Below, piece by piece: positions 1 to 64,000 of a stretch of DNA of 64,000 nucleotides; within the stretch, counting starts at the first letter, position 1; the number at the start of each line of letters is the position of its first letter. The DNA is from Portulaca oleracea. Lineage: Eukaryota; Streptophyta; Magnoliopsida; Caryophyllales; Portulacaceae. A program made the translations under genes and the position numbers. The stretch lies in the NCBI GenBank assembly GCA_029582165.1, contig CM055892.1:10922254-10986253 (forward strand), read 5' to 3'. Under the pieces are notes generated by a model. It saw only the letters and a program-made list of their open reading frames with translations. It was not told the DNA's origin and did no database searches.

Positions 1-696
1 GAGGCAATGCATAATGATAAGACCACTTCGCCTGGATGGAAGGGGTCTAGCTCCAATAGGAGAGCCACTAGTGCGGCTAGCTACCCTCCTAAGATTATGG
101 AGACTAACTCTATCCATCGCAAGGGGCCTTATGTATCGAAATACGAGATCTACATGCCACTGGATGTTCCTTACTCTCAAGCTCTCGAACGTCTAGTCAA
201 GAAGGGCATCTTGGTCTTGCCTTTACCAAAAAAGGATCCAGAAATCAAAGGCATAAATTGGGATGCCAACCAATTTTGCCGCTATCACCGTTGCCGAGGG
301 CATGAAACTGAGAAATGCTGGACTATCAAGAACAAAATAGAAGATATGATAAGGGCAGGGACGCTGCCAATGCCAAAAGTTGCCAAGAAACCAAACAATC
401 AAAGCAATCCAATGCCTGAGCATATAAATGCCATCTTCAGTGGAGATTTCAGCTTTGACCCTTCCACTCTGATTGTGGGGGTGGGCCAACCTATACCAGA
501 AATATTCGGGTTTCATGAAGGTCTGTTCATCCACGGTATTTGGGACAGTGATGAGGATGACGAGCATGAGCACTCTGAGAGAGAGTGGATGGATGTGGAT
601 GAACCAACACCACATGATGTGGCATTTCTCATTCGGTCCGACCGCCACAATAACAGGAACACCACCACCCAGTGGTTGTCCCTAACCCTGCGCTAA
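1..696 (+). pseudogene. gag, C-terminal part (element A)
   Basis: C-terminal portion of a Tat-type Gag, the structural capsid and nucleocapsid precursor. The first Met in the window (base 7) is internal: element B shows the same protein running far upstream. A zinc-knuckle-like motif CRYHRCRGHETEKCW lies near residues 91-105, with the arrangement C-x2-H-x4-GH-x4-C, followed by a KNKIEDMI stretch usual in this clade. The last 60 residues are acidic (DSDEDDEHEHSE). The frame ends at 694-696. Compared with element B, one base is missing in the run near 669-671, which throws gag out of frame with protease. The ancestral element probably had a single gag-pol frame. Confidence 0.85.
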
Positions 697-2822
697 TAGT
701 AGGCAACGACAATCAGGTTCCTCCAGAAGATCCTCTTCTTGCTCAACTCAAAAAGACCAGAGTGGAGGTCACCATGTGGCAACTCATATGCGCGTCGCAT
801 GTCCATAGACAGAAGATGTTGGATGCCCTCACGACACTTACAGTACCTCCTACGACGACTCCTGAATCCTTGGTCGCTATTGTGACCACCCACCAAGAGA
901 TGATTACTTTCGGGATCAAGGATCTGCCTCAAGGAGGAGTATCCCACAACAAAGCCCTGTACCTTACAGTGCAATGCTCCAACAAGACTATCCTGCTGGT
1001 TCTGGTCGACAATGGTTCAGCTATAAATGTGTGCCCTTGGGGGACGACACAGAAGTTGGGAGTTCAACAACAACACTTGGCTCAAAATGGTGTGCAACTC
1101 AAGGACTATGACAATTCGCCTCGGAGATTAGTCAGATCCATAATATTGCCCATCACTACTGGCAATATCACTCGAAATGTGGAGTTCGTAGTGCTAGACA
1201 TTCCAGCCTCCTTCAATTTTCTATTGGGGAGGCCGTGGCTTCATGAGTGTAACGCTATAGCATCCACCCTGCATCAAAAGGTAAAAATGTTGGTTCAAGG
1301 CCGGGTAATCACCATCTCGGGAGAATCTATCAATGTTGTCTTCACTCCCAAGCAATCAACTCTTGAAGTAGAGCACAATTCAATGGATGAAGAACTCCAC
1401 AATTTTAAAATTGTGGCGATGTTGAACAAGGGTGAAGTTCCTTTTGATTTTCATCCTTATTCAAATCCCAAGGTGCATGCCATACTCAAGAGACAAGGCT
1501 ACTTCCCTGGGATGCCACTGGGAAAGAGCCCGAAAAACGAAATTTCTCCTGTGTTCAAGACATTTAAGCAGAAGGGAAGATTTGGCTTAGGCTACAGGCC
1601 AACTGAGAAGGAAGTCAGGCTCGCAAAAATGGCCATGACAGAGCAGAAGAGGATGAACAATCCTCCTACCTTGTTCCAAATGAAGCCCTATCCACTAACT
1701 TTGAATGGGCAGTTTGTTAGAGAAGACGATGACTTCCCCTACTATGGATTCCTTGAGCCATTCTATATGAAGAACAAAGGAATTCAAGTCGCTGGGCTAG
1801 AAGTCTTCAATGGTTGTTCCATTAATATGGCTACTGTCTTTGTTCCCGCTAGGGACAAACAACCACCATTAGAATGGACTCATCTTTTTAGGAGCAATAT
1901 ATTTGGCATGTTGTTTGGACAAGAAGCTGTCCAAGGGAAGTCTGAAGGCGACGCTGTTATTGCTGCTTTATCTAACCCGAGCTTTGACCCAAGTTCGATG
2001 ATTTCTGAAGACGGAGGAGTTAAGGCGGTTTCGTGGGTCGATGCTGAAGAGAATAACATTGTTTTATCTGTAGGAGAGTTTGTTCCTAAGGGCTTAGAGT
2101 CAGGTCCTAAGAGTCTAGAGTCTGACGAGTCTGGTCTTGAGTCTGCTGGCGATGTATTCCTTTCCGCATTCAATAAGATGAACTTTTCTGCTTACTCTGA
2201 TTCTTCTTTACCCTCTTCCCTGAACTGCTGCGCCAATAATAATCTGGAATTTAATGAACCCTTAAAAGAATTTTCTAATGAACATGAGCATAAAATGGCG
2301 GTGTTGGAAGACACCATCACCATAAATGTGGGCACAGAAGAACAACCTCGGGAGTTGAAGTTAGGTAGTTCCCTCATAACAGAAGAACGAGTAGCGTTTA
2401 CAGAGCTTCTCAAGGAGTTCGTGGATGTATTTGCATGGTCCTACGAGGACATGCCGGGGATTGACAGGGAAATTGCGGAGCACACCATACCATTGTTCCC
2501 TAATGCTAAGCCGGTTCGACAAAAGGCTAGGAGGATTAAGGCTGAATGGGCTAAGAAGATCGAAGAGGAAGTGATCAAGCAGCTTAATGCTAAATTTATC
2601 AAAGCAGTTCAATATCCCAAATGGATTGCTAATATTGTCCCAGTGCCCAAGAAAGATGGGAAAGTGCGCATGTATGTAGATTTCGGAGACCTCAACAAAG
2701 CCAGTCCCAAGGATAGTTTCCCATTACCTCACATCGACGTATTGGTGGATAACACTTGCGGACATGAGCTATTTTCCTTTATGGACGGATATGTTGGGTA
2801 CAATCAAATAAAAATGGAATAA
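672..2822 (+). pseudogene. protease, linker and N-terminal reverse transcriptase (element A)
   Basis: Pro-pol polyprotein, first open block (716 residues). The retropepsin site reads LVDNGSAINVCP (residues about 110-121), with DNGS in place of the canonical D[TS]G, as is common in Tat elements. The second protease motif is FNFLLGRPWLHE. A glycine-rich, G-patch-like segment (KGRFGLGYRPT) follows near residues 300-310, then an acidic spacer. RT begins around residue 605 with KPVRQKARR, the VPKKDGK motif and VDFGDLNKASPKDSFPLPHID. The block ends in TAA at 2820-2822, where family members read a glutamate codon. The reading frame continues in phase after this stop, so it is a nonsense mutation and not a gene boundary. 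Confidence 0.9.
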
Positions 2823-2828
2823 GAAGAT

Positions 2829-4157
2829 ATGGAGAAAACCTCCTTCACAACACCATGGGGAACGTACTGTTACGAAGTCTTGCCTTTCGGTCTCAAAAAT
2901 GTCGGGGAAACATATCAAAGGACTGCCAACAGTCCACTTCATGACATAATGCACATAGAAGTAGAAGTTTATGTGGATGACATGATTGTCAAGTCCAAGA
3001 CAAGGGAGGAGCATATCCTTAACCTCCGCAAGTTCTTTCTGCGGCTGCGCAAATATAAGATGCGGCTTAATCCACCTAAGTGCACCTTTGTTGTTACCTC
3101 TGGAAAGCTACTAGGCTATGTAGTTAGCCAACGGGGTATTGAAGTTGACCCTTCAAAGATAAAGGCTATCCAAAAATTGCAACGGCCCAAGACAGAAAAA
3201 GATATAAGAGGTTTCCTAGGGCGAGTCCAGTATATCAGTAGATTCATCTCAAAGCTCACCATGACCTGTGAACCTTTGTTCAAGAAGTTGAAGAAGGGAA
3301 GTAAAATAGAATGGGACGATCAATGTCAAGTTGCTTTTGATAAAATCAAGGAGTATTTGCAACATCATCCAATCCTTATGCCACCAGTACCAGATGAGCC
3401 TTTACTCCTTTACCTTACAGTGACCAGCTCCGCAATGGGGGCTATGCCTGCCCAAAAGGTAAAAGGTCAAGAGAGCGCCATCTATTACTTGAGCAAGAAG
3501 TTTCTAGACTATGAAAGTCGATACGCAGATATAGAGAAAATGGCTCTCGCATTAGTATGGGCCACCAAAAAGCTAAGACATTATATGCTTTCACATACAA
3601 TATATGTCATAGCAGAGAATAATCCTATTAAATTAATCATGGAGCAACCTACAATCAACAATCGCATCGCTCGATGGGTAGTCATGCTTTCAGAATTCAA
3701 TCTTCAGTACCAACCCCAGAAATCCATCAAAGGACGAGTTGTTTTAGATTTCTTGGCTGCTTCACCATTACAGGAACCTCCAAGCACTCACTTGGAATTC
3801 ATAGATGAAGATGTATTCTTCACTGATGAAATTACATGGAAAATGTATTTTGACGGAGCTTCTAACCAAATGGGTTGTGGAGTGGGAGTTTTATTAATCT
3901 CTCCAGAAGGGGCACATGTCCCTGTATCTGTAAAGTTGGATTTTGATGCCACTAACAACGCTGCTGAATATGAAGCATGCATCAAGGGTTTACAAGCTGC
4001 GTTGACCTTGGGTATACGCCATATAAAGGTCTTTGGAGATTCTAGCCTCATCATCAATCAGGCTAAGAATATGTGGAAAGTTCGAAATGAATGCCTTATG
4101 GCATATCAACAGAAGCTCTTGGGACTTGCTGACCAATTTGAGCAAATTAGCTTCTAA
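2829..4157 (+). pseudogene. reverse transcriptase palm, RNase H and second RNase H (element A)
   Basis: This block is in the same frame as the protease block. The RT catalytic box is YVDDMIVKS (residues about 49-57), preceded by TPWGTYCYEVLPFGL and followed by the thumb-like GFLGRVQYISRFI. The first RNase H spans about residues 190-310 (IYYLSKKFLDYESRYADIEKMALALVW). A second, archaeal-type RNase H starts near residue 337 with MYFDGASNQ and has NNAAEYEA and FGDSSLIINQ, the D/E/D arrangement expected for this domain. A dual RNase H is a diagnostic Tat feature. Two consecutive stops at 4155-4160 replace a Gln-Tyr pair kept in element B, so the product would be truncated. Confidence 0.9.
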
Positions 4158-4160
4158 TAA

Positions 4161-5565
4161 CTTTCTAGGGATCACAATGAACTGGCTGATGCTCTAGCCA
4201 AGTTGTCTTCGATGATATCAACCCCATCAGGCACGCTCCAACTAACAGTAGTAGTAGAGCGACAGTCTGAACCAACATACGTCTGCAATATGGAGACACA
4301 AGAAGAAGAAACTGAGGAATGGTTTCACGACATATATAATTTTCTTCGGAAAGGAGAATATCCAGCTGGGTTAGATGCTCAAGGACAACAGGCAATCAGA
4401 TCCTTAGCAGCACAATACTGCTTGATCCAAGATCGCCTTTACATGAAATCACCTACGGGCATAAATTTATTATGCATCGATGCTAAAAGTGTAAAGGAGA
4501 TCATGGCTACTGTACATGGAGGAGAGTGTGGGCCTCACATGAATGGGCGCATGATAGTGAAGAAAATCCAAAGAGCTGGTTACTATTGGTCCATTATGGA
4601 AGCAGATTGCCTAAATTTTGTTCGAAGGTGTCACAAATGTCAGGAGTATCCCAATTTGCAGCATCAACCTCCCTCGTAATTTGACTACTTTGACATCTCC
4701 ACGACCATTTTCGGTATGGGGTATCGATATCATTGGCAACATACACCCAACAGGAATTGGAGGGCATGAGTACATCTTGGTCGCCATTGATTACTTTACC
4801 AAGTGGGTAGAAGCAGCCTCTAATGCTAAACTCACATCTAAACAAGTGGCCAAGTTAATCCTCCAAAACATCATATGCCGATATGGAGTGCCTCATGAGA
4901 TCATCAACGATAATGGAAGCGATTTTCAGAAAGAAGTGGAGGCTTTGCTCACCACTTACAATATTCAGCACCGTCGGTCTTCACCCTATCGACCTCAAGC
5001 TAATGGAGCTGAAGAAGCGGCCAATAAAATAGTGGTAGGAATCATTAAAAAGATGGTTGTTACTTACAAAGATTGGCCCGACAAATTAGCATTCGCCTTG
5101 TGGGGATACCGAACCTCTATACGAACTGCTATGGGTGCAACCCCATATTCATTGGTGTATGGGATGGAAGCAGTCCTGCTAATTGAAGTAGCAATCCCTT
5201 CGCTGCGAATAGTGGCAGAACACCAATTGCCAGAAGCTGAATGGGCTAGGGCAAGATTCGAGGAGTTGATGTTAATGGATGAAAGGCGATTAAGGGCATT
5301 GCATAGTGTGCAGGTGTACCAAAGTAGGATCAGTCGTACTTTTAATAAGAAGGTGAAAAGTCATTCACTTCAAGTAGGTGATCTAGTGCTTAAGGAAATG
5401 AGGGCACCTATACAAGATCCAAGAGGAAAATTTGCACCCAATTGGAAGGGTCCTTATATAATTAAGGACATTTTACCGGGAGGAGCAGCTCAGCTTGCTA
5501 CTATGGATGGGGAAGATGTGATCTAGCCCACGAAATTGGATCAGCTGAAGCGATATTATGCTTAA
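4161..5565 (+). pseudogene. integrase (element A), frameshifted
   Basis: Integrase of the Ty3/Gypsy type, which inserts the cDNA into the host chromosome. The N-terminal HHCC zinc finger (VHGGECGPHMNG through RRCHKCQ) is read in the RT frame up to 4679. Core and C-terminal parts are read in a second frame from 4618. An extra base near 4674-4680, compared with element B, explains the shift. The DDE core shows WGIDIIG, INDNGSDF and the NGAEEAANK glutamate. The C-terminal half has the usual RGKFAPNWKGPYIIKDI chromodomain-less tail. A TAG at 5524-5526 sits 14 codons before the family stop at 5563-5565 (QLKRYYA end). No intact integrase can be made. Confidence 0.88.
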
Positions 5566-5746
5566 TAAAACCAAGCAACTGGAAAAATAAAGTTTGCAAG
5601 AATATAATAGTTGTGAACAATATTTCTTCTTTTATTAATTAATAATGCAAGTACATTGCTTGTAAATAAGAAAACTGAAAAGGCGTAATTAAATAAAAAG
5701 ATTATTCTGGCAAAGCAGTTTCAGTTCCTTCACTCTCATCCATCTT
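5566..5746. other. convergent 3' ends of pol (plus) and antisense gene 1 (minus)
   Basis: AT-rich spacer of about 180 bp between the integrase stop and the end of antisense gene 1. It contains AATAAA-type signals usable on the plus strand. Element B has the same arrangement at 15367-15693. Transcripts from the two sides would converge here. Confidence 0.5.
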
Positions 5747-6276
5747 CTAATTTTGCTTTACCTCATCCACATTGCCAGTGGGCTCATGATCAATCTTCAT
5801 GTCTCTAGGCCCATTTTGGTCTACCTCTTTGCCTTTGGGTTTATAGACCCGCCTACTTGGTTTTCGCATCTCCACTCTCAGACCAAGCCAGTCTTTCATC
5901 GTAACTCTTGCACCGAGACAGTCCTTTACCAATGAACGAGGATCCAATCTTTCCTTCACGGATGTCTGTCTTCTTCTCGCCTCTCCAGCATGGCGAGATT
6001 CGACGACCGCAATTAGCCATCCGTGATAGCCAGCATCGGTAAATTGTGATACATGCGTCTTTGATGGAGCCCTGAGAGTCGGTCTTCTCTCCCAATATTT
6101 TAACCATGACTCTATCACAGAGCTACGAAGCTTCAGCTACTCGGGGGCTTCACATAATAGCTCGGGGATGTTCTGTTTACGGCCCATTTGCCATCGCACC
6201 CGCTCCGGGAAATAAAAGGTCATATGTATCAAGCCAGCACTGCACACATAAGCGTTGCGTGCATCACGGGTCACGT
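5747..6276 (-). pseudogene. antisense gene 1, 3' part of exon 2 (element A)
   Basis: C-terminal part of the antisense gene-1 protein, separated from its 5' part (23718-24661) by the 17.4-kb insertion of element B. The frame holds MGRKQNIPELL, then a TAG where element B has Gln, then IESWLKYWERRPTL and a basic, charged tail (RRVYKPKGKE) to the stop at 5747. The region just before the break matches element B around 16040-16130 base for base, so the break is insertional. The protein family is described under the 5' part. Confidence 0.75.
6272..6276 (+). repeat. target site duplication of element B, left copy (CACGT)
   Basis: CACGT directly precedes the 5' LTR and recurs at 23718-23722 directly after the 3' LTR. 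A 5-bp duplication is what Ty3/Gypsy integrases make, and it confirms the element borders. Confidence 0.92.
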
Positions 6277-6420
6277 TTTAGACACCGGGATTCAGACCGA
6301 TATAATCCCGATTCATCAAAAGTTCAATAAATCATTTAGGCCGGATGCCAAGATGGGTCATTGGGCCCATGTAATAAGCCAAGCAAGCATAACGGGACAA
6401 GGCGGCCCAGTACCTGGAAC

Positions 6421-6594
6421 AAAACTCGCGCGAGTTTTAATAAGTAAAGGTGGCCCAGAAGCAGGACAAGCCCAAGGCGCGCCCCGGCCCAGTGACTTCA
6501 AAACCCGCGTGGGTTTTCCCTTACTTGAAGCGCGTCGTTTTGCCGTCCACGTCAGCGATCCGTGTGTGGATTTTATAAAACCTGCGTGGGTTTT
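6421..6594. repeat. CpG-palindrome triplet upstream of the LTR promoter
   Basis: Three 18-bp palindromes of the AAAACCCGCGCGGGTTTT type at 6421-6438, 6500-6517 and 6577-6594 (spacings 79 and 77 bp). The first reads CTCGCGCGAG in its core, still a perfect palindrome after paired changes. They end about 150 bp before the TATA box. Confidence 0.9.
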
Positions 6595-6742
6595 CTTTTT
6601 AAACTCGGCGCCAAAATCTTGATCACCCTCCCTTGATATTAGCCCCATGTGTTTGACTCCTTCCCTTGACCTTTGTGAATGCATGGCATGATCATGGGGA
6701 TGTGTCCCCATGATTTTCCCTCCAAATCAGTACCACCTCACC

Positions 6743-6750
6743 TATAAATA
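6743..6750 (+). promoter_or_regulatory. TATA box of the 5' LTR of element B
   Basis: CCTATAAATACCCC. The same TATAAATACC core is found in the 3' LTR (22639-22646), in the LTR of element C (minus strand, 28692-28699) and at both antisense promoters. Confidence 0.75.
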
Positions 6751-7451
6751 CCCCCTCCATTTTCACCTTTATATCATCAACTATCCTCCACTACACTCAT
6801 ACTATACTTAAATCTTCTCTCAAATTTTCATACTTCCATATTCACTCTCTAAACCTCCTCTAATCTCTATTAACACATCCATATGATCACCCTAATACCA
6901 TTTTCCAAACCACTTCTATCTTTCCATCAAGGTCCAAGGTCAAGGCAAAGTCCAGGATTTCAACTGGCACATTCGGGCTCCTAAAATTAAAAGAGGTTCG
7001 CCTTATTGCTTTCTTTATTATTATTTAATCATGTAATTTATACATTAAATCCATTACTTGTGCACATTTTGTAAATAAAACCTTGTTGTATATTACATGA
7101 TGAGAATATAATTTCGTGAAATTAATTAAACTTCTCCCCGCTCTTTTTCATTTTAAAATCGATTTTACTAGAGTCTGTTTTCTAACAGGCGAATTCGAGA
7201 GTTCTTATAATTCTCGAATTCGTAACCTTACATCCAGACTTAGAATCGGGTTTCGTAGACCGGAGTCACTTTTTTTATTCTTTTATGGTTTGTCGATTTC
7301 CTTAAATTGGCTGGCGGCTCTTTATCACTTTTACATAAATCCTTTTCGTTATTTAAAATAAACGATAATTGCACAAAAATAATCATAATAATTTAGTACC
7401 ACTTTTTATTAATCTAAGGCCACCCAAGAGAAAACGGGCCAGAAGATTAAT

Positions 7452-7548
7452 AAAACCCGCACGGGTTTTATTAATTTTCATTCCCTTTCATCTGGGTCGA
7501 AGTTGCACAAGGCCCGACCCATGGCGCCATAAAACCCGCTCGGGTTTT
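7452..7548. repeat. CpG-palindrome pair in the LTR, downstream of the promoter
   Basis: Copies at 7452-7469 (core CCCGCACGGG) and 7531-7548 (CCCGCTCGGG), 79 bp apart. They lie about 700 bp downstream of the LTR TATA box, in transcribed LTR sequence. Confidence 0.88.
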
Positions 7549-7819
7549 AGGGTCCCATGATGGTCCCTTTGCTACTTCTTGGGCCCGAATGGAATAATGG
7601 GCCGGTACTAAATTTATTAGTATATTATTTTAGTGTAATTTCAGATATTTTAATAATATAAAAGAATATGTAAAATAAATAAAGTTTCATCATGCCGAAA
7701 TGAATTTCGAAAATAAAAATATCCTTATTTAAGGATTAAGCAACCTTTGTCGGCTGCCGATCACTTAAGTAGCGCATCACGGGGGAAGAGCGGTTACTTC
7801 TCTCCCCTGGGGTCCTACA

Positions 7820-7840
7820 GATTGGCGACTCCACTGGGGA
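7820..7840 (+). promoter_or_regulatory. primer binding site of element B
   Basis: Directly after the LTR end: GATTGGCGACTCCACTGGGG. A TGGCGA-CTCC-CTGGGG type site is usual for Tat/Ogre elements, where a tRNA-Arg primer has been reported. I could not test the match to a tRNA. Confidence 0.7.
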
Positions 7841-9427
7841 CTTAAACATAAAAAGAGGGTAAACCTTGAACAAATCGAATTAATTTGAAATTGTAAAAGG
7901 GAGACGTTGATTTATTTCATGATTTTATTATTCTTTAGACATCATTTGCATATCGGGCCACTAATCGCGTCTTTTGACACGTTAGCACAAAGGCGACGGT
8001 TTAGGTATACCTAGGTGATTCCCTCGAGAGCGGGCAGACCACTACCTGTGTGATGCATCCTACATCGCCAAGCATTTGGTCTCTCCTCTCCCCATGTTAC
8101 ACTCAAAGGGCTTCCTTGAAAACTTTGAGAAATACCTCACACTCCTTACCTAAGGGTATAGAGCACTTGGGTGAGAACGTGCGGTATGCCATGTAATCCA
8201 ACCATAGAAATCCATGAATATAGAGCCTTGGTTTAGGGTATCCCTTCATGTTGTATGCTATGTGTTATGTGTACCCCTTTCCCTTTTTTCTTCTTTTGTT
8301 TCAGAGTCGACGCTAGTTTGGAGGTTTTGTTCTAGTCCATATAAAATTCATTGGGTTGAGAAAATGATTATTTATTAATTAGAATAATTAACCCAAAAGG
8401 TATCGTGGTTAGCCCAAGTGGAAGGACCCATTTATGTTTGAAAGTTGATTATCTTAATTAATGAATAAAAATTGACTCACCTTTGATGATATTATATGGC
8501 CCTTTACGAAATTCTCTTAACGAAGGTCCATAAATTATTTAATGTCCAACAAAGTTAATGGATAGCATCTTAGACTGCATAATTGTCACTAGGCTTGAGT
8601 AAATTAATTTATTGATTTAATTAATAAATCCATCGCATTTATGGCCGACCCGTTGTTAGGCCCAACTATATTGGATTTGTCTATTAAGCCCGTAGATTAA
8701 TTATGACTCGCTTATTGTTGGCTTTATTCAGTCCTTTACAATATCCATTTTCCTCGAGTAAAAAAAATATAAAATAAAATATAAAATAAAAAGAAAGAAG
8801 GTTAAAAAAAATAGGTTGTTAGTTTTGTTGAACATTATTTTAGTCCGCATAATAGTCAATAAGGTTTGAGCTGTTTGAATTGTTGGGCTAAGTTACGGAT
8901 TCTCCTTAAAACGGTCGGCCTGAGGATGGGGCCCATCCAAATTGAGAAACACTGACTTATGCCTTGTAATTTATGACCTGCTCGCTATGTTTGGCTTTAT
9001 TCGGCCCTTTATAATGTCTTGTCCATAGGTCCATATAGAGTTAGGCCATCCACTCCCAAAAAGTGGGTGAGTCCTTTGTGTCAGCATATATGCGTCGAGT
9101 AAGTTAGGATCATATAGGTCCCTTAGGACATGCATGCATCGTGTAGTACGTGTCAGAGTATGCCATCGAGTATCCTAATTTTGAATTTCCATGCAGGCAT
9201 CATTGGTGATCGACTCCGAGCCCACATTCGAGATCCGCGAACTAGTCGTTTGATTCCAAACCCGCATTACGATCCATTTGCAACTAGTGATTGCATCATA
9301 TCTGGAGAACAATTCCAAGAGATCTCGGTCCAAAGCACCAAAGCCAACATTACGAAGCATTTGGATGAGCTCTATACCAAAATGTAAGGTCTTGTGTTTT
9401 GCTAATACTTTAGAGCAGGAGTAGAAG
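7841..9427 (+). other. 5' leader of element B, no convincing gene
   Basis: About 1.6 kb between the primer binding site and gag, without long open frames. It contains an imperfect direct duplication with an offset of about 272 bp (roughly 8480-8750 against 8750-9025) and an A-rich tract at 8758-8805. A short frame at 9130-9387 lies just before gag and may be a decayed 5' extension. TTTCCATGCAG at 9186-9196 would fit a splice acceptor but no partner donor is obvious. Confidence 0.6.
8480..9025 (+). repeat. imperfect 272-bp direct duplication in the leader
   Basis: GCATAATTGTCACTAGGCTTGAG (about 8578) pairs with GCATAATAGTCAATAAGGTTTGAG (about 8850). Likewise GACTCGCTTATTGTTGGCTTTATTCAG (about 8704) pairs with GACCTGCTCGCTATGTTTGGCTTTATTCGG (about 8977). 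The constant offset shows a diverged tandem copy. Confidence 0.6.
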
Positions 9428-10829
9428 ATGAGCAAAAGACTGAATGAACAACAACAAGTGATGGATGGCATGCTGCAGGCCATCACTAAGATCAATACCA
9501 AATTAGGGCTGAATGTTGAAGAAGATGACGAAGAAATGCATGGATACGAATCTGAACCTGAAATCATTAAGACATCTTCAGATTCTGGAAGAATGGGGAT
9601 ATCCAAGGCAAAAGTCAATACTCCAGAAGTGTCAAAACCTACAAGGGACCCCGCTGTTAAGGCCCTTGAGAAGAAGTGAGAGAGCCTCACTATAGCAATG
9701 AGCACTGTGCCAGCCTTTGCGGACAAGTACCTGGAGGTTCCATCGCCTGTTCAGCCAGCCCTAAAGATAGCTGACAAAGTTGAAGTGCCAAATATTAGAT
9801 TCAAACCCTCTGAGAGCCATATTCACCTTAGATGGCGAAGCTAAGGTATGGTATCATGCGCTGTCGCCCCAAACCAAAGCCGACTGGAGTGAGCTATTCA
9901 AAGCTTTCATCAACCATTACAGTCGCATCCAGAAGAAACAAGCTACGGTGGACGACCTAACCACCATGAAGTAGAGGGTTGATGAATCCTTTATGGATTA
10001 CTTTGAGAGATGGCATACCAAGTTGTCCCACATCAATGAGACAATCCCTTTCCGCCTACAGCTATCTACCTTTAAGCAAGGGCTCAAGAGTAGTCTGTCC
10101 AAGCACTTGCGGTACCATGTCGTTAAAGACTTTGATTACTTGAAGAACATTTGTGTCCAACTAGAGGAGATGCACAATGATAAGACCACTTCGCCTGGAT
10201 GGAAAGGGTCCAGCTCCAACAGGAGGGCCACTAGTGCGGCTAGCCACCCTCCTAAGATTATGGAGACTAACTCTATCCAGCGCAAAGGGCATTATGTACC
10301 AAAATATGAGACCTATACAGCGTTGGACGTTCCTTACTCTCAGGCTCTCGACCGTCTAGCCACGAAGGGTATCTTGATTTTGCCCTTACCGAAGGAGGAG
10401 CCAGAAATCAAAGGCAGAAACTGGGATGCCAACCAATTTTGCCGCTATCACCGTTGCCGAGGGCATGACAATGAGAAATCATGGGCTCTCAAGAACAAGA
10501 TAGAAGATATGATAAGGGCAGGGACGCTGCCAATGCCAAAAGCTACCAAGAAACCAAACAATCAAAGTAATCTTATGCCTGAGCATACGAATGCTGTTTT
10601 CTGTGGGGATTTCAGCTTCGACCCGTCCTCTTTGATTGTAGAAACAGGTCAACCTATCCCTGAAGTATTGGGTTCTGTGAAGGTCTGTTCATCCACGGTA
10701 TTTGGGACAGTGATGAGGATGACGAGCATGAGCACTCCGAGACGGAATGGATGGAGACGGAGGAACCAGGTAATGTGGCGTTTCTCACTCTGTCGGGCCG
10801 CCACAACCATAGGAGCACCACCACCCTAG
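9428..10829 (+). pseudogene. gag (element B), broken
   Basis: Gag of element B in several pieces. The N-terminal part starts at 9428 (MSKRLNEQQQ) with a likely short coiled coil and an acidic spacer, and hits a TGA at 9677-9679. The capsid-like core follows a frameshift near 9780, with WYHALSPQTKADWSELFKAF, the typical retrotransposon gag signature. A TAG interrupts it at 9972-9974, after which the same frame resumes at 9993 (MDYFERWHTKLSHI). The zinc-knuckle-like motif near 10433-10475 reads CRYHRCRGHDNEKSW. Its last cysteine is replaced by serine, so the knuckle is damaged compared with element A. A frameshift near 10670-10680 then separates gag from protease. Confidence 0.85.
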
Positions 10830-12567
10830 TGGTTGTTCCTAACCCTACACCAATAATCGACAATGACAATCAGGTCTCTCCTGAAGATCCTCTTCTTTCT
10901 CAACTCAAAAAGACCAGGGCGGAAGTCACCATATGGCAACTCATATGCACATCGCATGCCCATAGATTGAAGATGTTGGATGCCCTTACGGCACTCACAG
11001 TACCTCCTATGACGACTCCTGAATCCTTGGTTGCTCATGTAACCACTCAACAAGAGATGATTACTTTCGGGATCGAGGATCTGCCTCCAGGAGGAGCATC
11101 CCACAATAAAGCCCTGTACCTTACAGTGCAATGCTCCAACGAAACTATCCAATTAGTTCTAGTCGACAATGGTTCAACAGTAAATGTGTGCCCTTAGAGG
11201 ATGGCACAAAAGTTGGGAGTTTAACAACAACACTTGGCACAAAACGGTGTACAACTCGGGGCCTATGACAATTCACCTCAGAGATAAGTCAGATCTATAA
11301 TATTGTCCATTACTACTGGCAATGTTACTAGGAATATAGAGTTTGTGGTGCTAGACATTCCAGCCTCCTTCAATTTGCTACAAGGGAGGCCATGGCTTCA
11401 TGAGTGCAATGCTATAACATCCACCTTGCATCAAAAGGTGAAAATGCTGGTTCAAGGTCAAGTGATCACCGTCTCGGGAGAGTCTATCAATGTTGTTTTC
11501 ACCCCCAAGCAATCAACCCTTAAAGTGGAGCACAGTTCAATGGATGAAGAACTCCACAACTTTGAACTTGAAGCAACGATGAGCCAGGACGAAGCTCCTT
11601 TTGATTTCGATCCTTACTCAAATCCCAAGGTACACGCTATGCTCAAAAGACAAGGTCATTTCCCTGGGATGTCGCTGGGAAAGAATCCGAAAAATAAATT
11701 CCTCCTATATTCAAGACCTTTAAGCAGAAGGGAAGGTTTGGCTTAGGCTACAAGCCAACTAAGAAAGAGGTCAAGCTCGCAAAAATGGCTATAGTTAAGT
11801 AGAAAAGGATGGACAATCCTGCCACTTCATTCCAAATGAAGCCTTATCCACTTACTCTGAATGGGCAGTTTGTTAGGGAAGGTGATGACTTCCCCTATTA
11901 TGGGTTCCCTGAGCCATTTTATCTGAAGAACAAAGGAGTTCAAGTCGCTGGACTAGAAGACTTCAATGATTGCTCCATTAACATGGCTACTGTTTTTGTT
12001 CCCGCTCGGGACTAGCAGCCTCCATTAGAATGGACTCATCTTGATGGGAGCAACATTTTTGGCATGCTGCTTGGACAAGAAGCGGTCCAAGAGAATTTCG
12101 AAGCTGATGCTGTTATTGCTGCTTTATCCAACCCAAGCTGCGACCCGCATCTCATGATCTCTGAAGGAGAAGAAGTTAAGGCGGTCTCGTGGGTTGATGC
12201 TGAGGAGAATAATTTTGCTTTATTTGTAGGAGAGTCTGTTCCTAAGGACATAGGGTCAGGTCTTAAGGGTCTAGAGTCAACTAAGTCTGGTCTTGAGTCT
12301 GCTAGCGATGTATTCCTTTCTGCATTCAATAAGATGAACCTTCGCTACTCGATTCTTCTTTCCCTCTTCCCCAATCTGCGCCATAATAATCTGGAATTTA
12401 ATGAACCCTTAAAAGAATTTTCTAATGAACATGAGCATAAAATGGCGGTGTTAGAAGACACCATCGCCATAAATGTGGGCACAAAAGAACAACCTCGGGA
12501 GTTGAATTTTCTAATTGTCCCCGTACCCAAGAAAGATGGGAAAGTACTCATGTGTGTAGACTTCTGA
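10751..12567 (+). pseudogene. protease, linker and start of RT (element B), broken
   Basis: Continuation of the polyprotein. The retropepsin motif is VLVDNGSTVNVCP, followed immediately by a stop at 11195-11197. Homologous blocks continue at 11303-11746 (protease C-terminus, FNLLQGRPWLHE), 11809-12015 and 12064-12567 after further frameshifts and stops. At about 12508 the sequence jumps from EQPREL straight to the VPVPKKDGK motif of RT. Roughly 275 bp present in element A (about 2357-2631) are missing, removing the fingers N-terminus of RT. Confidence 0.85.
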
Positions 12568-14103
12568 TACCTCAATAAAGCCAGTCCCAAGGATAGTTTC
12601 CCATTACCTCACATCGATGTATTAGTGGATAACACTTGCGGGCATGAGCTCCTATCTTTTATGGATGGATATGCTGGTTACAATCAAATCAAAATGGCAG
12701 AAGAAGACATGTAGAAAACTTCATTCACTACACCATGGGGAACATACTGTTATGTGGTTATGCCTTTCGGTGTGAAAAACACCCTACTTCATGACATGAT
12801 GTACATAGAGGTAGAGGTTTATGTGGACGACATGATTGTTATGTCCAAAACGAGGGAGGAGCACATTCCTTACCTCGGCAAATTCTTTCTGCGACTTCGC
12901 AAATACAAGATTCGGCTTAATCCAGCAAAGTGCACCTTCGGTGTTACCTCTGGGAAGCTGCTAGGTTATGTGGGTAGCCAACGGGGCGTTGAAGTTGACC
13001 CTTCAAAGATAAAGGTTATCCAACAGTTGCAACCGCCCAGGACAGAAAAAGAGATAAGAGGCTTCCTAGGACGAATTCAATACATCAGCAGGTTCATCTC
13101 AAAGCTCACCATGACTTGTGAACCTTTATTCAAGAAACTAAAGAAAGGAAGCAAAATAGAATGGGATGATCAATGTCAAGTGGCCTTTGACAAAATCAAG
13201 GAATATTTACAACATCCTCCAGTCCTTATGCCGCCAGTACCAGATGAGCCTCTACTCCTTTACCTTACCGTGACTAGCTCTACAATGGGGGCTATGCTAG
13301 CTCAAAAGGTCAAAGGTCAAGAGAGCGCCATCTACTACTTGAGCAAGAAGTTCCTGGACTATGAAAGTCGATACGCAGACATAGAGAAAATGGCTCTCGC
13401 ATTAGTATGGGCCACCAGGAAGTTAAGACATTACATGCTTTCACATACAGTATATGTCATAGTTGAGAATAATCCCATCAAGTTCATCATGGAGCAACCT
13501 ACCATCAACAACTGCATCGCTCGATGGGTGGTCATGCTTTCAGAATTCAATCTCCAGTACCTGCCTCAGAAATCCATCAAAGGACGGGTTGTTTCAGATT
13601 TCCTGGCTGCTTCACCATCACAGGAACCTCCGAGCACTCACTTGGAGTTCCTAGACGAAGATGTATTCTTCACTGATGAAGTAACATGGGAAATGTATTT
13701 TGACGGAGCTTCTAACTAAATGGGATGTGGAGTAGGAGTCCTGTTAATATCTCCAGAAGGGGTACATGTCCCTGTATCTGTAATGTTGGATTTTGATGCG
13801 ACTAACAACGCTGCCGAATATAAAGCATGCATCAAGGGTTTACCAGTTGCGTTGACCTTGGGTATACACCATATAAAGGTTTTTGGAGATTCTAGCCTCA
13901 TCATTAATCAGGCTAAAAATACATGGAAAGTTCGGAATGAAAGTCTTATGGCATACCAACAGAAGCTCTTGGGACTTGCTGACCAATTTGAACAAATTAG
14001 CTTCCAATACCTTTCTAGGGACCACAATGAATTGGCCGATGCTCTAGCCAAGTTGTCTTCAATGATATCTGAACCAGCATACGTCTGCAATATGAAGACA
14101 TAG
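12568..14103 (+). pseudogene. RT palm, RNase H and second RNase H (element B), broken
   Basis: The RT frame has a TGA at 12565-12567 and a TAG at 12712-12714, and a small deletion around 12778 after TPWGTYCYVVMPFGV. From 12754 a 321-residue frame carries YVDDMIVMS (catalytic box), the connection region and the first RNase H (YADIEKMALALVW). A stop at 13717-13719 interrupts the second RNase H between MYFDGASN and GCGVGVLL. The rest, with NNAAEYKA and FGDSSLIINQ, is open at 13720-14103. The order and identity match element A closely. Confidence 0.87.
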
Positions 14104-14223
14104 GAAGAGGAAACCAAGGAATGGTTTCATGACATATACAATTTTCTTCGGAAAGGAGAATATCCAACTGAGTAGGATGCTCGAGGAGAACGAGCGATCA
14201 GGTCTCTAGTAGCACAATACTGC

Positions 14224-15366
14224 TTGATCCAAGATCGCCTTTACAAGAAATCCACTACGGGCATTAATTTATTATACATCGATACCAACAGCGCAAAGGA
14301 GGTCATGGCTACTGTACATGGAGGAGAGTTTGGGCCTCACATGAATGGGCACATGCTAGTGAAGAAGATTCAAAGGGCTGGTTATTATTGGTCTACTATA
14401 GAGGCAGATTGCTTAGGGTTCGTTCGAAAGTGTCACAAATACCAAGTATATGCCAACCTACAACATCAATCCCCATCATATCTAACTACTTTGACATCTC
14501 CATGGCCGTTCTCGGTATGGGGTATCGACATCATTGGCAAGATACACCCAACCGGAACAGGAGGGCATGAATACATCTTGGTCGCCATCGACTACTTCAC
14601 TAAATAGGTAGAAGCAGCCTCTTACGCCAAACTCACATCCAAGCAAGTGGCCAAATTCATTCTCCAAAACATCATATGTCGATATGGAGTGCATCATGAG
14701 ATCATTAGTGACAATGGAAGCCATTTTCGGAAGGAAGTAGAAACTTTGCTCGCCACTTACAAAATCTAGCATCACCGGTCTTCGCCATACCGACCTCAAA
14801 CTAATGGAGCTGTAGAAGTGGCCAATAAAACAATGGCTGGAAACATCAAGAAAATGGTTGTCACTTACAAAGATTGGCCTGACAAGTTGGCATTTGCCCT
14901 GTGGGGATACCGAACCTCTATACGAACTGCTACAGGTACAACGCCATATTCTTCGGTATATGGGATGGAAGCAGTCCTACCAATTGAAGTAGCAATCCCT
15001 TCGTTAAGGATAGTGGCAGAAAGTCAGTTGCCAGAAGCAGAATGGGCTAGGGCAAGGTTCGAGGAGTTAATGTTGATGGACGAAAGGCGATTGAAGGCGT
15101 TGCATAATGTACAAGTGTACCAAAGTAGGATCACTCGTGCTTTTAATAAGAAGGTGAAAGGTCGTTCACTTCAAGTAGGTAATTTGATGCTTAAGGAGAT
15201 GAGGGCACCTATACAAGACCCAAGGGGAAAATTTGCACCTAATTGGAAGGGTCCTTATATGATTAAGGACATTTTGCCAGGAGGAGCAGCCCGACTTACT
15301 ACTATAGATGGAGAAGATATAATTCAGCCCACGAATTTGGATCAGCTCAAGCGATATTATGCTTAA
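14224..15366 (+). pseudogene. integrase (element B), broken
   Basis: The zinc-finger part (14224-14607) keeps VHGGEFGPHMNGH, but its second Cys pair reads KCHKYQ instead of CHKCQ, so one zinc ligand is lost. The core begins VWGIDIIGK and stops at 14605-14607 (TAG for Trp after FTK). DDE residues beyond this stop can be read up to a further TAG at 14767. From 14818 the frame is open to 15366 and ends QLKRYYA, the family C-terminus, which fixes the true end of pol. Antisense gene 1 lies convergently beyond it. Confidence 0.87.
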
Positions 15367-15693
15367 TATATCCAAGCAACTGAGAAACCAATTTTCAGAC
15401 ACTTGGAGTATATTCAATAAATGCTCATATATATAATAAAAATAAAGTTTGCAAGAATACAATAATTGTGAACAATATTTCTTGTTTATTAGTTGATAAT
15501 GCAAGTACACTGCTTGTAAATAAGAAAATTCAAAAGTTATAATCAAGTAAAAGATTATTCTGGCAAAGTAGTTTTAGTTCCTTCATTCCCGTCCATCTTC
15601 TAATCTTGCTTCACTTTCTCTACTTCGCCAGTGGTCTCATGGTCAATCTCCATGTCCTTAGACCCATTATGGTCTTTCTTTTTGTCTTTGGGC

Positions 15694-17053
15694 TTATAGA
15701 CTCGCCTGCTTGGTTTCCACTCTCGGACCAAGTCTGTCTTTTACCGAATCTTTTAGACCAAGGCGGTCCTTTACTAATGTGCAGGGACCCAACGCAGATG
15801 CTTGTCTTCTTCTCGCCTCTCCAGCACGGCGAGATTCAATAGCTGCAATCAGCCATCCGTGATAGCCGGAATCAGCAATTTGGGATACATGCGCCTTTGG
15901 AAGAGCTTTAAGAGTTGGCCTTCTTTCCCAGTATTTTAGCCATGACTCTATCACCGAGTTTCGAAGCTTCATTTGTTCAGGAACTTCACACAACAACTCG
16001 TGGATACTTTGTTTGCGACCCATCTACCGCCTCACTCGCGCCGGAAAATAAAAGGTCATGTGCGTAAAACCGGCAAAGCACACATAGGCGTTACGTGAAT
16101 CATGAGTCACATACTCGGAAATGTGCCATCGTTCGATCCACCATGTGATGTCACGAGGTTCCTTTAGAAATGCGATCCATTCAGTTACCGAGTAGAGATC
16201 GGTGTACTTCCTCTTCCTCTGACAATAATTTGCTAAAGCCGAAGAAGTTCAAGGTTCTTCGATGAGGCCCAAGTATTCCATTAACCAGATCTGTCCATAA
16301 AGTTAGCCATGGCAAGATTGCATGTCAATTATCCCAAACTAACGAAAAAAGAAAAAAAAATGTGTAAAACCCGCGCGGGTTTTACAGGTAGTAGCGGCAG
16401 AAACAAAATAGAAGAGAGAAAGAAGAGTGAAATACCTGAAGTAACAGGGGGCTTCCCCGAAATTCATGCTCTGGATTCGGATCGTCCAAGCCGATCATAG
16501 TTTCCGCTAGCATTAGAGGTATGGGATTGTAGCCCAAGGACATGTCTTCAACGATTCGAATCAAGTTTGCCGGTCCGGTTCTCTTGCCACCGTGGTAGAA
16601 GCAAAACTCATCGAGAAGACATAATACGAGCGCTCGCACCCGTATCACTGAGCCATATTCCAAGGTATCGGGAGATTGAAAGTATTCAACTATGCTTTGA
16701 AAGTGTACCTTTTCGCCAAATATTGCACTTCCGATGACCCGAGAGGGAAGACATAAGAGCTCATTGTATTGCTTGGGGATGTCAGTTGGTGTCGGAGGTG
16801 ACGTCGGTCGAGCAAAATGATTCGTCCCTAGGATTGAGGACCACTCCTTCGGAAGCGGACATAACTCTTTCCAAGTAAACCCAAAAACATGTATTTTGAC
16901 ATCCCAAAAAGTCTCCGCCGCTCGGAAAAATTCATGATTGACTCTCACTTGTCGAAGGCTCAACAAGCTCGTCAATTTGTATCTTCCGAGCTATTTCTTC
17001 TCTTCCTTGGACAAGGTGCTCATCCAAGTAGCAAGTTTCTTCTCAAAAGCCAT
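15694..17053 (-). pseudogene. antisense gene 1 (element B), DUF7745-like, two exons
   Basis: Spliced gene on the strand opposite to gag-pol. Exon 1 is 17053-16436 (618 nt, starts MAFEKKLATW), the intron is 16435-16291 (donor CAG|GTATTT, acceptor GGACAG), and exon 2 is 16290-15694. Conserved stretches are PLPEEWSSILG, GEKVHFQ, NPIPLMLAETM and GSPLLLQ, then exon 2 with MGRKQSIHELL and IESWLKYWERRPTL. This pattern resembles the DUF7745 family of plant element-borne proteins, whose function is unknown; I judge that from memory of the family. Element A carries the same gene with identical exon-1 length. Here a TAG at 16993-16991 replaces Glu and another stop lies early in exon 2, so it is dead. 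It has its own TATA box (17149-17156). Confidence 0.75.
16366..16383. repeat. single CpG palindrome in intron 1 of antisense gene 1 (B)
   Basis: A perfect copy of AAAACCCGCGCGGGTTTT within the 145-nt intron. The homologous intron of element A has the same site at 23971-23988. Confidence 0.9.
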
Positions 17054-17148
17054 TGGAATGGGAGGTTTTTTTTTTGTGTTTTTGGAGAATATGTGATGAA
17101 GACTTTAAAGTGAAGATGATGAGTAATGATCATATGCACAAAATGAGG

Positions 17149-17156
17149 TATTTATA
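17149..17156 (-). promoter_or_regulatory. promoter of antisense gene 1 (B), TATA box
   Basis: TATAAATACC on the minus strand, about 100 bp before the ATG at 17053. It is the same core as the LTR promoter. A CpG-palindrome pair begins about 116 bp further upstream. Confidence 0.72.
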
Positions 17157-17271
17157 CACCTTCATCAATGATCAAAATGGAGAAAAGTAGCCAGCAAGTG
17201 ATCATGTAGCCGTCGCATTCAAATCCCATGATTTATGCCATCCACAACGGCTAACAAAAAAAAAATAATTC

Positions 17272-17367
17272 AAAACCCGCGCGGGTTTTGATGCTCCTAG
17301 ACCCACGCGCCCGCCTGGCAAAGCCCAGGCTCACTGCCTGCTAAAGAAGAAAACCCGCACGGATTTT
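17272..17367. repeat. CpG-palindrome pair upstream of antisense gene 1 (B)
   Basis: Copies at 17272-17289 (perfect) and 17350-17367 (core CCCGCACGGA), 78 bp apart. The spacer is rich in GGCCC-like words but unrelated to spacers of other clusters. Confidence 0.88.
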
Positions 17368-17748
17368 GTGGCGAAATGGGCCCGCCTTCAGCGATCAGCC
17401 CGCCTGTTTTCTGATTGTACTTAGGCCTTGTGAAGTAAATTGGCCCGTTCATCTATCTTTAATGTTTTGGATCTTGTCATTGACCCATAATGCTTGGTTC
17501 TGAAATTTTTCACACTTAAGTTTATGTTTTCTTTTATTTTATTTTCTTTTTGGGGAAGCGGGATTAATTTGAGATTAATCCCGTCATGTAGAAAATCATT
17601 CAAACATGCATTAATAAAAAATGAAGTCGTCTATTCACCAATATAATAAAATTCATAAAGAGTCTTGCATTAAAATAAAAAAAAAGTACAAAATAGTCTT
17701 GCATATAAAAGTCTAAAATGCATAGAGTCTTGCTTGGCATCAGTTTGG
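17368..17748. other. spacer between antisense genes 1 and 2 (B)
   Basis: About 380 bp of AT-rich DNA between the upstream region of gene 1 and the stop codon of gene 2, both on the minus strand. It contains poly(A)-like ATAAAA and AATAAAA runs suitable for the 3' end of gene 2. No open frame is convincing. Confidence 0.5.
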
Positions 17749-20700
17749 TCACCACAAGGAGCCCGAATCGCCGCTATCTTCAACCAGATTATTACCAGCG
17801 TGTGAAGTCCCAGCGTTGGAGGTGCCAGCCGTGCCAAAATAGGTGTCCTAGGGATAGTAGTCGAGACCAGGAGTCGTCTGCACAGGAGGCGATGGCTCAG
17901 ACAAGGGGACTCCAGAAGGATGTACGCTCGATGGTGACGATATGGAATGCTCTTGCGAAGCAGCTAGCCATGAATGGTCAGGAACATGCCACTCAACAGA
18001 AGGGGTACGCCATAAAGGACCAGTTCCATAACCGGGGCTGGCCAACCAAAAGAAGTAAATCCTCCCAGCCAAGAGTGTTGAGGTGCAGATCACTCTTGCA
18101 CACCCGTAGGCCATGAAGGACGAATCCCAGGAGTCGAAACAGGCCATCCAGTAGAATGAGAGCCAGAGCCGAAAGGGGAAGCATTGTAGGGTGCAGGACG
18201 TCAAGTAGCATCATTCGCTAGGGCACGACTGCCAGGATACCCTACGGATGCACCTGAGTCATGCTCCCTCACCACTATCACCCGACCATGGTGAGCATAA
18301 CGCACTGAAGCTGGAGTGCAACGAGAATGAGAGGGCCGGTAGGTGGCGCTTGACTCTGAAGCATCTTCCACCCAATAGGAATGGGGCTGATTATCACCAC
18401 CATACCCAACACTGTGATACGACCCCCCTAACCAAGTGGCTCCTCCAAGGACATCTGAGCCATGTCCTCTTCCATATTCGGAGGACAATGATCTCTGCTA
18501 CCGGATCTGCTACGATGAGACCCAGTTGAGTGGTGACCCTCGATCATAATGCCTTTGCCGTGACCCTCTGGCACAACTGCTAGGGGAGGACGAGAAGATC
18601 CACCAACTTCTTCCCGAGACCAGCCTCGAGAAGAATATTCCCCTACCGAAGAACAACGTGGGGGCTCGGTGCGAGGGGCTCGTGCTGTAGAACGTCGAGG
18701 TGGCTCCCGAGGAACAGACTCCACATCGGCCTCCATGTCAGCCCTTCCAACGGTATTGTCGCGATATCTACCTGAGCCGGTGAATGCCCGGTCAATATGC
18801 TTCTTCATAGTGCTCCACTCCTTAGTCAATTGGCGGAGGAAAGCTCATGTTGGCTGAAAGATAATGAGACTAAGATTATACATTCATAAGTGACATGTGA
18901 CAAAAGGAAGCAACATGAAACGAAGAATTACCGGTTTCCGATCAAATTCTCGGAGTGTAGAACACTCACTACTGTTCTCTACATCTAAGAAGCCGCCAAT
19001 ATTTCTCCTCACTGGTGGACGCTCCCCCTCAGCGGCCTTAGCATAAGGCCCTAGCGGTAAACTTTATGGCCAGAGATCAGCCAAAACATGACAGAGATAA
19101 GGGAAGAAGATACATACCACCCGGGGAGCCAAACGGCTCAGATAGCGCTGGAATTCCTCATTGAACTGCTCCTGTGGAACGTCATGCACAAAGTTGTCAA
19201 AGTCATGACCACGAATTAGATCTCTCAGAACACCCGGGTCTACACGCCATGGCTCGAACATATGCTCCGGAGGATCCTGGGGAATAAGACCGGGATATCC
19301 CCCCAGGATTTGCCTCGAAGCTCTCTCTCCCAAGTACCATACGAAGCCCGAAGGTCCCTCCATCAGAATGTGAAGGCGAGTATCGTGTTCCACCAGTTGC
19401 AAAAGGGGTGGGCAATCCATCCAAGTTGAATTCAATCCAAGGACGCCAATTCACTTGATCCTATGAAGGAAAGAAAGTTATTTCAAGAATGGAGGAAAAT
19501 AAAAGAAAGATGTCAGGCATAAAGAAATACCGGTGTAAGGTCGTCCAGCACACGACGAATATGGTCGAGACTGCCTGGCTGGAATTTCTTCCTACGAAGG
19601 GCCTCAGTAGTCCAGCATGCAGCAGCGAGGGCCGTCTTATCTTTCTTTGAGCGAATACCCAAAGGTAGAATGTACTCGTATGCCCACGACTACACGAACA
19701 TAAAGTCAAAGAAAGAGCAAAAGAGTAGCAGTACTACAAAGAGAAGAGTCTCGGGTACATATCTCGAGCACCTTCCACAGAGCAGGGCCATACTGGTAGC
19801 GAGTATGAGTCTCATGGAGATAAACTGGATCATCGTCCTGTGAAAGTCTGACACCACGGTTATGCTAGAGAATGAAGTTCGCATAAGTCGCTTTACCCCA
19901 GTTCAGGTTCCGAACATTAATCAGGTCCAGAAGATTCCGAAACCATAACAAGGTGATGTACGTAAGAGAGGTTCGAAAGGCCTTGCCCTTGGCCTAAACG
20001 CGCTGATACTGGACCCAATCTATCCAAGACCATCGATGGAATCTCGGCGTCGAAGACTACGTCGCGCCCACCCCAAGGAAGGCCAATGATCATAACGAAG
20101 TCTGTGGGAGTAATAGTCATCTTACCCACAGGCAAGTGAAAGAAATTGGTAGTGTCCCGAAACCTTTCAGCTGTAGCACCGTCAATGACGCGGAATGTTC
20201 GACCTCTCCAGGCAACCAAACATTTCAAAAACGACATAAGACCCGCCGCGGTCAAAGTGTTATTGATAAAGTCTCAAGGAATTGACTCAGCTACTTTAAG
20301 GGGATCTTTTAGGGCGCCGGGAGTCTTCAAATTATCCTCCTAAAGGCAAACAGAAGGGCTAATTAAAGTTGGGGGCTCATCTAATACGTTGGACCTAGGC
20401 ATAGTCTTTTGGGCCCTAGCTGGACCCATCACCAACACTGGGCTCACAACCATGGCCTACAAGATAAACAAATTGAAAAACAAAAAAAAAACGGCCTGAA
20501 TATCCCGACCCAACGGAATTAAAACCCGCACGGGTTTTATTTCTTTTAAGGGTCGCACCTCCGGCCCAATGAGTTTTTAGGCAGCCCATAGAGCGAGAAA
20601 ACCCACGCGGGTTTTTATGTTGCTAGCAGGCCGCCTCCTTGTCGACTAGGCCGAGCATGCATGGGTCCAGTGAAATAAAACCCGCGGGGGTTTTCTCTAA

Positions 20701-21070
20701 CTTATGGGTCGGGTTTGGTCATTTCAGGTCCATTTTACAAATTGGGTTCTCGGTCGTAATGCATAAAAAAGGCCATCATGGAGTCGTATATACGCATCAA
20801 TTTAAAGCATGCTTAAAATAATGAAAAACGACAAGACATGAAAAATAAATTCGTGCTTGCTCATTTTTTTACAGTAAACTAAGCATAAAAAGAAGTTTCA
20901 GAAATTACCTTGCCATGAGATCGGTAGAACCAAGCGTGGTTCCAAGATTGAATGGTGAGATCCGAAGGGTCAACATTCACACCCGGGATGAAGTTGCGCC
21001 GTGAAGACATTTCATGAGGCCATGCCGCCGCATGAGGAAGAGGAGGATTTCTATGTCCTTGGGGATGCAT
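17749..21070 (-). pseudogene. antisense gene 2 (element B), plant mobile domain protein, about six exons
   Basis: Spliced minus-strand gene. Exons by GT-AG and comparison with A and D: 21070-20909 (54 codons, starts MHPQGHRNPP), 20339-about 19760, 19689-19531, 19460-19118, 19061-18932, 18853-17749. Exon 2 carries the plant mobile domain (aminotransferase-like PMD) signature FHLPVGKMTITPTDFVMIIGLPWGG. Exon 4 holds MFEPWRVDPGVL and RYLSRLAPRVV. The last exon encodes a long Ser/Arg/Pro/Gly-rich tail ending SGDSGSLW. PMD proteins include host MAIN/MAIL proteins and many transposon proteins; the molecular role here is unknown. Lesions: TGA early in exon 2, about 100 bp deleted near 19960, a frameshift near 19405, a mutated exon-2 donor, and stops in the tail. 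Confidence 0.78.
20521..20694. repeat. CpG-palindrome triplet in intron 1 of antisense gene 2 (B)
   Basis: Copies at 20521-20538, 20598-20615 and 20677-20694 (spacings 77 and 79 bp), all inside the 569-nt first intron (20908-20340). Cores are CCCGCACGGG, CCCACGCGGG and CCCGCGGGGG. Confidence 0.88.
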
Positions 21071-21181
21071 TTTCTAAAAGAACTCAAACAATCTTCAAAG
21101 AGCAAATTTTTTCTAGAGAGAAGGAGCTAGAGAGATGTGGAGGAGTTGAAGATGTGAATGAATGAAATGAATGAGGCATGG

Positions 21182-21189
21182 TATTTATA
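21182..21189 (-). promoter_or_regulatory. promoter of antisense gene 2 (B), TATA box
   Basis: TATAAATACC on the minus strand, about 110 bp before the ATG at 21070, followed by a pyrimidine-rich leader. Element D has TATAAATACT at the same relative place (62160-62167). Confidence 0.72.
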
Positions 21190-21398
21190 GAAATATTGAG
21201 TGAATATGAGCCGCTCGTTTCTAGGACCCGCCTCGAGATGCCAAATGCGTTTTATTGGCCGAAAATCCAAAGGTCATCACCTTGCCACCCAAATAGGAGA
21301 CATGGCTGCGTGGCACATCCTCATCCGCACAAGAACCGGGCCCCACATTGATTCCCTTCCCGAGGAAAAGAAAAAAAAAGAAGAGAAGAAAAGGAGCT

Positions 21399-21493
21399 AA
21401 AGTGCGCGCGGGTTTTGTGAGCTCTACAGGCCCAATTCTCGGCCCGACGCCTCTCAACGACCCAACAAAGGTTATAAAACCCGCGTGGGTTTT
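21399..21493. repeat. CpG-palindrome pair upstream of antisense gene 2 (B)
   Basis: A degenerate copy at 21399-21416 and a better one at 21476-21493 (CCCGCGTGGG), 77 bp apart, about 210 bp upstream of the TATA box. Element C keeps the same pair at 29990-30085 in inverse orientation. Confidence 0.85.
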
Positions 21494-21689
21494 ATTCTAC
21501 CTAGGGCCTGATTCCGCGGGCCGAGATCCCCTCAGCCCATTCAAAGCAAGCCTTGCGACAGTGTGGCCCAGAATTTCCAAAGTTCAGGTAAAAGTTTAAA
21601 CCCTCCTCACATGTCGATAAAACTAATACTTAATTTTCTTGTGATTTTCAGGTTATCGCTAAAAAAGGACCATATATCATCCGGTTGCC

Positions 21690-22075
21690 ACATAAAAGAG
21701 CACCATCATCAATAGCAGTCATCCAATGGATGCCACTAAAAGGTCTCTGACGATATCATCAGTAGCAGTCGTCCAACGGATGCCACTTAAAGGTCTCCGA
21801 CGATATCATTAGCAGCAGTCGTCCAACGGATGCCACTTAAAGGTCTCCGACGATATCATCAGCAACAGTCCTCCAGCAGATGCCACTGAAAGGTCTCCAA
21901 ACGACATCATCAACAGCAGTCGTCCTACGGATGCCACTTAAAGGTCTCCGACGATATCAGCAGCAGAATTGTCCAACGGATGCCACTTAAAGGTCTCCAA
22001 CGACATGCTCAGCATCAGTCGTCCAACGGTTGCCACCTAAAGGTTACCGGCGACATCATCATCAACAATATCATT
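21690..22075 (+). repeat. 50-bp tandem array upstream of the 3' LTR (B)
   Basis: Seven to eight units of about 50 bp, each with GTCGTCCAACGGATGCCACTT followed by AAAGGTCTCCGACGATATCA. Tandem arrays just before the 3' LTR are known for Tat/Ogre elements. The same array is at 29340-29765 in element C. Confidence 0.9.
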
Positions 22076-22157
22076 TGGTCGCCGCCAGCATCAAGACAGA
22101 CATCAAGCAGATAGCATTTCAAGCTACTTTGACCTTCGTCTTATTTGGACTCGATCA

Positions 22158-22171
22158 AAGTGGGGGCTCTC
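22158..22171 (+). promoter_or_regulatory. polypurine tract of element B
   Basis: AAGTGGGGGCTCTC directly before the 3' LTR start TGTAAACACC. It would prime plus-strand DNA. The same stretch borders the LTRs of C (29161-29176) and D (60936-60950) on the minus strand. Confidence 0.8.
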
Positions 22172-22315
22172 TGTAAACACCGGCATTCGCACCGATATAA
22201 TCCCAACTCATCAAAAGTTCAATAAATCATTTGGGCTGGATGCCAAGATGGGTCATTGGGCCCTTGTAAAAAGCAAAGCAAGCATAACGGGACAAGGCGG
22301 CCCAGTACCTGGAAC

Positions 22316-22489
22316 AAAACCCGCATGGGTTTTAATAAGCAAAGGTGGCCCAGAAGCAAGACAAGCCCAAGGCGCGCCCCGACCTTGTGACTTCAAAACC
22401 CGCGCGGGTTTTCCCATACCTGAAGCGCGTCATTTTGCCGTCCACTTCAGCGATCCGTGTGTGGATATTATAAAACTCGCATGGGTTTT
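22316..22489. repeat. CpG-palindrome triplet in the 3' LTR (B)
   Basis: Copies at 22316-22333 (CCCGCATGGG), 22395-22412 (perfect) and 22472-22489 (CTCGCATGGG); spacings 79 and 77 bp. Same positions in the LTR as 6421-6594. Confidence 0.9.
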
Positions 22490-23347
22490 CTTTTTAAACT
22501 CGGCACCAAAATCTTGATCACCCTCCCTTGATATTAGCCCCATGTGTTTGACTCCTTCCCTTGACCTTTGTCATTGCATGGCATGATCATGGGGATGTGA
22601 CCCCCATGATTTCCCCTCCAAATCACTACCACCTCACCTATAAATACCCCCTCCATTTTCACCTTCATATCATCAACTATCCTCCACTACACTCATACTA
22701 TACTTAAATCTTCTCTCGAAATTTCATACTTCCATATTCACTCTCTAAACCTCCTCTAATCTCTTTTAACACATCCATATTATCACCCTAATACCATTTT
22801 CCAAACCACTTTTATCTTTCCATCAAGCTCCAAGGTCAAGGCAAAGTCAAGGATTTCAACCAGCACATTCGGGCTCCTAAAATTAAAAGAGGTTCGCCTT
22901 ATTGCTTTCTTTATCATTATTTAATCATGTAATTTATACATTAAATTCATTGGTTGTGCACATTTTGTAAATAAAACCTTGTTTTATATTGCATGATGGG
23001 AATATAATTTCGTGAAATTAATTAAACTTCTCCCCGCTCTTTTTCATTTTAATATCGATTTTAGTAGAATTTGTTTTCTAACAGGCGAATTCGAGAGTTC
23101 TTATAATTCTCGAATTCGTAACCTTACCCCCTTACTTAAAATCGGGTTTCGTAGACCGGAGTCACTTTTTTTTATTCTTTTATGGTTTGTCGATTTCCTT
23201 AAATCGACTGGCGACTCTTTATCACTTTTACAAATTCTTTTGGTTATCAAAAACAAATGATAATTGCACAAAAATAATCATAAATAATTTAGTACCGCTT
23301 TTTATGAATCTAAGGTCACCCAAGAGCAAACGGGCCAGAAGATTAAT

Positions 23348-23444
23348 AAAACCCACACGGGTTTTATTAATTTTCATCCCCTTTCCTCTGGGTCGAAGTT
23401 GCACAGGGCCTGGCCCATGGCGCCATAAAACCCGTGCGGGTTTT
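23348..23444. repeat. CpG-palindrome pair in the 3' LTR (B), downstream cluster
   Basis: Copies at 23348-23365 (CCCACACGGG) and 23427-23444 (CCCGTGCGGG), 79 bp apart. Homologous to 7452-7548. Confidence 0.88.
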
Positions 23445-23717
23445 AGGGTCCCATTGGCGGTCCCTTTGCTACTTCTTGGGCCCGAATGGAATAATGGGCC
23501 GGTACTTAATTTATTAGTAAATTATTTTAGTGTAATTTTGGATGTTTTAATAATATAAAAGAATTTGTAAAATAAATAAAGTTTCATCACCCTGAAAATG
23601 AATTTCGAAAATAAAAATACCCTTATTTAAGGATTAAGCAACCTTAGTTGGCTCCCGATCACATAAGTAGCGCATCACGGGGGAAGAGCGATTGCTTCTC
23701 TCCCCCAGGGTGCTACA

Positions 23718-24661
23718 CACGTACTCGGAAAGTGCCACCATTCGATCCACCATGCAATGTCACGAGTTTCTTTTAGGAATGCAATCCATTCTGTTATTGA
23801 ATGGAGATTGGTGTACTTCCTCTTCCTTTGGTAATAGTTCGCCAATGCCAAAGAAGTTCGAGGGTCCTTGATGAGACCCAAATGCTCCATCAGCCAGATC
23901 TGTCCATAAAGTTAGCAAGGGTTAAAATTGAATGCCAATTATCCGAAACTAAAGAAAAAAAAATATGTGTAAAACCCGCACGAGTTTTACAGACAGTAGA
24001 GAAAAAACAAATGATGAAGAAAGGAGAGGAGGAGAAGAAGTACCTGAAGAAGTAGGGGGCTCCCACGAAGCTCATGCTCTGGATTCGGGTCGTCCAAGCC
24101 CATCATGGTCTCCGCTAGCATCAATGGCACCGGGTTGTAACCCCGAGATATATCTCCAACAATTTGAATCAAGTTCGCCAGCCCGGTTCTCTTGCCACCG
24201 TGATAGAAGCAAAACTCACCAAGAAAACATAATACGAGCGCTCGCACTCGTGTCACGAGACCATATTCCAAAGTATCAGGAGATTGGAAATATTCAACTA
24301 CGGTTTGGAAATGTACCTTTTCACCGAGTATTGCACTTCCGATGACCCGAGATGGAAGGCATAGCAGCTCTTTGTACAGTTTGGTGAAATCAGGCGATGT
24401 TGGAGGTGACGTCGGTCGAGCAAAGTGATTCGTCCCTAGGATTGAGGACCACTCCTCCGGAAGCGGACATAACTCCTTTAAAATGAATCGAAAAACATGC
24501 ATTTTCGGGTCCCAAAAAGTCTCCGCCGCTCGGAGAAAGTCATGGTTGACCCTCACTTGTCGAAGGCTCAACAAGCTCGTCAGCTTGTATCGCTCGAGCT
24601 CTTTCTTCTCTTCCTTGGATAAGGTGCTCATCCATGTAGCAAGTTTCTTTTCAAAAGCCAT
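23718..24661 (-). pseudogene. antisense gene 1, 5' part (element A), DUF7745-like
   Basis: Exon 1 runs 24661-24044 (618 nt, 206 codons, MAFEKKLATW to SPLLLQ) and is fully open. The intron is 24043-23900 (donor CAG|GTACTT, acceptor GGACAG). Exon 2 starts at 23899 (IWLMEHLGLI) and is broken at 23718 by element B; its remainder is 6276-5747. This is the better-preserved copy: PLPEEWSSILGTNHF, LCLPSRVIGSAI, LCFLGEFCFYHGGKRTG, NPVPLMLAETM and DDPNPEHELRG. The pattern resembles DUF7745, a domain of unknown function in plant element-borne proteins. The equal exon-1 length in A and B and the phase-0 splice support a real coding gene in the ancestor. Own TATA box at 24754-24761. Confidence 0.8.
23971..23988. 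repeat. single CpG palindrome in intron 1 of antisense gene 1 (A)
   Basis: AAAACCCGCACGAGTTTT inside the 144-nt intron, at the site homologous to 16366-16383 of element B. Confidence 0.88.
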
Positions 24662-24753
24662 GAGAATTTGAAGGATTTTTTTGTTTCTTGAGATTGTTTG
24701 ATGAAGACTTTAAAGTGAAGATGATGAGTAATGATCATATGCATAAGATGAGG

Positions 24754-24761
24754 TATTTATA
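24754..24761 (-). promoter_or_regulatory. promoter of antisense gene 1 (A), TATA box
   Basis: TATAAATACC on the minus strand, 93 bp before the ATG. It is preceded about 124 bp upstream by a CpG-palindrome pair, as in element B. Confidence 0.72.
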
Positions 24762-24884
24762 CATCTTCATCCATGATCAAAATGGAGCAAAATGGTCAGC
24801 AAGTGATCATATAGCCGTTGCCTTCAAATCCCATGATTTATGCCATCCACACGACTAGCAAAAATAAAAAAAAGAAGAAAAATC

Positions 24885-24978
24885 AAAACCCGCGTGGGTT
24901 TTGATTCCCCCAGATCCACGCGCGCGCCTAGCCAAGCCCAGCCCAAGGCCATCTGAAGAGAAAACCCGCGGGGGTTTT
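24885..24978. repeat. CpG-palindrome pair upstream of antisense gene 1 (A)
   Basis: Copies at 24885-24902 (CCCGCGTGGG) and 24961-24978 (CCCGCGGGGG), 76 bp apart. Homologous to 17272-17367 of element B. Confidence 0.88.
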
Positions 24979-25373
24979 AATAATAGTTGGGCCCGCCTTC
25001 AACGATCAGCCCGTTTGTCTTCTCACTTTATTTGGGCCTTGCTTCTTGTGAATTAAATTGACCCGTTCATGTATCTTGTATGTTTTGGGTTTTGTTTTTA
25101 GCTCAATGACACTCGGTTCCGAAATTTTTGCTCGAGTTTACTCCGACACTAAGTTTTATGTTTTATTTTATTTTATTTTCTTTTTGGGGAAGCGGGATTA
25201 ATTTCGGATTAATCCCGTCATGTGGAAAATCATTCAAACATGTATTAATAAAACATGAAGTTGTGCATTCATCGAGTCTTGCATAAAGCAAAATGAAATA
25301 CATAAAAAGTCTTGCATAATCTTGCATACAAAATACATGAAAGTGTATGGAGTCTTGCTTGGCATCAGTGTGG
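24979..25373. other. spacer between antisense genes 1 and 2 (A)
   Basis: About 395 bp, homologous to 17368-17748. AT-rich, with possible poly(A) signals for gene 2 and no convincing frame. Confidence 0.5.
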
Positions 25374-27583
25374 TCACCACAGGGAGCCCGAATCACTGCT
25401 ATCCTCAACCGGATCGTTACCAGCATGTGAAGTTCCGGCGTTTGAAGTGCCAGTCGTGCCAAAATAGGTGTCCCAGGAATAGTAATCTAGACCAGAAGCA
25501 CTCTACACAGGAGGCGATGGTTCAGACAGTGGCACTCCCGAAGGATATATACTCGACGGTGAAGACATGGAATGCTCCTGTGAAGCGGCTAACCATGAAT
25601 GCTCTGGGACATTCCATTCAGCGGATGGAGTAGGCCAGACAGGACCGGTTCCGTATCCGGGGGCTGGCCAACCAGAAGAGGAGGCTCCACCGAGCCAAGA
25701 ATGTTGGGGTACAGACCACTCTTGCAGGCTCATAGGCCATGAAAGACCCATCCCAAGAGCCGGAACAGGCCATCCAGCAGAATGAGATCAGAACCAAAAG
25801 AGGAAGCATCATAGGGTGCAGGATATGAAGTAGCGTCATCCGCTAGGGCCTGATTGCCAGGATACCCTACGGATGCACCTGAGTCACGGTCCCTCACCAC
25901 TATCTCCCGACCACGGCGAGCAGAGCGCACTAAAGCTGGAGTACGACGAGAATGAGAAGGCCGGTTGGTGGCGCTTGACTCCGAAGCATCCTCCACCCAA
26001 TATGAATGAGGATTAGTATCACCACCATACCCAGCACTGTGATATGACCCTCCCTGACCAAGTGGTTCCTCCAAAGACATCTGAACCATATCCTCTTCCA
26101 TACTCGGAGGACGGCGACCTCTACTGTCGGACCTGCTGCGATGAGACCAGGATGAGTGTTGACCCTCAACCAGAACGCCTTTGCCGCGACCCTCTGGTAT
26201 AGCTGCTAGAGGAGGATGAGAAGATCCACCAACTTCTTCTCGAGATCGGCCTTGAGAATAATATACCCCTACCGAAGAGTGGCGTGGGGGCTCTGTGCGA
26301 GGAGCATCTACAGTAGAACGTCGGGGTGGTTCCCTGGGAACAAATTCCGCATCACCCTCCACATCGGCCATTCTGGCGGCATTGCCCCGATATCTAACTG
26401 AGCCGATGAATGTCGGGTCAATATGTTTCCTCATGGTGCTCCACTCCTTAGTCAGTTGTCGGAGGAAAGCTCATCTTGGCTAAAAGATTGCAAAACTGGG
26501 GTTATCCATGAGTAAAATGTAGGATAAAAAGGAAGCAACCTAAAATGAAGAGTTACCGGTTTCCGTTCGAATGCTTGAAGTGTGGAACACTCGCTACTGT
26601 TCTCCACGTCCAAAAAGCCGCCGATCTTTCTCCTCTCTAGTGGAATCTCCACCTCAGCGGCCTTGGCATAAGGCCCTAGTTGTAGACTCTATGGTCAAAA
26701 ATCAACCAAAATATAATAAGGACAAAGGAGGAAGATACATACCACTCGGGGAGCCAAACGACTAAGATAACGCTGGAGCTCTTCGTCGAATTGCTCCTGC
26801 GGAACATCATGGACGAAGTTGTCAAAATCTTGACCCCGAATCAGATCCCCCAGAACACCCAGGTCAACGCGCCACGGCTCGAACATATGCTCTGGAGGAT
26901 CTCGGGGAATAAGGCCAGGATATCCCCCCCAGGATCTGCCTCGAAGCTCTTTTTCCCAAGTACCACACAAAGCATGAAGGTCCCTCCATCAGAAGGCGGA
27001 GGCGAGTGTCATGTTCCACCAAGTGTAAAGGGGTGGGCAGTCGGTATTGCGAAAAGAAGAGTCTCGGGTACGTACCTCGAGCACCTTCCACAGAGTAGGG
27101 CCATACTGGTAACGAGTCTAAGCCGCATGGAGATAGACTGGATCATCATCCTGCGAAAGTCTGACACCTCGGCGAAGCCAGAGAATGAAGTTTGCATAGG
27201 CCGCTTTGCCCCAATTCAGGTTCCGAACATTATTAAAATCCAGAAGATTTCGAAACCATGTCAGGGTGATGTTATCCCAACGATTGGCGAAAAAGGTGGC
27301 AGAAATGATGTATGCCAGGAAAATAAAGTGGCGTTGCTCCCCAAGAAAATTTTGGAAGTTTGCATCACGGATGGCCGTTTCAAAATGTGTAGGAAAGGTT
27401 CGAAAGGCCTTGCCCTTGGCCCAAGCATGCTAACACCGAACCTAACCTATCCAGGACCATCGGCGGAATCTCCGCATCAAAGACTATGTCTTGCTCACCC
27501 CAAGGAAGGTTGGTGATCATAATGAAATTTGTGGGAGTAACGATCATCTCACCCATAGGCAAGTGAAAGGAGTTGGTAGTATC
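25374..27583 (-). pseudogene. antisense gene 2 (element A), plant mobile domain protein, 5' end lost
   Basis: The gene starts inside the PMD exon at 27583, where element C's LTR cuts it: FHLPMGEMIVTPTNFIMI and GEQDIVFDAEIPP. A keeps about 100 bp that element B lost (FETAIRDANFQNFLGEQRHFIF), so A shows the fuller domain. The donor GAG|GTACGT at 27076 is intact. The exon homologous to B 19689-19531 and its flanking introns are deleted, fusing toward LVEHDTRLRLLMEGPS near 27030. The following exons (to about 26716, and about 26690-26560) correspond to B. The last exon from about 26470 is open for 234 residues at 26434-25730 and encodes an Arg/Ser/Pro-rich, probably disordered tail (SHRSRSDSRGRRPPS). 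The end at 25374-25376 matches the SGSLW terminus of B. Confidence 0.75.
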
Positions 27584-27854
27584 TGTAGGACCCCGGGGGA
27601 GAGAAGCGACCGCTCTTCCCCCGTGGTGCGCTACTTAAGTGATCGGGAGCCGACTGAGGTTGCTTAATCCTTAAATAAGGATATTTTTATTTTCAAAATT
27701 CATTTTCGGGGTGATGAAACTTTATTTATTTTACAAATTCTTTATATTATTAAAATATCCGTAATTACACTAAAATAATTTACTAATAAATTTAGCACCA
27801 TCCCATTATTCCATTCGGGCCTAAGAAGTAACAAAGGGACCGCTATGGGACCCT

Positions 27855-27951
27855 AAAACCCGCGCGGGTTTTATGGCGCCATGGGCCGAGCCCTGTGCAA
27901 CTTCGACCCAGAGGAAAGGGGTTGAAAATTAATAAAACCCGTGTGGGTTTT
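27855..27951. repeat. CpG-palindrome pair in LTR of C (downstream cluster)
   Basis: Copies at 27855-27872 (perfect) and 27934-27951 (CCCGTGTGGG), 79 bp apart. Confidence 0.88.
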
Positions 27952-28847
27952 ATTAATCTCCTAGCCCGTTTTCTCTTGGGTGGCCTTAGATTAATAAAAA
28001 GTGGTACTAAATTAGTTATAATTATTTTTGTGCAATTATCGTTTATTGTAAATAACCAAAATAATTTGTAAAAGTGATAAAGAGTCGCCAGCCGATTTAA
28101 GGAAATCGAAAAACCATAAAAGAATAAACAAGTGACTCTGGTCTACGAAACCCGATTCTAAGTCCGGGGGTTAAGGTTTCGAATTCGAGAATTATAAAAA
28201 CTCTCGAATTCGCCTATTAGAAAGTAGACTCTACTAAAATCGATATTAAAATGAAAAAGAGTGGGGAGAAGTTTAATTAATTTCACGAAATTATATTCTC
28301 ATCATGCAATATAAAACAAGGTTTTCTTTACAAAATGTGCACAAGTAATGGATTTAATTTATAAATTACATGATTAAATAAGAACAAAGAAAGCAAAAAG
28401 GCGAACCTCTTCTGATTTAGGAGCCCGAATGTGCCTGTTGAAATCCTTAACTTTGCCTCGACCTTGGACCTTGATGGAAAGATGGAAGTGGTTTGGAAAA
28501 TGGTATTTTTGGTGATAATATGGATGTGTCAAAAGAGGTTAGAAGTGGTTTAGGAAGTATGATATTTTGTGAGAAGATTTAAGTATAGTATGAGTGTAGT
28601 GGAGGATAGATGATGATAGTTGGTGAGAATTTGAGTATAATGCTGGTGGTTTATGAGAGTTGTTGATGAAGAATGAATGGAATGGAGGGGGTATTTATAA
28701 GTGAATGAGGTGAGGTTTGGAGGGAAAATCATGGGGACACATCCCCATGGTCATGCCATGCAATCACAAAGGTCAAGGGAAGGAGTCAAACACGTGGGGC
28801 TAATATCAAGGGAGGGTGATCAAGATTTTGGCGCCAAGTTTACAAAG

Positions 28848-29021
28848 AAAACCCACGCAAGTTTTATAATATCCACACACGGATCGCTGACTTGGACGAC
28901 AAAACGACGCGCTTCAAGTAAGGGAAAACCCGCGCGGGTTTTGAAGTCACTGGGTCAGGACTTGCCTTGGGCTTGTCCTGCTTCTTGGCCGCCTTTGCTT
29001 ATTAAAAACCGTGCGGGTTTT
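28848..29021. repeat. CpG-palindrome triplet in LTR of C (promoter-upstream cluster)
   Basis: Copies at 28848-28865, 28925-28942 (perfect) and 29004-29021, spacings 77 and 79 bp. Confidence 0.88.
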
Positions 29022-29339
29022 ATTCCAGGTACTGGGCCGCCTTGTCCCGTTTGCTTTGCTTATTACATGAGCCCAATGACCCATCTTGGCATCCGGCCCA
29101 AATGATTTATTGAACTTTTGATGAGTCGGGATTATATAAGTGCGAATCCCAGTGTCTACAGAGAGCCCTCACTTTGATCGAGTCCGAATAGGACGAAGGT
29201 CAAAGTAGCTTGAGATGCTATCTGCTTGATGTCTGTCTTGATGCTTGCGGTGCTCTTTTATACGACGACCAAATGATGTTGTTGATGATGATGCCGTCGG
29301 TAACCTTTAGGTGGCAAACGTTGGACAACTGACGCTGAG

Positions 29340-29765
29340 GATGCCGTTGGAGACCTGATGATATCGTCGGAGACCTTTAAGTGGCATCCGTCGGATGACT
29401 GCTACTGATATCGTCAGAGACCTTTAAGTGGCATCAGTTAGACGACTGCTGCTGCTGATATCGTCGGAGACCTTTAAGTGGCATCCGTTGGACGACTGCT
29501 GCTGATGATGTCATCGGAGACCTTTAAGTGGCATCCGTTGGACGACTGCTACTGTAACATCGTCGGAGACCTTTAAGTGGTATCCGTTGGACGACTGTTG
29601 CTGATGATATCGTTGGAGACCTTTAAGTGGCATCCGTTGGACAACTGCTGCTGATGACATCGTTGGAGACCTTTCAGTGGCATCCGTTGGATGACTGCTG
29701 CTGATGACATCATCGGAGACCTTTAAGTGGCATCCGTTGGACGACTGCTGCTGATGATGGTGCTC
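29340..29765 (-). repeat. 50-bp tandem array of element C
   Basis: GGAGACCTTTAAGTGGCATC recurs at about 29370, 29417, 29467, 29517, 29566, 29616, 29666 and 29716, with spacings of 47-50 bp. The spacer carries CGTTGGACGACTGCTGCTGAT. Homologous to 21690-22075. Confidence 0.9.
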
Positions 29766-29989
29766 TTTTATGTGACAACCGGATGATATATGGTCCCTTT
29801 TTAGCGGTAACCTGAAAATCACAAGAAAATTAAGTATTGGTTTTGTCGACATGTGAGGAGGGTTCAAACTTTTACATGAACTTTGGAAACCCTAGGCCGC
29901 AGTCTTTGGGCCATCGGTTTTGTGTCGCACGACTTGCTTTGAATGGGCTGAGGGGATCTTGGCCCGCAAAATCAGACCATAGTTAGAAT

Positions 29990-30085
29990 AAAACCCACGC
30001 GGGTTTTATAACCCTTACTGGGCCGTTGAGAGGCGCTGGGCCGTGAAACTAGGCCTTTAGAGATCACAAAACCCACGCGGGTTTT
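29990..30085. repeat. CpG-palindrome pair upstream of the lost antisense gene 2 (C)
   Basis: Copies at 29990-30007 and 30068-30085 (both CCCACGCGGG), 78 bp apart. They are the counterpart of 21399-21493. Confidence 0.88.
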
Positions 30086-30293
30086 TGCTCTCTTTTTTTT
30101 TTCTTCTTTTCTTCTTTTTTTCTTTTTCCTCGTGAAGGGAATCAATGTGGGTCCCGTCTTTGTATGGATGAGGATGTGCCACGCAGCAATGTCTACTCTT
30201 TGGGTGGCAAGGTAATGACCTTTGGATTTTCGGCCAATGAAACGCATTTAGCATCTCGAGCGGGTCCTAGAAAGGAGCGGCTGATATTCACTA

Positions 30294-31082
30294 TAACCTT
30301 GAGACCAGGATTTGGTATCCTGTATAGGTTATGTGTTAGGAGATCAGGGTTTCATCCCTGATATAGGAAAGATGATTGTTTTGATGCCTTTGGTAGGCGA
30401 TTGTTTTGATGCCTTTGGTAGGTGATTATTTTGATGCCTTTGGTAGGATAATGTTTTACGGGCGATAACCCTGAGACCAGGATTTGGTATCCTGTATGGG
30501 TTATGTGTCAGGAGATCAGGGTTTCATCCCTGATATAGGTTAGATGTTATGTATTGATGCCTTAGGTAGGCGAATGTTACTTTAAGGGATTTGATATCCC
30601 GCCCGCATATTAAAATATGGATTGGTTGGGTTGAGGATAACAGTTAAGGGATTTAAGGTTTGTGAAATGATTTGACTTGTTACCTCTCCCTCAAATGAAT
30701 TGAAATGAACTTAACTTGTTTTTAACGTTAGGGGTAGACATTATTGAGATTTCCCCCTCATTTTTGAAATGTTTTGTTTTCAGGTGAAGATCTATATGCT
30801 GGGGATGGGAATTAGAAGTGAGGACGACATGTTTAGAAGTACGTTAAATATGTTGCTCTTATTTTATGAGAAACTTGAAGTTAGTTTTGAGATTTACTTC
30901 TAAGTATGACTTTGTTAGTTTGGTTTACCGTTATCAGACAGTTGTAGTTTCCTTCTCGCCTTGTATTCATTCGGGGATACGGCAGTGACGCCCAATAAGA
31001 GTTTGAGTCTTCCGCAAATTTTTTGTCTGTTAACGTTAGTTTGACTTTGACTTTTTCATAATTGAATTTGCGGGGCGTTACA
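30294..31082 (-). repeat. LTR-like remnant, probably of another Gypsy element (minus strand)
   Basis: The right edge, read on the minus strand, starts TGTAACGCCCCGCAAATTC, a start typical of plant chromovirus LTRs. The left part holds a direct duplication of about 75 bp with an offset of about 173 bp (AGACCAGGATTTGGTATCCTG at about 30301 and 30475). Each copy contains two small hairpins (AGGATTTGGTATCCT; AGATCAGGGTTTCATCCCTGAT). Between them is a 25-bp unit, TTTTGATGCCTTTGGTAGG, three times. It sits in the integrase gene of Copia element E. No coding frame. Confidence 0.45.
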
Positions 31083-31431
31083 CTATTGCATGTCAATTGG
31101 CATAGAGGTTGAACATCCTGTGCCACATGTTCATACACAAAATGACCTTGTAGAATCGTTTATCAAACGATTGCAATTAATTGCAAGACAATAACTTATG
31201 AGAGCAAAGCTTCCAACCTGTGCTTGGGGGCATGCCATATTACATGTCGTGGCATTTATTCGAATAAGGCCAATAGGTTATCATGAATGTTCTCCCCTAC
31301 AATTGGTTTCTGACCATGAACCAAATATATCTCATCTACAAACTTTTGGATGTGCGGTGTATGTACTAGTTGCCCCACCACAACGCACCAAGATGGGACC
31401 CCAAAGAAGATTGGGAATATATGTTGGGTAT
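31083..31431 (+). pseudogene. Copia integrase core, C-terminal part (element E)
   Basis: Part of a Ty1/Copia integrase. The segment before 31198 reads YCMSIGIEVEHPVPHVHTQND with a stop at 31195. From 31198 the frame has MRAKLPTCAWGHAILH, then HLQTFGCAVYV and MGPQRRLGIYVGY, the usual end of the catalytic core in Copia polyproteins. The next residues of the family follow only at 34732, after the insertion of F. Confidence 0.85.
31427..31431 (+). repeat. target site duplication of element F, left copy (GGTAT)
   Basis: GGTAT before F's first base. The right copy is 34727-34731. Confidence 0.92.
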
Positions 31432-32507
31432 TGATAACTGCTTTTTATGACTATGTTTTTGGGGAATTTAGATGGTGAATTAGGGGTAGTTGTGAGTGTA
31501 AATCTTGATTTATACCCCCTATTTCTCTATTATGCTCGGTGTTGTTGTTTTTGATGAAAACTTGTAGATTTGGGAACAAAACTTCAGCTTTAGGAACATT
31601 TCTGGCAGATTCCAGGACACCACGGTTCTCCAAATGTCAAGAACGGACCGTGGCATGAATTTGGGACGAAACGGAGCAAGACCTGGCGGACCAGTGGCCA
31701 CCACGGTCAGGCCATGGTGATCCCCACGGTCTGTGTACGAACTGTACCGACCGAGGCAGATTGCCTATGTAGGTCGGTTGTTTTCACGAGTAGAAAGGGA
31801 GGAAAGCGACGGTGTTTTGATATTCAGTCATTATCTATCATTTTTCCTTCGTTCTTTGGCCGTCAAGGAGAGAAAAGAGAGCCCTAATACTTCCATTCTA
31901 CTCCTCTTTCCTATCGTCAAGATTCAAGACCGAATCGATTCAAAAGAAACCAAGATCAAGATTTTCAAAGGAAAGGAGCGACGTTCGCGGAGAAGGTTCC
32001 ACCCCGGGATCGAAAGACTCGACGGTTGTATTCTTCGTAGTTTATCCTTCTTTTCGATTTCTTCTTTGTTTTGAGATTCGATTGTGATGATTGAAACTTG
32101 TTTCGTGTTTTCATTGAATATGAATAGATTTCTTGAATTCTAGGGATTTGCAACATGAAACAATGTAGTTTGATTTAATATTATTAGTTTGTGCATGAAT
32201 TCTTGTTATGATTCAGTACAAGGTTGTGTTTTCCATGTTCATGTTTGTTCTTTGAGCGCTCGAATACTCATGAGTCTGAGATTAACCTAAGAAGTACTGA
32301 AAGGTGAATTGAGGTAATTTGACTACCAACCTGTCTACCTAGGCTTACAAAAGTTGAAAAAGGAGTAGTAAACTAGGGAATCAATCGGATAAACTGACTT
32401 TTAAGACCTTCAATTCTGTTTAACCTAAAAGGCATACAAAATTTGTTGATTAGGTTGTTTAGAATAGTTCTATTTAGCATCGAAAGGGCGATAGGATTCA
32501 GAGGTTG
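31432..32507 (+). repeat. left LTR of element F (3' end missing)
   Basis: Matches 33405-34470 closely, including AGGCAGATTGCCTATGTAGGTCGG. The match is lost after GGATTCAGAGGTTG. Confidence 0.85.
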
Positions 32508-33404
32508 TAGTATATTTGTTAGTGACCTCGTTGGTTAGTGTGCTTGATGAGGGGAATGTTATTCTTGATCATTGATTACCCCCTCTTTTCGTTCAAGGTT
32601 GTAGTTTGTTGAAGGGGAAAGAGTAAATCTTTACTTATTCATGCTATTCATTGAAAAGAAAAGTATTGAAAAAAAGAAGAAGAAAATAGTAAAAAAAAAA
32701 GTGAGAGAGAAAAGCTTTGAAGAATAAGGTGATTAGCATGGTCGCTTTCTTGCTTATATTGGCTCTTCCCTTACTTTTCCTTCAATGTGGGATGCATATT
32801 TGAGCTTAATCGCGGTGTGAAGTAAGTGGTATTGTGTTATATGTATTGAGAATGTTGCTCTTTAGGGCCTTGGCTTTTAGCTCCACATTACCCAAATGAA
32901 TTTCCTCCTTACCCTACACCTAAGCCTCATTACAACCCTTGAAAAGTCCTCATGATTAACATTTTTGTATATTGTCTATAGGGGTAGAGAATTGAGAGTC
33001 TTGTCAAGCTTATGGTAGGTTGTTTACATTGGTTAAAGGTTTTGAGTGAACCGTCACATCTTTTTCAAACACATGAGTGGAGTGATCCACATACCCTAAA
33101 GTGAGGTCTTACTGATCCTAACTTGTTCGCCATACATGTGAATGGATTTTGATTGCATTTGAGTTGTGATGGATTGGTTGTGTTGCTTCTTGACATGTGA
33201 TTCTATTTCGAACAACAATTTTCGTTTCTATTTGATTCTTAATCTCGCTAGGGAGTCCTTGAGTGTATGTTTGCTTTGGTAATCCTGTATGCCCTTTCTA
33301 TTAGAGGAGGTGTGAGTAGGTTTCTTTTTCTTTTTGAATTCCTTTCATTGTGTTTTAAGTCTTGTACTTGCTTGGTGACAAGCAAGGAGTAAGCATGGGG
33401 GATT
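32508..33404 (+). other. internal remnant of element F, no gene
   Basis: No frame of note. An A-rich purine tract lies at 32650-32720. The 3' end, CTTGGTGACAAGCAAGGAG then GCATGGGGGATT, is a typical Gypsy 3' untranslated end with a polypurine tract. Confidence 0.6.
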
Positions 33405-34726
33405 TGATAACTGCTTTTTATGACTATGTTTTTGGGGAATTTAGATGGTGAATTAGGGGTAGTTTTGAGTGTAAATCATGATTTATACCCCGTATTTCTC
33501 TATTATGCTCAGTGTTGTTGTTCTTGATGAAAACTTGTAGATTTTAGAACAAAACACAAACTTTGGGAAATTTTTGGCAGATTCCAGGACACCACGGGCC
33601 TCCAAATGTCAAGAACAGACAGTGACATGAATTTGGGACGAAACGGAGTAAGACCTGGCGGACCAGTGGCCACCACGGTCATCCCATGGTGATACGGACT
33701 GTACCGACCGAGGCAGACTGCCTATGTAGGTCGGTTGTTTTCACGAGTAGAAAGGGAGGAAAGCGACGGGTTTTTCGATATTCAGTCATTATCTATCATT
33801 TTTCCTTCGTTCTTTGGCCCTCATGGAGAGAAAAGAGAGCCCTAATACTTTCATTCTACTCCTCTTCCCCACCATCAAGATTCAGGACCGAATCGATTCA
33901 AGAGAAACCAAGATCAAGATTCGCAAAGGAAAGGAGCGACGTTCGCGGAGAAGGTTCCACCCCGGGATCGAAAGACTCGACGGTTGTATTCTTCGTAGTT
34001 TATCCTTCTTTTCGATTCCTTCTTTATTTTGAGATTCGATTATGATGATTGGAACTTGTTTCGTGTTTTCATTGAATATGAGTGAGTAGATTTCTTGAAT
34101 TCTAGGGTTTTGTAACCTGAAACAATGTAGTTTGATTTAATATTATTAGTTTGTGCATGAATTCTTGTTATGATTCAGAAAAGGTTGTGTTTTCCATGTT
34201 CATGTTTGTTCTTTGAGCGCTCGAATACTCATGAGTCTGAGATTAACCTAAGAAGTACTGAAAGGTGAATTGAGGTAATCTAACTACCAACCTGTCTACC
34301 TAGGCTTACGAAAATTGAAAAAGGAGTAGTAAACTAGGGAATCAATCAGATAACCTGACTTTTAAGACCTTCAATTCTGTTTAACCTAAAAGGCATACGA
34401 AAGTTGTTGATTAGGTTGTTTAGAATATTTCTATTTAGCATCGAAAGGGCGATAGGATTCAGAGATTGTCGATTCTTGATTCATTCTTGAATGTGTGATT
34501 GTGCAGGTTAGGTTTTAGTAATCGAACTTGTTGTTAGGTTAGCATCTCCCTAGAAGTCTTTCTCTCTTGATAGAATATGTGATTGAATTTTTCCTTGCTT
34601 TATTAGTTTGATTAATTGTGAAACCTTTTCAAAATCCAAAAACTTGATTATTGAGCTGCTAATTGAGTCCCTGTGGGATCGACCTTGACGTGCTACTATG
34701 TGCACTCTGCGCTTGCGGCCTTGTCA
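33405..34726 (+). repeat. right LTR of element F
   Basis: TGATAACTGC to CTTGTCA, 1322 bp, complete, followed by GGTAT at 34727-34731. Confidence 0.9.
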
Positions 34727-34731
34727 GGTAT

Positions 34732-36429
34732 GAATCTCCATCTATAATTAAGTATCTCGAACCCTTAACTGGAGATATGTTTATGGCACAGTTTGCTGAT
34801 TGTCACTTTATTGAAACAGTTTTCCCAACATTAGGGGGAGAAACTAAGCAGTTGGACAAGGAGATAAATTGGAACGAATTATCGCATATGCATTTAGATC
34901 CTCGTACGAAACTGTGTGAACTAGAAGTTCAAAACATAATTCGTTTACAATCTTTTGCAAATCAATTTCCAGACGCTTTTTCTGACCCACAGAGAGTTAC
35001 TAAATCCTATGTCCCAGCTGCTAATGCTCCTATTCGAATTTATGTCCTAGAAGGACAACGAGTTATTGCTAAAGAATCTAGATCATAATTAAAGCGTGGT
35101 CGACCAGTCGGTTCCAAAGACAAAAATCCTCGAAAAAGAAAAGGAGCACAGGACAATGATAACCAACATGAGGAAATATTGACTCTAGAAGAGTCCCCAG
35201 ACATGACAAATGTCGGAGTTTTACCACAAGATCAGGTAACTAAAAATCGCGAAAATAATGAGATCTCAATTAATTATGTCATGACTGGGATAAGATGGAA
35301 CCGAAATGAAGTCGACGTCGATGAAGTATTTTCATATAATGTAGCACTCACTATTATGAATGAAAATGAGGATCATGAAACTAGGTCGGTTGAGGAATGC
35401 AGACAAAGAGATGATTGGCCAATGGAAAGATGCAATTAAAGCAGAATTAGTTCGCTTACAAAAAGAGAAGTATTTGGACTAGTAGTCCGTACACCAACAG
35501 GTATAAAACCTATGGGATTCAAATGGGTCTTCGTGCGTAAACGAAATGAGAAAAATGAGATTGTGAGATATAAAGCACGCTTAGTTGCACAAGGCTTTTA
35601 GCAAAAACCAGGTATTGACTATGAAGAAACATAGTCCCCTGTAGTTAATGCTACTACATTCCGATACCTATTAAGTCTTGCAGTACATGAAAAGCTCACT
35701 ATGCATCTTATGGATGTCGTTACAGCTTATTTATATAGAAAACTTGATAACGACATTTACATGAAACTCCCTGAAGGATTTAAGTTGCCTGAAGCACACA
35801 ACAAAACCCCGCGAGTGCTTTACTCAATCAAGTTAAACAGATCTCTATATGGGTTAAAACAATCTGGACCGATGTGGTATAATCGTCTTAGTGAGTATCT
35901 ATTGAAAGAAGGATATATAAATGATCCTGTTTGCCCATACATTTTTATAAAGAGATCCAGATCCAACTTCGTTATAATGGCAGTTTATGTTGACGATTTC
36001 AACATTGTTGGGACTCCAAAAGAAGTTCAACAAGCAGCAGTTTGTTTAAAGAAAGAGTATGAAATGAAAGAGATTAGTAAAACTAAGTTTTGTCTTGGTT
36101 TACAAGTTGCACATTGTAAGAATGGAATTTTTGTGCATCAGTCGACTTATGTAGCAAAAGTGCTAAAAATATTCTATATGGACAATGCACATCCATTAAG
36201 TACTCCTATAGTGGTGAGATCACTTAATGTGAGAAAGGATCCATTTAGACCACGAGAATATGATGAAGAACCCCTTGATCCCGAAGTATCATATTTAAGT
36301 GCTATTGGAGCATTAATGTACCTTGCTAGTCATACACGACCAGATATTTCCTTTTCTGTGAATCTGTTAGCAAGATTTAGCTCGTGTCCAACACGAAGAC
36401 ATTGGAATGGAGTTAAACATATATTCTGA
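34732..36429 (+). pseudogene. Copia integrase end and reverse transcriptase (element E)
   Basis: The frame continues the integrase C-terminus (IIKYLEPLTGDMF) and a variable linker, with stops at 35086-35088 and 35437-35439. RT starts near 35500: [24 protein letters not shown] followed by a stop, then PGIDYEET and another stop (Trp or Phe changes). From 35701 a 242-residue frame holds MDVVTAYLYRKLDNDIYMKLPEGF, RSLYGLKQSG and the catalytic box YVDDF, then SYLSAIGALMYLASHTRPD, where RNase H follows. Only this block is open; the polyprotein as a whole is dead. Confidence 0.88.
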
Positions 36430-36928
36430 TACCTTCGAGGTACAATGGATATGGGTTTATTCTATCCTCATGAAGTGAAAACAGATTTGACTGGCTATGC
36501 TGATGCCAGATATTTATCTGATCCCCATAATGCTTGATCTCAAACTGGTTATGTGTTTACTTGTGGTGGAACTGCCATTTCTTGGCGGTCTATGAAGCAA
36601 ACCATAACTGCCACCTCTTCTAATCATGCTGAAATCTTGGCAATTCATGAGGTTAGTAGAGAATGTGTTTGTTAAGATATGTGATTCAACACATTCGGGG
36701 ATCATGTGGTTTATCTTCAGGAAAAGATATTCAAACAATTTTATATGAAGATAGTGTTGCATGTGTAGCACAACTAAAGGCAGGATACATCAAAGGTGAT
36801 AGAACAAAGCATATCTCACCAAAGTTCTTTTTCACTCATGATCTCCAAAAAGGAAATGAGATTAATGTTCAACATATCCGTTCTAGTGAGAATTTGGCGG
36901 ATTTATTTACCAAATCACTTCGACTGTG
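36430..36928 (+). pseudogene. Copia RNase H (element E)
   Basis: RNase H region after a stop at 36427-36429. It shows GYADARYLSDPHNA (stop) SQTGYVF, then AEILAIHE, and from 36663 the end DSVACVAQLKAGYIKGDRTKHISPK with HIRSSENLADLFTKSL, the conserved C-terminal block of Copia polyproteins. It ends at 36927-36929. A frameshift near 36672 separates the halves. Confidence 0.85.
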
Positions 36929-36929
36929 A

Positions 36930-37206
36930 CGTTTGAGAAGTTAGTTAATAAGATCGGGTTACGTCGACTTTGAGACCTTAACTGGTGTTCTCATCAGGGG
37001 AGTTAAATACGTGTTGTATTCTTTTCCCCTTATCTAAAGTTTTGTCCCATTGGGTTTTCCTTGGAAAGGTTTTTAATGAGGCAGCATATGTAGGCGTATT
37101 GAGAATTATGTACTCTTATTCCTTCACTGGCTTTTTTCCCATTGTATTTTTCCCGGTAAGGTTTTAACGAGGCATGTTCTTTTGGTAATAGACATTTAAG
37201 GGGGAG
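36930..37206 (+). other. 3' untranslated region and polypurine tract of element E
   Basis: Contains twice the Copia tail phrase GGTTTTTAATGAGGCA / GGTTTTAACGAGGCA and ends in the polypurine tract AAGGGGGAG (37198-37206). Confidence 0.75.
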
Positions 37207-37387
37207 TGTTATGGAATAATAGTGTGAATGTCCATACTCTTACTTTTCTTAGTAATGAAGTTTTCTTAGTGATGAAGAATCCTTGTATTATAAATACATC
37301 CTTGATGGAAATGAAATATTCATTCCTTTTCTTTCTCTCAATTCTTCTGTATTATTTCTCTCTCAACTTCCTCTTACATTCATAACA
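37207..37387 (+). repeat. 3' LTR of Copia element E
   Basis: TGTTATGGAA to TCATAACA, 181 bp, which is short for an LTR. TATA-like TATAAATACA lies at about 37278. The MULE terminus begins within about 10 bp. Confidence 0.82.
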
Positions 37388-37392
37388 AAATG

Positions 37393-37870
37393 CATGAGAG
37401 GGGCTTTGATTTTCGTCGCCTACCTTTTTACTAATGTTGCCCCCAAAAGACATTTTTTACCCTTGGCCTCTCTCTCTCCTCTCTCTCTCCTCTCCCTTAT
37501 CCTCTCAAGTTCTCTAAACCTCATTTCTCTCCAAAATCTATAAGATTGTGTTTGATTTTTGAAATTGAATCTAAAATGGCAAGGGAAGGTGACAAATCAT
37601 GTGAAGAGGAGGAGGTTAGTTTGTAAATTTTTTTTTTTAGTAAATTTTGTTAAAAATCGAATTTTCCGGAAAGATTCCGTAAAACAGCCGCTACTGCACG
37701 CCCAAGCCAGCAAACCGCCGCCGCACGCCGATCGCGGCAGAACGGCGGTAGATGCCGCATAGATCGTGGCAAGATCGTCGCGCATTGCCGTGATCTCATG
37801 CGGCAAATACCGCTGCTCACGCGATCGGCATGCAAGTCACGCGGTTTGCCGGCTTAAGTGCACCTACTGC
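37393..37870 (+). repeat. left terminal inverted repeat of the MULE
   Basis: Includes a GC-rich block (37685-37850) with repeated GCGGCA/TGCCGC words and TTTTCCGGAAA (37660-37670). A possible first exon, ATG at 37576 with donor GAGGAG|GTTAGT near 37614, would place a promoter in the repeat. Confidence 0.7.
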
Positions 37871-38335
37871 TTTTCCGTTTAAATTTTTTTTTAATTTTTA
37901 AAACAATTATTATTATTAATTTTATAGTTATTATTATTATTAATTATTTTTAATTGTTAATTTTTTTCAAATTATATATTGTGTTATTATTGTTGTTAGT
38001 ATTATGGTTATTATTATTGTTATTATTAATAATGTGTTGATTGTTATTGATATTTTTTTTTTCAAATTATATTTCTTAATAAATAATGTGTTTATTGTAA
38101 TTGTTACTTGAAGTGTTAATTATTATGATTATTAATATTATTATTAGTAATGTTAGGGTTTAGTGTTTAAGTTTATGAATGTAATTGTTAATATTATTGT
38201 TATTAATATTATTGTTATTATGATTAATAATGTTATTGTTATTGTTATTGTCATTGTTATTCTAAGTAAGTAGTTTTATTGTTAATTATTTTAGTATAAT
38301 TTGGTAATTATTGGAGTAATTAATGAATGTCACAT
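37871..38335 (+). other. AT-rich TTA/ATT stretch inside the MULE
   Basis: About 460 bp of low-complexity TTATTATTAATT-type DNA, mirrored by similar DNA at 43730-44080 and 44460-44590 near the other end. No gene; possibly intron. Confidence 0.6.
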
Positions 38336-38339
38336 TATT

Positions 38340-40335
38340 CTGCATGTTGAGTTAGAGGAGTTTGGCGGAGACGGTGTTGATTATTCACCGTTCTTTGCGA
38401 CAGAAGATGTGTTTGAAAATATAGAAGCAGTGCTTGAGTGAGCCAACGAAATAGCTCGGGGCATTGGATTTAGGTTTGTAAGGGCATCATACAAGCAAAT
38501 AGATTTAGACAGTGCGTGGAGGTGTTACTTGAAGTGTTTTAGGTACGGCAAATATCGCGGGAAAATGATTGATCTTGATGCAGCGGCGACTATCGGTCGA
38601 CGTCGACGAAGGCGTGCGGTTGTAAATTTGTCATTGTAGCGTGGACTCGTAATGAAACGGAATGGTGAGTTCGTGTTTGCGATGGAGACAGGGGGAAACA
38701 CAATCATCGATTCATCGTGTACGAGGAAGGACATCGTTACGGACACCCATTGAACTCTGAGATGAAACAACATGTGCGTGAAATGACCGACACGGGGTGC
38801 ACGTCGGCCACGATACAGACATCGCTGAAGATAAAGTTCCCTGGTTGTAATTCAAACGTTCGACAAATATACCACGAGCGGGCGAAGATGCGCGCCGAGG
38901 GTGTGGATAGGAGGACAACTGCCCAACATTGTCTACACTTTGCGAAAGCTGGTGGATGCGTCTCCTATACAAACTTTGATGATGATGGCAAAATCTTCGT
39001 CAGCTCTTTTTATGTCACCCGTACTCGTTGAAGTTGCTCCGTACGTACCCGAATGTAATTCTCATCAACAGTACATATATGACAAACAAGGCGAAGTGGC
39101 CCTTATGCGAGCTGGTAGGCGTGACACCAACTAACCAAAACTTCCAGGTTGCTTACTCGTTCATGCCGGACGAGAAGAAGGATTCCTATGAGTGGTTGCT
39201 TTAGAAGTTGCATGAGTTGTTGGGTCCCGATGTTACTCCGGGTGTGTTTGTGACGGACAAGGAGTATGGGTTGAGTGGAGCTATTGCTAGAGTTTTCCCA
39301 GGTGTGCCTCACCTTTTGTGCATATGGTATATTGGGAACGATGTGGAGAATAGAGTCAACGTACTTACTGGGGGGAAGAAGAATGGTTGCGGGCTACATT
39401 TCAAACATCATTTCCGGAACCCCATTGTTTATGCCAAGACTGTTGACATTTTCGACATGAAGTGGATGACTCTCCAAAGCGTGTGGACTGAAAAGAAGAA
39501 AGAAGTTATGAAGTATCTGAATGATACGTGGATGCCGTATAAGGAGAAATTTGTTTGTGCTTTCACCGACAAGGTCCCTCACTTTGGGAACACTGTGACT
39601 TCCAAGGTGGAGAGCCAGCATTCTACTCTGAAATATTATATTGGAAGTGGGAGAGGCACATGTGACCGTGTCTTTATGAGGATTCACCATCATTTGGAGA
39701 ATCAACATATCGAGATTCGGAGGGCGCTTGAACAGTCTAGGATTGCGCACAGATATCATAGGGAATCTCGATTCTTCAAGCATTTGCACGGGTATGTTTC
39801 TCATCATGCCATTGAATTAATGGCGTTGGAGTTCAGTGAAATGTTACCGAAGAGGACAGCTATAGGCACAAACAAGTGCGATCACAAGTTGTGGTTAACC
39901 CACCACCTTTCGTGTGCGTGTTCTATGATGCACTTGTACAATAATGGAGAGCAGTTGCAGTATACAGGGATAGTCATGTTCTGGAGATAACTCACAGTCA
40001 TTTGAGATGGTGATACCCCAGGGTCAAATGATGATCCTTCGTCCCGGGACTTGAAGCTGTTTGAGTTGCTCGTTTAACAAGTTCGGGAGCAAGATCCAGC
40101 AGTGATACGCGACGTATCCCAGGTCATCCATGAGAAGTTGAATCCCGAGAGTGCCGATATTCCTGATCCAGAGATCAGCTCCCCACGCATCGGGAGACCC
40201 AAAACATCCAGATCCACCAGACGCGAGCCCAATGGGTTTGAGTACGGCCGAAGATCGGGTCGTGGTAGCAAGACTACGATGAACTCATTGAGAAGAAAGG
40301 GATCCAGTTCTTCTTCCGTCGGGATGGATGAAACA
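38340..40335 (+). pseudogene. MULE transposase (MURA/FAR1-like)
   Basis: DNA transposase that cuts and re-inserts the element. The N-terminal part (38340-38800) resembles a FAR1-type domain: VYEEGHRYGHPLNSEMKQ, MTDTGC. The DDE domain in frame from 39028 reads LLRTYPNVILINSTYMTNKAKWPLCELVG then VTPTNQNFQVAYSF. The second motif is VFVTDKEYGLSGAI with HLLCIWYIGNDV. Then comes FGNTVTSKVESQHSTLKYYIGSGRGTCD, highly typical of plant MULE transposases. Where the family has a D[SA]TY motif this copy has NSTY, so the first catalytic Asp is Asn. A TAG at 39203-39205 replaces Gln. Further stops and shifts lie before 39028 and at 39988 and 40076. Probably inactive. Confidence 0.85.
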
Positions 40336-40432
40336 GGTTTGATTTTCCTTATCTATTTTTTATAAAATAACAAAAAAACTATATGCCCTTATTTTTAAGA
40401 CTGATGTGTCTTTTGATGTACAATTACTTCCA
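40336..40432 (+). other. intron before the OTU exon
   Basis: Donor GAAACAG|GTTTGA at 40335/40336 and acceptor TTACTTCCAG|GATGTG near 40432. It is 97 nt and AT-rich. Confidence 0.6.
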
Positions 40433-41063
40433 GGATGTGTAAAGATCCATTCCCGTACAAGGACGATGTGCCACATTTCTTTCTACCATATATTGTTGAT
40501 TGGACGGATGTTGAGTCGGATGGAAACTGCGGGTTCAGATGCATTGCCGAGGCAGGTTTCGGGGGCCAAGAACAATGGCAAAGTGTTAGGAGTACAACGG
40601 AAAGTGAATTGCTGGCGCGTCCTAACATGTATTTGGTGGCACACCTTGGGTGTCAGGATGAGTACAATAAATCGCTCAGTCGGATAAGTGGTAACATGGC
40701 TAGACCAGCCAGGTTTGAATTTTGGATGTCGACTCCTGCGCATTTATTTCCAGCAGCGACAATATTGAACATTATGTGGATCAACATTGCAACACCACCT
40801 AGTGAATTTGAGCAGATAGCTGAGACATGTATATCAGTGTTACCCATGAAAGCAGGACCTGGAATGAGGGGACCTGCAAAAATGTTCGGAATAGTGCATG
40901 CATACAAGGCTCATTACATTCTTCTTCATTTACACGATTAGTGCCCTCTACCACCGGTTCATATTGGGTGGCACCGAAGGAGAGACCGTACTGTTGAAGG
41001 TTGGGATGAGCCGTTTAAGGCTCGTATTGATCAATGGACAGGTCTTAGGGCTACTCAAATCTG
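40433..41063 (+). pseudogene. OTU-like cysteine protease domain, C-terminal to the MULE transposase
   Basis: OTU-family (ovarian tumour) cysteine protease, a deubiquitinase-type fold often attached to plant MULE transposases. The catalytic loop is DVESDGNCGFRCIAEAGFG, with the nucleophile Cys in DGNC. The C-terminal part has HYILLHLHD, a stop at 40939-40941 (family Asp or similar), then CPLPPVHIGWHRRR and TVEGWDEPFKARI, where the catalytic His would lie. The frame is open for 168 residues from 40435. Because a splice-compatible intron links it to the transposase, I infer it is the C-terminal exon of the same protein. The stop before the last His region makes an active protease unlikely. Confidence 0.82.
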
Positions 41064-41348
41064 ATCTTTGTCTTAGGTATTAAACTATATGCTCATATAT
41101 GTATTTGGTTAACATGACATTGTCTCAACGGCGCTTGTTACATTCTTGTTCATCTTTATTTTTTTTAAAGTGGTGGTGACTAATTTTAAATAAAATGCAC
41201 AACAGTAAAACCAGCAATTAAAATACTCGACAATACATCAAGTCTACGATACAACCACAGAAACTTAAATTTACATCAGTCTTAAAACGAAAGACAGTAA
41301 AACTAAAAATTAAAATGTTCGACACAAATTAAAAATTAACAACTAATT
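41064..41348. other. spacer between convergent MULE genes
   Basis: About 285 bp of AT-rich DNA between the ends of the OTU exon (plus) and the PMD gene (minus). No frame. Confidence 0.5.
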
Positions 41349-43421
41349 CTACTCCTCTTCCTCCCCCTGGTCGTCTTGCTGCTCGGCGACTTGGATATTC
41401 AATTGTGCGCACCATTGAGCATACAGATTAGACATAGCTATGAAACTGTGATCACTCACTTGCCTTGTCGCTTCGTGAGGACTGGGTGGCTGCAACATCG
41501 TCTGCGCTAGTTCCGCCCACAAATATGCATACTATGAAAAAAAAATTAGAAAATTAAAATAATAACACAAAACATTGGTTAGCTTATAATTGAGTAAAAT
41601 ATGCAAAACTAATATTAAAGTATGCTTAGGGGTTTGTACCTGTTCGAGGGATCGCGGTTCATCGTTTGTGGATTGGCTGGTGGAGGTGTTGTTGATCAAA
41701 AATTTATGAGAATGTACCACAAACCAATCGTTATATGCATCATCCATTTCCCACGGCATACGTTTTGTGCGTGGTAGAGCCGTCAGAGACAATATGCTAC
41801 CAAAGGGAAATGTCCCCCAAGCAATGTTGACGCTAAACTCATCAAACTCCAATTTGTACGGCCCCTTGGCCGGTCGTTCAGCTTTCCTAGGGCGGGGCAA
41901 TATTAGGGGGACATGTTGTCGCTGCCCTATCTAACGGAAAATGCGATCAAGCATGTACAACTCTGTCACATCATATGCACGAATGGGGCCCATGTACAAC
42001 GTCCACTGGCAGGTCCTGTAAGGTGTACCTCCATAAGGGCACCAATACACCTTGTCGGGCGTCAACGCGTCCAGGGAGGCCCTCAACGCCCGTAGGCGTG
42101 ACTCTGATCTAACCATGTGACTGGGAAACCACCTGATCGCGCGAGGTCCGCGAACCAGTTGCTCATTGTGTGGCCTAAATGAGGGAAAATACTCATATAT
42201 CCAAGCCTCCAAAAGGGTCAAACACCCAACTATCTTCGCTGTCCTAGCCCTGCTCACCATCCCTAACTGTCGATACAGGTACGCCAGTGTAATCGTACCC
42301 CAAGCAACTGTATTGACATGATCGGTGCTAGGCCACGGATGCGGACGAACTCTACCCCTCGATTTGTCTACGAGGATAAAGTTTCCCAACAAGCTTAACA
42401 ACCATGCCTGTGTCCTATGGGGAATCGGGTACATGGGCGAAACAGCAACCGACCTCAAATCGACGTCAGTCATGGCACCCTTGTCATAAGTGCCCAATTG
42501 CTTTAGTTCTGGCATAGGCTTCACGAAAATAGCCGACACAAACTCGTTAACCGCTGCCTGATCAAGACAATCAGGCATTACACCATCAACTGGAAGGCCC
42601 AAAATGTGTTCCACATCATGCAGCATGATAGTCATTTCACCAAAGGGAAGGTGAAATGTGTTCGTGTCGGGTTGCTACCTCTCAACGAAGGCCGAGATCA
42701 GTGCCATATCGATGTTTTCATACATTAAATCTACCAAAGCGGTCAGTTGGACATTTTGCAGTACACTCTGGCATACGGGATCCATTGAGGACTTCATTGA
42801 CCTCAATTCCCTCAACGCATTCCTCTTCGTCACGCACTCAAGAACTGCTGACGACGAACGCTTCTGACCATCCCATATTACCCGAGCGATGTGACCTCCA
42901 AAGCTCGGTATAATGTCCTCCAATTGTGGTCCCCCGGGAATATTACCATCAATCTTCCAATCTTCCTCATTTCTCCAACTCCTCTTACCTTGCCTGCTGC
43001 TGCTGCTACTGCTCGCCCCAGCCTCATCACCTGCCTCTCCCCCATGTCGAAGTGGGGCAAACCTCCCTGATGCATCTCTCAATGGCTAGAACCCCGTTCG
43101 CCTGTTGACTGAAGTAGGAGGAGGCGCTACAGAAGTAGGGATCGCCCCCGAGACTTCACGCTCTATCTCGTCGTCCCCCGTTGTCTCCGTGTCGGTTGAG
43201 TAATCAATATGTTCATTGATATGGTCAATGAAGCCTTGCGTGGTCTTACTGTGTGTGTCCTCCGGCTGGCCAACCGCATCAACAGGTGCTCCAGTACCTC
43301 GGCTAGCATGTCGTGCTGACGCAGTCACATTACGTCGGTGCGGGTCCCCAGTTTCACCCCCCTTCCAACCAGACGGAAGCTGGTTCGACCTATCTAGAAA
43401 CCCCTTGCCCCTACCTGCCAT
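41349..43421 (-). pseudogene. plant mobile domain (PMD) protein gene in the MULE, antisense to transposase
   Basis: Exon 43421-41640 starts MAGRGKGFLDRSNQL; last exon 41531-41349 (donor GAACAG|GTACAA, acceptor TTTCATAG) ends QQDDQGEEEE. A disordered, Ser-rich N-terminus (about residues 1-150) is followed by the PMD: LMYENIDMALISAFVER, then FHLPFGEMTIMLHDVEHILGLPVDG, HRTQAWLLSLLGNF, VAWGTITLAYLYRQLG, LLEAWIYEYFPSF, RIFR and WGTFPFGSILS. This is the aminotransferase-like plant mobile domain of MAIN/MAIL1 and of many transposons. All 594 codons of the first exon stay in one frame, interrupted by just three TAGs (43088-43086, 42677-42675, 41933-41931). Each is explained by one C-to-T or G-to-A change from Gln, Trp and Gln. 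It was probably intact until recently. Possible upstream exon in the right TIR. Confidence 0.87.
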
Positions 43422-43429
43422 TTTAGATC

Positions 43430-44081
43430 ACCTACATAATAATAAAATAAATATTTAACTATACACAAATACTTAAAAGAAAATTCATCGTTCATGAAAT
43501 TATTGCCCAAAACCCTAAACAATGCAACCTATACTTTCCTTGTTGCATTATGTTTAAAAGATTTTAAATTAGGGCTTCCTTAAATTATTGCCTCACTAAA
43601 TACGTATGTGAATTCATACACTAACTTAAGTCTACACTAACTCAAAATTTTATAAACATCACTACATCCCTAAAAACTAAACCCTAAACTACAATTTTAA
43701 ACACTATAAATTATTTTTAACAGTCTATTATTTACACTCTATATGAAACAATTTATTTTTATGCCCTAAATTAAATAATAACAATAATATTGACATTTAC
43801 ACTGATAATTAACATAATAACAATTACAATTAAATTAAATTATAACACTATTGACAAGAAAATTACAATAAACATTCATCTTTTACAACATTATAATTAT
43901 TAACATTATTATTACTATTATTATCATAAATACCTAATTAATAAAATACATTAACAACAATAATAGCAATTATATTAACAATAATATTAATAACAATAAT
44001 ATTAACATATATAGTGATAATTAACATAATAACAATTACAATTAAATTAAATAATAACAACAAAAATCACAATATTAATAA
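43430..44081. other. AT-rich 5' intron or leader of the MULE PMD gene
   Basis: Low-complexity DNA. The acceptor TTATTATGTAG|GTGATC lies just before the ATG at 43421. It contains a direct repeat (GATAATTAACATAATAACAATTACAATTAAATTAAA at about 43805 and 44013). A possible first exon with ATG at about 44894 and donor TTCTT|GTAAGT at about 44836 lies in the terminal repeat. Confidence 0.5.
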
Positions 44082-44090
44082 TAATAACAT

Positions 44091-44449
44091 CAAAAAATTA
44101 TTTAGAGGTACCCTAACTTTTGAAGAAACAATTTTTTGGTACCCTAACTTTTCAAAACTAATTTTGGGGTACCCTAACTTTTAGGATTAGAAATTACTAG
44201 GTGAATTTCCGGCGAAATTCCGATTGATTCAAATCATTTTCGTCCACGAAAACAAAAAGCATTTTCATCCACAAAAACACTTAATCAATTTCCCGTCTAA
44301 AACTCACCGTTGAATTCAAATAATTCGCCGAAAATTCACCTAATTATTTCTAATTCTAAAAGTTAGGGTACTCCAAAATTAGTTTTTAAAAGTTGGGGTA
44401 GCAGAAAAACATTTCACCAAAAGTTAGGGTACCCCTAAGTAATTTTTTG
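44091..44449. mobile_element. foldback MITE with 9-bp target duplication, inside the MULE
   Basis: 359 bp, CAAAAAATTATTTAG to CTAAGTAATTTTTTG. Almost the whole length is an inverted repeat with arms of about 125 bp or more. Each arm carries three GGTACCCTAACTTTT-type repeats and an ATTAGAAAT-AGGTGAATTT block. It is flanked by perfect TAATAACAT at 44082-44090 and 44450-44458. A 9-bp duplication fits Mutator-type transposition. Confidence 0.9.
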
Positions 44450-44599
44450 TAATAACATTCATCTTTTAAATTTAATATATAATTTTTATAACATTATTGA
44501 CAATAAAATTACAATTATATTAAATATTCATATTTTAGAATATTATAATTATTACATTATTATTAATAATATTATCATAAATACCTAATTAATAAAAAA

Positions 44600-45055
44600 A
44601 AAAAATTCTGGGTCGGTGCCGCACGACCCACGCAGCAAGTCGTCGCTAATTGCCGCGTGAGGGAGCCGGTTGGGATGCGGCAAGTCTGCCGTGGTTTGCC
44701 GAGATCGACGTGCGGCAAGTTGGCTGCGGTTTGCCGGCCCAGGCGCGCGACACCGTCTATTTTTCCGGAAAATTCAGCGTTTTGTTCTTTTTTTTTCAAA
44801 TTTCAAATTCAAATTTAACAATTATAAACACATAAAACTTACAAGAATTTCGTTGATTTCAATCCTCGGGAAGATGTTGATGTTGTAGTGTCCCTCGTCG
44901 TCATTGGTTGAGAGCGTTTTTTAGAGAGATAAACTAGAGAAAAGGTGGAGAGTGAGATTATGAGAGTGAATGGCGTAATTGAAAATTATAATGAAAAGAT
45001 GGGCGACAATAGTAAAATAGTGGGCGACAAATAGTGGGCGGGAATGATATTTTTG
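44600..45055 (-). repeat. right terminal inverted repeat of the MULE
   Basis: Counterpart of 37393-37870: GC-rich block with GCGGCAAG words (44640-44760), TTTTCCGGAAAA (44760-44771), CTCTC-type DNA and the GTCGCCC-rich end. Confidence 0.7.
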
Positions 45056-45588
45056 TGGCAGTTTTAGTAGGTATCCAAAGAGCTCATAGATGATGTGGGT
45101 ACCTGGCTCAACGGACTGGGCCCAATTTTCTCCGTCCGTAACTTCCCCCAATAATGTCTCACCAAATGCGGCCATTTCATTATCCCACTCCTAACACGTG
45201 ACCGCTCAACTTTCTCTATCCTCTATCTGCCCTACTCTTTCGCTTGTTCAAAATACACACTAACACACACTTATTTCTATTCAAAATTAAAAAAAAAAAA
45301 AACAAAACGACACGCTGATTAAATACAGACATTAACAATCACCCATGTAAAATACGTATGCGACTTGGTCTTGGATTCATCCAGCCGACGTACTTTCTTT
45401 TAGAGTAAAAATAATGATTTTTAAAGCCCCAATAAAAGCACCACAATACCATATTCTTGACGATTCTATTGTCCATATTTTCTTATTATAATACTTTATA
45501 TTGGTTACATATTACTTCATAAAAGTTATTTCATATTGAAGAGTCATTATACTTTCTTTCTTGTTAAAAGTAATAATTCGTTAAATAC
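45056..45588. other. unassigned low-copy-looking DNA
   Basis: About 530 bp, AT-rich, with an A-run at 45289-45302 and no open frame or repeat that I recognise. Confidence 0.4.
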
Positions 45589-45590
45589 TA

Positions 45591-45825
45591 CTATCTTCGT
45601 TTATTTTTAAGTGTCGTCTAGATAGTTGTGTCAAAAATTTTGACCGTTAACATTTTAACTTGTATAATGATTCATCAAACAAAATTGATATCATTAGATT
45701 CGTAATAAAAAGTACTATTGAAAAAATATAATATCAAATTTTTCTATAAACATATTATGTGAGAAATAATTGATTAAAAATGAATATCAAAAAGCGTGAA
45801 AGATAAATTAAAAAAACGGAGGGAG
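45591..45825. mobile_element. Stowaway-like MITE
   Basis: 235 bp between TA dinucleotides. Ends CTATCTTCGTTTATTTTTAAG and AAAAAAACGGAGGGAG; the right end is the CTCCCTCCGTTT consensus of Stowaway (Tc1/mariner-type) MITEs, and the left end is degenerate. Confidence 0.75.
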
Positions 45826-45875
45826 TATTCCTATAAATATTTCAAAATCCTAAATATGACATTAAATATACAATA

Positions 45876-46048
45876 AGAGAGCATTTGGTAGGTCCTCCTA
45901 AGGAAAATTTTCCTAGGAAAATTGAGAAAGTGGTGGGCATACCGCTAAATTTTTTTTCAAGGTCAAGCCACAGCCAAACATAGGGAAAATAAGTCAACCC
46001 GGAAAAATTGACTATTTTCCGGAGTTATTGACAACCAAACGCACCCTA
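45876..46048. mobile_element. possible hAT-like MITE
   Basis: Left end GAGAGCATTTGGTAGG and right end, reverse-complemented, AGGGTGCGTTTGGTTG. The GCRTTTGGTT terminal word is common in plant hAT-type MITEs. Interior has TTTTCC-rich inverted segments. No clear 8-bp duplication. Confidence 0.4.
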
Positions 46049-46259
46049 AAAGGAAAGAAATAATATACAATAGTAAATTAATCATAAATAAATGAGACAA
46101 CATATCCCAAATTGCCTTATTGGAGTCCAATAATTTTATTTACGTTCTTTTGTGTAAACAGAAATAATTTAAAACATATCACATATTACACACATGTAAA
46201 CAGAATTATTTTAAAAAAGAAAAGAAAAAAGTAGCGATATTGATACAACGTATCTTTGC

Positions 46260-46270
46260 GGTATAAAAGC
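46260..46270 (+). promoter_or_regulatory. TATA box of candidate host gene
   Basis: GGTATAAAAGC about 200 bp before the ATG at 46468, in DNA without repeat signatures. Confidence 0.4.
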
Positions 46271-46467
46271 ATAAATGTAGTTGTTTAAATACCGAGGCAT
46301 CTGTGTGGCAGACGGAACTAACCCTCCTAACTACACATCGCACCTAACTCTCTGTCTGTAAATTGATTTTAGTGTGTTTTGAGAAATAGAAAGAAGTGTA
46401 AGATCTAAGAGGAGGATTAATGGAGTTGTGATCCAAGGAATCATATTCATACTCATACCCTAGTGTT

Positions 46468-46801
46468 ATGGCTATGGGGGATCATAAGGATCATGATCAT
46501 GAGGAGGATTCATGGAGTTGGGGAACTAGGCGGAGTAGACGGTTGTCCTCCAGGGTTGGCAAGCCCAGCTGCAGTCTGCACACACAGGTTTTACGGATCA
46601 AGAAGGAGGATTCCCAAATCGGAATGGACGACTTGGTCGGGGATTACTTTTTTCAGGGTTTCCTACCACCTACTAATTCTCATCATCTATTTCATCAACC
46701 CACCACTTTGATTTCGTCCAGGACCCTCGTCTTGCCGGCTTCCCCTCTTAGCCGCACCTGCAGGATTCATACCAACCATTCATCCACGTTTCCATTTTCA
46801 G
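46468..46801 (+). CDS. candidate first exon of an unrecognised host gene
   Basis: An open frame of 111 codons with higher GC than its surroundings. It starts MAMGDHKDHDHEEDSWSWG and includes a basic RRSRRLSSR stretch and MDDLVGDYFFQGFLPP. It ends at a good splice donor, TTTTCAG|GTTCCC (46801/46802); read-through would stop at 46821. A TATA box about 200 bp upstream and a leader without upstream repeats support a real gene. I do not recognise the protein. A possible downstream exon is at 48640-48716 (acceptor GAGTGCAG, frame RLRCEDGDAHLKEKICVN). It could also be a captured fragment or a chance frame. Confidence 0.35.
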
Positions 46802-48283
46802 GTTCCCTACTCCTTTTTTAATCTTCTTTCTCACTATCACCAAACTTTCATCTCATCCTTCATTTCTCATCACTTGTTTGCTTCCATTTTCGTTATTAAC
46901 CTCACATAGGAGTCGTTTCTTCATATTTCCTCATTAAATTTCTTACTCAATATAACAACATATCCAATGTAATCACGTCAAGATAAGAGTGTCACAACTC
47001 AGAAGATCCACTCTAATTAGAGCGACTCTTATACTACTAACACAATCCCAAATTGCCTTATGGGAGTCTTATACACATGAAAAGTCAGAGTACCTTTATT
47101 CATAAATTGTATAACAGGTTCCTCAAAATATCTCCCGTTAGTTTTGTAAAATTTACTTAGAGATGAAATGTTTTCTAAAGGTTAAATATAATTATGAAAC
47201 TCATAACTATTATTATATATTTTTAGTATTTTTCAATATTATAAATAAAACTATTTATAGAAAGTAATAATAAAACATCAATAAAATTTGCACTTTATCA
47301 TAAGTAAAGATACGGAGTAACTCTTTATACCCATAATTACATGATATTCGTTGAAAGTAAAATTAAAGTAATATTTTTACTTACTTTTATATGATACTTC
47401 AAGGGATTAATCATGATTGAGGGAAATCAAGGACGTCTAAGAATGAATTTTTTTGTTTATTTTATGGGACAATAACCAAGCTACACAACGTATTGTCAAC
47501 CATATGTTAGAATTATATAAAGTATTGTAAAATTGGTCTCTTTTGATATGAAAAAACCTTCTTTTCTTCATAATTGGTCAGTAAGTTATATTTCATTCAT
47601 ACGTAAATTCAAAATTTTAAACGGAATAATTTCACTGACTATTTCTTGAGAGGTCTTCTTCAACTTTGATTAATCTGTTGTTAGTTGGAATGGTACAAAC
47701 ATTTTTCTTTGCGTGTAACAATTGTCTTGCAATTTGATTATGTTAAGTGAACAACCTAATCTCACGGCAAGCTTCCCGACCAAAAATAAAAAAAAACAAA
47801 TGGTATGTGTGCTGTGTGGTCTTAATTTTGCTTTTGCACATCGGTGGTCCCACATGAAAGTAGACTTAGAAATGTTATTTGATTATCCGTAATGTTTTTT
47901 TTTTTTTTTAAAATTGAGTATATTTCTACGCATGCTTATAGACGCTGCATCGTCTTCATCATACAGCTCCATCTTGGAGATTATATTTTAAACTTGTATA
48001 TTTTCTTTGTTGCAGCTCTTTGTGCGTCAGATTTTTCTTTTCGAAAAACCTCAAAAAAAAAGAAGATAAAATACAGAATAAAAGGGATGGAAAATAAGTA
48101 AAAGTTGGGACAGAAATGACTCCTATATAAGCTGCATGGTTAGAATAGTTGCTTACTAATTGGTTTGACATGGGATGAGAATAATTTTGGTCATTGATGA
48201 CAGTTATGTTGAATATAATGGGATTAAAATTTTAACTTAATCGGTAGGGTAGGCATATTAACAACACCTCTCAGAAGATGAAT
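46802..48283. other. AT-rich DNA, possible large intron, no gene seen
   Basis: Nearly 1.5 kb of AT-rich DNA with short frames only. A poly(T)/poly(A) pair (47893-47911 and about 48050) is unremarkable. If 46468-46801 is a real exon this would be its intron. Confidence 0.4.
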
Positions 48284-48284
48284 A

Positions 48285-48544
48285 CTCTCTCCCTTCTTTG
48301 TTAAGTGTCAAAAAATTTACCTTTAGATATCTAAGGTATCTAGGAAATTGGGTTAAAAAGTAAGACTTTGACAAATATACACTTTCACTTAGTAGGAATA
48401 AAGAAAAATATTTTAAGAACTAAAATAAATCTCCTTCATTAATTAAGGGTAACATGAGTATTTTAATTATTGAAATTGTAATTTGACAAATAAAAAGAGA
48501 CAAATTTGTTAGAAAATTTGACATTTATATATTAGGGATAGAGG
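48285..48544. mobile_element. Stowaway-like MITE, degenerate
   Basis: 260 bp between TA dinucleotides. Left end CTCTCTCCCTTCTTTGTTAAGTGTCAAAAAATTT; right end, reverse-complemented, CCTCTATCCCTAATATATAAATGTCAAATTTTCT. The two ends align over about 35 bp. Confidence 0.65.
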
Positions 48545-48546
48545 TA

Positions 48547-49168
48547 ATATATTTGTTTGTTATCTAGTCAAGATGGAATAATAATAGTTGGTCAATTGCT
48601 AATTAAGTAGATATATATTTTGGGTTGATGAGTGCAGGGCAAGATTAAGGTGTGAAGATGGTGATGCACACTTGAAGGAGAAGATATGTGTAAATACAGG
48701 GATAGCTATGAGATAACTGCTACTGAAGGTTTTGCCGCGTTACTTTGGTGTTTTTTCATTTTCAGATGGGTGCAGATATACATATACTTGTGAGATATCT
48801 AGTGCTGTAGTCACTTGTACAGTTCCATTGAAAAGGAAACAATAACAAATACACTATAGATGGAATTACCTTTCTCTCCATTATATGGGGCTGCAAGCCT
48901 CCAAACTTTTTAGCCAAATCATACATAATTACTCGCTACTACCGCGCATCATTTCAATTTCAGGACACTTGCAAATGTTTAGTTATTATGTGCATGTCTT
49001 GTCCTATAACAACTTAACAACAACAACAAAACATGATGATCGAGCACCCATTCGTTACATAAGGTCTGTCCAAATAGTCTTCAATGAATATACAAAAGTC
49101 TCCATTGGAAGAATATTTAATTAATAAGAAATTTTATTACCTTGGAAGATTTCACTGTTAGTTATATT
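48547..49168. other. unassigned DNA before Copia element H
   Basis: About 620 bp with only a weak frame at 48885-49124, which has no recognisable motif. Confidence 0.4.
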
Positions 49169-49521
49169 TGTTGGGTTACGGAAGGAGAGATTAATAATGT
49201 ATTTGATTATGTTGAATTGTTAAGAAAGAAGAAGGTAGTAAGGATTTGCTTGGTTGAATGACTTGATTGAATTATTTGATTTAATTGATTGGTTTACATG
49301 CCCGGGTATTTATATATAGTTCACATATTTTACCAAGTACGATGAATCTAGCTTATTCTCTTAATACAATGTCCATTCATGCACCTTTTTATATTCAATG
49401 AATAGTTCTTTCTATACATTTTCTCATGCAACGTATCTTTTAATAATAGAACTATTCAATGTATATAAGATTATTCTACACATTTAACTATGATTTGTAA
49501 GATTAGTTTTAGTTTTTGACA
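49169..49521 (-). repeat. 3' LTR of Copia element H
   Basis: On the minus strand TGTCAAAAAC to CCCAACA, 353 bp, with TATATAAATACCC near 49305. It follows the end of RNase H. No second copy in the window to confirm the borders. Confidence 0.6.
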
Positions 49522-51890
49522 CTTCACCTTAATCTAGAAAAATTTTGATCTTCAAGTTCTCAAAATCTATAGAACTTCTCACTTAGAAGTGCTTTTGTGA
49601 ATATGTCTGCCCGTTATTCATTCATCTTGTGAAATTGTAGCTTGATTTCATCTTTGTCAACCAACTCATGAATAAAATGATGTCGTATTTCTATATGCAT
49701 TGTACGACAGTGAAAGACTAGATTTTTCGTCATTGCTATAGCCGACATATTATCACAATTGTAGGATCATCTTAACTAACTTGTAAATTAGCAAGTATTC
49801 TTCTTAACCAAACAACTTCACATGCTGCCCTAGTCGTTGCTACATCTACTTCGACTGATGATAGAGTAACTGTGCTTGCTTCTTCGAGCTCCATGATATA
49901 GTTCTAGATCCAAGTTGAACCACGTACCCACTAGTACTCTTTCTGTCAACCACAAATCCTGCCCAGTCGCTATCTGTGAGTCTTATAAGCAGGAAGTCCT
50001 TTTCTATCTCATAGAGAATTCTTAGTTCTTTGTTCCTTTGATATACCGAAGTATCCTCTTAGCTGTTGTAGAGTGTGCTTTGGTAAGTTCTTTCTTGAAT
50101 CTTGAAACAATGCTAACAACATATACTATATAGGGCTTGGTGTGTGTAAGACATATTAACGATCCGATAAGACTTCGGTAGATGGCTACATCGACTTTCT
50201 CCACGCCATGATTTTTAAAAGAATTATTCATTAATAGCCATAGGTGTAGTGATAGGCTTGCATTCGCTCATATTAAACTTTTTGAGAAGATGTTTAACAT
50301 ATTTTCTTGCAATAAAAAGATTTGACTTGGGCTTTGTTTTACTTGCATTCCAAAGAAATACTTCATTAGCCCTAGGTCATTTTGTAGCTGATATCATTGC
50401 CATTTTGAAGTCTTCAGTCGTCTTCAGATTAGCGTCCGTGTAGATAAGATCATCCACAGGTTGATGCAGATAAGATAATATGAGAAAATCTTGTGGGCCT
50501 TGTGGCTTGATGTAGATTGATGCCTCACTTGGGCTTTTTAGAAACCCATTCTTTAAGAGATAGTCATCAATCTTACAATTCCATGCCCGAGGGGCTTACC
50601 TAAGGCTATATAGTACTTTTCGAAGATGGTAAACTTTATTTTCCTGGCCTTCTATGATGTGGTCTACACGTTGTTCAATCTATATGGACCTCCTCTTCGA
50701 TGTCTCCATTGAGAAAGGTTGGTTTGACATCCAATTGAAAGACTCAGAGCTTTGATAGAGTTTTGATGGAAAGTATTGTTGTAATGGTCTCCATCTGAAC
50801 AACTAGAGGTAAGTCTAACTAAAGTCAGCTCCTGGTTGTTGCGAGCAGCCTTTAGCTACCAAGCAGGCCTTATATTTATGAATTGATCCATCTTCGTGGC
50901 ACTTGACTTCGTAGACCCACTTGAGAGCAAGAACATCCTTATCTTGAGGTTTTTCAACTAATTCTCATGTGTGATTTTCTCGTTAATCTTGACCTCTCCA
51001 TTCATTGCCTCTATCCATTTTTCATCTTTTGCTGCTTCTTGGGAAGATTGTGGCTCACCAGCAAAGAATGTCATGATTGCATGACCACATTCATAATCTT
51101 ATAAATAACTTGGAGGATTTATGTCACGTTAACCTCTTCGAGTAGGCTGAGAGGAGCTTGAAGAACTTGTCTGTAAGTTTTGACTTACACTACTTGAGGA
51201 TGGGTTATCTGGTGGAGATGGAACCAAAACAAGAGGTCCTTCCTCTTTAATCTCTTGAATTTGAACATTTCCTTGTGTTGAGTGTTCATATGAATCTTCT
51301 AGTATGCTCCGTTTGGATGCTTCATCAAACATGACATCTCTTCAAATTGCCACCTTCTTGGTTTTTGGGCTATAGAGACGATACCCATTGAATTATCACT
51401 ATAGCTGATGAAGATGCTCTTTTTGTCTTTCCCAACATGTTTTTCTCGGTTTTCTTTTGGGATATGTGAATAGGCTACACACCCGAACACTTTGAAGACC
51501 CTTGGATTTCTTTTGAACCATCTTTTATATGGAGTTTTATTGAGGGCTGCCTTTGTGGGAGATCGATTGAGTATGTAAACTATAGTGTGGACTACCACGA
51601 CCCAACAATGCTTATGTAGGTCCTTACTTTGTAACATATTGGGATCCATTTCAACAATTGCTCTATTCTTCATTTCTGCAACGCCATTTTGTTGTGGTGT
51701 TCGCCTTATTGTTAATTCTCTTTTGACGCCTTGTTGCATGCAAAAATCATCAAAATCTTCCTAGTTGAATACTCTTCCACAATCCATTGAAAGAAGTTTA
51801 AGATTATGCCCCCTTTGATTTTTAAAGAGAGCCTTAAATTGGAGGAAATAAGAAAACTTTTGTCACTTTTGGTCAAGAAAGTTTAAGATT
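49522..51890 (-). pseudogene. Copia integrase, RT and RNase H (element H), decayed
   Basis: The integrase C-terminal half is open at 51739-51299: RRTPQQNGVAEMKNRAIVEM, HTIVYILNRSPTKA and VFGCVAYSHIPKENR, typical of Copia integrase. Before it, KNQRGHNLKLLSMDCGR is readable to about 51840. RT is broken, but VDDLIYTDANLKT at about 50445 and LLKKFNMSECKPI at about 50270 are clear. RNase H begins YRSLIGSLICLTHTKPYIVY (50231-50022), followed by decayed ADIFTKAL near 49600. A linker with a Ser/Pro-rich segment lies at 51332-51129. No functional product. Confidence 0.82.
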
Positions 51891-52219
51891 TACGTGATTG
51901 CATGCATTAAGGGATTTGTGTTAACGTAGAGAGGGCACAGATTGTTGATATGGCAAGGATGTTTGGTCTTAGGCTAACCTTGTGTTTTCTCCCACGGATC
52001 ACTGACTAGGTGAATAGATGATATAGCGTGCTGAGAATGGAGTAAGGCTAGATAACCATAGTCTCCTTTTAGCCCACTTTCTTTAACTTTTGGGCTTGCT
52101 TTACCTTGGGGCCATCTAGTGAAAATGGAGTAAGGCTAGACGACCATACTCCCCTTTTGGCCTATTTTAGCTTATCCTTTGGTTCTTTCTTTACTTTGGG
52201 CCTAGGTTGATGATGTATG
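51891..52219 (-). repeat. LTR remnant of Tat-like element D, distal part
   Basis: DNA left of Copia element I, taken to be the continuation of the LTR fragment at 60873-60935, since I's target duplication joins them. It contains a tandem repeat of about 108 bp (GGAGTAAGGCTAGATAACCATAGTCTCCTTTT at 52038 and its variant at 52128). The left border is uncertain. Confidence 0.45.
52215..52219 (+). repeat. target site duplication of element I, left copy (GTATG)
   Basis: GTATG directly before the LTR; right copy at 60873-60877. Confidence 0.93.
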
Positions 52220-53049
52220 TGTTGGGAATGTCCCGACAATGTTCGATATACACGAAATTAAACCAAAGTAATATAGTAATTATATGTCTTGCTAGAGACC
52301 TCTATAATTGGTAATTAAATATGTTTAATTACAACTATATTATTTGGTCCTACTGGGTCACACAAGTTAGTGCCCTGGAACAATGTATGTAACCTAAATA
52401 ATATTGTATTATGTTTAGAAATGTTGGGAACTGATTTCTATGAGAAATCAGCCCAACACGGACCGAACTGGGTTCAACACGGTCCGTGTTGGGACACCAC
52501 GATCCGTGGTGTCCATGGGCCAAATTAATGGACCTTCTGGAGTCCAACACGGACCGCGTTGATTCAACACGGACCGTGTTGGGCCTAAGAAGTGCGCCGT
52601 TGCGTTAAGTCGACCCTTTAGGGTTTTGTACCCTCTCCCTAGGTTTTCTAAACACTATATAAAGGGGTCTCTATGAGAGATTATTTTACACCAACTGCCT
52701 GAGACTCTTAGAGAGATACCAGGGTGATTTCCTGAGTTCCTCTCTCTTTTAGTTTGCAGTTATTGTTTCCTGAAACATTCTCATATACCAAATACATACA
52801 TCTTAGATTGAGATTCGTCTCGATCGGGTCGATCTAGCAATCGGGTTCCCGGAGTGCTGTGTGGACTTTTCAGTAGAGGATTTCAGCATTGGAATCTCGA
52901 AGGTCAACCTCTTCTTCAGCCGGAATAAGCGATCAGGTATAATTACTAAAGCCTATGCAATTGTTGTGATTAATTATTTTATAATTGTTATGAATATTCC
53001 GTCAATTAATCTGTATCTGTTTAGGAAATAGATAACCTAAAACCTAACA
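52220..53049 (+). repeat. 5' LTR of Copia element I
   Basis: TGTTGGGAATG to AACCTAACA, 830 bp. TATATAAAGGGG TATA-like site at about 52655. Contains a cluster of ACGGACCGT palindromes (52454-52581), including one more copy than the 3' LTR. Confidence 0.93.
52454..52581. repeat. cluster of CACGGACCGTG palindromes in the LTR of element I
   Basis: CAACACGGTCCGTGTTG at 52475-52491, GGACACCACGATCCGTGGTGTCC at 52492-52514, CAACACGGACCGCGTTG at 52545-52561, CAACACGGACCGTGTTG at 52565-52581, with a half copy at 52454. In the 3' LTR the cluster is at about 60277-60387. Confidence 0.88.
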
Positions 53050-53050
53050 G

Positions 53051-53063
53051 TGGTATTAGAGCC
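53051..53063 (+). promoter_or_regulatory. primer binding site of element I
   Basis: TGGTATTAGAGCC, one base after the LTR. This is the near-standard Copia site TGGTATCAGAGC, complementary to the 3' end of initiator Met tRNA. Confidence 0.88.
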
Positions 53064-56000
53064 CCCAATTGCATGCTAAAGTATTGTACTTAAATTCATA
53101 AATAATTTTGTCAATTGTTGAATTATTTCATGAACTTGCTAGAATAGTCTTAATGCCTAAAAATCGAAACTTTATGAAAGTTTTAATCTTTATTATTCAT
53201 GATAGTAAATCTGGAATTTTATTGTAAAGTTTCATGCTTTGTTATTATTTATTTCTTATTGCCTTTAATTAATCAATTTTATATTTGTTTAATTATTAAA
53301 TATCACATGAAATTGATTTAATTTTGAATGTTTTAGAAACAATCATGTTTAATATTTTTAAACAGTAGGCAATACATGAAATAGGTCAAAATTCGCAAAA
53401 TAGGATTTTGTAGAATTATTTTCTGAGTTAGTTTATTTACAATGCAAATTGAAATAAAATATCAAACGAATTCGAACATTTCTGAAATTTTTATTGGAGG
53501 TGTTTGGAAGTGTTTTGGACTTTCCATAATTTTTTTAGATTCTTCCCAATTAAAATGGATTTTTAATTGAGTTTTCAGATCTGAAGAGAAATAAAAATCG
53601 TTTAATTCTCTGAATTTTATAAATTTGTAGAAATTTGTAAAACTTCTGAAAGTTTTACAGTAGGTTACTGGGTAGCCATACTTTTAGGAAAAAAATTTTC
53701 CGTTAATTTATCCGATCAAATTATATTTTTTAATTTAGATTTTCAGATCTGAGAGAAATAAATTTGTTATTTCTCTGAATTTTGTAACTTTATAGAAATT
53801 TGCAAATTTTCTGAACATTTTACAGTAGGTTACTGGGTAACCATTCTGTTATGGATAAAATTTTCTTGAATTTTCGAAATTGCTAACTAATTTACCTTTA
53901 ATTATCAGATTAACAGCGAAGTATAATTGTTTAATTTTCTGATTTTTATTCTAATTTTTGAAATTTGATAAAAATTTGAAATTTTTACAATAGCATATTG
54001 GATGAACCTATTATATAGAAAAATTATAAAATTGGATTTTTAAACTTATCAGACTATTCTTATTTGTTTTCCTCTTAAGCGGAGAATTAAAAGGTATAAT
54101 TCCCTAAAATTTTTACAATCTTTTGAAAATTATTAAAACTATGGAAAATTTTCATATTGGGTTATTAGATAACACTATGATATGAAACTCTTGAATTCGA
54201 TAAGTTATAATAATTTTATTTAAGTTTTCGTTCACGAAATTAACCAAAACTGGGAAGCAACAGGGACCGTGTTGCCAGCAGTTTTTGTGAATTCGTGCGT
54301 TTTAGGGTTTGTAATTAATTTTAGAAATTAATTATTAAATCCTATTACTACTAAATTAGTTGATGGGCATAAAATCTATTAATAAAATTGTAAAGTTTAG
54401 GAAACTTACAATATCTTTAAAAGATATAGTATCTTTTGGACTTCTTGATTTTAGGAAAATCGAGTATTTTGCGTGTAAAGATATAAAATCCTAAATCTGT
54501 TTAGGTAACTAAGATAAAATTTGGAATTTTGTTTCTTTTTTTTATTAATCATGCAAACTTTTTAGGAAACCTTATTTAGTATTTGTTTCCTTATAATGTG
54601 TTATGTTGCAATTAAATATGCCTTTATAATTTGTTATTTAAGCATGTGCTATATTTGATATAACTATTGGAATATTATCTGTTTGCATGTGCTTCTAGTA
54701 TGACCATAGATAGTCAGTTTTACCGGTCTGCATACCGGGTTGGGTGAAATACGGTCTGCGTACCGTCCTTGAATTAATTTTAAATTTAAATTTCAGTTAA
54801 GTTTATTTAATTCATGTAAGGTCTCTTTAAAGATCCACTTTGTAAATTTGTTGTAATTGGAGAGATCAAGTTAAGTGGGAGCCCAACAGCAATGGAGGTG
54901 TCGTTTAGAGTGGGAGCGTATCCAAGGAAGTTGCAAAATCCAAGAAGAGTTTCTTGAAGACTGTCAAGGCTTAGTTAAAATTAATTTGATTAAGTCTAGG
55001 TGGCCATACTAGGGGTTTTATTTATGCTTTAAATTTGTTATAACATGTTGTTTTGTTATGCCTTTTATGCTTTTCGAAAGAGTTCACCTAGAATTGCATG
55101 CTTAGGATAATAAAACCTACTCTCAAAAATGAATTATTGCTCAACTTATCGAAACACCACTTAGATGGATAAATAAAGAAAGCCAAAGCGAATTATTTGT
55201 CCATCATTAATAAGTAGGGTGGGAGCTAGGCGAATTCAGATTGGCTATCAAAATAGTTTTGGGCCAAGAGCAGAGGAAGAGAAATATTGTATTCGATATA
55301 AATTTCTTGCCAAGAGTCATTTTGAATGATCGATCATAAGATGATCCACCAAAGATAACATGGGATCGAGTTTTGTTGGGCCAAAATCCACTTGAGCCCA
55401 TGAGTCGTGTGGGTCTTGGTTAAAATTAAAATACTAAGTGAGAGTTAATAATGTGTTTTGATTTGAAATTAAAATTAGTTTAATTTCTTTTGATGAATAA
55501 TAACTAAAATGAACCAATTTTGTTTCGTAAAATTATTTATGTCTTTTTCACTCAAACATCCACCACTAATAAAATATTGTTTTCTTCTTTAGAAAGAGAA
55601 AAACAATTACACCAATTCTTTAATTGGCATTGTCATCTCAAGATTGTCTTGAAGGCGATTAAAAGAAACATGTCTTTGATATAACATTGAGCTAGGCATC
55701 AATATTAAGAGGTCAATCAAACCAAATGGATACATGTGAACTCATGCGACTTTAACTTCAAAACGTTTGAAGATTAAAGGAAGGATTTCAATATTACCAA
55801 CTCAAAACCAAGTTCATCGAACTAGTTAGAGTTACTAAATATGAAACCAATAACCAGATAGTCTCGGTTAAGCTAGATAAAGGCCAATTGATGGCACTCA
55901 TATTCTGAAACAATTTGACTATTTTAAAACATGAGAAACCTCAGATCCCCCCTTTACCCAAAAGGTTGGTGACCAAAGATAGTCTTTAGTGAAAGGGAAA

Positions 56001-56200
56001 ATAAGATTTAAGAAATCTATCAAAGACAAGAAGTCAAAGGAAAGGTAAGGACAAACAGTTGTACATACCCAACCAATAACAGCAACTGGTTAACAACCAG
56101 ATCATGTATGATACTGGGAGCATGAATAACTATAAGGAAGACTTGAGAGATGATTTCAATTCTAGGCAAATGCGTATATGATACACACTACCCTTATTAA
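53064..56200 (+). other. leader and gag region of element I, no readable gene
   Basis: Very AT-rich. Three diverged copies of a segment with CTGAATTTT-ATTTGTAGAAATTTG followed by TTTTACAGTAGGTTACTGGGTA lie at about 53570-53690, 53750-53850 and 53930-54010, a decayed tandem repeat of about 180 bp. A gag would be expected from about 54800; no motif is left. Confidence 0.6.
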
Positions 56201-56209
56201 ACCCACTTT

Positions 56210-59200
56210 GAGTATAAGATACCGGTTGTGAAACTTGCATTTTATGCAAATGTGCAGGATCTACAGCAAAGTAGATGTGCTTTGAAGGATGAGAGTCAGC
56301 CTACAAATAGGAACATACGATTAGTTGTAGTTCCTTATGAAGAGTTTGTTGTTTATCCATTTCCTCAAGACTTATGAGAGAAATTTATAGGTGATTCTAT
56401 GTTCTCATTATAAGTATTTCTTACTCTCAACTAGAGAGAGAGATGATCTCGGATAAACACACTCAACACATTGAAACCAAAAGGTTTAAAAGGAATAACT
56501 CATGTTCAAACATGAACCTTGTAACAATATACTAAGTCATGTAAATCAGAGCGCACTCAGAAGCGTCAATGTGATAGAATTTTGAATAATAAGACTTTGA
56601 AACATATGATGTTTGCAAAGCATGATTGTACCTTTTACCAGGAAGGGTAAACGAGCCAACAAACACTTATACATATAGATGTATGTAGTCCAATTGAGCA
56701 CAAGTATAAGGGATGAATTACTTCAAATCTTCAAAGACGAATAAAATAACACATGGTGATTCATGTCTGTCAGATTCATTTGAAGCTGGAATGTTAAAAT
56801 AGCTTGAAGATTTTCCAAAATGAAATAGTCTTGACGAAACAATGAGAACACCTAGATATATATGATCGAAAAGATGCTAATGGTTGAGCCAAGAGTTTGA
56901 ACAAATGACTCAAATGAAACATAATTTTGGCACTATAAGCTTAAGTCATATTAATCAGAAATGCATTCAGAAACTGCATAGTACAGGATTTTGAAAAACC
57001 TAAACTTTGAAAAGTTCAATGTTTTAAAAGGCATGCCTGATGGGTAAGATGACTAAAAATCATCGCTTATTGGAATTGGTGAACAAGCTAATGACTTATT
57101 AGGATGCAAACATATTGATGTATGTGGGCCTATGAGCACTAGTGCTAGAAGAAGGTTTACTGTACCATTTCATCACTTTCAGTGACAATTTTTTAGTAGA
57201 TATGGGTATATCTACTTAATACACCGCAAGTCCAAATCCTTTGAAATGTTCAAAGATTTTCAAAGTGAAGTACAGAAACCAACTTGGAAAGAAAATCAAA
57301 ACCCTTCAATAAGGTTGAGGAGGTAAGTATTTGAGCCATGATTTCACTGACCATTCCAGAGAATATGGAATTGTATCATAACTCTCTTCTATAGGAATAT
57401 GACATCTCAATGATGTATATAAAAAGAGGAATCACACCTTATTAGATATGGTGCGATCAATGATGGTTAAGTCAACATTTCCAGTTCCCTTTGGGGATAC
57501 ACGCAGTTAACTGTAGCTTTAATTACTAAACAAAGATTATCTGAAGCACTAGAAGAAAACACAACATTTTGATTTGGAGTCCTTAAACTTTCTGAAAGAA
57601 AAGGGTATCACTTCTACAAATTGTTGTAGAGGAAAGTGTTTGTGTCTCAAAATGCTTTCTTCTTAGTGAATATGTTATTCTCTAAAAGAAAGAGTGGGAG
57701 AGTTTTTGAACTTACCGAAGTTCGAGAGACACAAAACACTATAATCATCACCTGAAACTCCGCTACTTGATCCTAGTTTAAATTTTCCTATTGGTCGGGA
57801 AATTAAGAACAAGGTTGAGGCATTTGAAGCTCCTCAAAATATTGAGAAGGAGATGTGATGAACATTACTCCAAGCAAGGTCAGGTAAACAACTCCATCAA
57901 CCACAGAGATATCGATCTTCTATGGATGAGCGTGAGATCTTACTTTTACAAAATAATGACTCTACCTACAGCAAAGAAGTTTTAGCAAGTCAAGATTGCA
58001 TAAGATCTAAGATGGATTCCATGTATTCAAACCAAGTTTAGAACTCGGTTGATTTGTCTGAAGGTGTGAGCCATCAGGCATAGGAGGGTTTTAAGGCAGA
58101 ACATGGATACATTAAGATAGACATCAAGACTGACTTCAAAATTAGATTTGGAAGAAAGGTGTGTATTTGACGCAACTAAATGGTCTTTTTTTGGAATACT
58201 TGTAAACTTCAAGAGACCATTTGTGGTCTTAAGGAAGCTTCTAGGAGTTGGAATCATTGACCTTCTTGACCAGGATATCAAAAAGTTTGATATACTTGGA
58301 AGTACCAAATATAATATTGTGTTTACGAGAAGTTCAGTGGGAGCAATACGTTTTCTGATATTGTATGTGACTGACATACTGCCTACTGAGAAGAAGATTC
58401 CGATGTTGCATCTACTGAGGTTGACTTGGGAATAATTTTCAAAGAGAAGGATTGGTGGGGCTAAGAATTTTCTTGGAGACAAGATCTATAATGATAGATT
58501 AAAGATTTTGATTGTTTGAATCAAAGTTGACTAGGTGTTGAATAAGTTCAACCCACTTCGAGAATTGATTAATTTCCATAAATCATGGCATATCCTTAGG
58601 GAATCTGATTGTCTCAAAACAATAAGAGGATCTAAAAGGGATGAGACATATAGCTCACGCTTCATGCGTGAGATTAATGTATGCCACGAGATGGTCAAAG
58701 CCCAACATAACATATACATTGTGTATATGTGTAAACAAAACTAAGGATATATCCTCAGTTTTGAGTGGTTAATAAGAGCTAAGTATAGAGAGTTGTACTG
58801 ATGCTACACTTATGTCAGGAGATATGATTCTATGAAAGGTCAAAGGAATTATATGAACTGTCTGAGTGGTATTGAGGTGAGCTGGAAGATGTTCCTAACA
58901 TGACATGCGTTTAATTCTGAAAATAAGACAAGCATGGCACGACTTTCGAAGTTGTGACAAAAACTGTTAGGATTGTGAAGTTTGTTTTAGAACTGGGTGA
59001 TGTTTCTAGACTTGCTAGAGAAATGGAGCCTTGTTGATAGGAGCCATCACTCAAGCAAAGGAACTGAAACTCACTATGAATCCAAACATGAGTTCCGGAA
59101 ATATCTCCCTGTATGAAAGGTCATTAGTGAGATACTATATGTGCGAGGTTCATTGCAAGTATTATGTACTGAACCCCAGTTGTGGTTATAGCATGATAGT

Positions 59201-60042
59201 CATGCATGGGCAATAGGTATTGAACACATTCCGGAATATTAACAAGTCAAGTTTACATGAATTGTTCATGAATTATGACCTTGTTGATTCATCATTAAGA
59301 ATAAGATTCCAAATTTACATTAATTGTGGTTTAGAATTATGTAAATGTCCAAAAGGATTAGTGAATTCAAAATGGGAAATTGGATGAGGTCTGATTTCTG
59401 AAACCCCATTAGTGAACTTGATGACGCTAAAACCTGGTCGACAGTCGACCTATTTCCTAATTGTATTATCACATAGGAACAATGATAATATCATTACAAT
59501 TAGCATGTAAAGTTGAGGTGATGATCAAGTTTTGTGATCATAGTGATGTGATGACATCATAAATCAATCGCATGGGTATTGTTGAGAACAACTACCGAAC
59601 TGACCCGCAGTGGGAGCCCTTTAAGTTGGGAATATCATAAGAGCTCTCGCTACTCAAAATTCCTAAATCCTGAGTTCAGTACATAGACTACATGGTCTGT
59701 TGTAACTTTGGAGCGCGTCAAACGCCTTTCATAACAGTAGGCTATAAAGGCGGTGTCTGGGTTACAGTTGGATCATGTGAGAATGTGTGTTTGAACAAGA
59801 TGGCATTGTCTTCCCTTTCAGGGATAGTTGTCTCGTTGGCCACTCGGTGAGATTGGACTGAAAATGCTTGGCCGAACTCAGCTGAATCAATAGTTGATCA
59901 TCTGCATTTCAGAGTCAAACTCGGAGATCGAGGAATGTTCAGGTCTTACACAAGGATGACTTCAGCTTACCTTACCCGAACTTGAGACAGTAAGTGATAA
60001 GGGAATTCAAGGAATCGAACACTTGTGGGACAAGTGGGAGAT
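56210..60042 (+). pseudogene. decayed protease, integrase, RT and RNase H of element I
   Basis: Traces in order. Protease DTGCETCILCKCAGS near 56220. Zinc-finger/integrase start HIDVCSPIEHKYKG near 56670 and CGPMSTSARRRF near 57120, then RYGYIYLIHRKSKSFEMFKDF near 57200 and DMVRSM-like DNA near 57440. The linker KGYHFY-KVFVSQNAFFL lies near 57600. Fragments of RT start near 58136. The RNase H end, GAITQAKELKLTMNPN with ERSLVRYYMCEVHCKYYVLNP, lies at 59038-59190. Frames change often and stops are dense; nothing above 95 residues is open in sense. The nearly identical LTRs contrast with this decay. Confidence 0.8.
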
Positions 60043-60872
60043 TGTTGGGAATGTCCCGATAATGTTCGATATACACGGAGATTAAACCAAAGTAATATAG
60101 TAATTATATGTCTTGCTAGAGACCTCTATAATTGGTAATTAAATATGTTTAATTACAACTATATTATTTGGTCCTACTGGGTCACACAAGTCAGTGCCCT
60201 GGAACAATGTATGTAACCTAAATAATATTGTATTATGTTAAGAAATGTTGAGAGCTGATTTCTATGAGAAATCAGCCCAACACGGACCGAACTGGGTTCA
60301 ACACAGACCGTGTTGGGACACCACGGTCCGTGGTGTCCATGGGCCGAATTAATGGACCTTTTGGAGTCCAACACGGACCGTGTTGGGCCTAAGAAGTGCG
60401 CCGTTGCGTTAAGTCGACCCTTTAGGGTTTTGTACCCTCTCCCTAGGTTTTCTAAACACTATATAATGGGGTCTCTGTGAGATATTATTTTACACCAACT
60501 GCTTGAGACTCTTAGAAAGATATCAGGGTGATTTCCTGAGTTCCTCTCTCTTTTAGTTTGCAGTTATTGTTTCCTGAAACATTATCTGTTTCCTGAAACA
60601 TTCTCATATACCAAATACATACATCTTAGATTGAGATTCGTCTCGATCGGGTCGATCTAGGAATCGGGTTCCCGGAGTACTGCATGGACTTTTCAGTAGA
60701 TGATTTCAGCATTGGAATCTCGAAGGTCAACCTCTTCTTCAGCCGGAATAAGTGATCAGGTATAATTACTAAAGTCTCTGCAATTGTTGTGATTAATTGT
60801 TTTATGATTGTTATGAATATTCCGCCAATTAATCTGTATCTGTTTAGGAAATAGATAACCTAAAACCTAACA
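60043..60872 (+). repeat. 3' LTR of Copia element I
   Basis: 830 bp, close to identical to 52220-53049. Differences include loss of one palindrome copy and a short duplication of TGTTTCCTGAAACATT near 60570-60600. Followed by GTATG. Confidence 0.93.
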
Positions 60873-61019
60873 GTATGCCCATTGCTCTCGGTTTACATTT
60901 GTGCACTTGACCCGGTGCAAAATCTGGTGTTTATAGAGAGCCCCCACTTTGATCAAATCCAGCTAGGAGGAAAGCCAAAGTAGTTTGATGTATCGTATTG
61001 ACTAACGTGTTTATTGCCT

Positions 61020-61560
61020 TATCGTGGACGTCCGACAACTTGACGTATCATTTTACTATTAATGCTCAATGATAGGCGCTTGCTGATTTGGTGGATGTCT
61101 TTTACATTGACGCCCGACAAGTTGATGTACCACTGTACTGTTTGCACCTAATAATAGGCGCATCAGGATATCTGCCTTTTATATGGACGCCCGACAACTG
61201 AACATATCATTGTACTATGAACGCTTAATGATAGGTGCATGGAGGTGTAATGTCTGCCTTTTATTGGACGCCCAACAATTTGACGTATCATTATACTACT
61301 AACGCGTAATGACAGGTGCATCATTGTTTCTTCCTTTTACGTGGATGCCCGGCAACTAGACATATCATTGTAATTTGAACGCCTAATGATAGGTGCATGG
61401 AGATGAGGCATGTACCTTCTACATGGATGCCTGGAAAATGGAAGTATCATTGTACTGTCAACGCCCAACGATAGGCCTATTAAGATGTATTCCTTTTATG
61501 TGGACCCCGGATAATTGGACGTATCATTATACTATTAATGTCTAATGTTAGGCGTATGTT
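61020..61560 (-). repeat. 79-bp tandem array of element D
   Basis: Seven diverged units starting at about 61024, 61106, 61181, 61262, 61341, 61422 and 61500. Each has GGACGCCCGACAACT, then ATATCATTGTACTA, then an inverted-repeat word of the type AACGCCTAATGATAGGTGCAT. It occupies the place of the 50-bp array in B and C. Confidence 0.85.
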
Positions 61561-61740
61561 GATGACGATTTTCCAGTCTTTCCTGGTGTCGGTTCCAATC
61601 TTTCCAGTGTCGATGATGATTTTCCATTCTTTCCCGGTGTCGATGATGATTTTCTAGTCTTTCTCGGTGTTAGATCTAGTCTTTCCCGATGTCGATGGTG
61701 ATTTTTCAATCTTTCCCGGTGTCAATGATTTTCTTGTAGT
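61560..61740 (-). repeat. short tandem repeat TTTCCCGGTGTCGATGATGATTTTC
   Basis: About six diverged units of 25-40 bp, each with CTTTCCCGGTGTCGATGATGATTTTC-like sequence. Confidence 0.75.
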
Positions 61741-61861
61741 GAAACCATCATAGAATGTCAGTTTATTTTGAACAATGACTTAGTGATGCAGAGAGTTACT
61801 TGTCCGGCAAATTAATCATTGTTGACCCCAACTTTTCTTCTTTTTTTTTTTCATTTTTTTT

Positions 61862-61963
61862 CTTCTTCTTCCTTCTCTCTTCTTCTTCTTCTTCTTCTTC
61901 TTCTTCTTCTTCTTCTTCTTCTTCTTCTTCTTCTTCTTCTTCTTCTTCTTCTTCTTCTTCTTC
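61862..61963. repeat. (CTT)n microsatellite
   Basis: About 30 CTT units. The long Ser or Glu frames across it are a by-product of the repeat. Confidence 0.95.
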
Positions 61964-62159
61964 TTGGATAAAATGGGTTGGGGCTAGGCTCAAGCTACGT
62001 TAAGCAGTTAAGGATGTTTGGTCTTGGTCAAAACTAGGGGATAAAGAGATAAGGGTGAGGGTTTTGAGCCAATGAGTGAGAGAAAAGAGTCCCAAGGTTG
62101 TTTGGCCTATCCACGGTGATGGGACCCCTTTTGTGTGGTTTACATTGCTCCTCTTCTAC

Positions 62160-62167
62160 TATAAATA
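62160..62167 (+). promoter_or_regulatory. promoter of antisense gene 2 (D), TATA box
   Basis: CTATAAATACTAAG, about 110 bp before the ATG at 62273; same spacing as in element B (21182-21189 to 21070). Confidence 0.7.
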
Positions 62168-62272
62168 CTAAGACCCTCAAGTTCATTTCCTCACACCTCA
62201 CTTCATTCTTCACTTCTCTTAACTCCTTTGTCACTCCTCTTTAGAAATTTCTTTAGCTTGGTTTTTGCAAAA

Positions 62273-62848
62273 ATGCAACCAAGGAAACAAAGGAGTCGTC
62301 CTCTTCCTCATGATGCTGATTGGCCTCATGAAGTAATTTCTTTTGCGCTTTTCCTGGTTGACGATGTTTTTGCGTAGGATCAAGTGAACTGGTGTCCTTG
62401 GGTTGATTTTGACCTCATTGGTCTATCGTCTCTAAGACATTTAGTTGAGCGAGACACCCAACACCACCTGTTAATGGAGAGTCCGTTGGGGCATTATGGT
62501 ATCTGAGCGAATAGGCCACCATCCATCCTTGATTCCGAAGGACCCTCGTAAAAGATGTTTGAGCCATGGTATATGAGTGCGACGACTCTTGAAAATGCCA
62601 TTCAAGACGAAGACTTCCAGCAACATATTTGCAATGTCCTGGCCGAGTGATTTAATGATGAACTGGATCAGTACCTTCGTCGTCTGGATTTTAGAGTGGT
62701 ATGATGACTTCTTTCACCCCTTTCATTTTCTTAGCATAAATCATTGATAATTTCTTTTTCAGCTTGGATCGAGCAACAAAGCGGCAGAGGAGGCGTTCGG
62801 GATTTCGAGGAATATGATGTTTGGTTTTCGAGCTAGAGAATAGTAGCT
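62273..62848 (+). pseudogene. antisense gene 2 of element D, PMD exons deleted
   Basis: Exon 1 (62273-62332) encodes MQPRKQRSRPLPHDADWPHE, matching the start of B's gene 2 (MHPQGHRNPPLPHAAAWPHE). A 45-nt stretch (62333-62377) with a donor-like GTAATTTC and an acceptor-like TTGCGTAG leads directly to the exon equivalent to B 19460-19118: DQVNWCPWVDFDL, LVERDTQHHLLME, KMFEPWYM, YLRRLDFRVV. It ends at donor GTG|GTATGA (62698), and a further exon may start at 62763. The exons with the plant mobile domain are therefore missing. Stops at 62504-62506 and 62648-62650. 45 nt is too short for a normal plant intron. Confidence 0.75.
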
Positions 62849-62883
62849 CCTACTCGCTCTTAAAAGAGTTCTCTAAGAAACTT

Positions 62884-63400
62884 GTAACACCACGGCTCCT
62901 CCCGGATCACAGACATAACCAATAACTACTTTAATGATCGTTGACTGGCCCATAAATCACCATAAGCCTTTCCAACGTGCTTCGTCCTTGCTCACACGTT
63001 GTTTGGAAAAACTTCCCAAGAGGTCACCCATCCTAAGATTCTCCAAGAAACTTGTAACATCCCGACTCCTCCAGGGCAAACATTACCGATAACTGCTTTA
63101 AGGATCGTTGACTGGCCCCATAAATCACCATGGGTCTTTCCAGCGTGTTTCATCCCCGCCCACACGCTAGCTGGGAAAACTTCCCAGGGGGTCACCCATC
63201 CTAAGACTACTCCCAACCAAGCACACTTAACTAAAGAGTGCCCAACGGATGAGCTACCTTAGAATTGAAGAAGGTACACCTTGGTGATATGAGTAGTCAT
63301 TTCAATCCCTTTAAGTCACACTTAACCATATATCCGGGTTGTTAAAATCACCCCTACTTAAGCGTACAACGTCCTTGTTGTGCCTCAATCCACTTCATAA
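62884..63400 (+). repeat. chromovirus-like LTR DNA with internal tandem duplication
   Basis: AACTTGTAACACCACGGCTCCTCCC (62880) recurs as AACTTGTAACATCCCGACTCCTCC (63051), an offset of about 171 bp. Each copy continues GATCGTTGACTGGCCC, AAATCACCAT, TTCCCA and GGTCACCCATCCTAAGA. This resembles the start of LTRs of plant Tekay/Del-type chromoviruses, which begin TGTAACACCCC. No coding part follows. Confidence 0.6.
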
Positions 63401-64000
63401 TCTTTGCCCCCCTAGGTGAATGTCGTGGATCTCCTATCCACTAGGGCAAAACTCACACACACAAAATAAATATACACACACACAAAATAAATATAATAAT
63501 CGATGCACGCAATACGTGCGAATCAAAATTTGTAGAAAGAAAGCCAAAATAATTTTACCTAGGGATCAAATAGACAGAGCAAAAAAATAGAATTGGATAA
63601 AGGACAGTGAAAAACAACACAAAATAGAATGTTCAAATCGGTGACTTTTAGTATGCAAAAATTTGCTGGGAGGTGCCATACATTATTAATAACTGACTAC
63701 TGGGGGACAATATTTTTTTAATGCACTCAAAGGGGACCAAGTTTTCAAACAAATGGCTCCCAGGTGCCTTTTCGGCCATTCTTCACCGGAAATCATGAAA
63801 AGACTAAAATGCCCTTGGGGATGTTTATGAAAAGACCAAGCTACCCTTATATTTGCCTGCTCAAATGAAAACGAAGGCCTTTCGATTACCTTCTTCAATG
63901 CATGCCAACTACCATTGAACCAAACAATTCATCGGTTTCGTGGGGGATTTCCCAACAATTCAATTGTCAAATTACTAGGGTTGATTTCAATTGGATTGAT
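63401..64000. other. unassigned DNA at the right edge
   Basis: About 600 bp, AT-rich, with a CACACACAAAATAAATATA repeat at 63460-63492 and no recognised gene. A minus-strand frame at 63686-63898 shows no family motif. Confidence 0.4.

What the first reader, a model, noticed from the sequence alone, without database searches (positions are those of the whole stretch)
6421..30085. 28 copies of an 18-bp CpG palindrome in clusters with fixed 76-79 bp spacing
AAAACCCGCGCGGGTTTT and variants occur 28 times in 13 clusters of one to three. Every neighbouring pair inside a cluster is 76, 77, 78 or 79 bp apart (start to start), yet the spacers between them are unrelated in sequence between clusters. 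Five copies are perfect. Most variants are C-to-T or G-to-A at one of the three CpGs, as expected from deamination of methylated sites; at least one (6421) has paired changes that keep the palindrome. A conserved short site with fixed spacing in unrelated DNA suggests selection on the site and its phasing, for example binding of a dimeric protein array, a methylation-dependent switch, or nucleosome-scale spacing.
Basis: seen in the sequence. Interest (0 to 1): 0.88.

Follow-up and report, generated by a model that had tools for sequence, protein, structure and literature searches.

The report
Family-specific regulatory palindromes in Ogre-type retrotransposons
A plant jumping gene carries arrays of a short mirror-image DNA site beside each of its promoters, probably landing pads for its own DNA-binding protein, much like a known system that lets another kind of jumping gene undo its own silencing.

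The parts
6277..23717 (+). Element 2: LTR retrotransposon of 17.4 kb (LTRs 6277-7819 and 22172-23717), nested in element 1; TSD CACGT at 6272-6276 and 23718-23722
   Evidence: self-comparison; borders read
6421..6594 (.). Cluster A (3 palindromes: 6421, 6500, 6577), 5' LTR of element 2, upstream of TATA 6742-6754
7452..7548 (.). Cluster B (7452, 7531), 3' part of the 5' LTR
16366..16383 (.). Cluster C (single perfect palindrome), in the predicted intron 1 of the antisense DUF7745 gene, about 52 bp past the donor
17272..17367 (.). Cluster D (17272, 17350), upstream of minus-strand TATA 17145-17157 of the antisense DUF7745 gene
20521..20694 (.). Cluster E (20521, 20598, 20677), in predicted intron 1 (20340-20908) of the antisense PMD gene
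21399..21493 (.). Cluster F (21399, 21476), upstream of minus-strand TATA 21177-21190 of the antisense PMD gene
22316..22489 (.). Cluster A in the 3' LTR of element 2 (22316, 22395, 22472); TATA 22638-22650
23348..23444 (.). Cluster B in the 3' LTR of element 2 (23348, 23427)
23971..23988 (.). Cluster C copy of element 1
24885..24978 (.). Cluster D copy of element 1 (24885, 24961); minus TATA 24750-24762
27855..27951 (.). Cluster B copy in the inverted LTR of element 3 (27855, 27934)
28848..29021 (.). Cluster A copy in the inverted LTR of element 3 (28848, 28925, 29004); minus TATA 28688-28700
29990..30085 (.). Cluster F copy of element 3 (29990, 30068); no TATA found in the 400 bp examined
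1..5526 (+). gag-pol part of element 1: RT, RNase H, second RNase H (RVT_3), integrase zinc-binding and core domains
16436..17053 (-). First exon of the antisense DUF7745/PMD-like gene of element 2 (frame broken by a stop); the homologous exon of element 1 is open (window 23990-24709, minus)
20909..21070 (-). Predicted first exon of the antisense PMD gene of element 2; the frame at 19917-20273 (minus) gives a sub-threshold PF10536 match
27584..30292 (-). Element 3: inverted LTR (27584 to about 29160) and adjoining 3' internal region, inserted into element 1

Best explanation
The palindrome array is the cis half of a self-regulation system of one Ogre-type LTR retrotransposon family. Three transcription units (LTR, antisense PMD gene, antisense DUF7745 gene) each carry an array upstream of the TATA box (A, F, D) and another downstream of it (B in the LTR's 3' part; E and C in predicted first introns). 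I infer that a PMD-superfamily protein encoded by the antisense genes binds them, probably as a dimer on AAAACCC-RYRY-GGGTTTT, together with host factors at neighbouring GGCCCA sites, and keeps these units active or unmethylated in a family-specific way, as VANC proteins do for VANDAL transposons. Shown: anatomy, abundance, family restriction in the sample, conservation, and family-specific motifs beside diverged proteins. Supported through one relative only: fold likeness to VANC21. Inferred: which protein binds, dimeric binding, and the anti-silencing effect.
Confidence: 0.55

Rival explanations
1. The arrays are ordinary promoter and enhancer elements for host transcription factors (for example a growth-linked factor with TCP proteins at GGCCCA sites); no element protein is involved.
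For: Arrays lie near TATA boxes; GGCCCA/TGGGCC is 21-fold enriched beside sites (188 against 9.0 expected from the rest of the loci, not matched for GC), with a peak about 20-27 bp from the site centre. That GGCCCA is a TCP or site II element is recalled, from no call.
Against: All 74 sampled stretches lie in this one retrotransposon family, and related families have their own motif versions, which a shared host factor would not predict.
Confidence: 0.25
2. A neutral tandem repeat of about 78 bp, typical of the 3' regions of Tat/Ogre elements, whose spacers have decayed; the palindrome has no function.
For: Recent unit duplication in cluster E of L007, L009 and L011 (3 of 39 within-cluster pairs). 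A homologous 77-82 bp tandem array stands beside another Ogre-like polypurine tract at 60.9-61.6 kb. The Retand survey reports tandem arrays in about half of its elements (PMC11963269).
Against: Sites outlive spacers: 0 of 345 sampled between-type spacer pairs align, yet arms are conserved, and in related families no motif copy lies in an exon. Clusters occur in LTRs and introns, not in one 3' array.
Confidence: 0.1
3. The palindromes act as structures in RNA or DNA (hairpins for packaging, dimerisation or small-RNA production) or as nucleosome-positioning marks.
For: Perfect inverted repeats with a CpG core and A and T borders; 76-79 bp is about half a nucleosomal length (inference).
Against: A, D and F lie upstream of the TATA box of their unit, so are probably not in that transcript; the two halves do not covary; related families use mostly non-palindromic direct copies.
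Confidence: 0.07

Closest known systems
VANC anti-silencing system of VANDAL Mu-like transposons (Hosaka 2017 PMC5735166, passages seen; Sasaki 2023 PMC10398659, start of abstract and introduction read)
   Same: Short motif in multiple copies in upstream regions and introns of a TE; related families with different motifs; TE-encoded protein; a relative of the antisense protein has a fold match to VANC21 bound to DNA
   Different: Host element is an LTR retrotransposon; motif is an 18-bp CpG palindrome with 76-79 bp spacing, not YAGTATTAY; no DUF1985 match; genes are antisense; anti-silencing untested
Ogre and other Tat-clade Ty3 retrotransposons with extra ORFs (Neumann 2019 PMC6317226, one passage; Vicient 2025 PMC11963269, two of five parts and passages)
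   Same: Long internal region, second RNase H, antisense PMD genes (PMD in 57% of Ogre elements per Neumann 2019), tandem repeats near the 3' LTR
   Different: No palindrome arrays at promoters and introns are described in what I read; here two antisense genes, both apparently of one superfamily
Host PMD proteins MAIN and MAIL1 (Nicolau 2020 PMC7156037, passages seen)
   Same: PMD proteins tied to TE silencing; genes that need them share a promoter motif ('DOWN') of unknown binder
   Different: Host genes; motif letters not seen by me; not element-encoded

Membership tests
VANC anti-silencing system | Short motif clusters in non-coding regions (upstream and introns) of the element | tested here: met
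   (introns predicted from splice signals)
VANC anti-silencing system | Different motifs in related element families | tested here: met
VANC anti-silencing system | Encoded by a VANDAL Mu-like transposon | tested here: not met
   element has LTRs, TSD, RT, RNase H, integrase
VANC anti-silencing system | VANC protein with DUF1985 at sequence level | tested here: not met
   no DUF1985 row for 6 proteins scanned in Pfam up to E 10
VANC anti-silencing system | VANC21-like protein fold | tested here: inconclusive
VANC anti-silencing system | Protein binds motif and causes loss of DNA methylation | not testable with these tools
   needs EMSA, DAP-seq, bisulfite data
Ogre/Tat-clade Ty3 retrotransposon | LTRs with 5-bp target duplication, PBS and PPT | tested here: met
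Ogre/Tat-clade Ty3 retrotransposon | RT, RNase H, second RNase H (RVT_3), integrase in this order | tested here: met
   (element 1)
Ogre/Tat-clade Ty3 retrotransposon | Antisense PMD gene between pol and 3' LTR | tested here: inconclusive
   PF10536 E 7.9e-8 (32.3 bits) and 7.3e-4 (19.2 bits), below the 34.9-bit cut-off
Ogre/Tat-clade Ty3 retrotransposon | RT phylogeny places it in Ogre | not tested
   no reference RT set used
PMD superfamily (second antisense gene) | Match to PF10536 or PF24924 | tested here: inconclusive
   window exon: PF24924 25.6 bits, cut-off 26. Relatives: P0026 passes both, P0004 passes PF10536 only, P0010 and P0025 pass PF24924 only

The most novel reading that the evidence does not exclude
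PMD-superfamily proteins of Ogre retrotransposons share the VANC fold and function: each family encodes its own DNA-binding anti-silencing factor whose CpG-containing target arrays sit at its promoters and first introns, and protein and motif diverge together. PMD genes in Mu-like transposons and host PMD genes (MAIN, MAIL1) would then belong to the same functional superfamily.
Probability: 0.35. Interest if true: 0.92.

Novelty: new variant of a known kind. Interest (0 to 1): 0.78.

Why it matters
The role of antisense genes in such retrotransposons is called unknown in PMC7264820 (passages seen) and PMC11963269 (two of five parts and passages), and the function of the PMD is called unknown in PMC9289625 (passages). 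This window offers a concrete, testable target: a family-specific DNA site placed at the promoters of the element, and a candidate binder whose relative folds like a known anti-silencing protein. If true, sequence-specific anti-silencing extends from Mu-like DNA transposons to LTR retrotransposons, a very large part of plant genomes, and PMD proteins gain a mechanism.

Tried and rejected
Rejected or weakened: the clusters as one decayed satellite; palindrome covariation; plain deamination as sole cause of variants. An early reading that P0001 showed the site conserved in another species was dropped: it is 91-94% identical to loci L079 and L083 of this genome. Of 95 database relatives, 33 have a readable tail of 22 or more residues after the splice donor, and only P0001 shows a translated motif.

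Led nowhere: protein search with an LTR frame (18 candidates, none at E 0.001); P0001 in genome contigs (39 stretches, none confirmed); paper search for the palindrome letters (two papers on other subjects hold the 12-letter core, none the longer forms); PDB sequence searches (0 matches); a DUF1985 search of the genome (not completed). 9lnj did not appear for the window exon's model. Host species not identified. One of them (PMC12844716) already asks whether extra ORFs of LTR elements act on their epigenetic state, citing VANC as the model.

Full report
CHECK OF THE OBSERVATION. The 28 sites, their coordinates, the five perfect copies and the 13 clusters are as described. All 15 within-cluster gaps in the window are 76-79 bp. 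The genome (1.13 Gb, 63 contigs; a plant, inferred from its PMD and Ogre-type elements; species not identified) holds 16,825 matches at up to two mismatches, against 8 for the reversed pattern. In 20 ten-kb loci and 54 short stretches, 107 of 148 gaps under 150 bp are 76-79 bp.

WHAT IT LIES IN. Self-comparison of the window and border reading show nested retrotransposons. Element 2 runs from 6277 to 23717, with LTRs of about 1.54 kb, a CACGT target duplication, a primer-binding site at 7823-7841 and a polypurine tract near 22157-22171. It interrupts element 1. Element 3 is inverted and begins at 27584. Element 1 carries reverse transcriptase, RNase H, a second RNase H (RVT_3) and integrase. 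Between pol and the 3' LTR there are two antisense genes. One gives PF10536 (PMD) matches below the cut-off (32.3 and 19.2 bits, cut-off 34.9), the other a DUF7745 match of 25.6 bits (cut-off 26). Full-length relatives of the second match both Pfam families over overlapping stretches, P0026 above both cut-offs, so both genes look like members of one superfamily. PMD is reported in 57% of Ogre elements (PMC6317226, one passage seen).

SIX CLUSTERS, NOT THIRTEEN. With the palindromes masked, 74 of 75 clusters from the window and the 20 ten-kb loci fall into six homology groups, A-F; the one left over is a four-mismatch stray at 35804. Spacers do not align between groups (0 of 345 sampled pairs with z above 4, highest 3.9). 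Within clusters 3 of 39 pairs do, all in cluster E of L007, L009 and L011, a recent unit duplication. So in element 2 there are seven gaps in five non-homologous clusters, all 77-79 bp. Further sampling: 34 C1 stretches and 20 stretches on other contigs all belong to A-F. The C1 stretches were drawn from the first 100 listed rows, all perfect sites (54 of the 55 places I had marked), the others from the rows of one extended pattern (28 matches on each strand, 20 places taken), so most of the 16,825 sites were not looked at.

POSITION. TATA boxes of near-identical form lie downstream of A in 8 of 10 copies given (148-176 bp), of D in 7 of 8 (115-125 bp, minus strand) and of F in 7 of 9 (207-288 bp, minus strand). 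E lies in the predicted first intron of the PMD gene. C lies about 52 bp inside the predicted first intron of the DUF7745 gene. B lies in the 3' part of the LTR, past a polyadenylation-like signal. So each of the three units has one array upstream of its TATA box and one downstream. Splice sites and promoters are read from sequence; no transcripts were available.

CONSTRAINT. With chosen anchor clusters left out (31 of 74), mean pairwise identity is 0.924 at the site's A/T positions and 0.864 at its outer G/C positions, against 0.736 and 0.701 in flanks; none of 20,000 shuffles reached either difference. The centre (0.731) is no better than flanks. Clusters entered that table by holding a site at up to four mismatches, which favours the site columns, so detection by flanks alone was also done: 52 of 52 regions with flank matches on both sides keep at least one site at up to four mismatches. 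Among 247 sites, C9 and G10 changes almost never coincide (1 seen, 11.4 expected), as single CpG deamination predicts. The outer CpGs change on the inner base (G8 38, C11 43) and hardly on the outer base (C7 10, G12 7). Flanking CpGs show the opposite context trend (CCG 85 of 751, GCG 34 of 455). The constrained unit is therefore AAAACCC-RYRY-GGGTTTT. Many sites share ancestry, so these counts are not independent events.

PARTNER HEXAMER. GGCCCA/TGGGCC occurs 188 times within 80 bp of sites against 9.0 expected from the rest of the same loci, a background not matched for GC, with a peak 20-27 bp from the site centre. In element 2 alone, one copy per cluster, 7 of 15 GGCCC/GGGCC cores lie at 20-27 bp (binomial p 0.007, bin chosen). 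L079, L083 and L082 show the hexamer between their motif copies too (5, 3 and 3; 0.8 expected by chance per locus); the four family 3 loci hold only 1-2 each, mostly away from the motif.

RELATED FAMILIES. A DUF7745 search of the genome gave 59 matches, a lower bound. I fetched eight of them. One (L086) is the window's family. Seven carry a protein 43-51% identical to the window's, by segment. In these seven the palindrome is absent (best 4 mismatches), and the promoter and first intron hold other motifs: AAATCCGCGTGGA (L079, L083), AAATCCGCGCCA (L082) and AAATCCGCGAGGA or AAATCCGCGAGAA (L080, L081, L084, L085). None of these motifs occurs in about 226 kb of family 1 loci, flanking DNA included; among the related families the motifs overlap slightly (one AGGA copy in L079/L083, one TGGA copy in L082). 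Of 82 core motifs, 0 lie in 4,161 bp of exon and 82 in 7,346 bp outside. L082 has a perfect 20-bp palindrome at the C position. Its 18-bp core, which differs from the window's by two symmetrical pairs of changes, has 4,158 genome matches against 5 in the control; where those lie was not checked. Spacing in these families is looser, 55 of 66 gaps under 150 bp being 26-49 or 64-86 bp.

COMPARISON. Hosaka 2017 (passages) describes VANC21 binding YAGTATTAY in introns and upstream regions of VANDAL21, tandem-repeat turnover of the motif, and different motifs for VANC6. The present system works alike in layout and family specificity, but is not a VANC member: it lies in an LTR retrotransposon and the protein shows no DUF1985 match. 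What I read on Retand, Ogre and other extra ORFs reports antisense ORFs and tandem repeats and does not describe such arrays. My searches for a paper on the VANC21 structure failed, so I cannot say whether a PMD-VANC link is already in print.

VERDICT. The site is real and conserved, and in all sampled places it is part of one retrotransposon family. The most likely role is a binding array for the element's own PMD-type protein, controlling its three promoters, possibly by anti-silencing (0.55). The main rival is a host-factor enhancer (0.25).

Noticed in passing
window 37906-44089: A Mu-like transposon with AT-rich inverted ends, a MULE transposase fragment just under the cut-off, a frame that looks OTU-like by eye (recalled, no call) and a strong minus-strand PMD frame (PF10536, E 2.3e-38, 41931-42671).
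   Followed up: partly
window 61007-61565: Tandem array of 77-82 bp units beside an Ogre-like polypurine tract on the minus strand (60936-60950): possibly another Tat-type remnant with nearly the same unit length as the palindrome spacing.
   Followed up: partly
window 52220-53051 and 60043-60874: Two direct repeats 92% identical, possibly LTRs of another element.
   Followed up: no
window 31431-32508 and 33404-34469: Two 1.08-kb direct repeats 93% identical, close together.
   Followed up: no
G000 C18:10371332-10408255: Nine exact GAAAACCCGCGCGGGTTTTA sites in 37 kb, four gaps of 2.53-2.56 kb: perhaps a local tandem array; the two sites fetched (L071, L072) are cluster B.
   Followed up: partly
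L080, L081, L084, L085: A 12-bp perfect palindrome TTTCAATTGAAA recurs at the same intron place just before the family 3 motif.
   Followed up: no
many loci: A second gap class of 97-101 bp, about 21 bp more than the main one.
   Followed up: no
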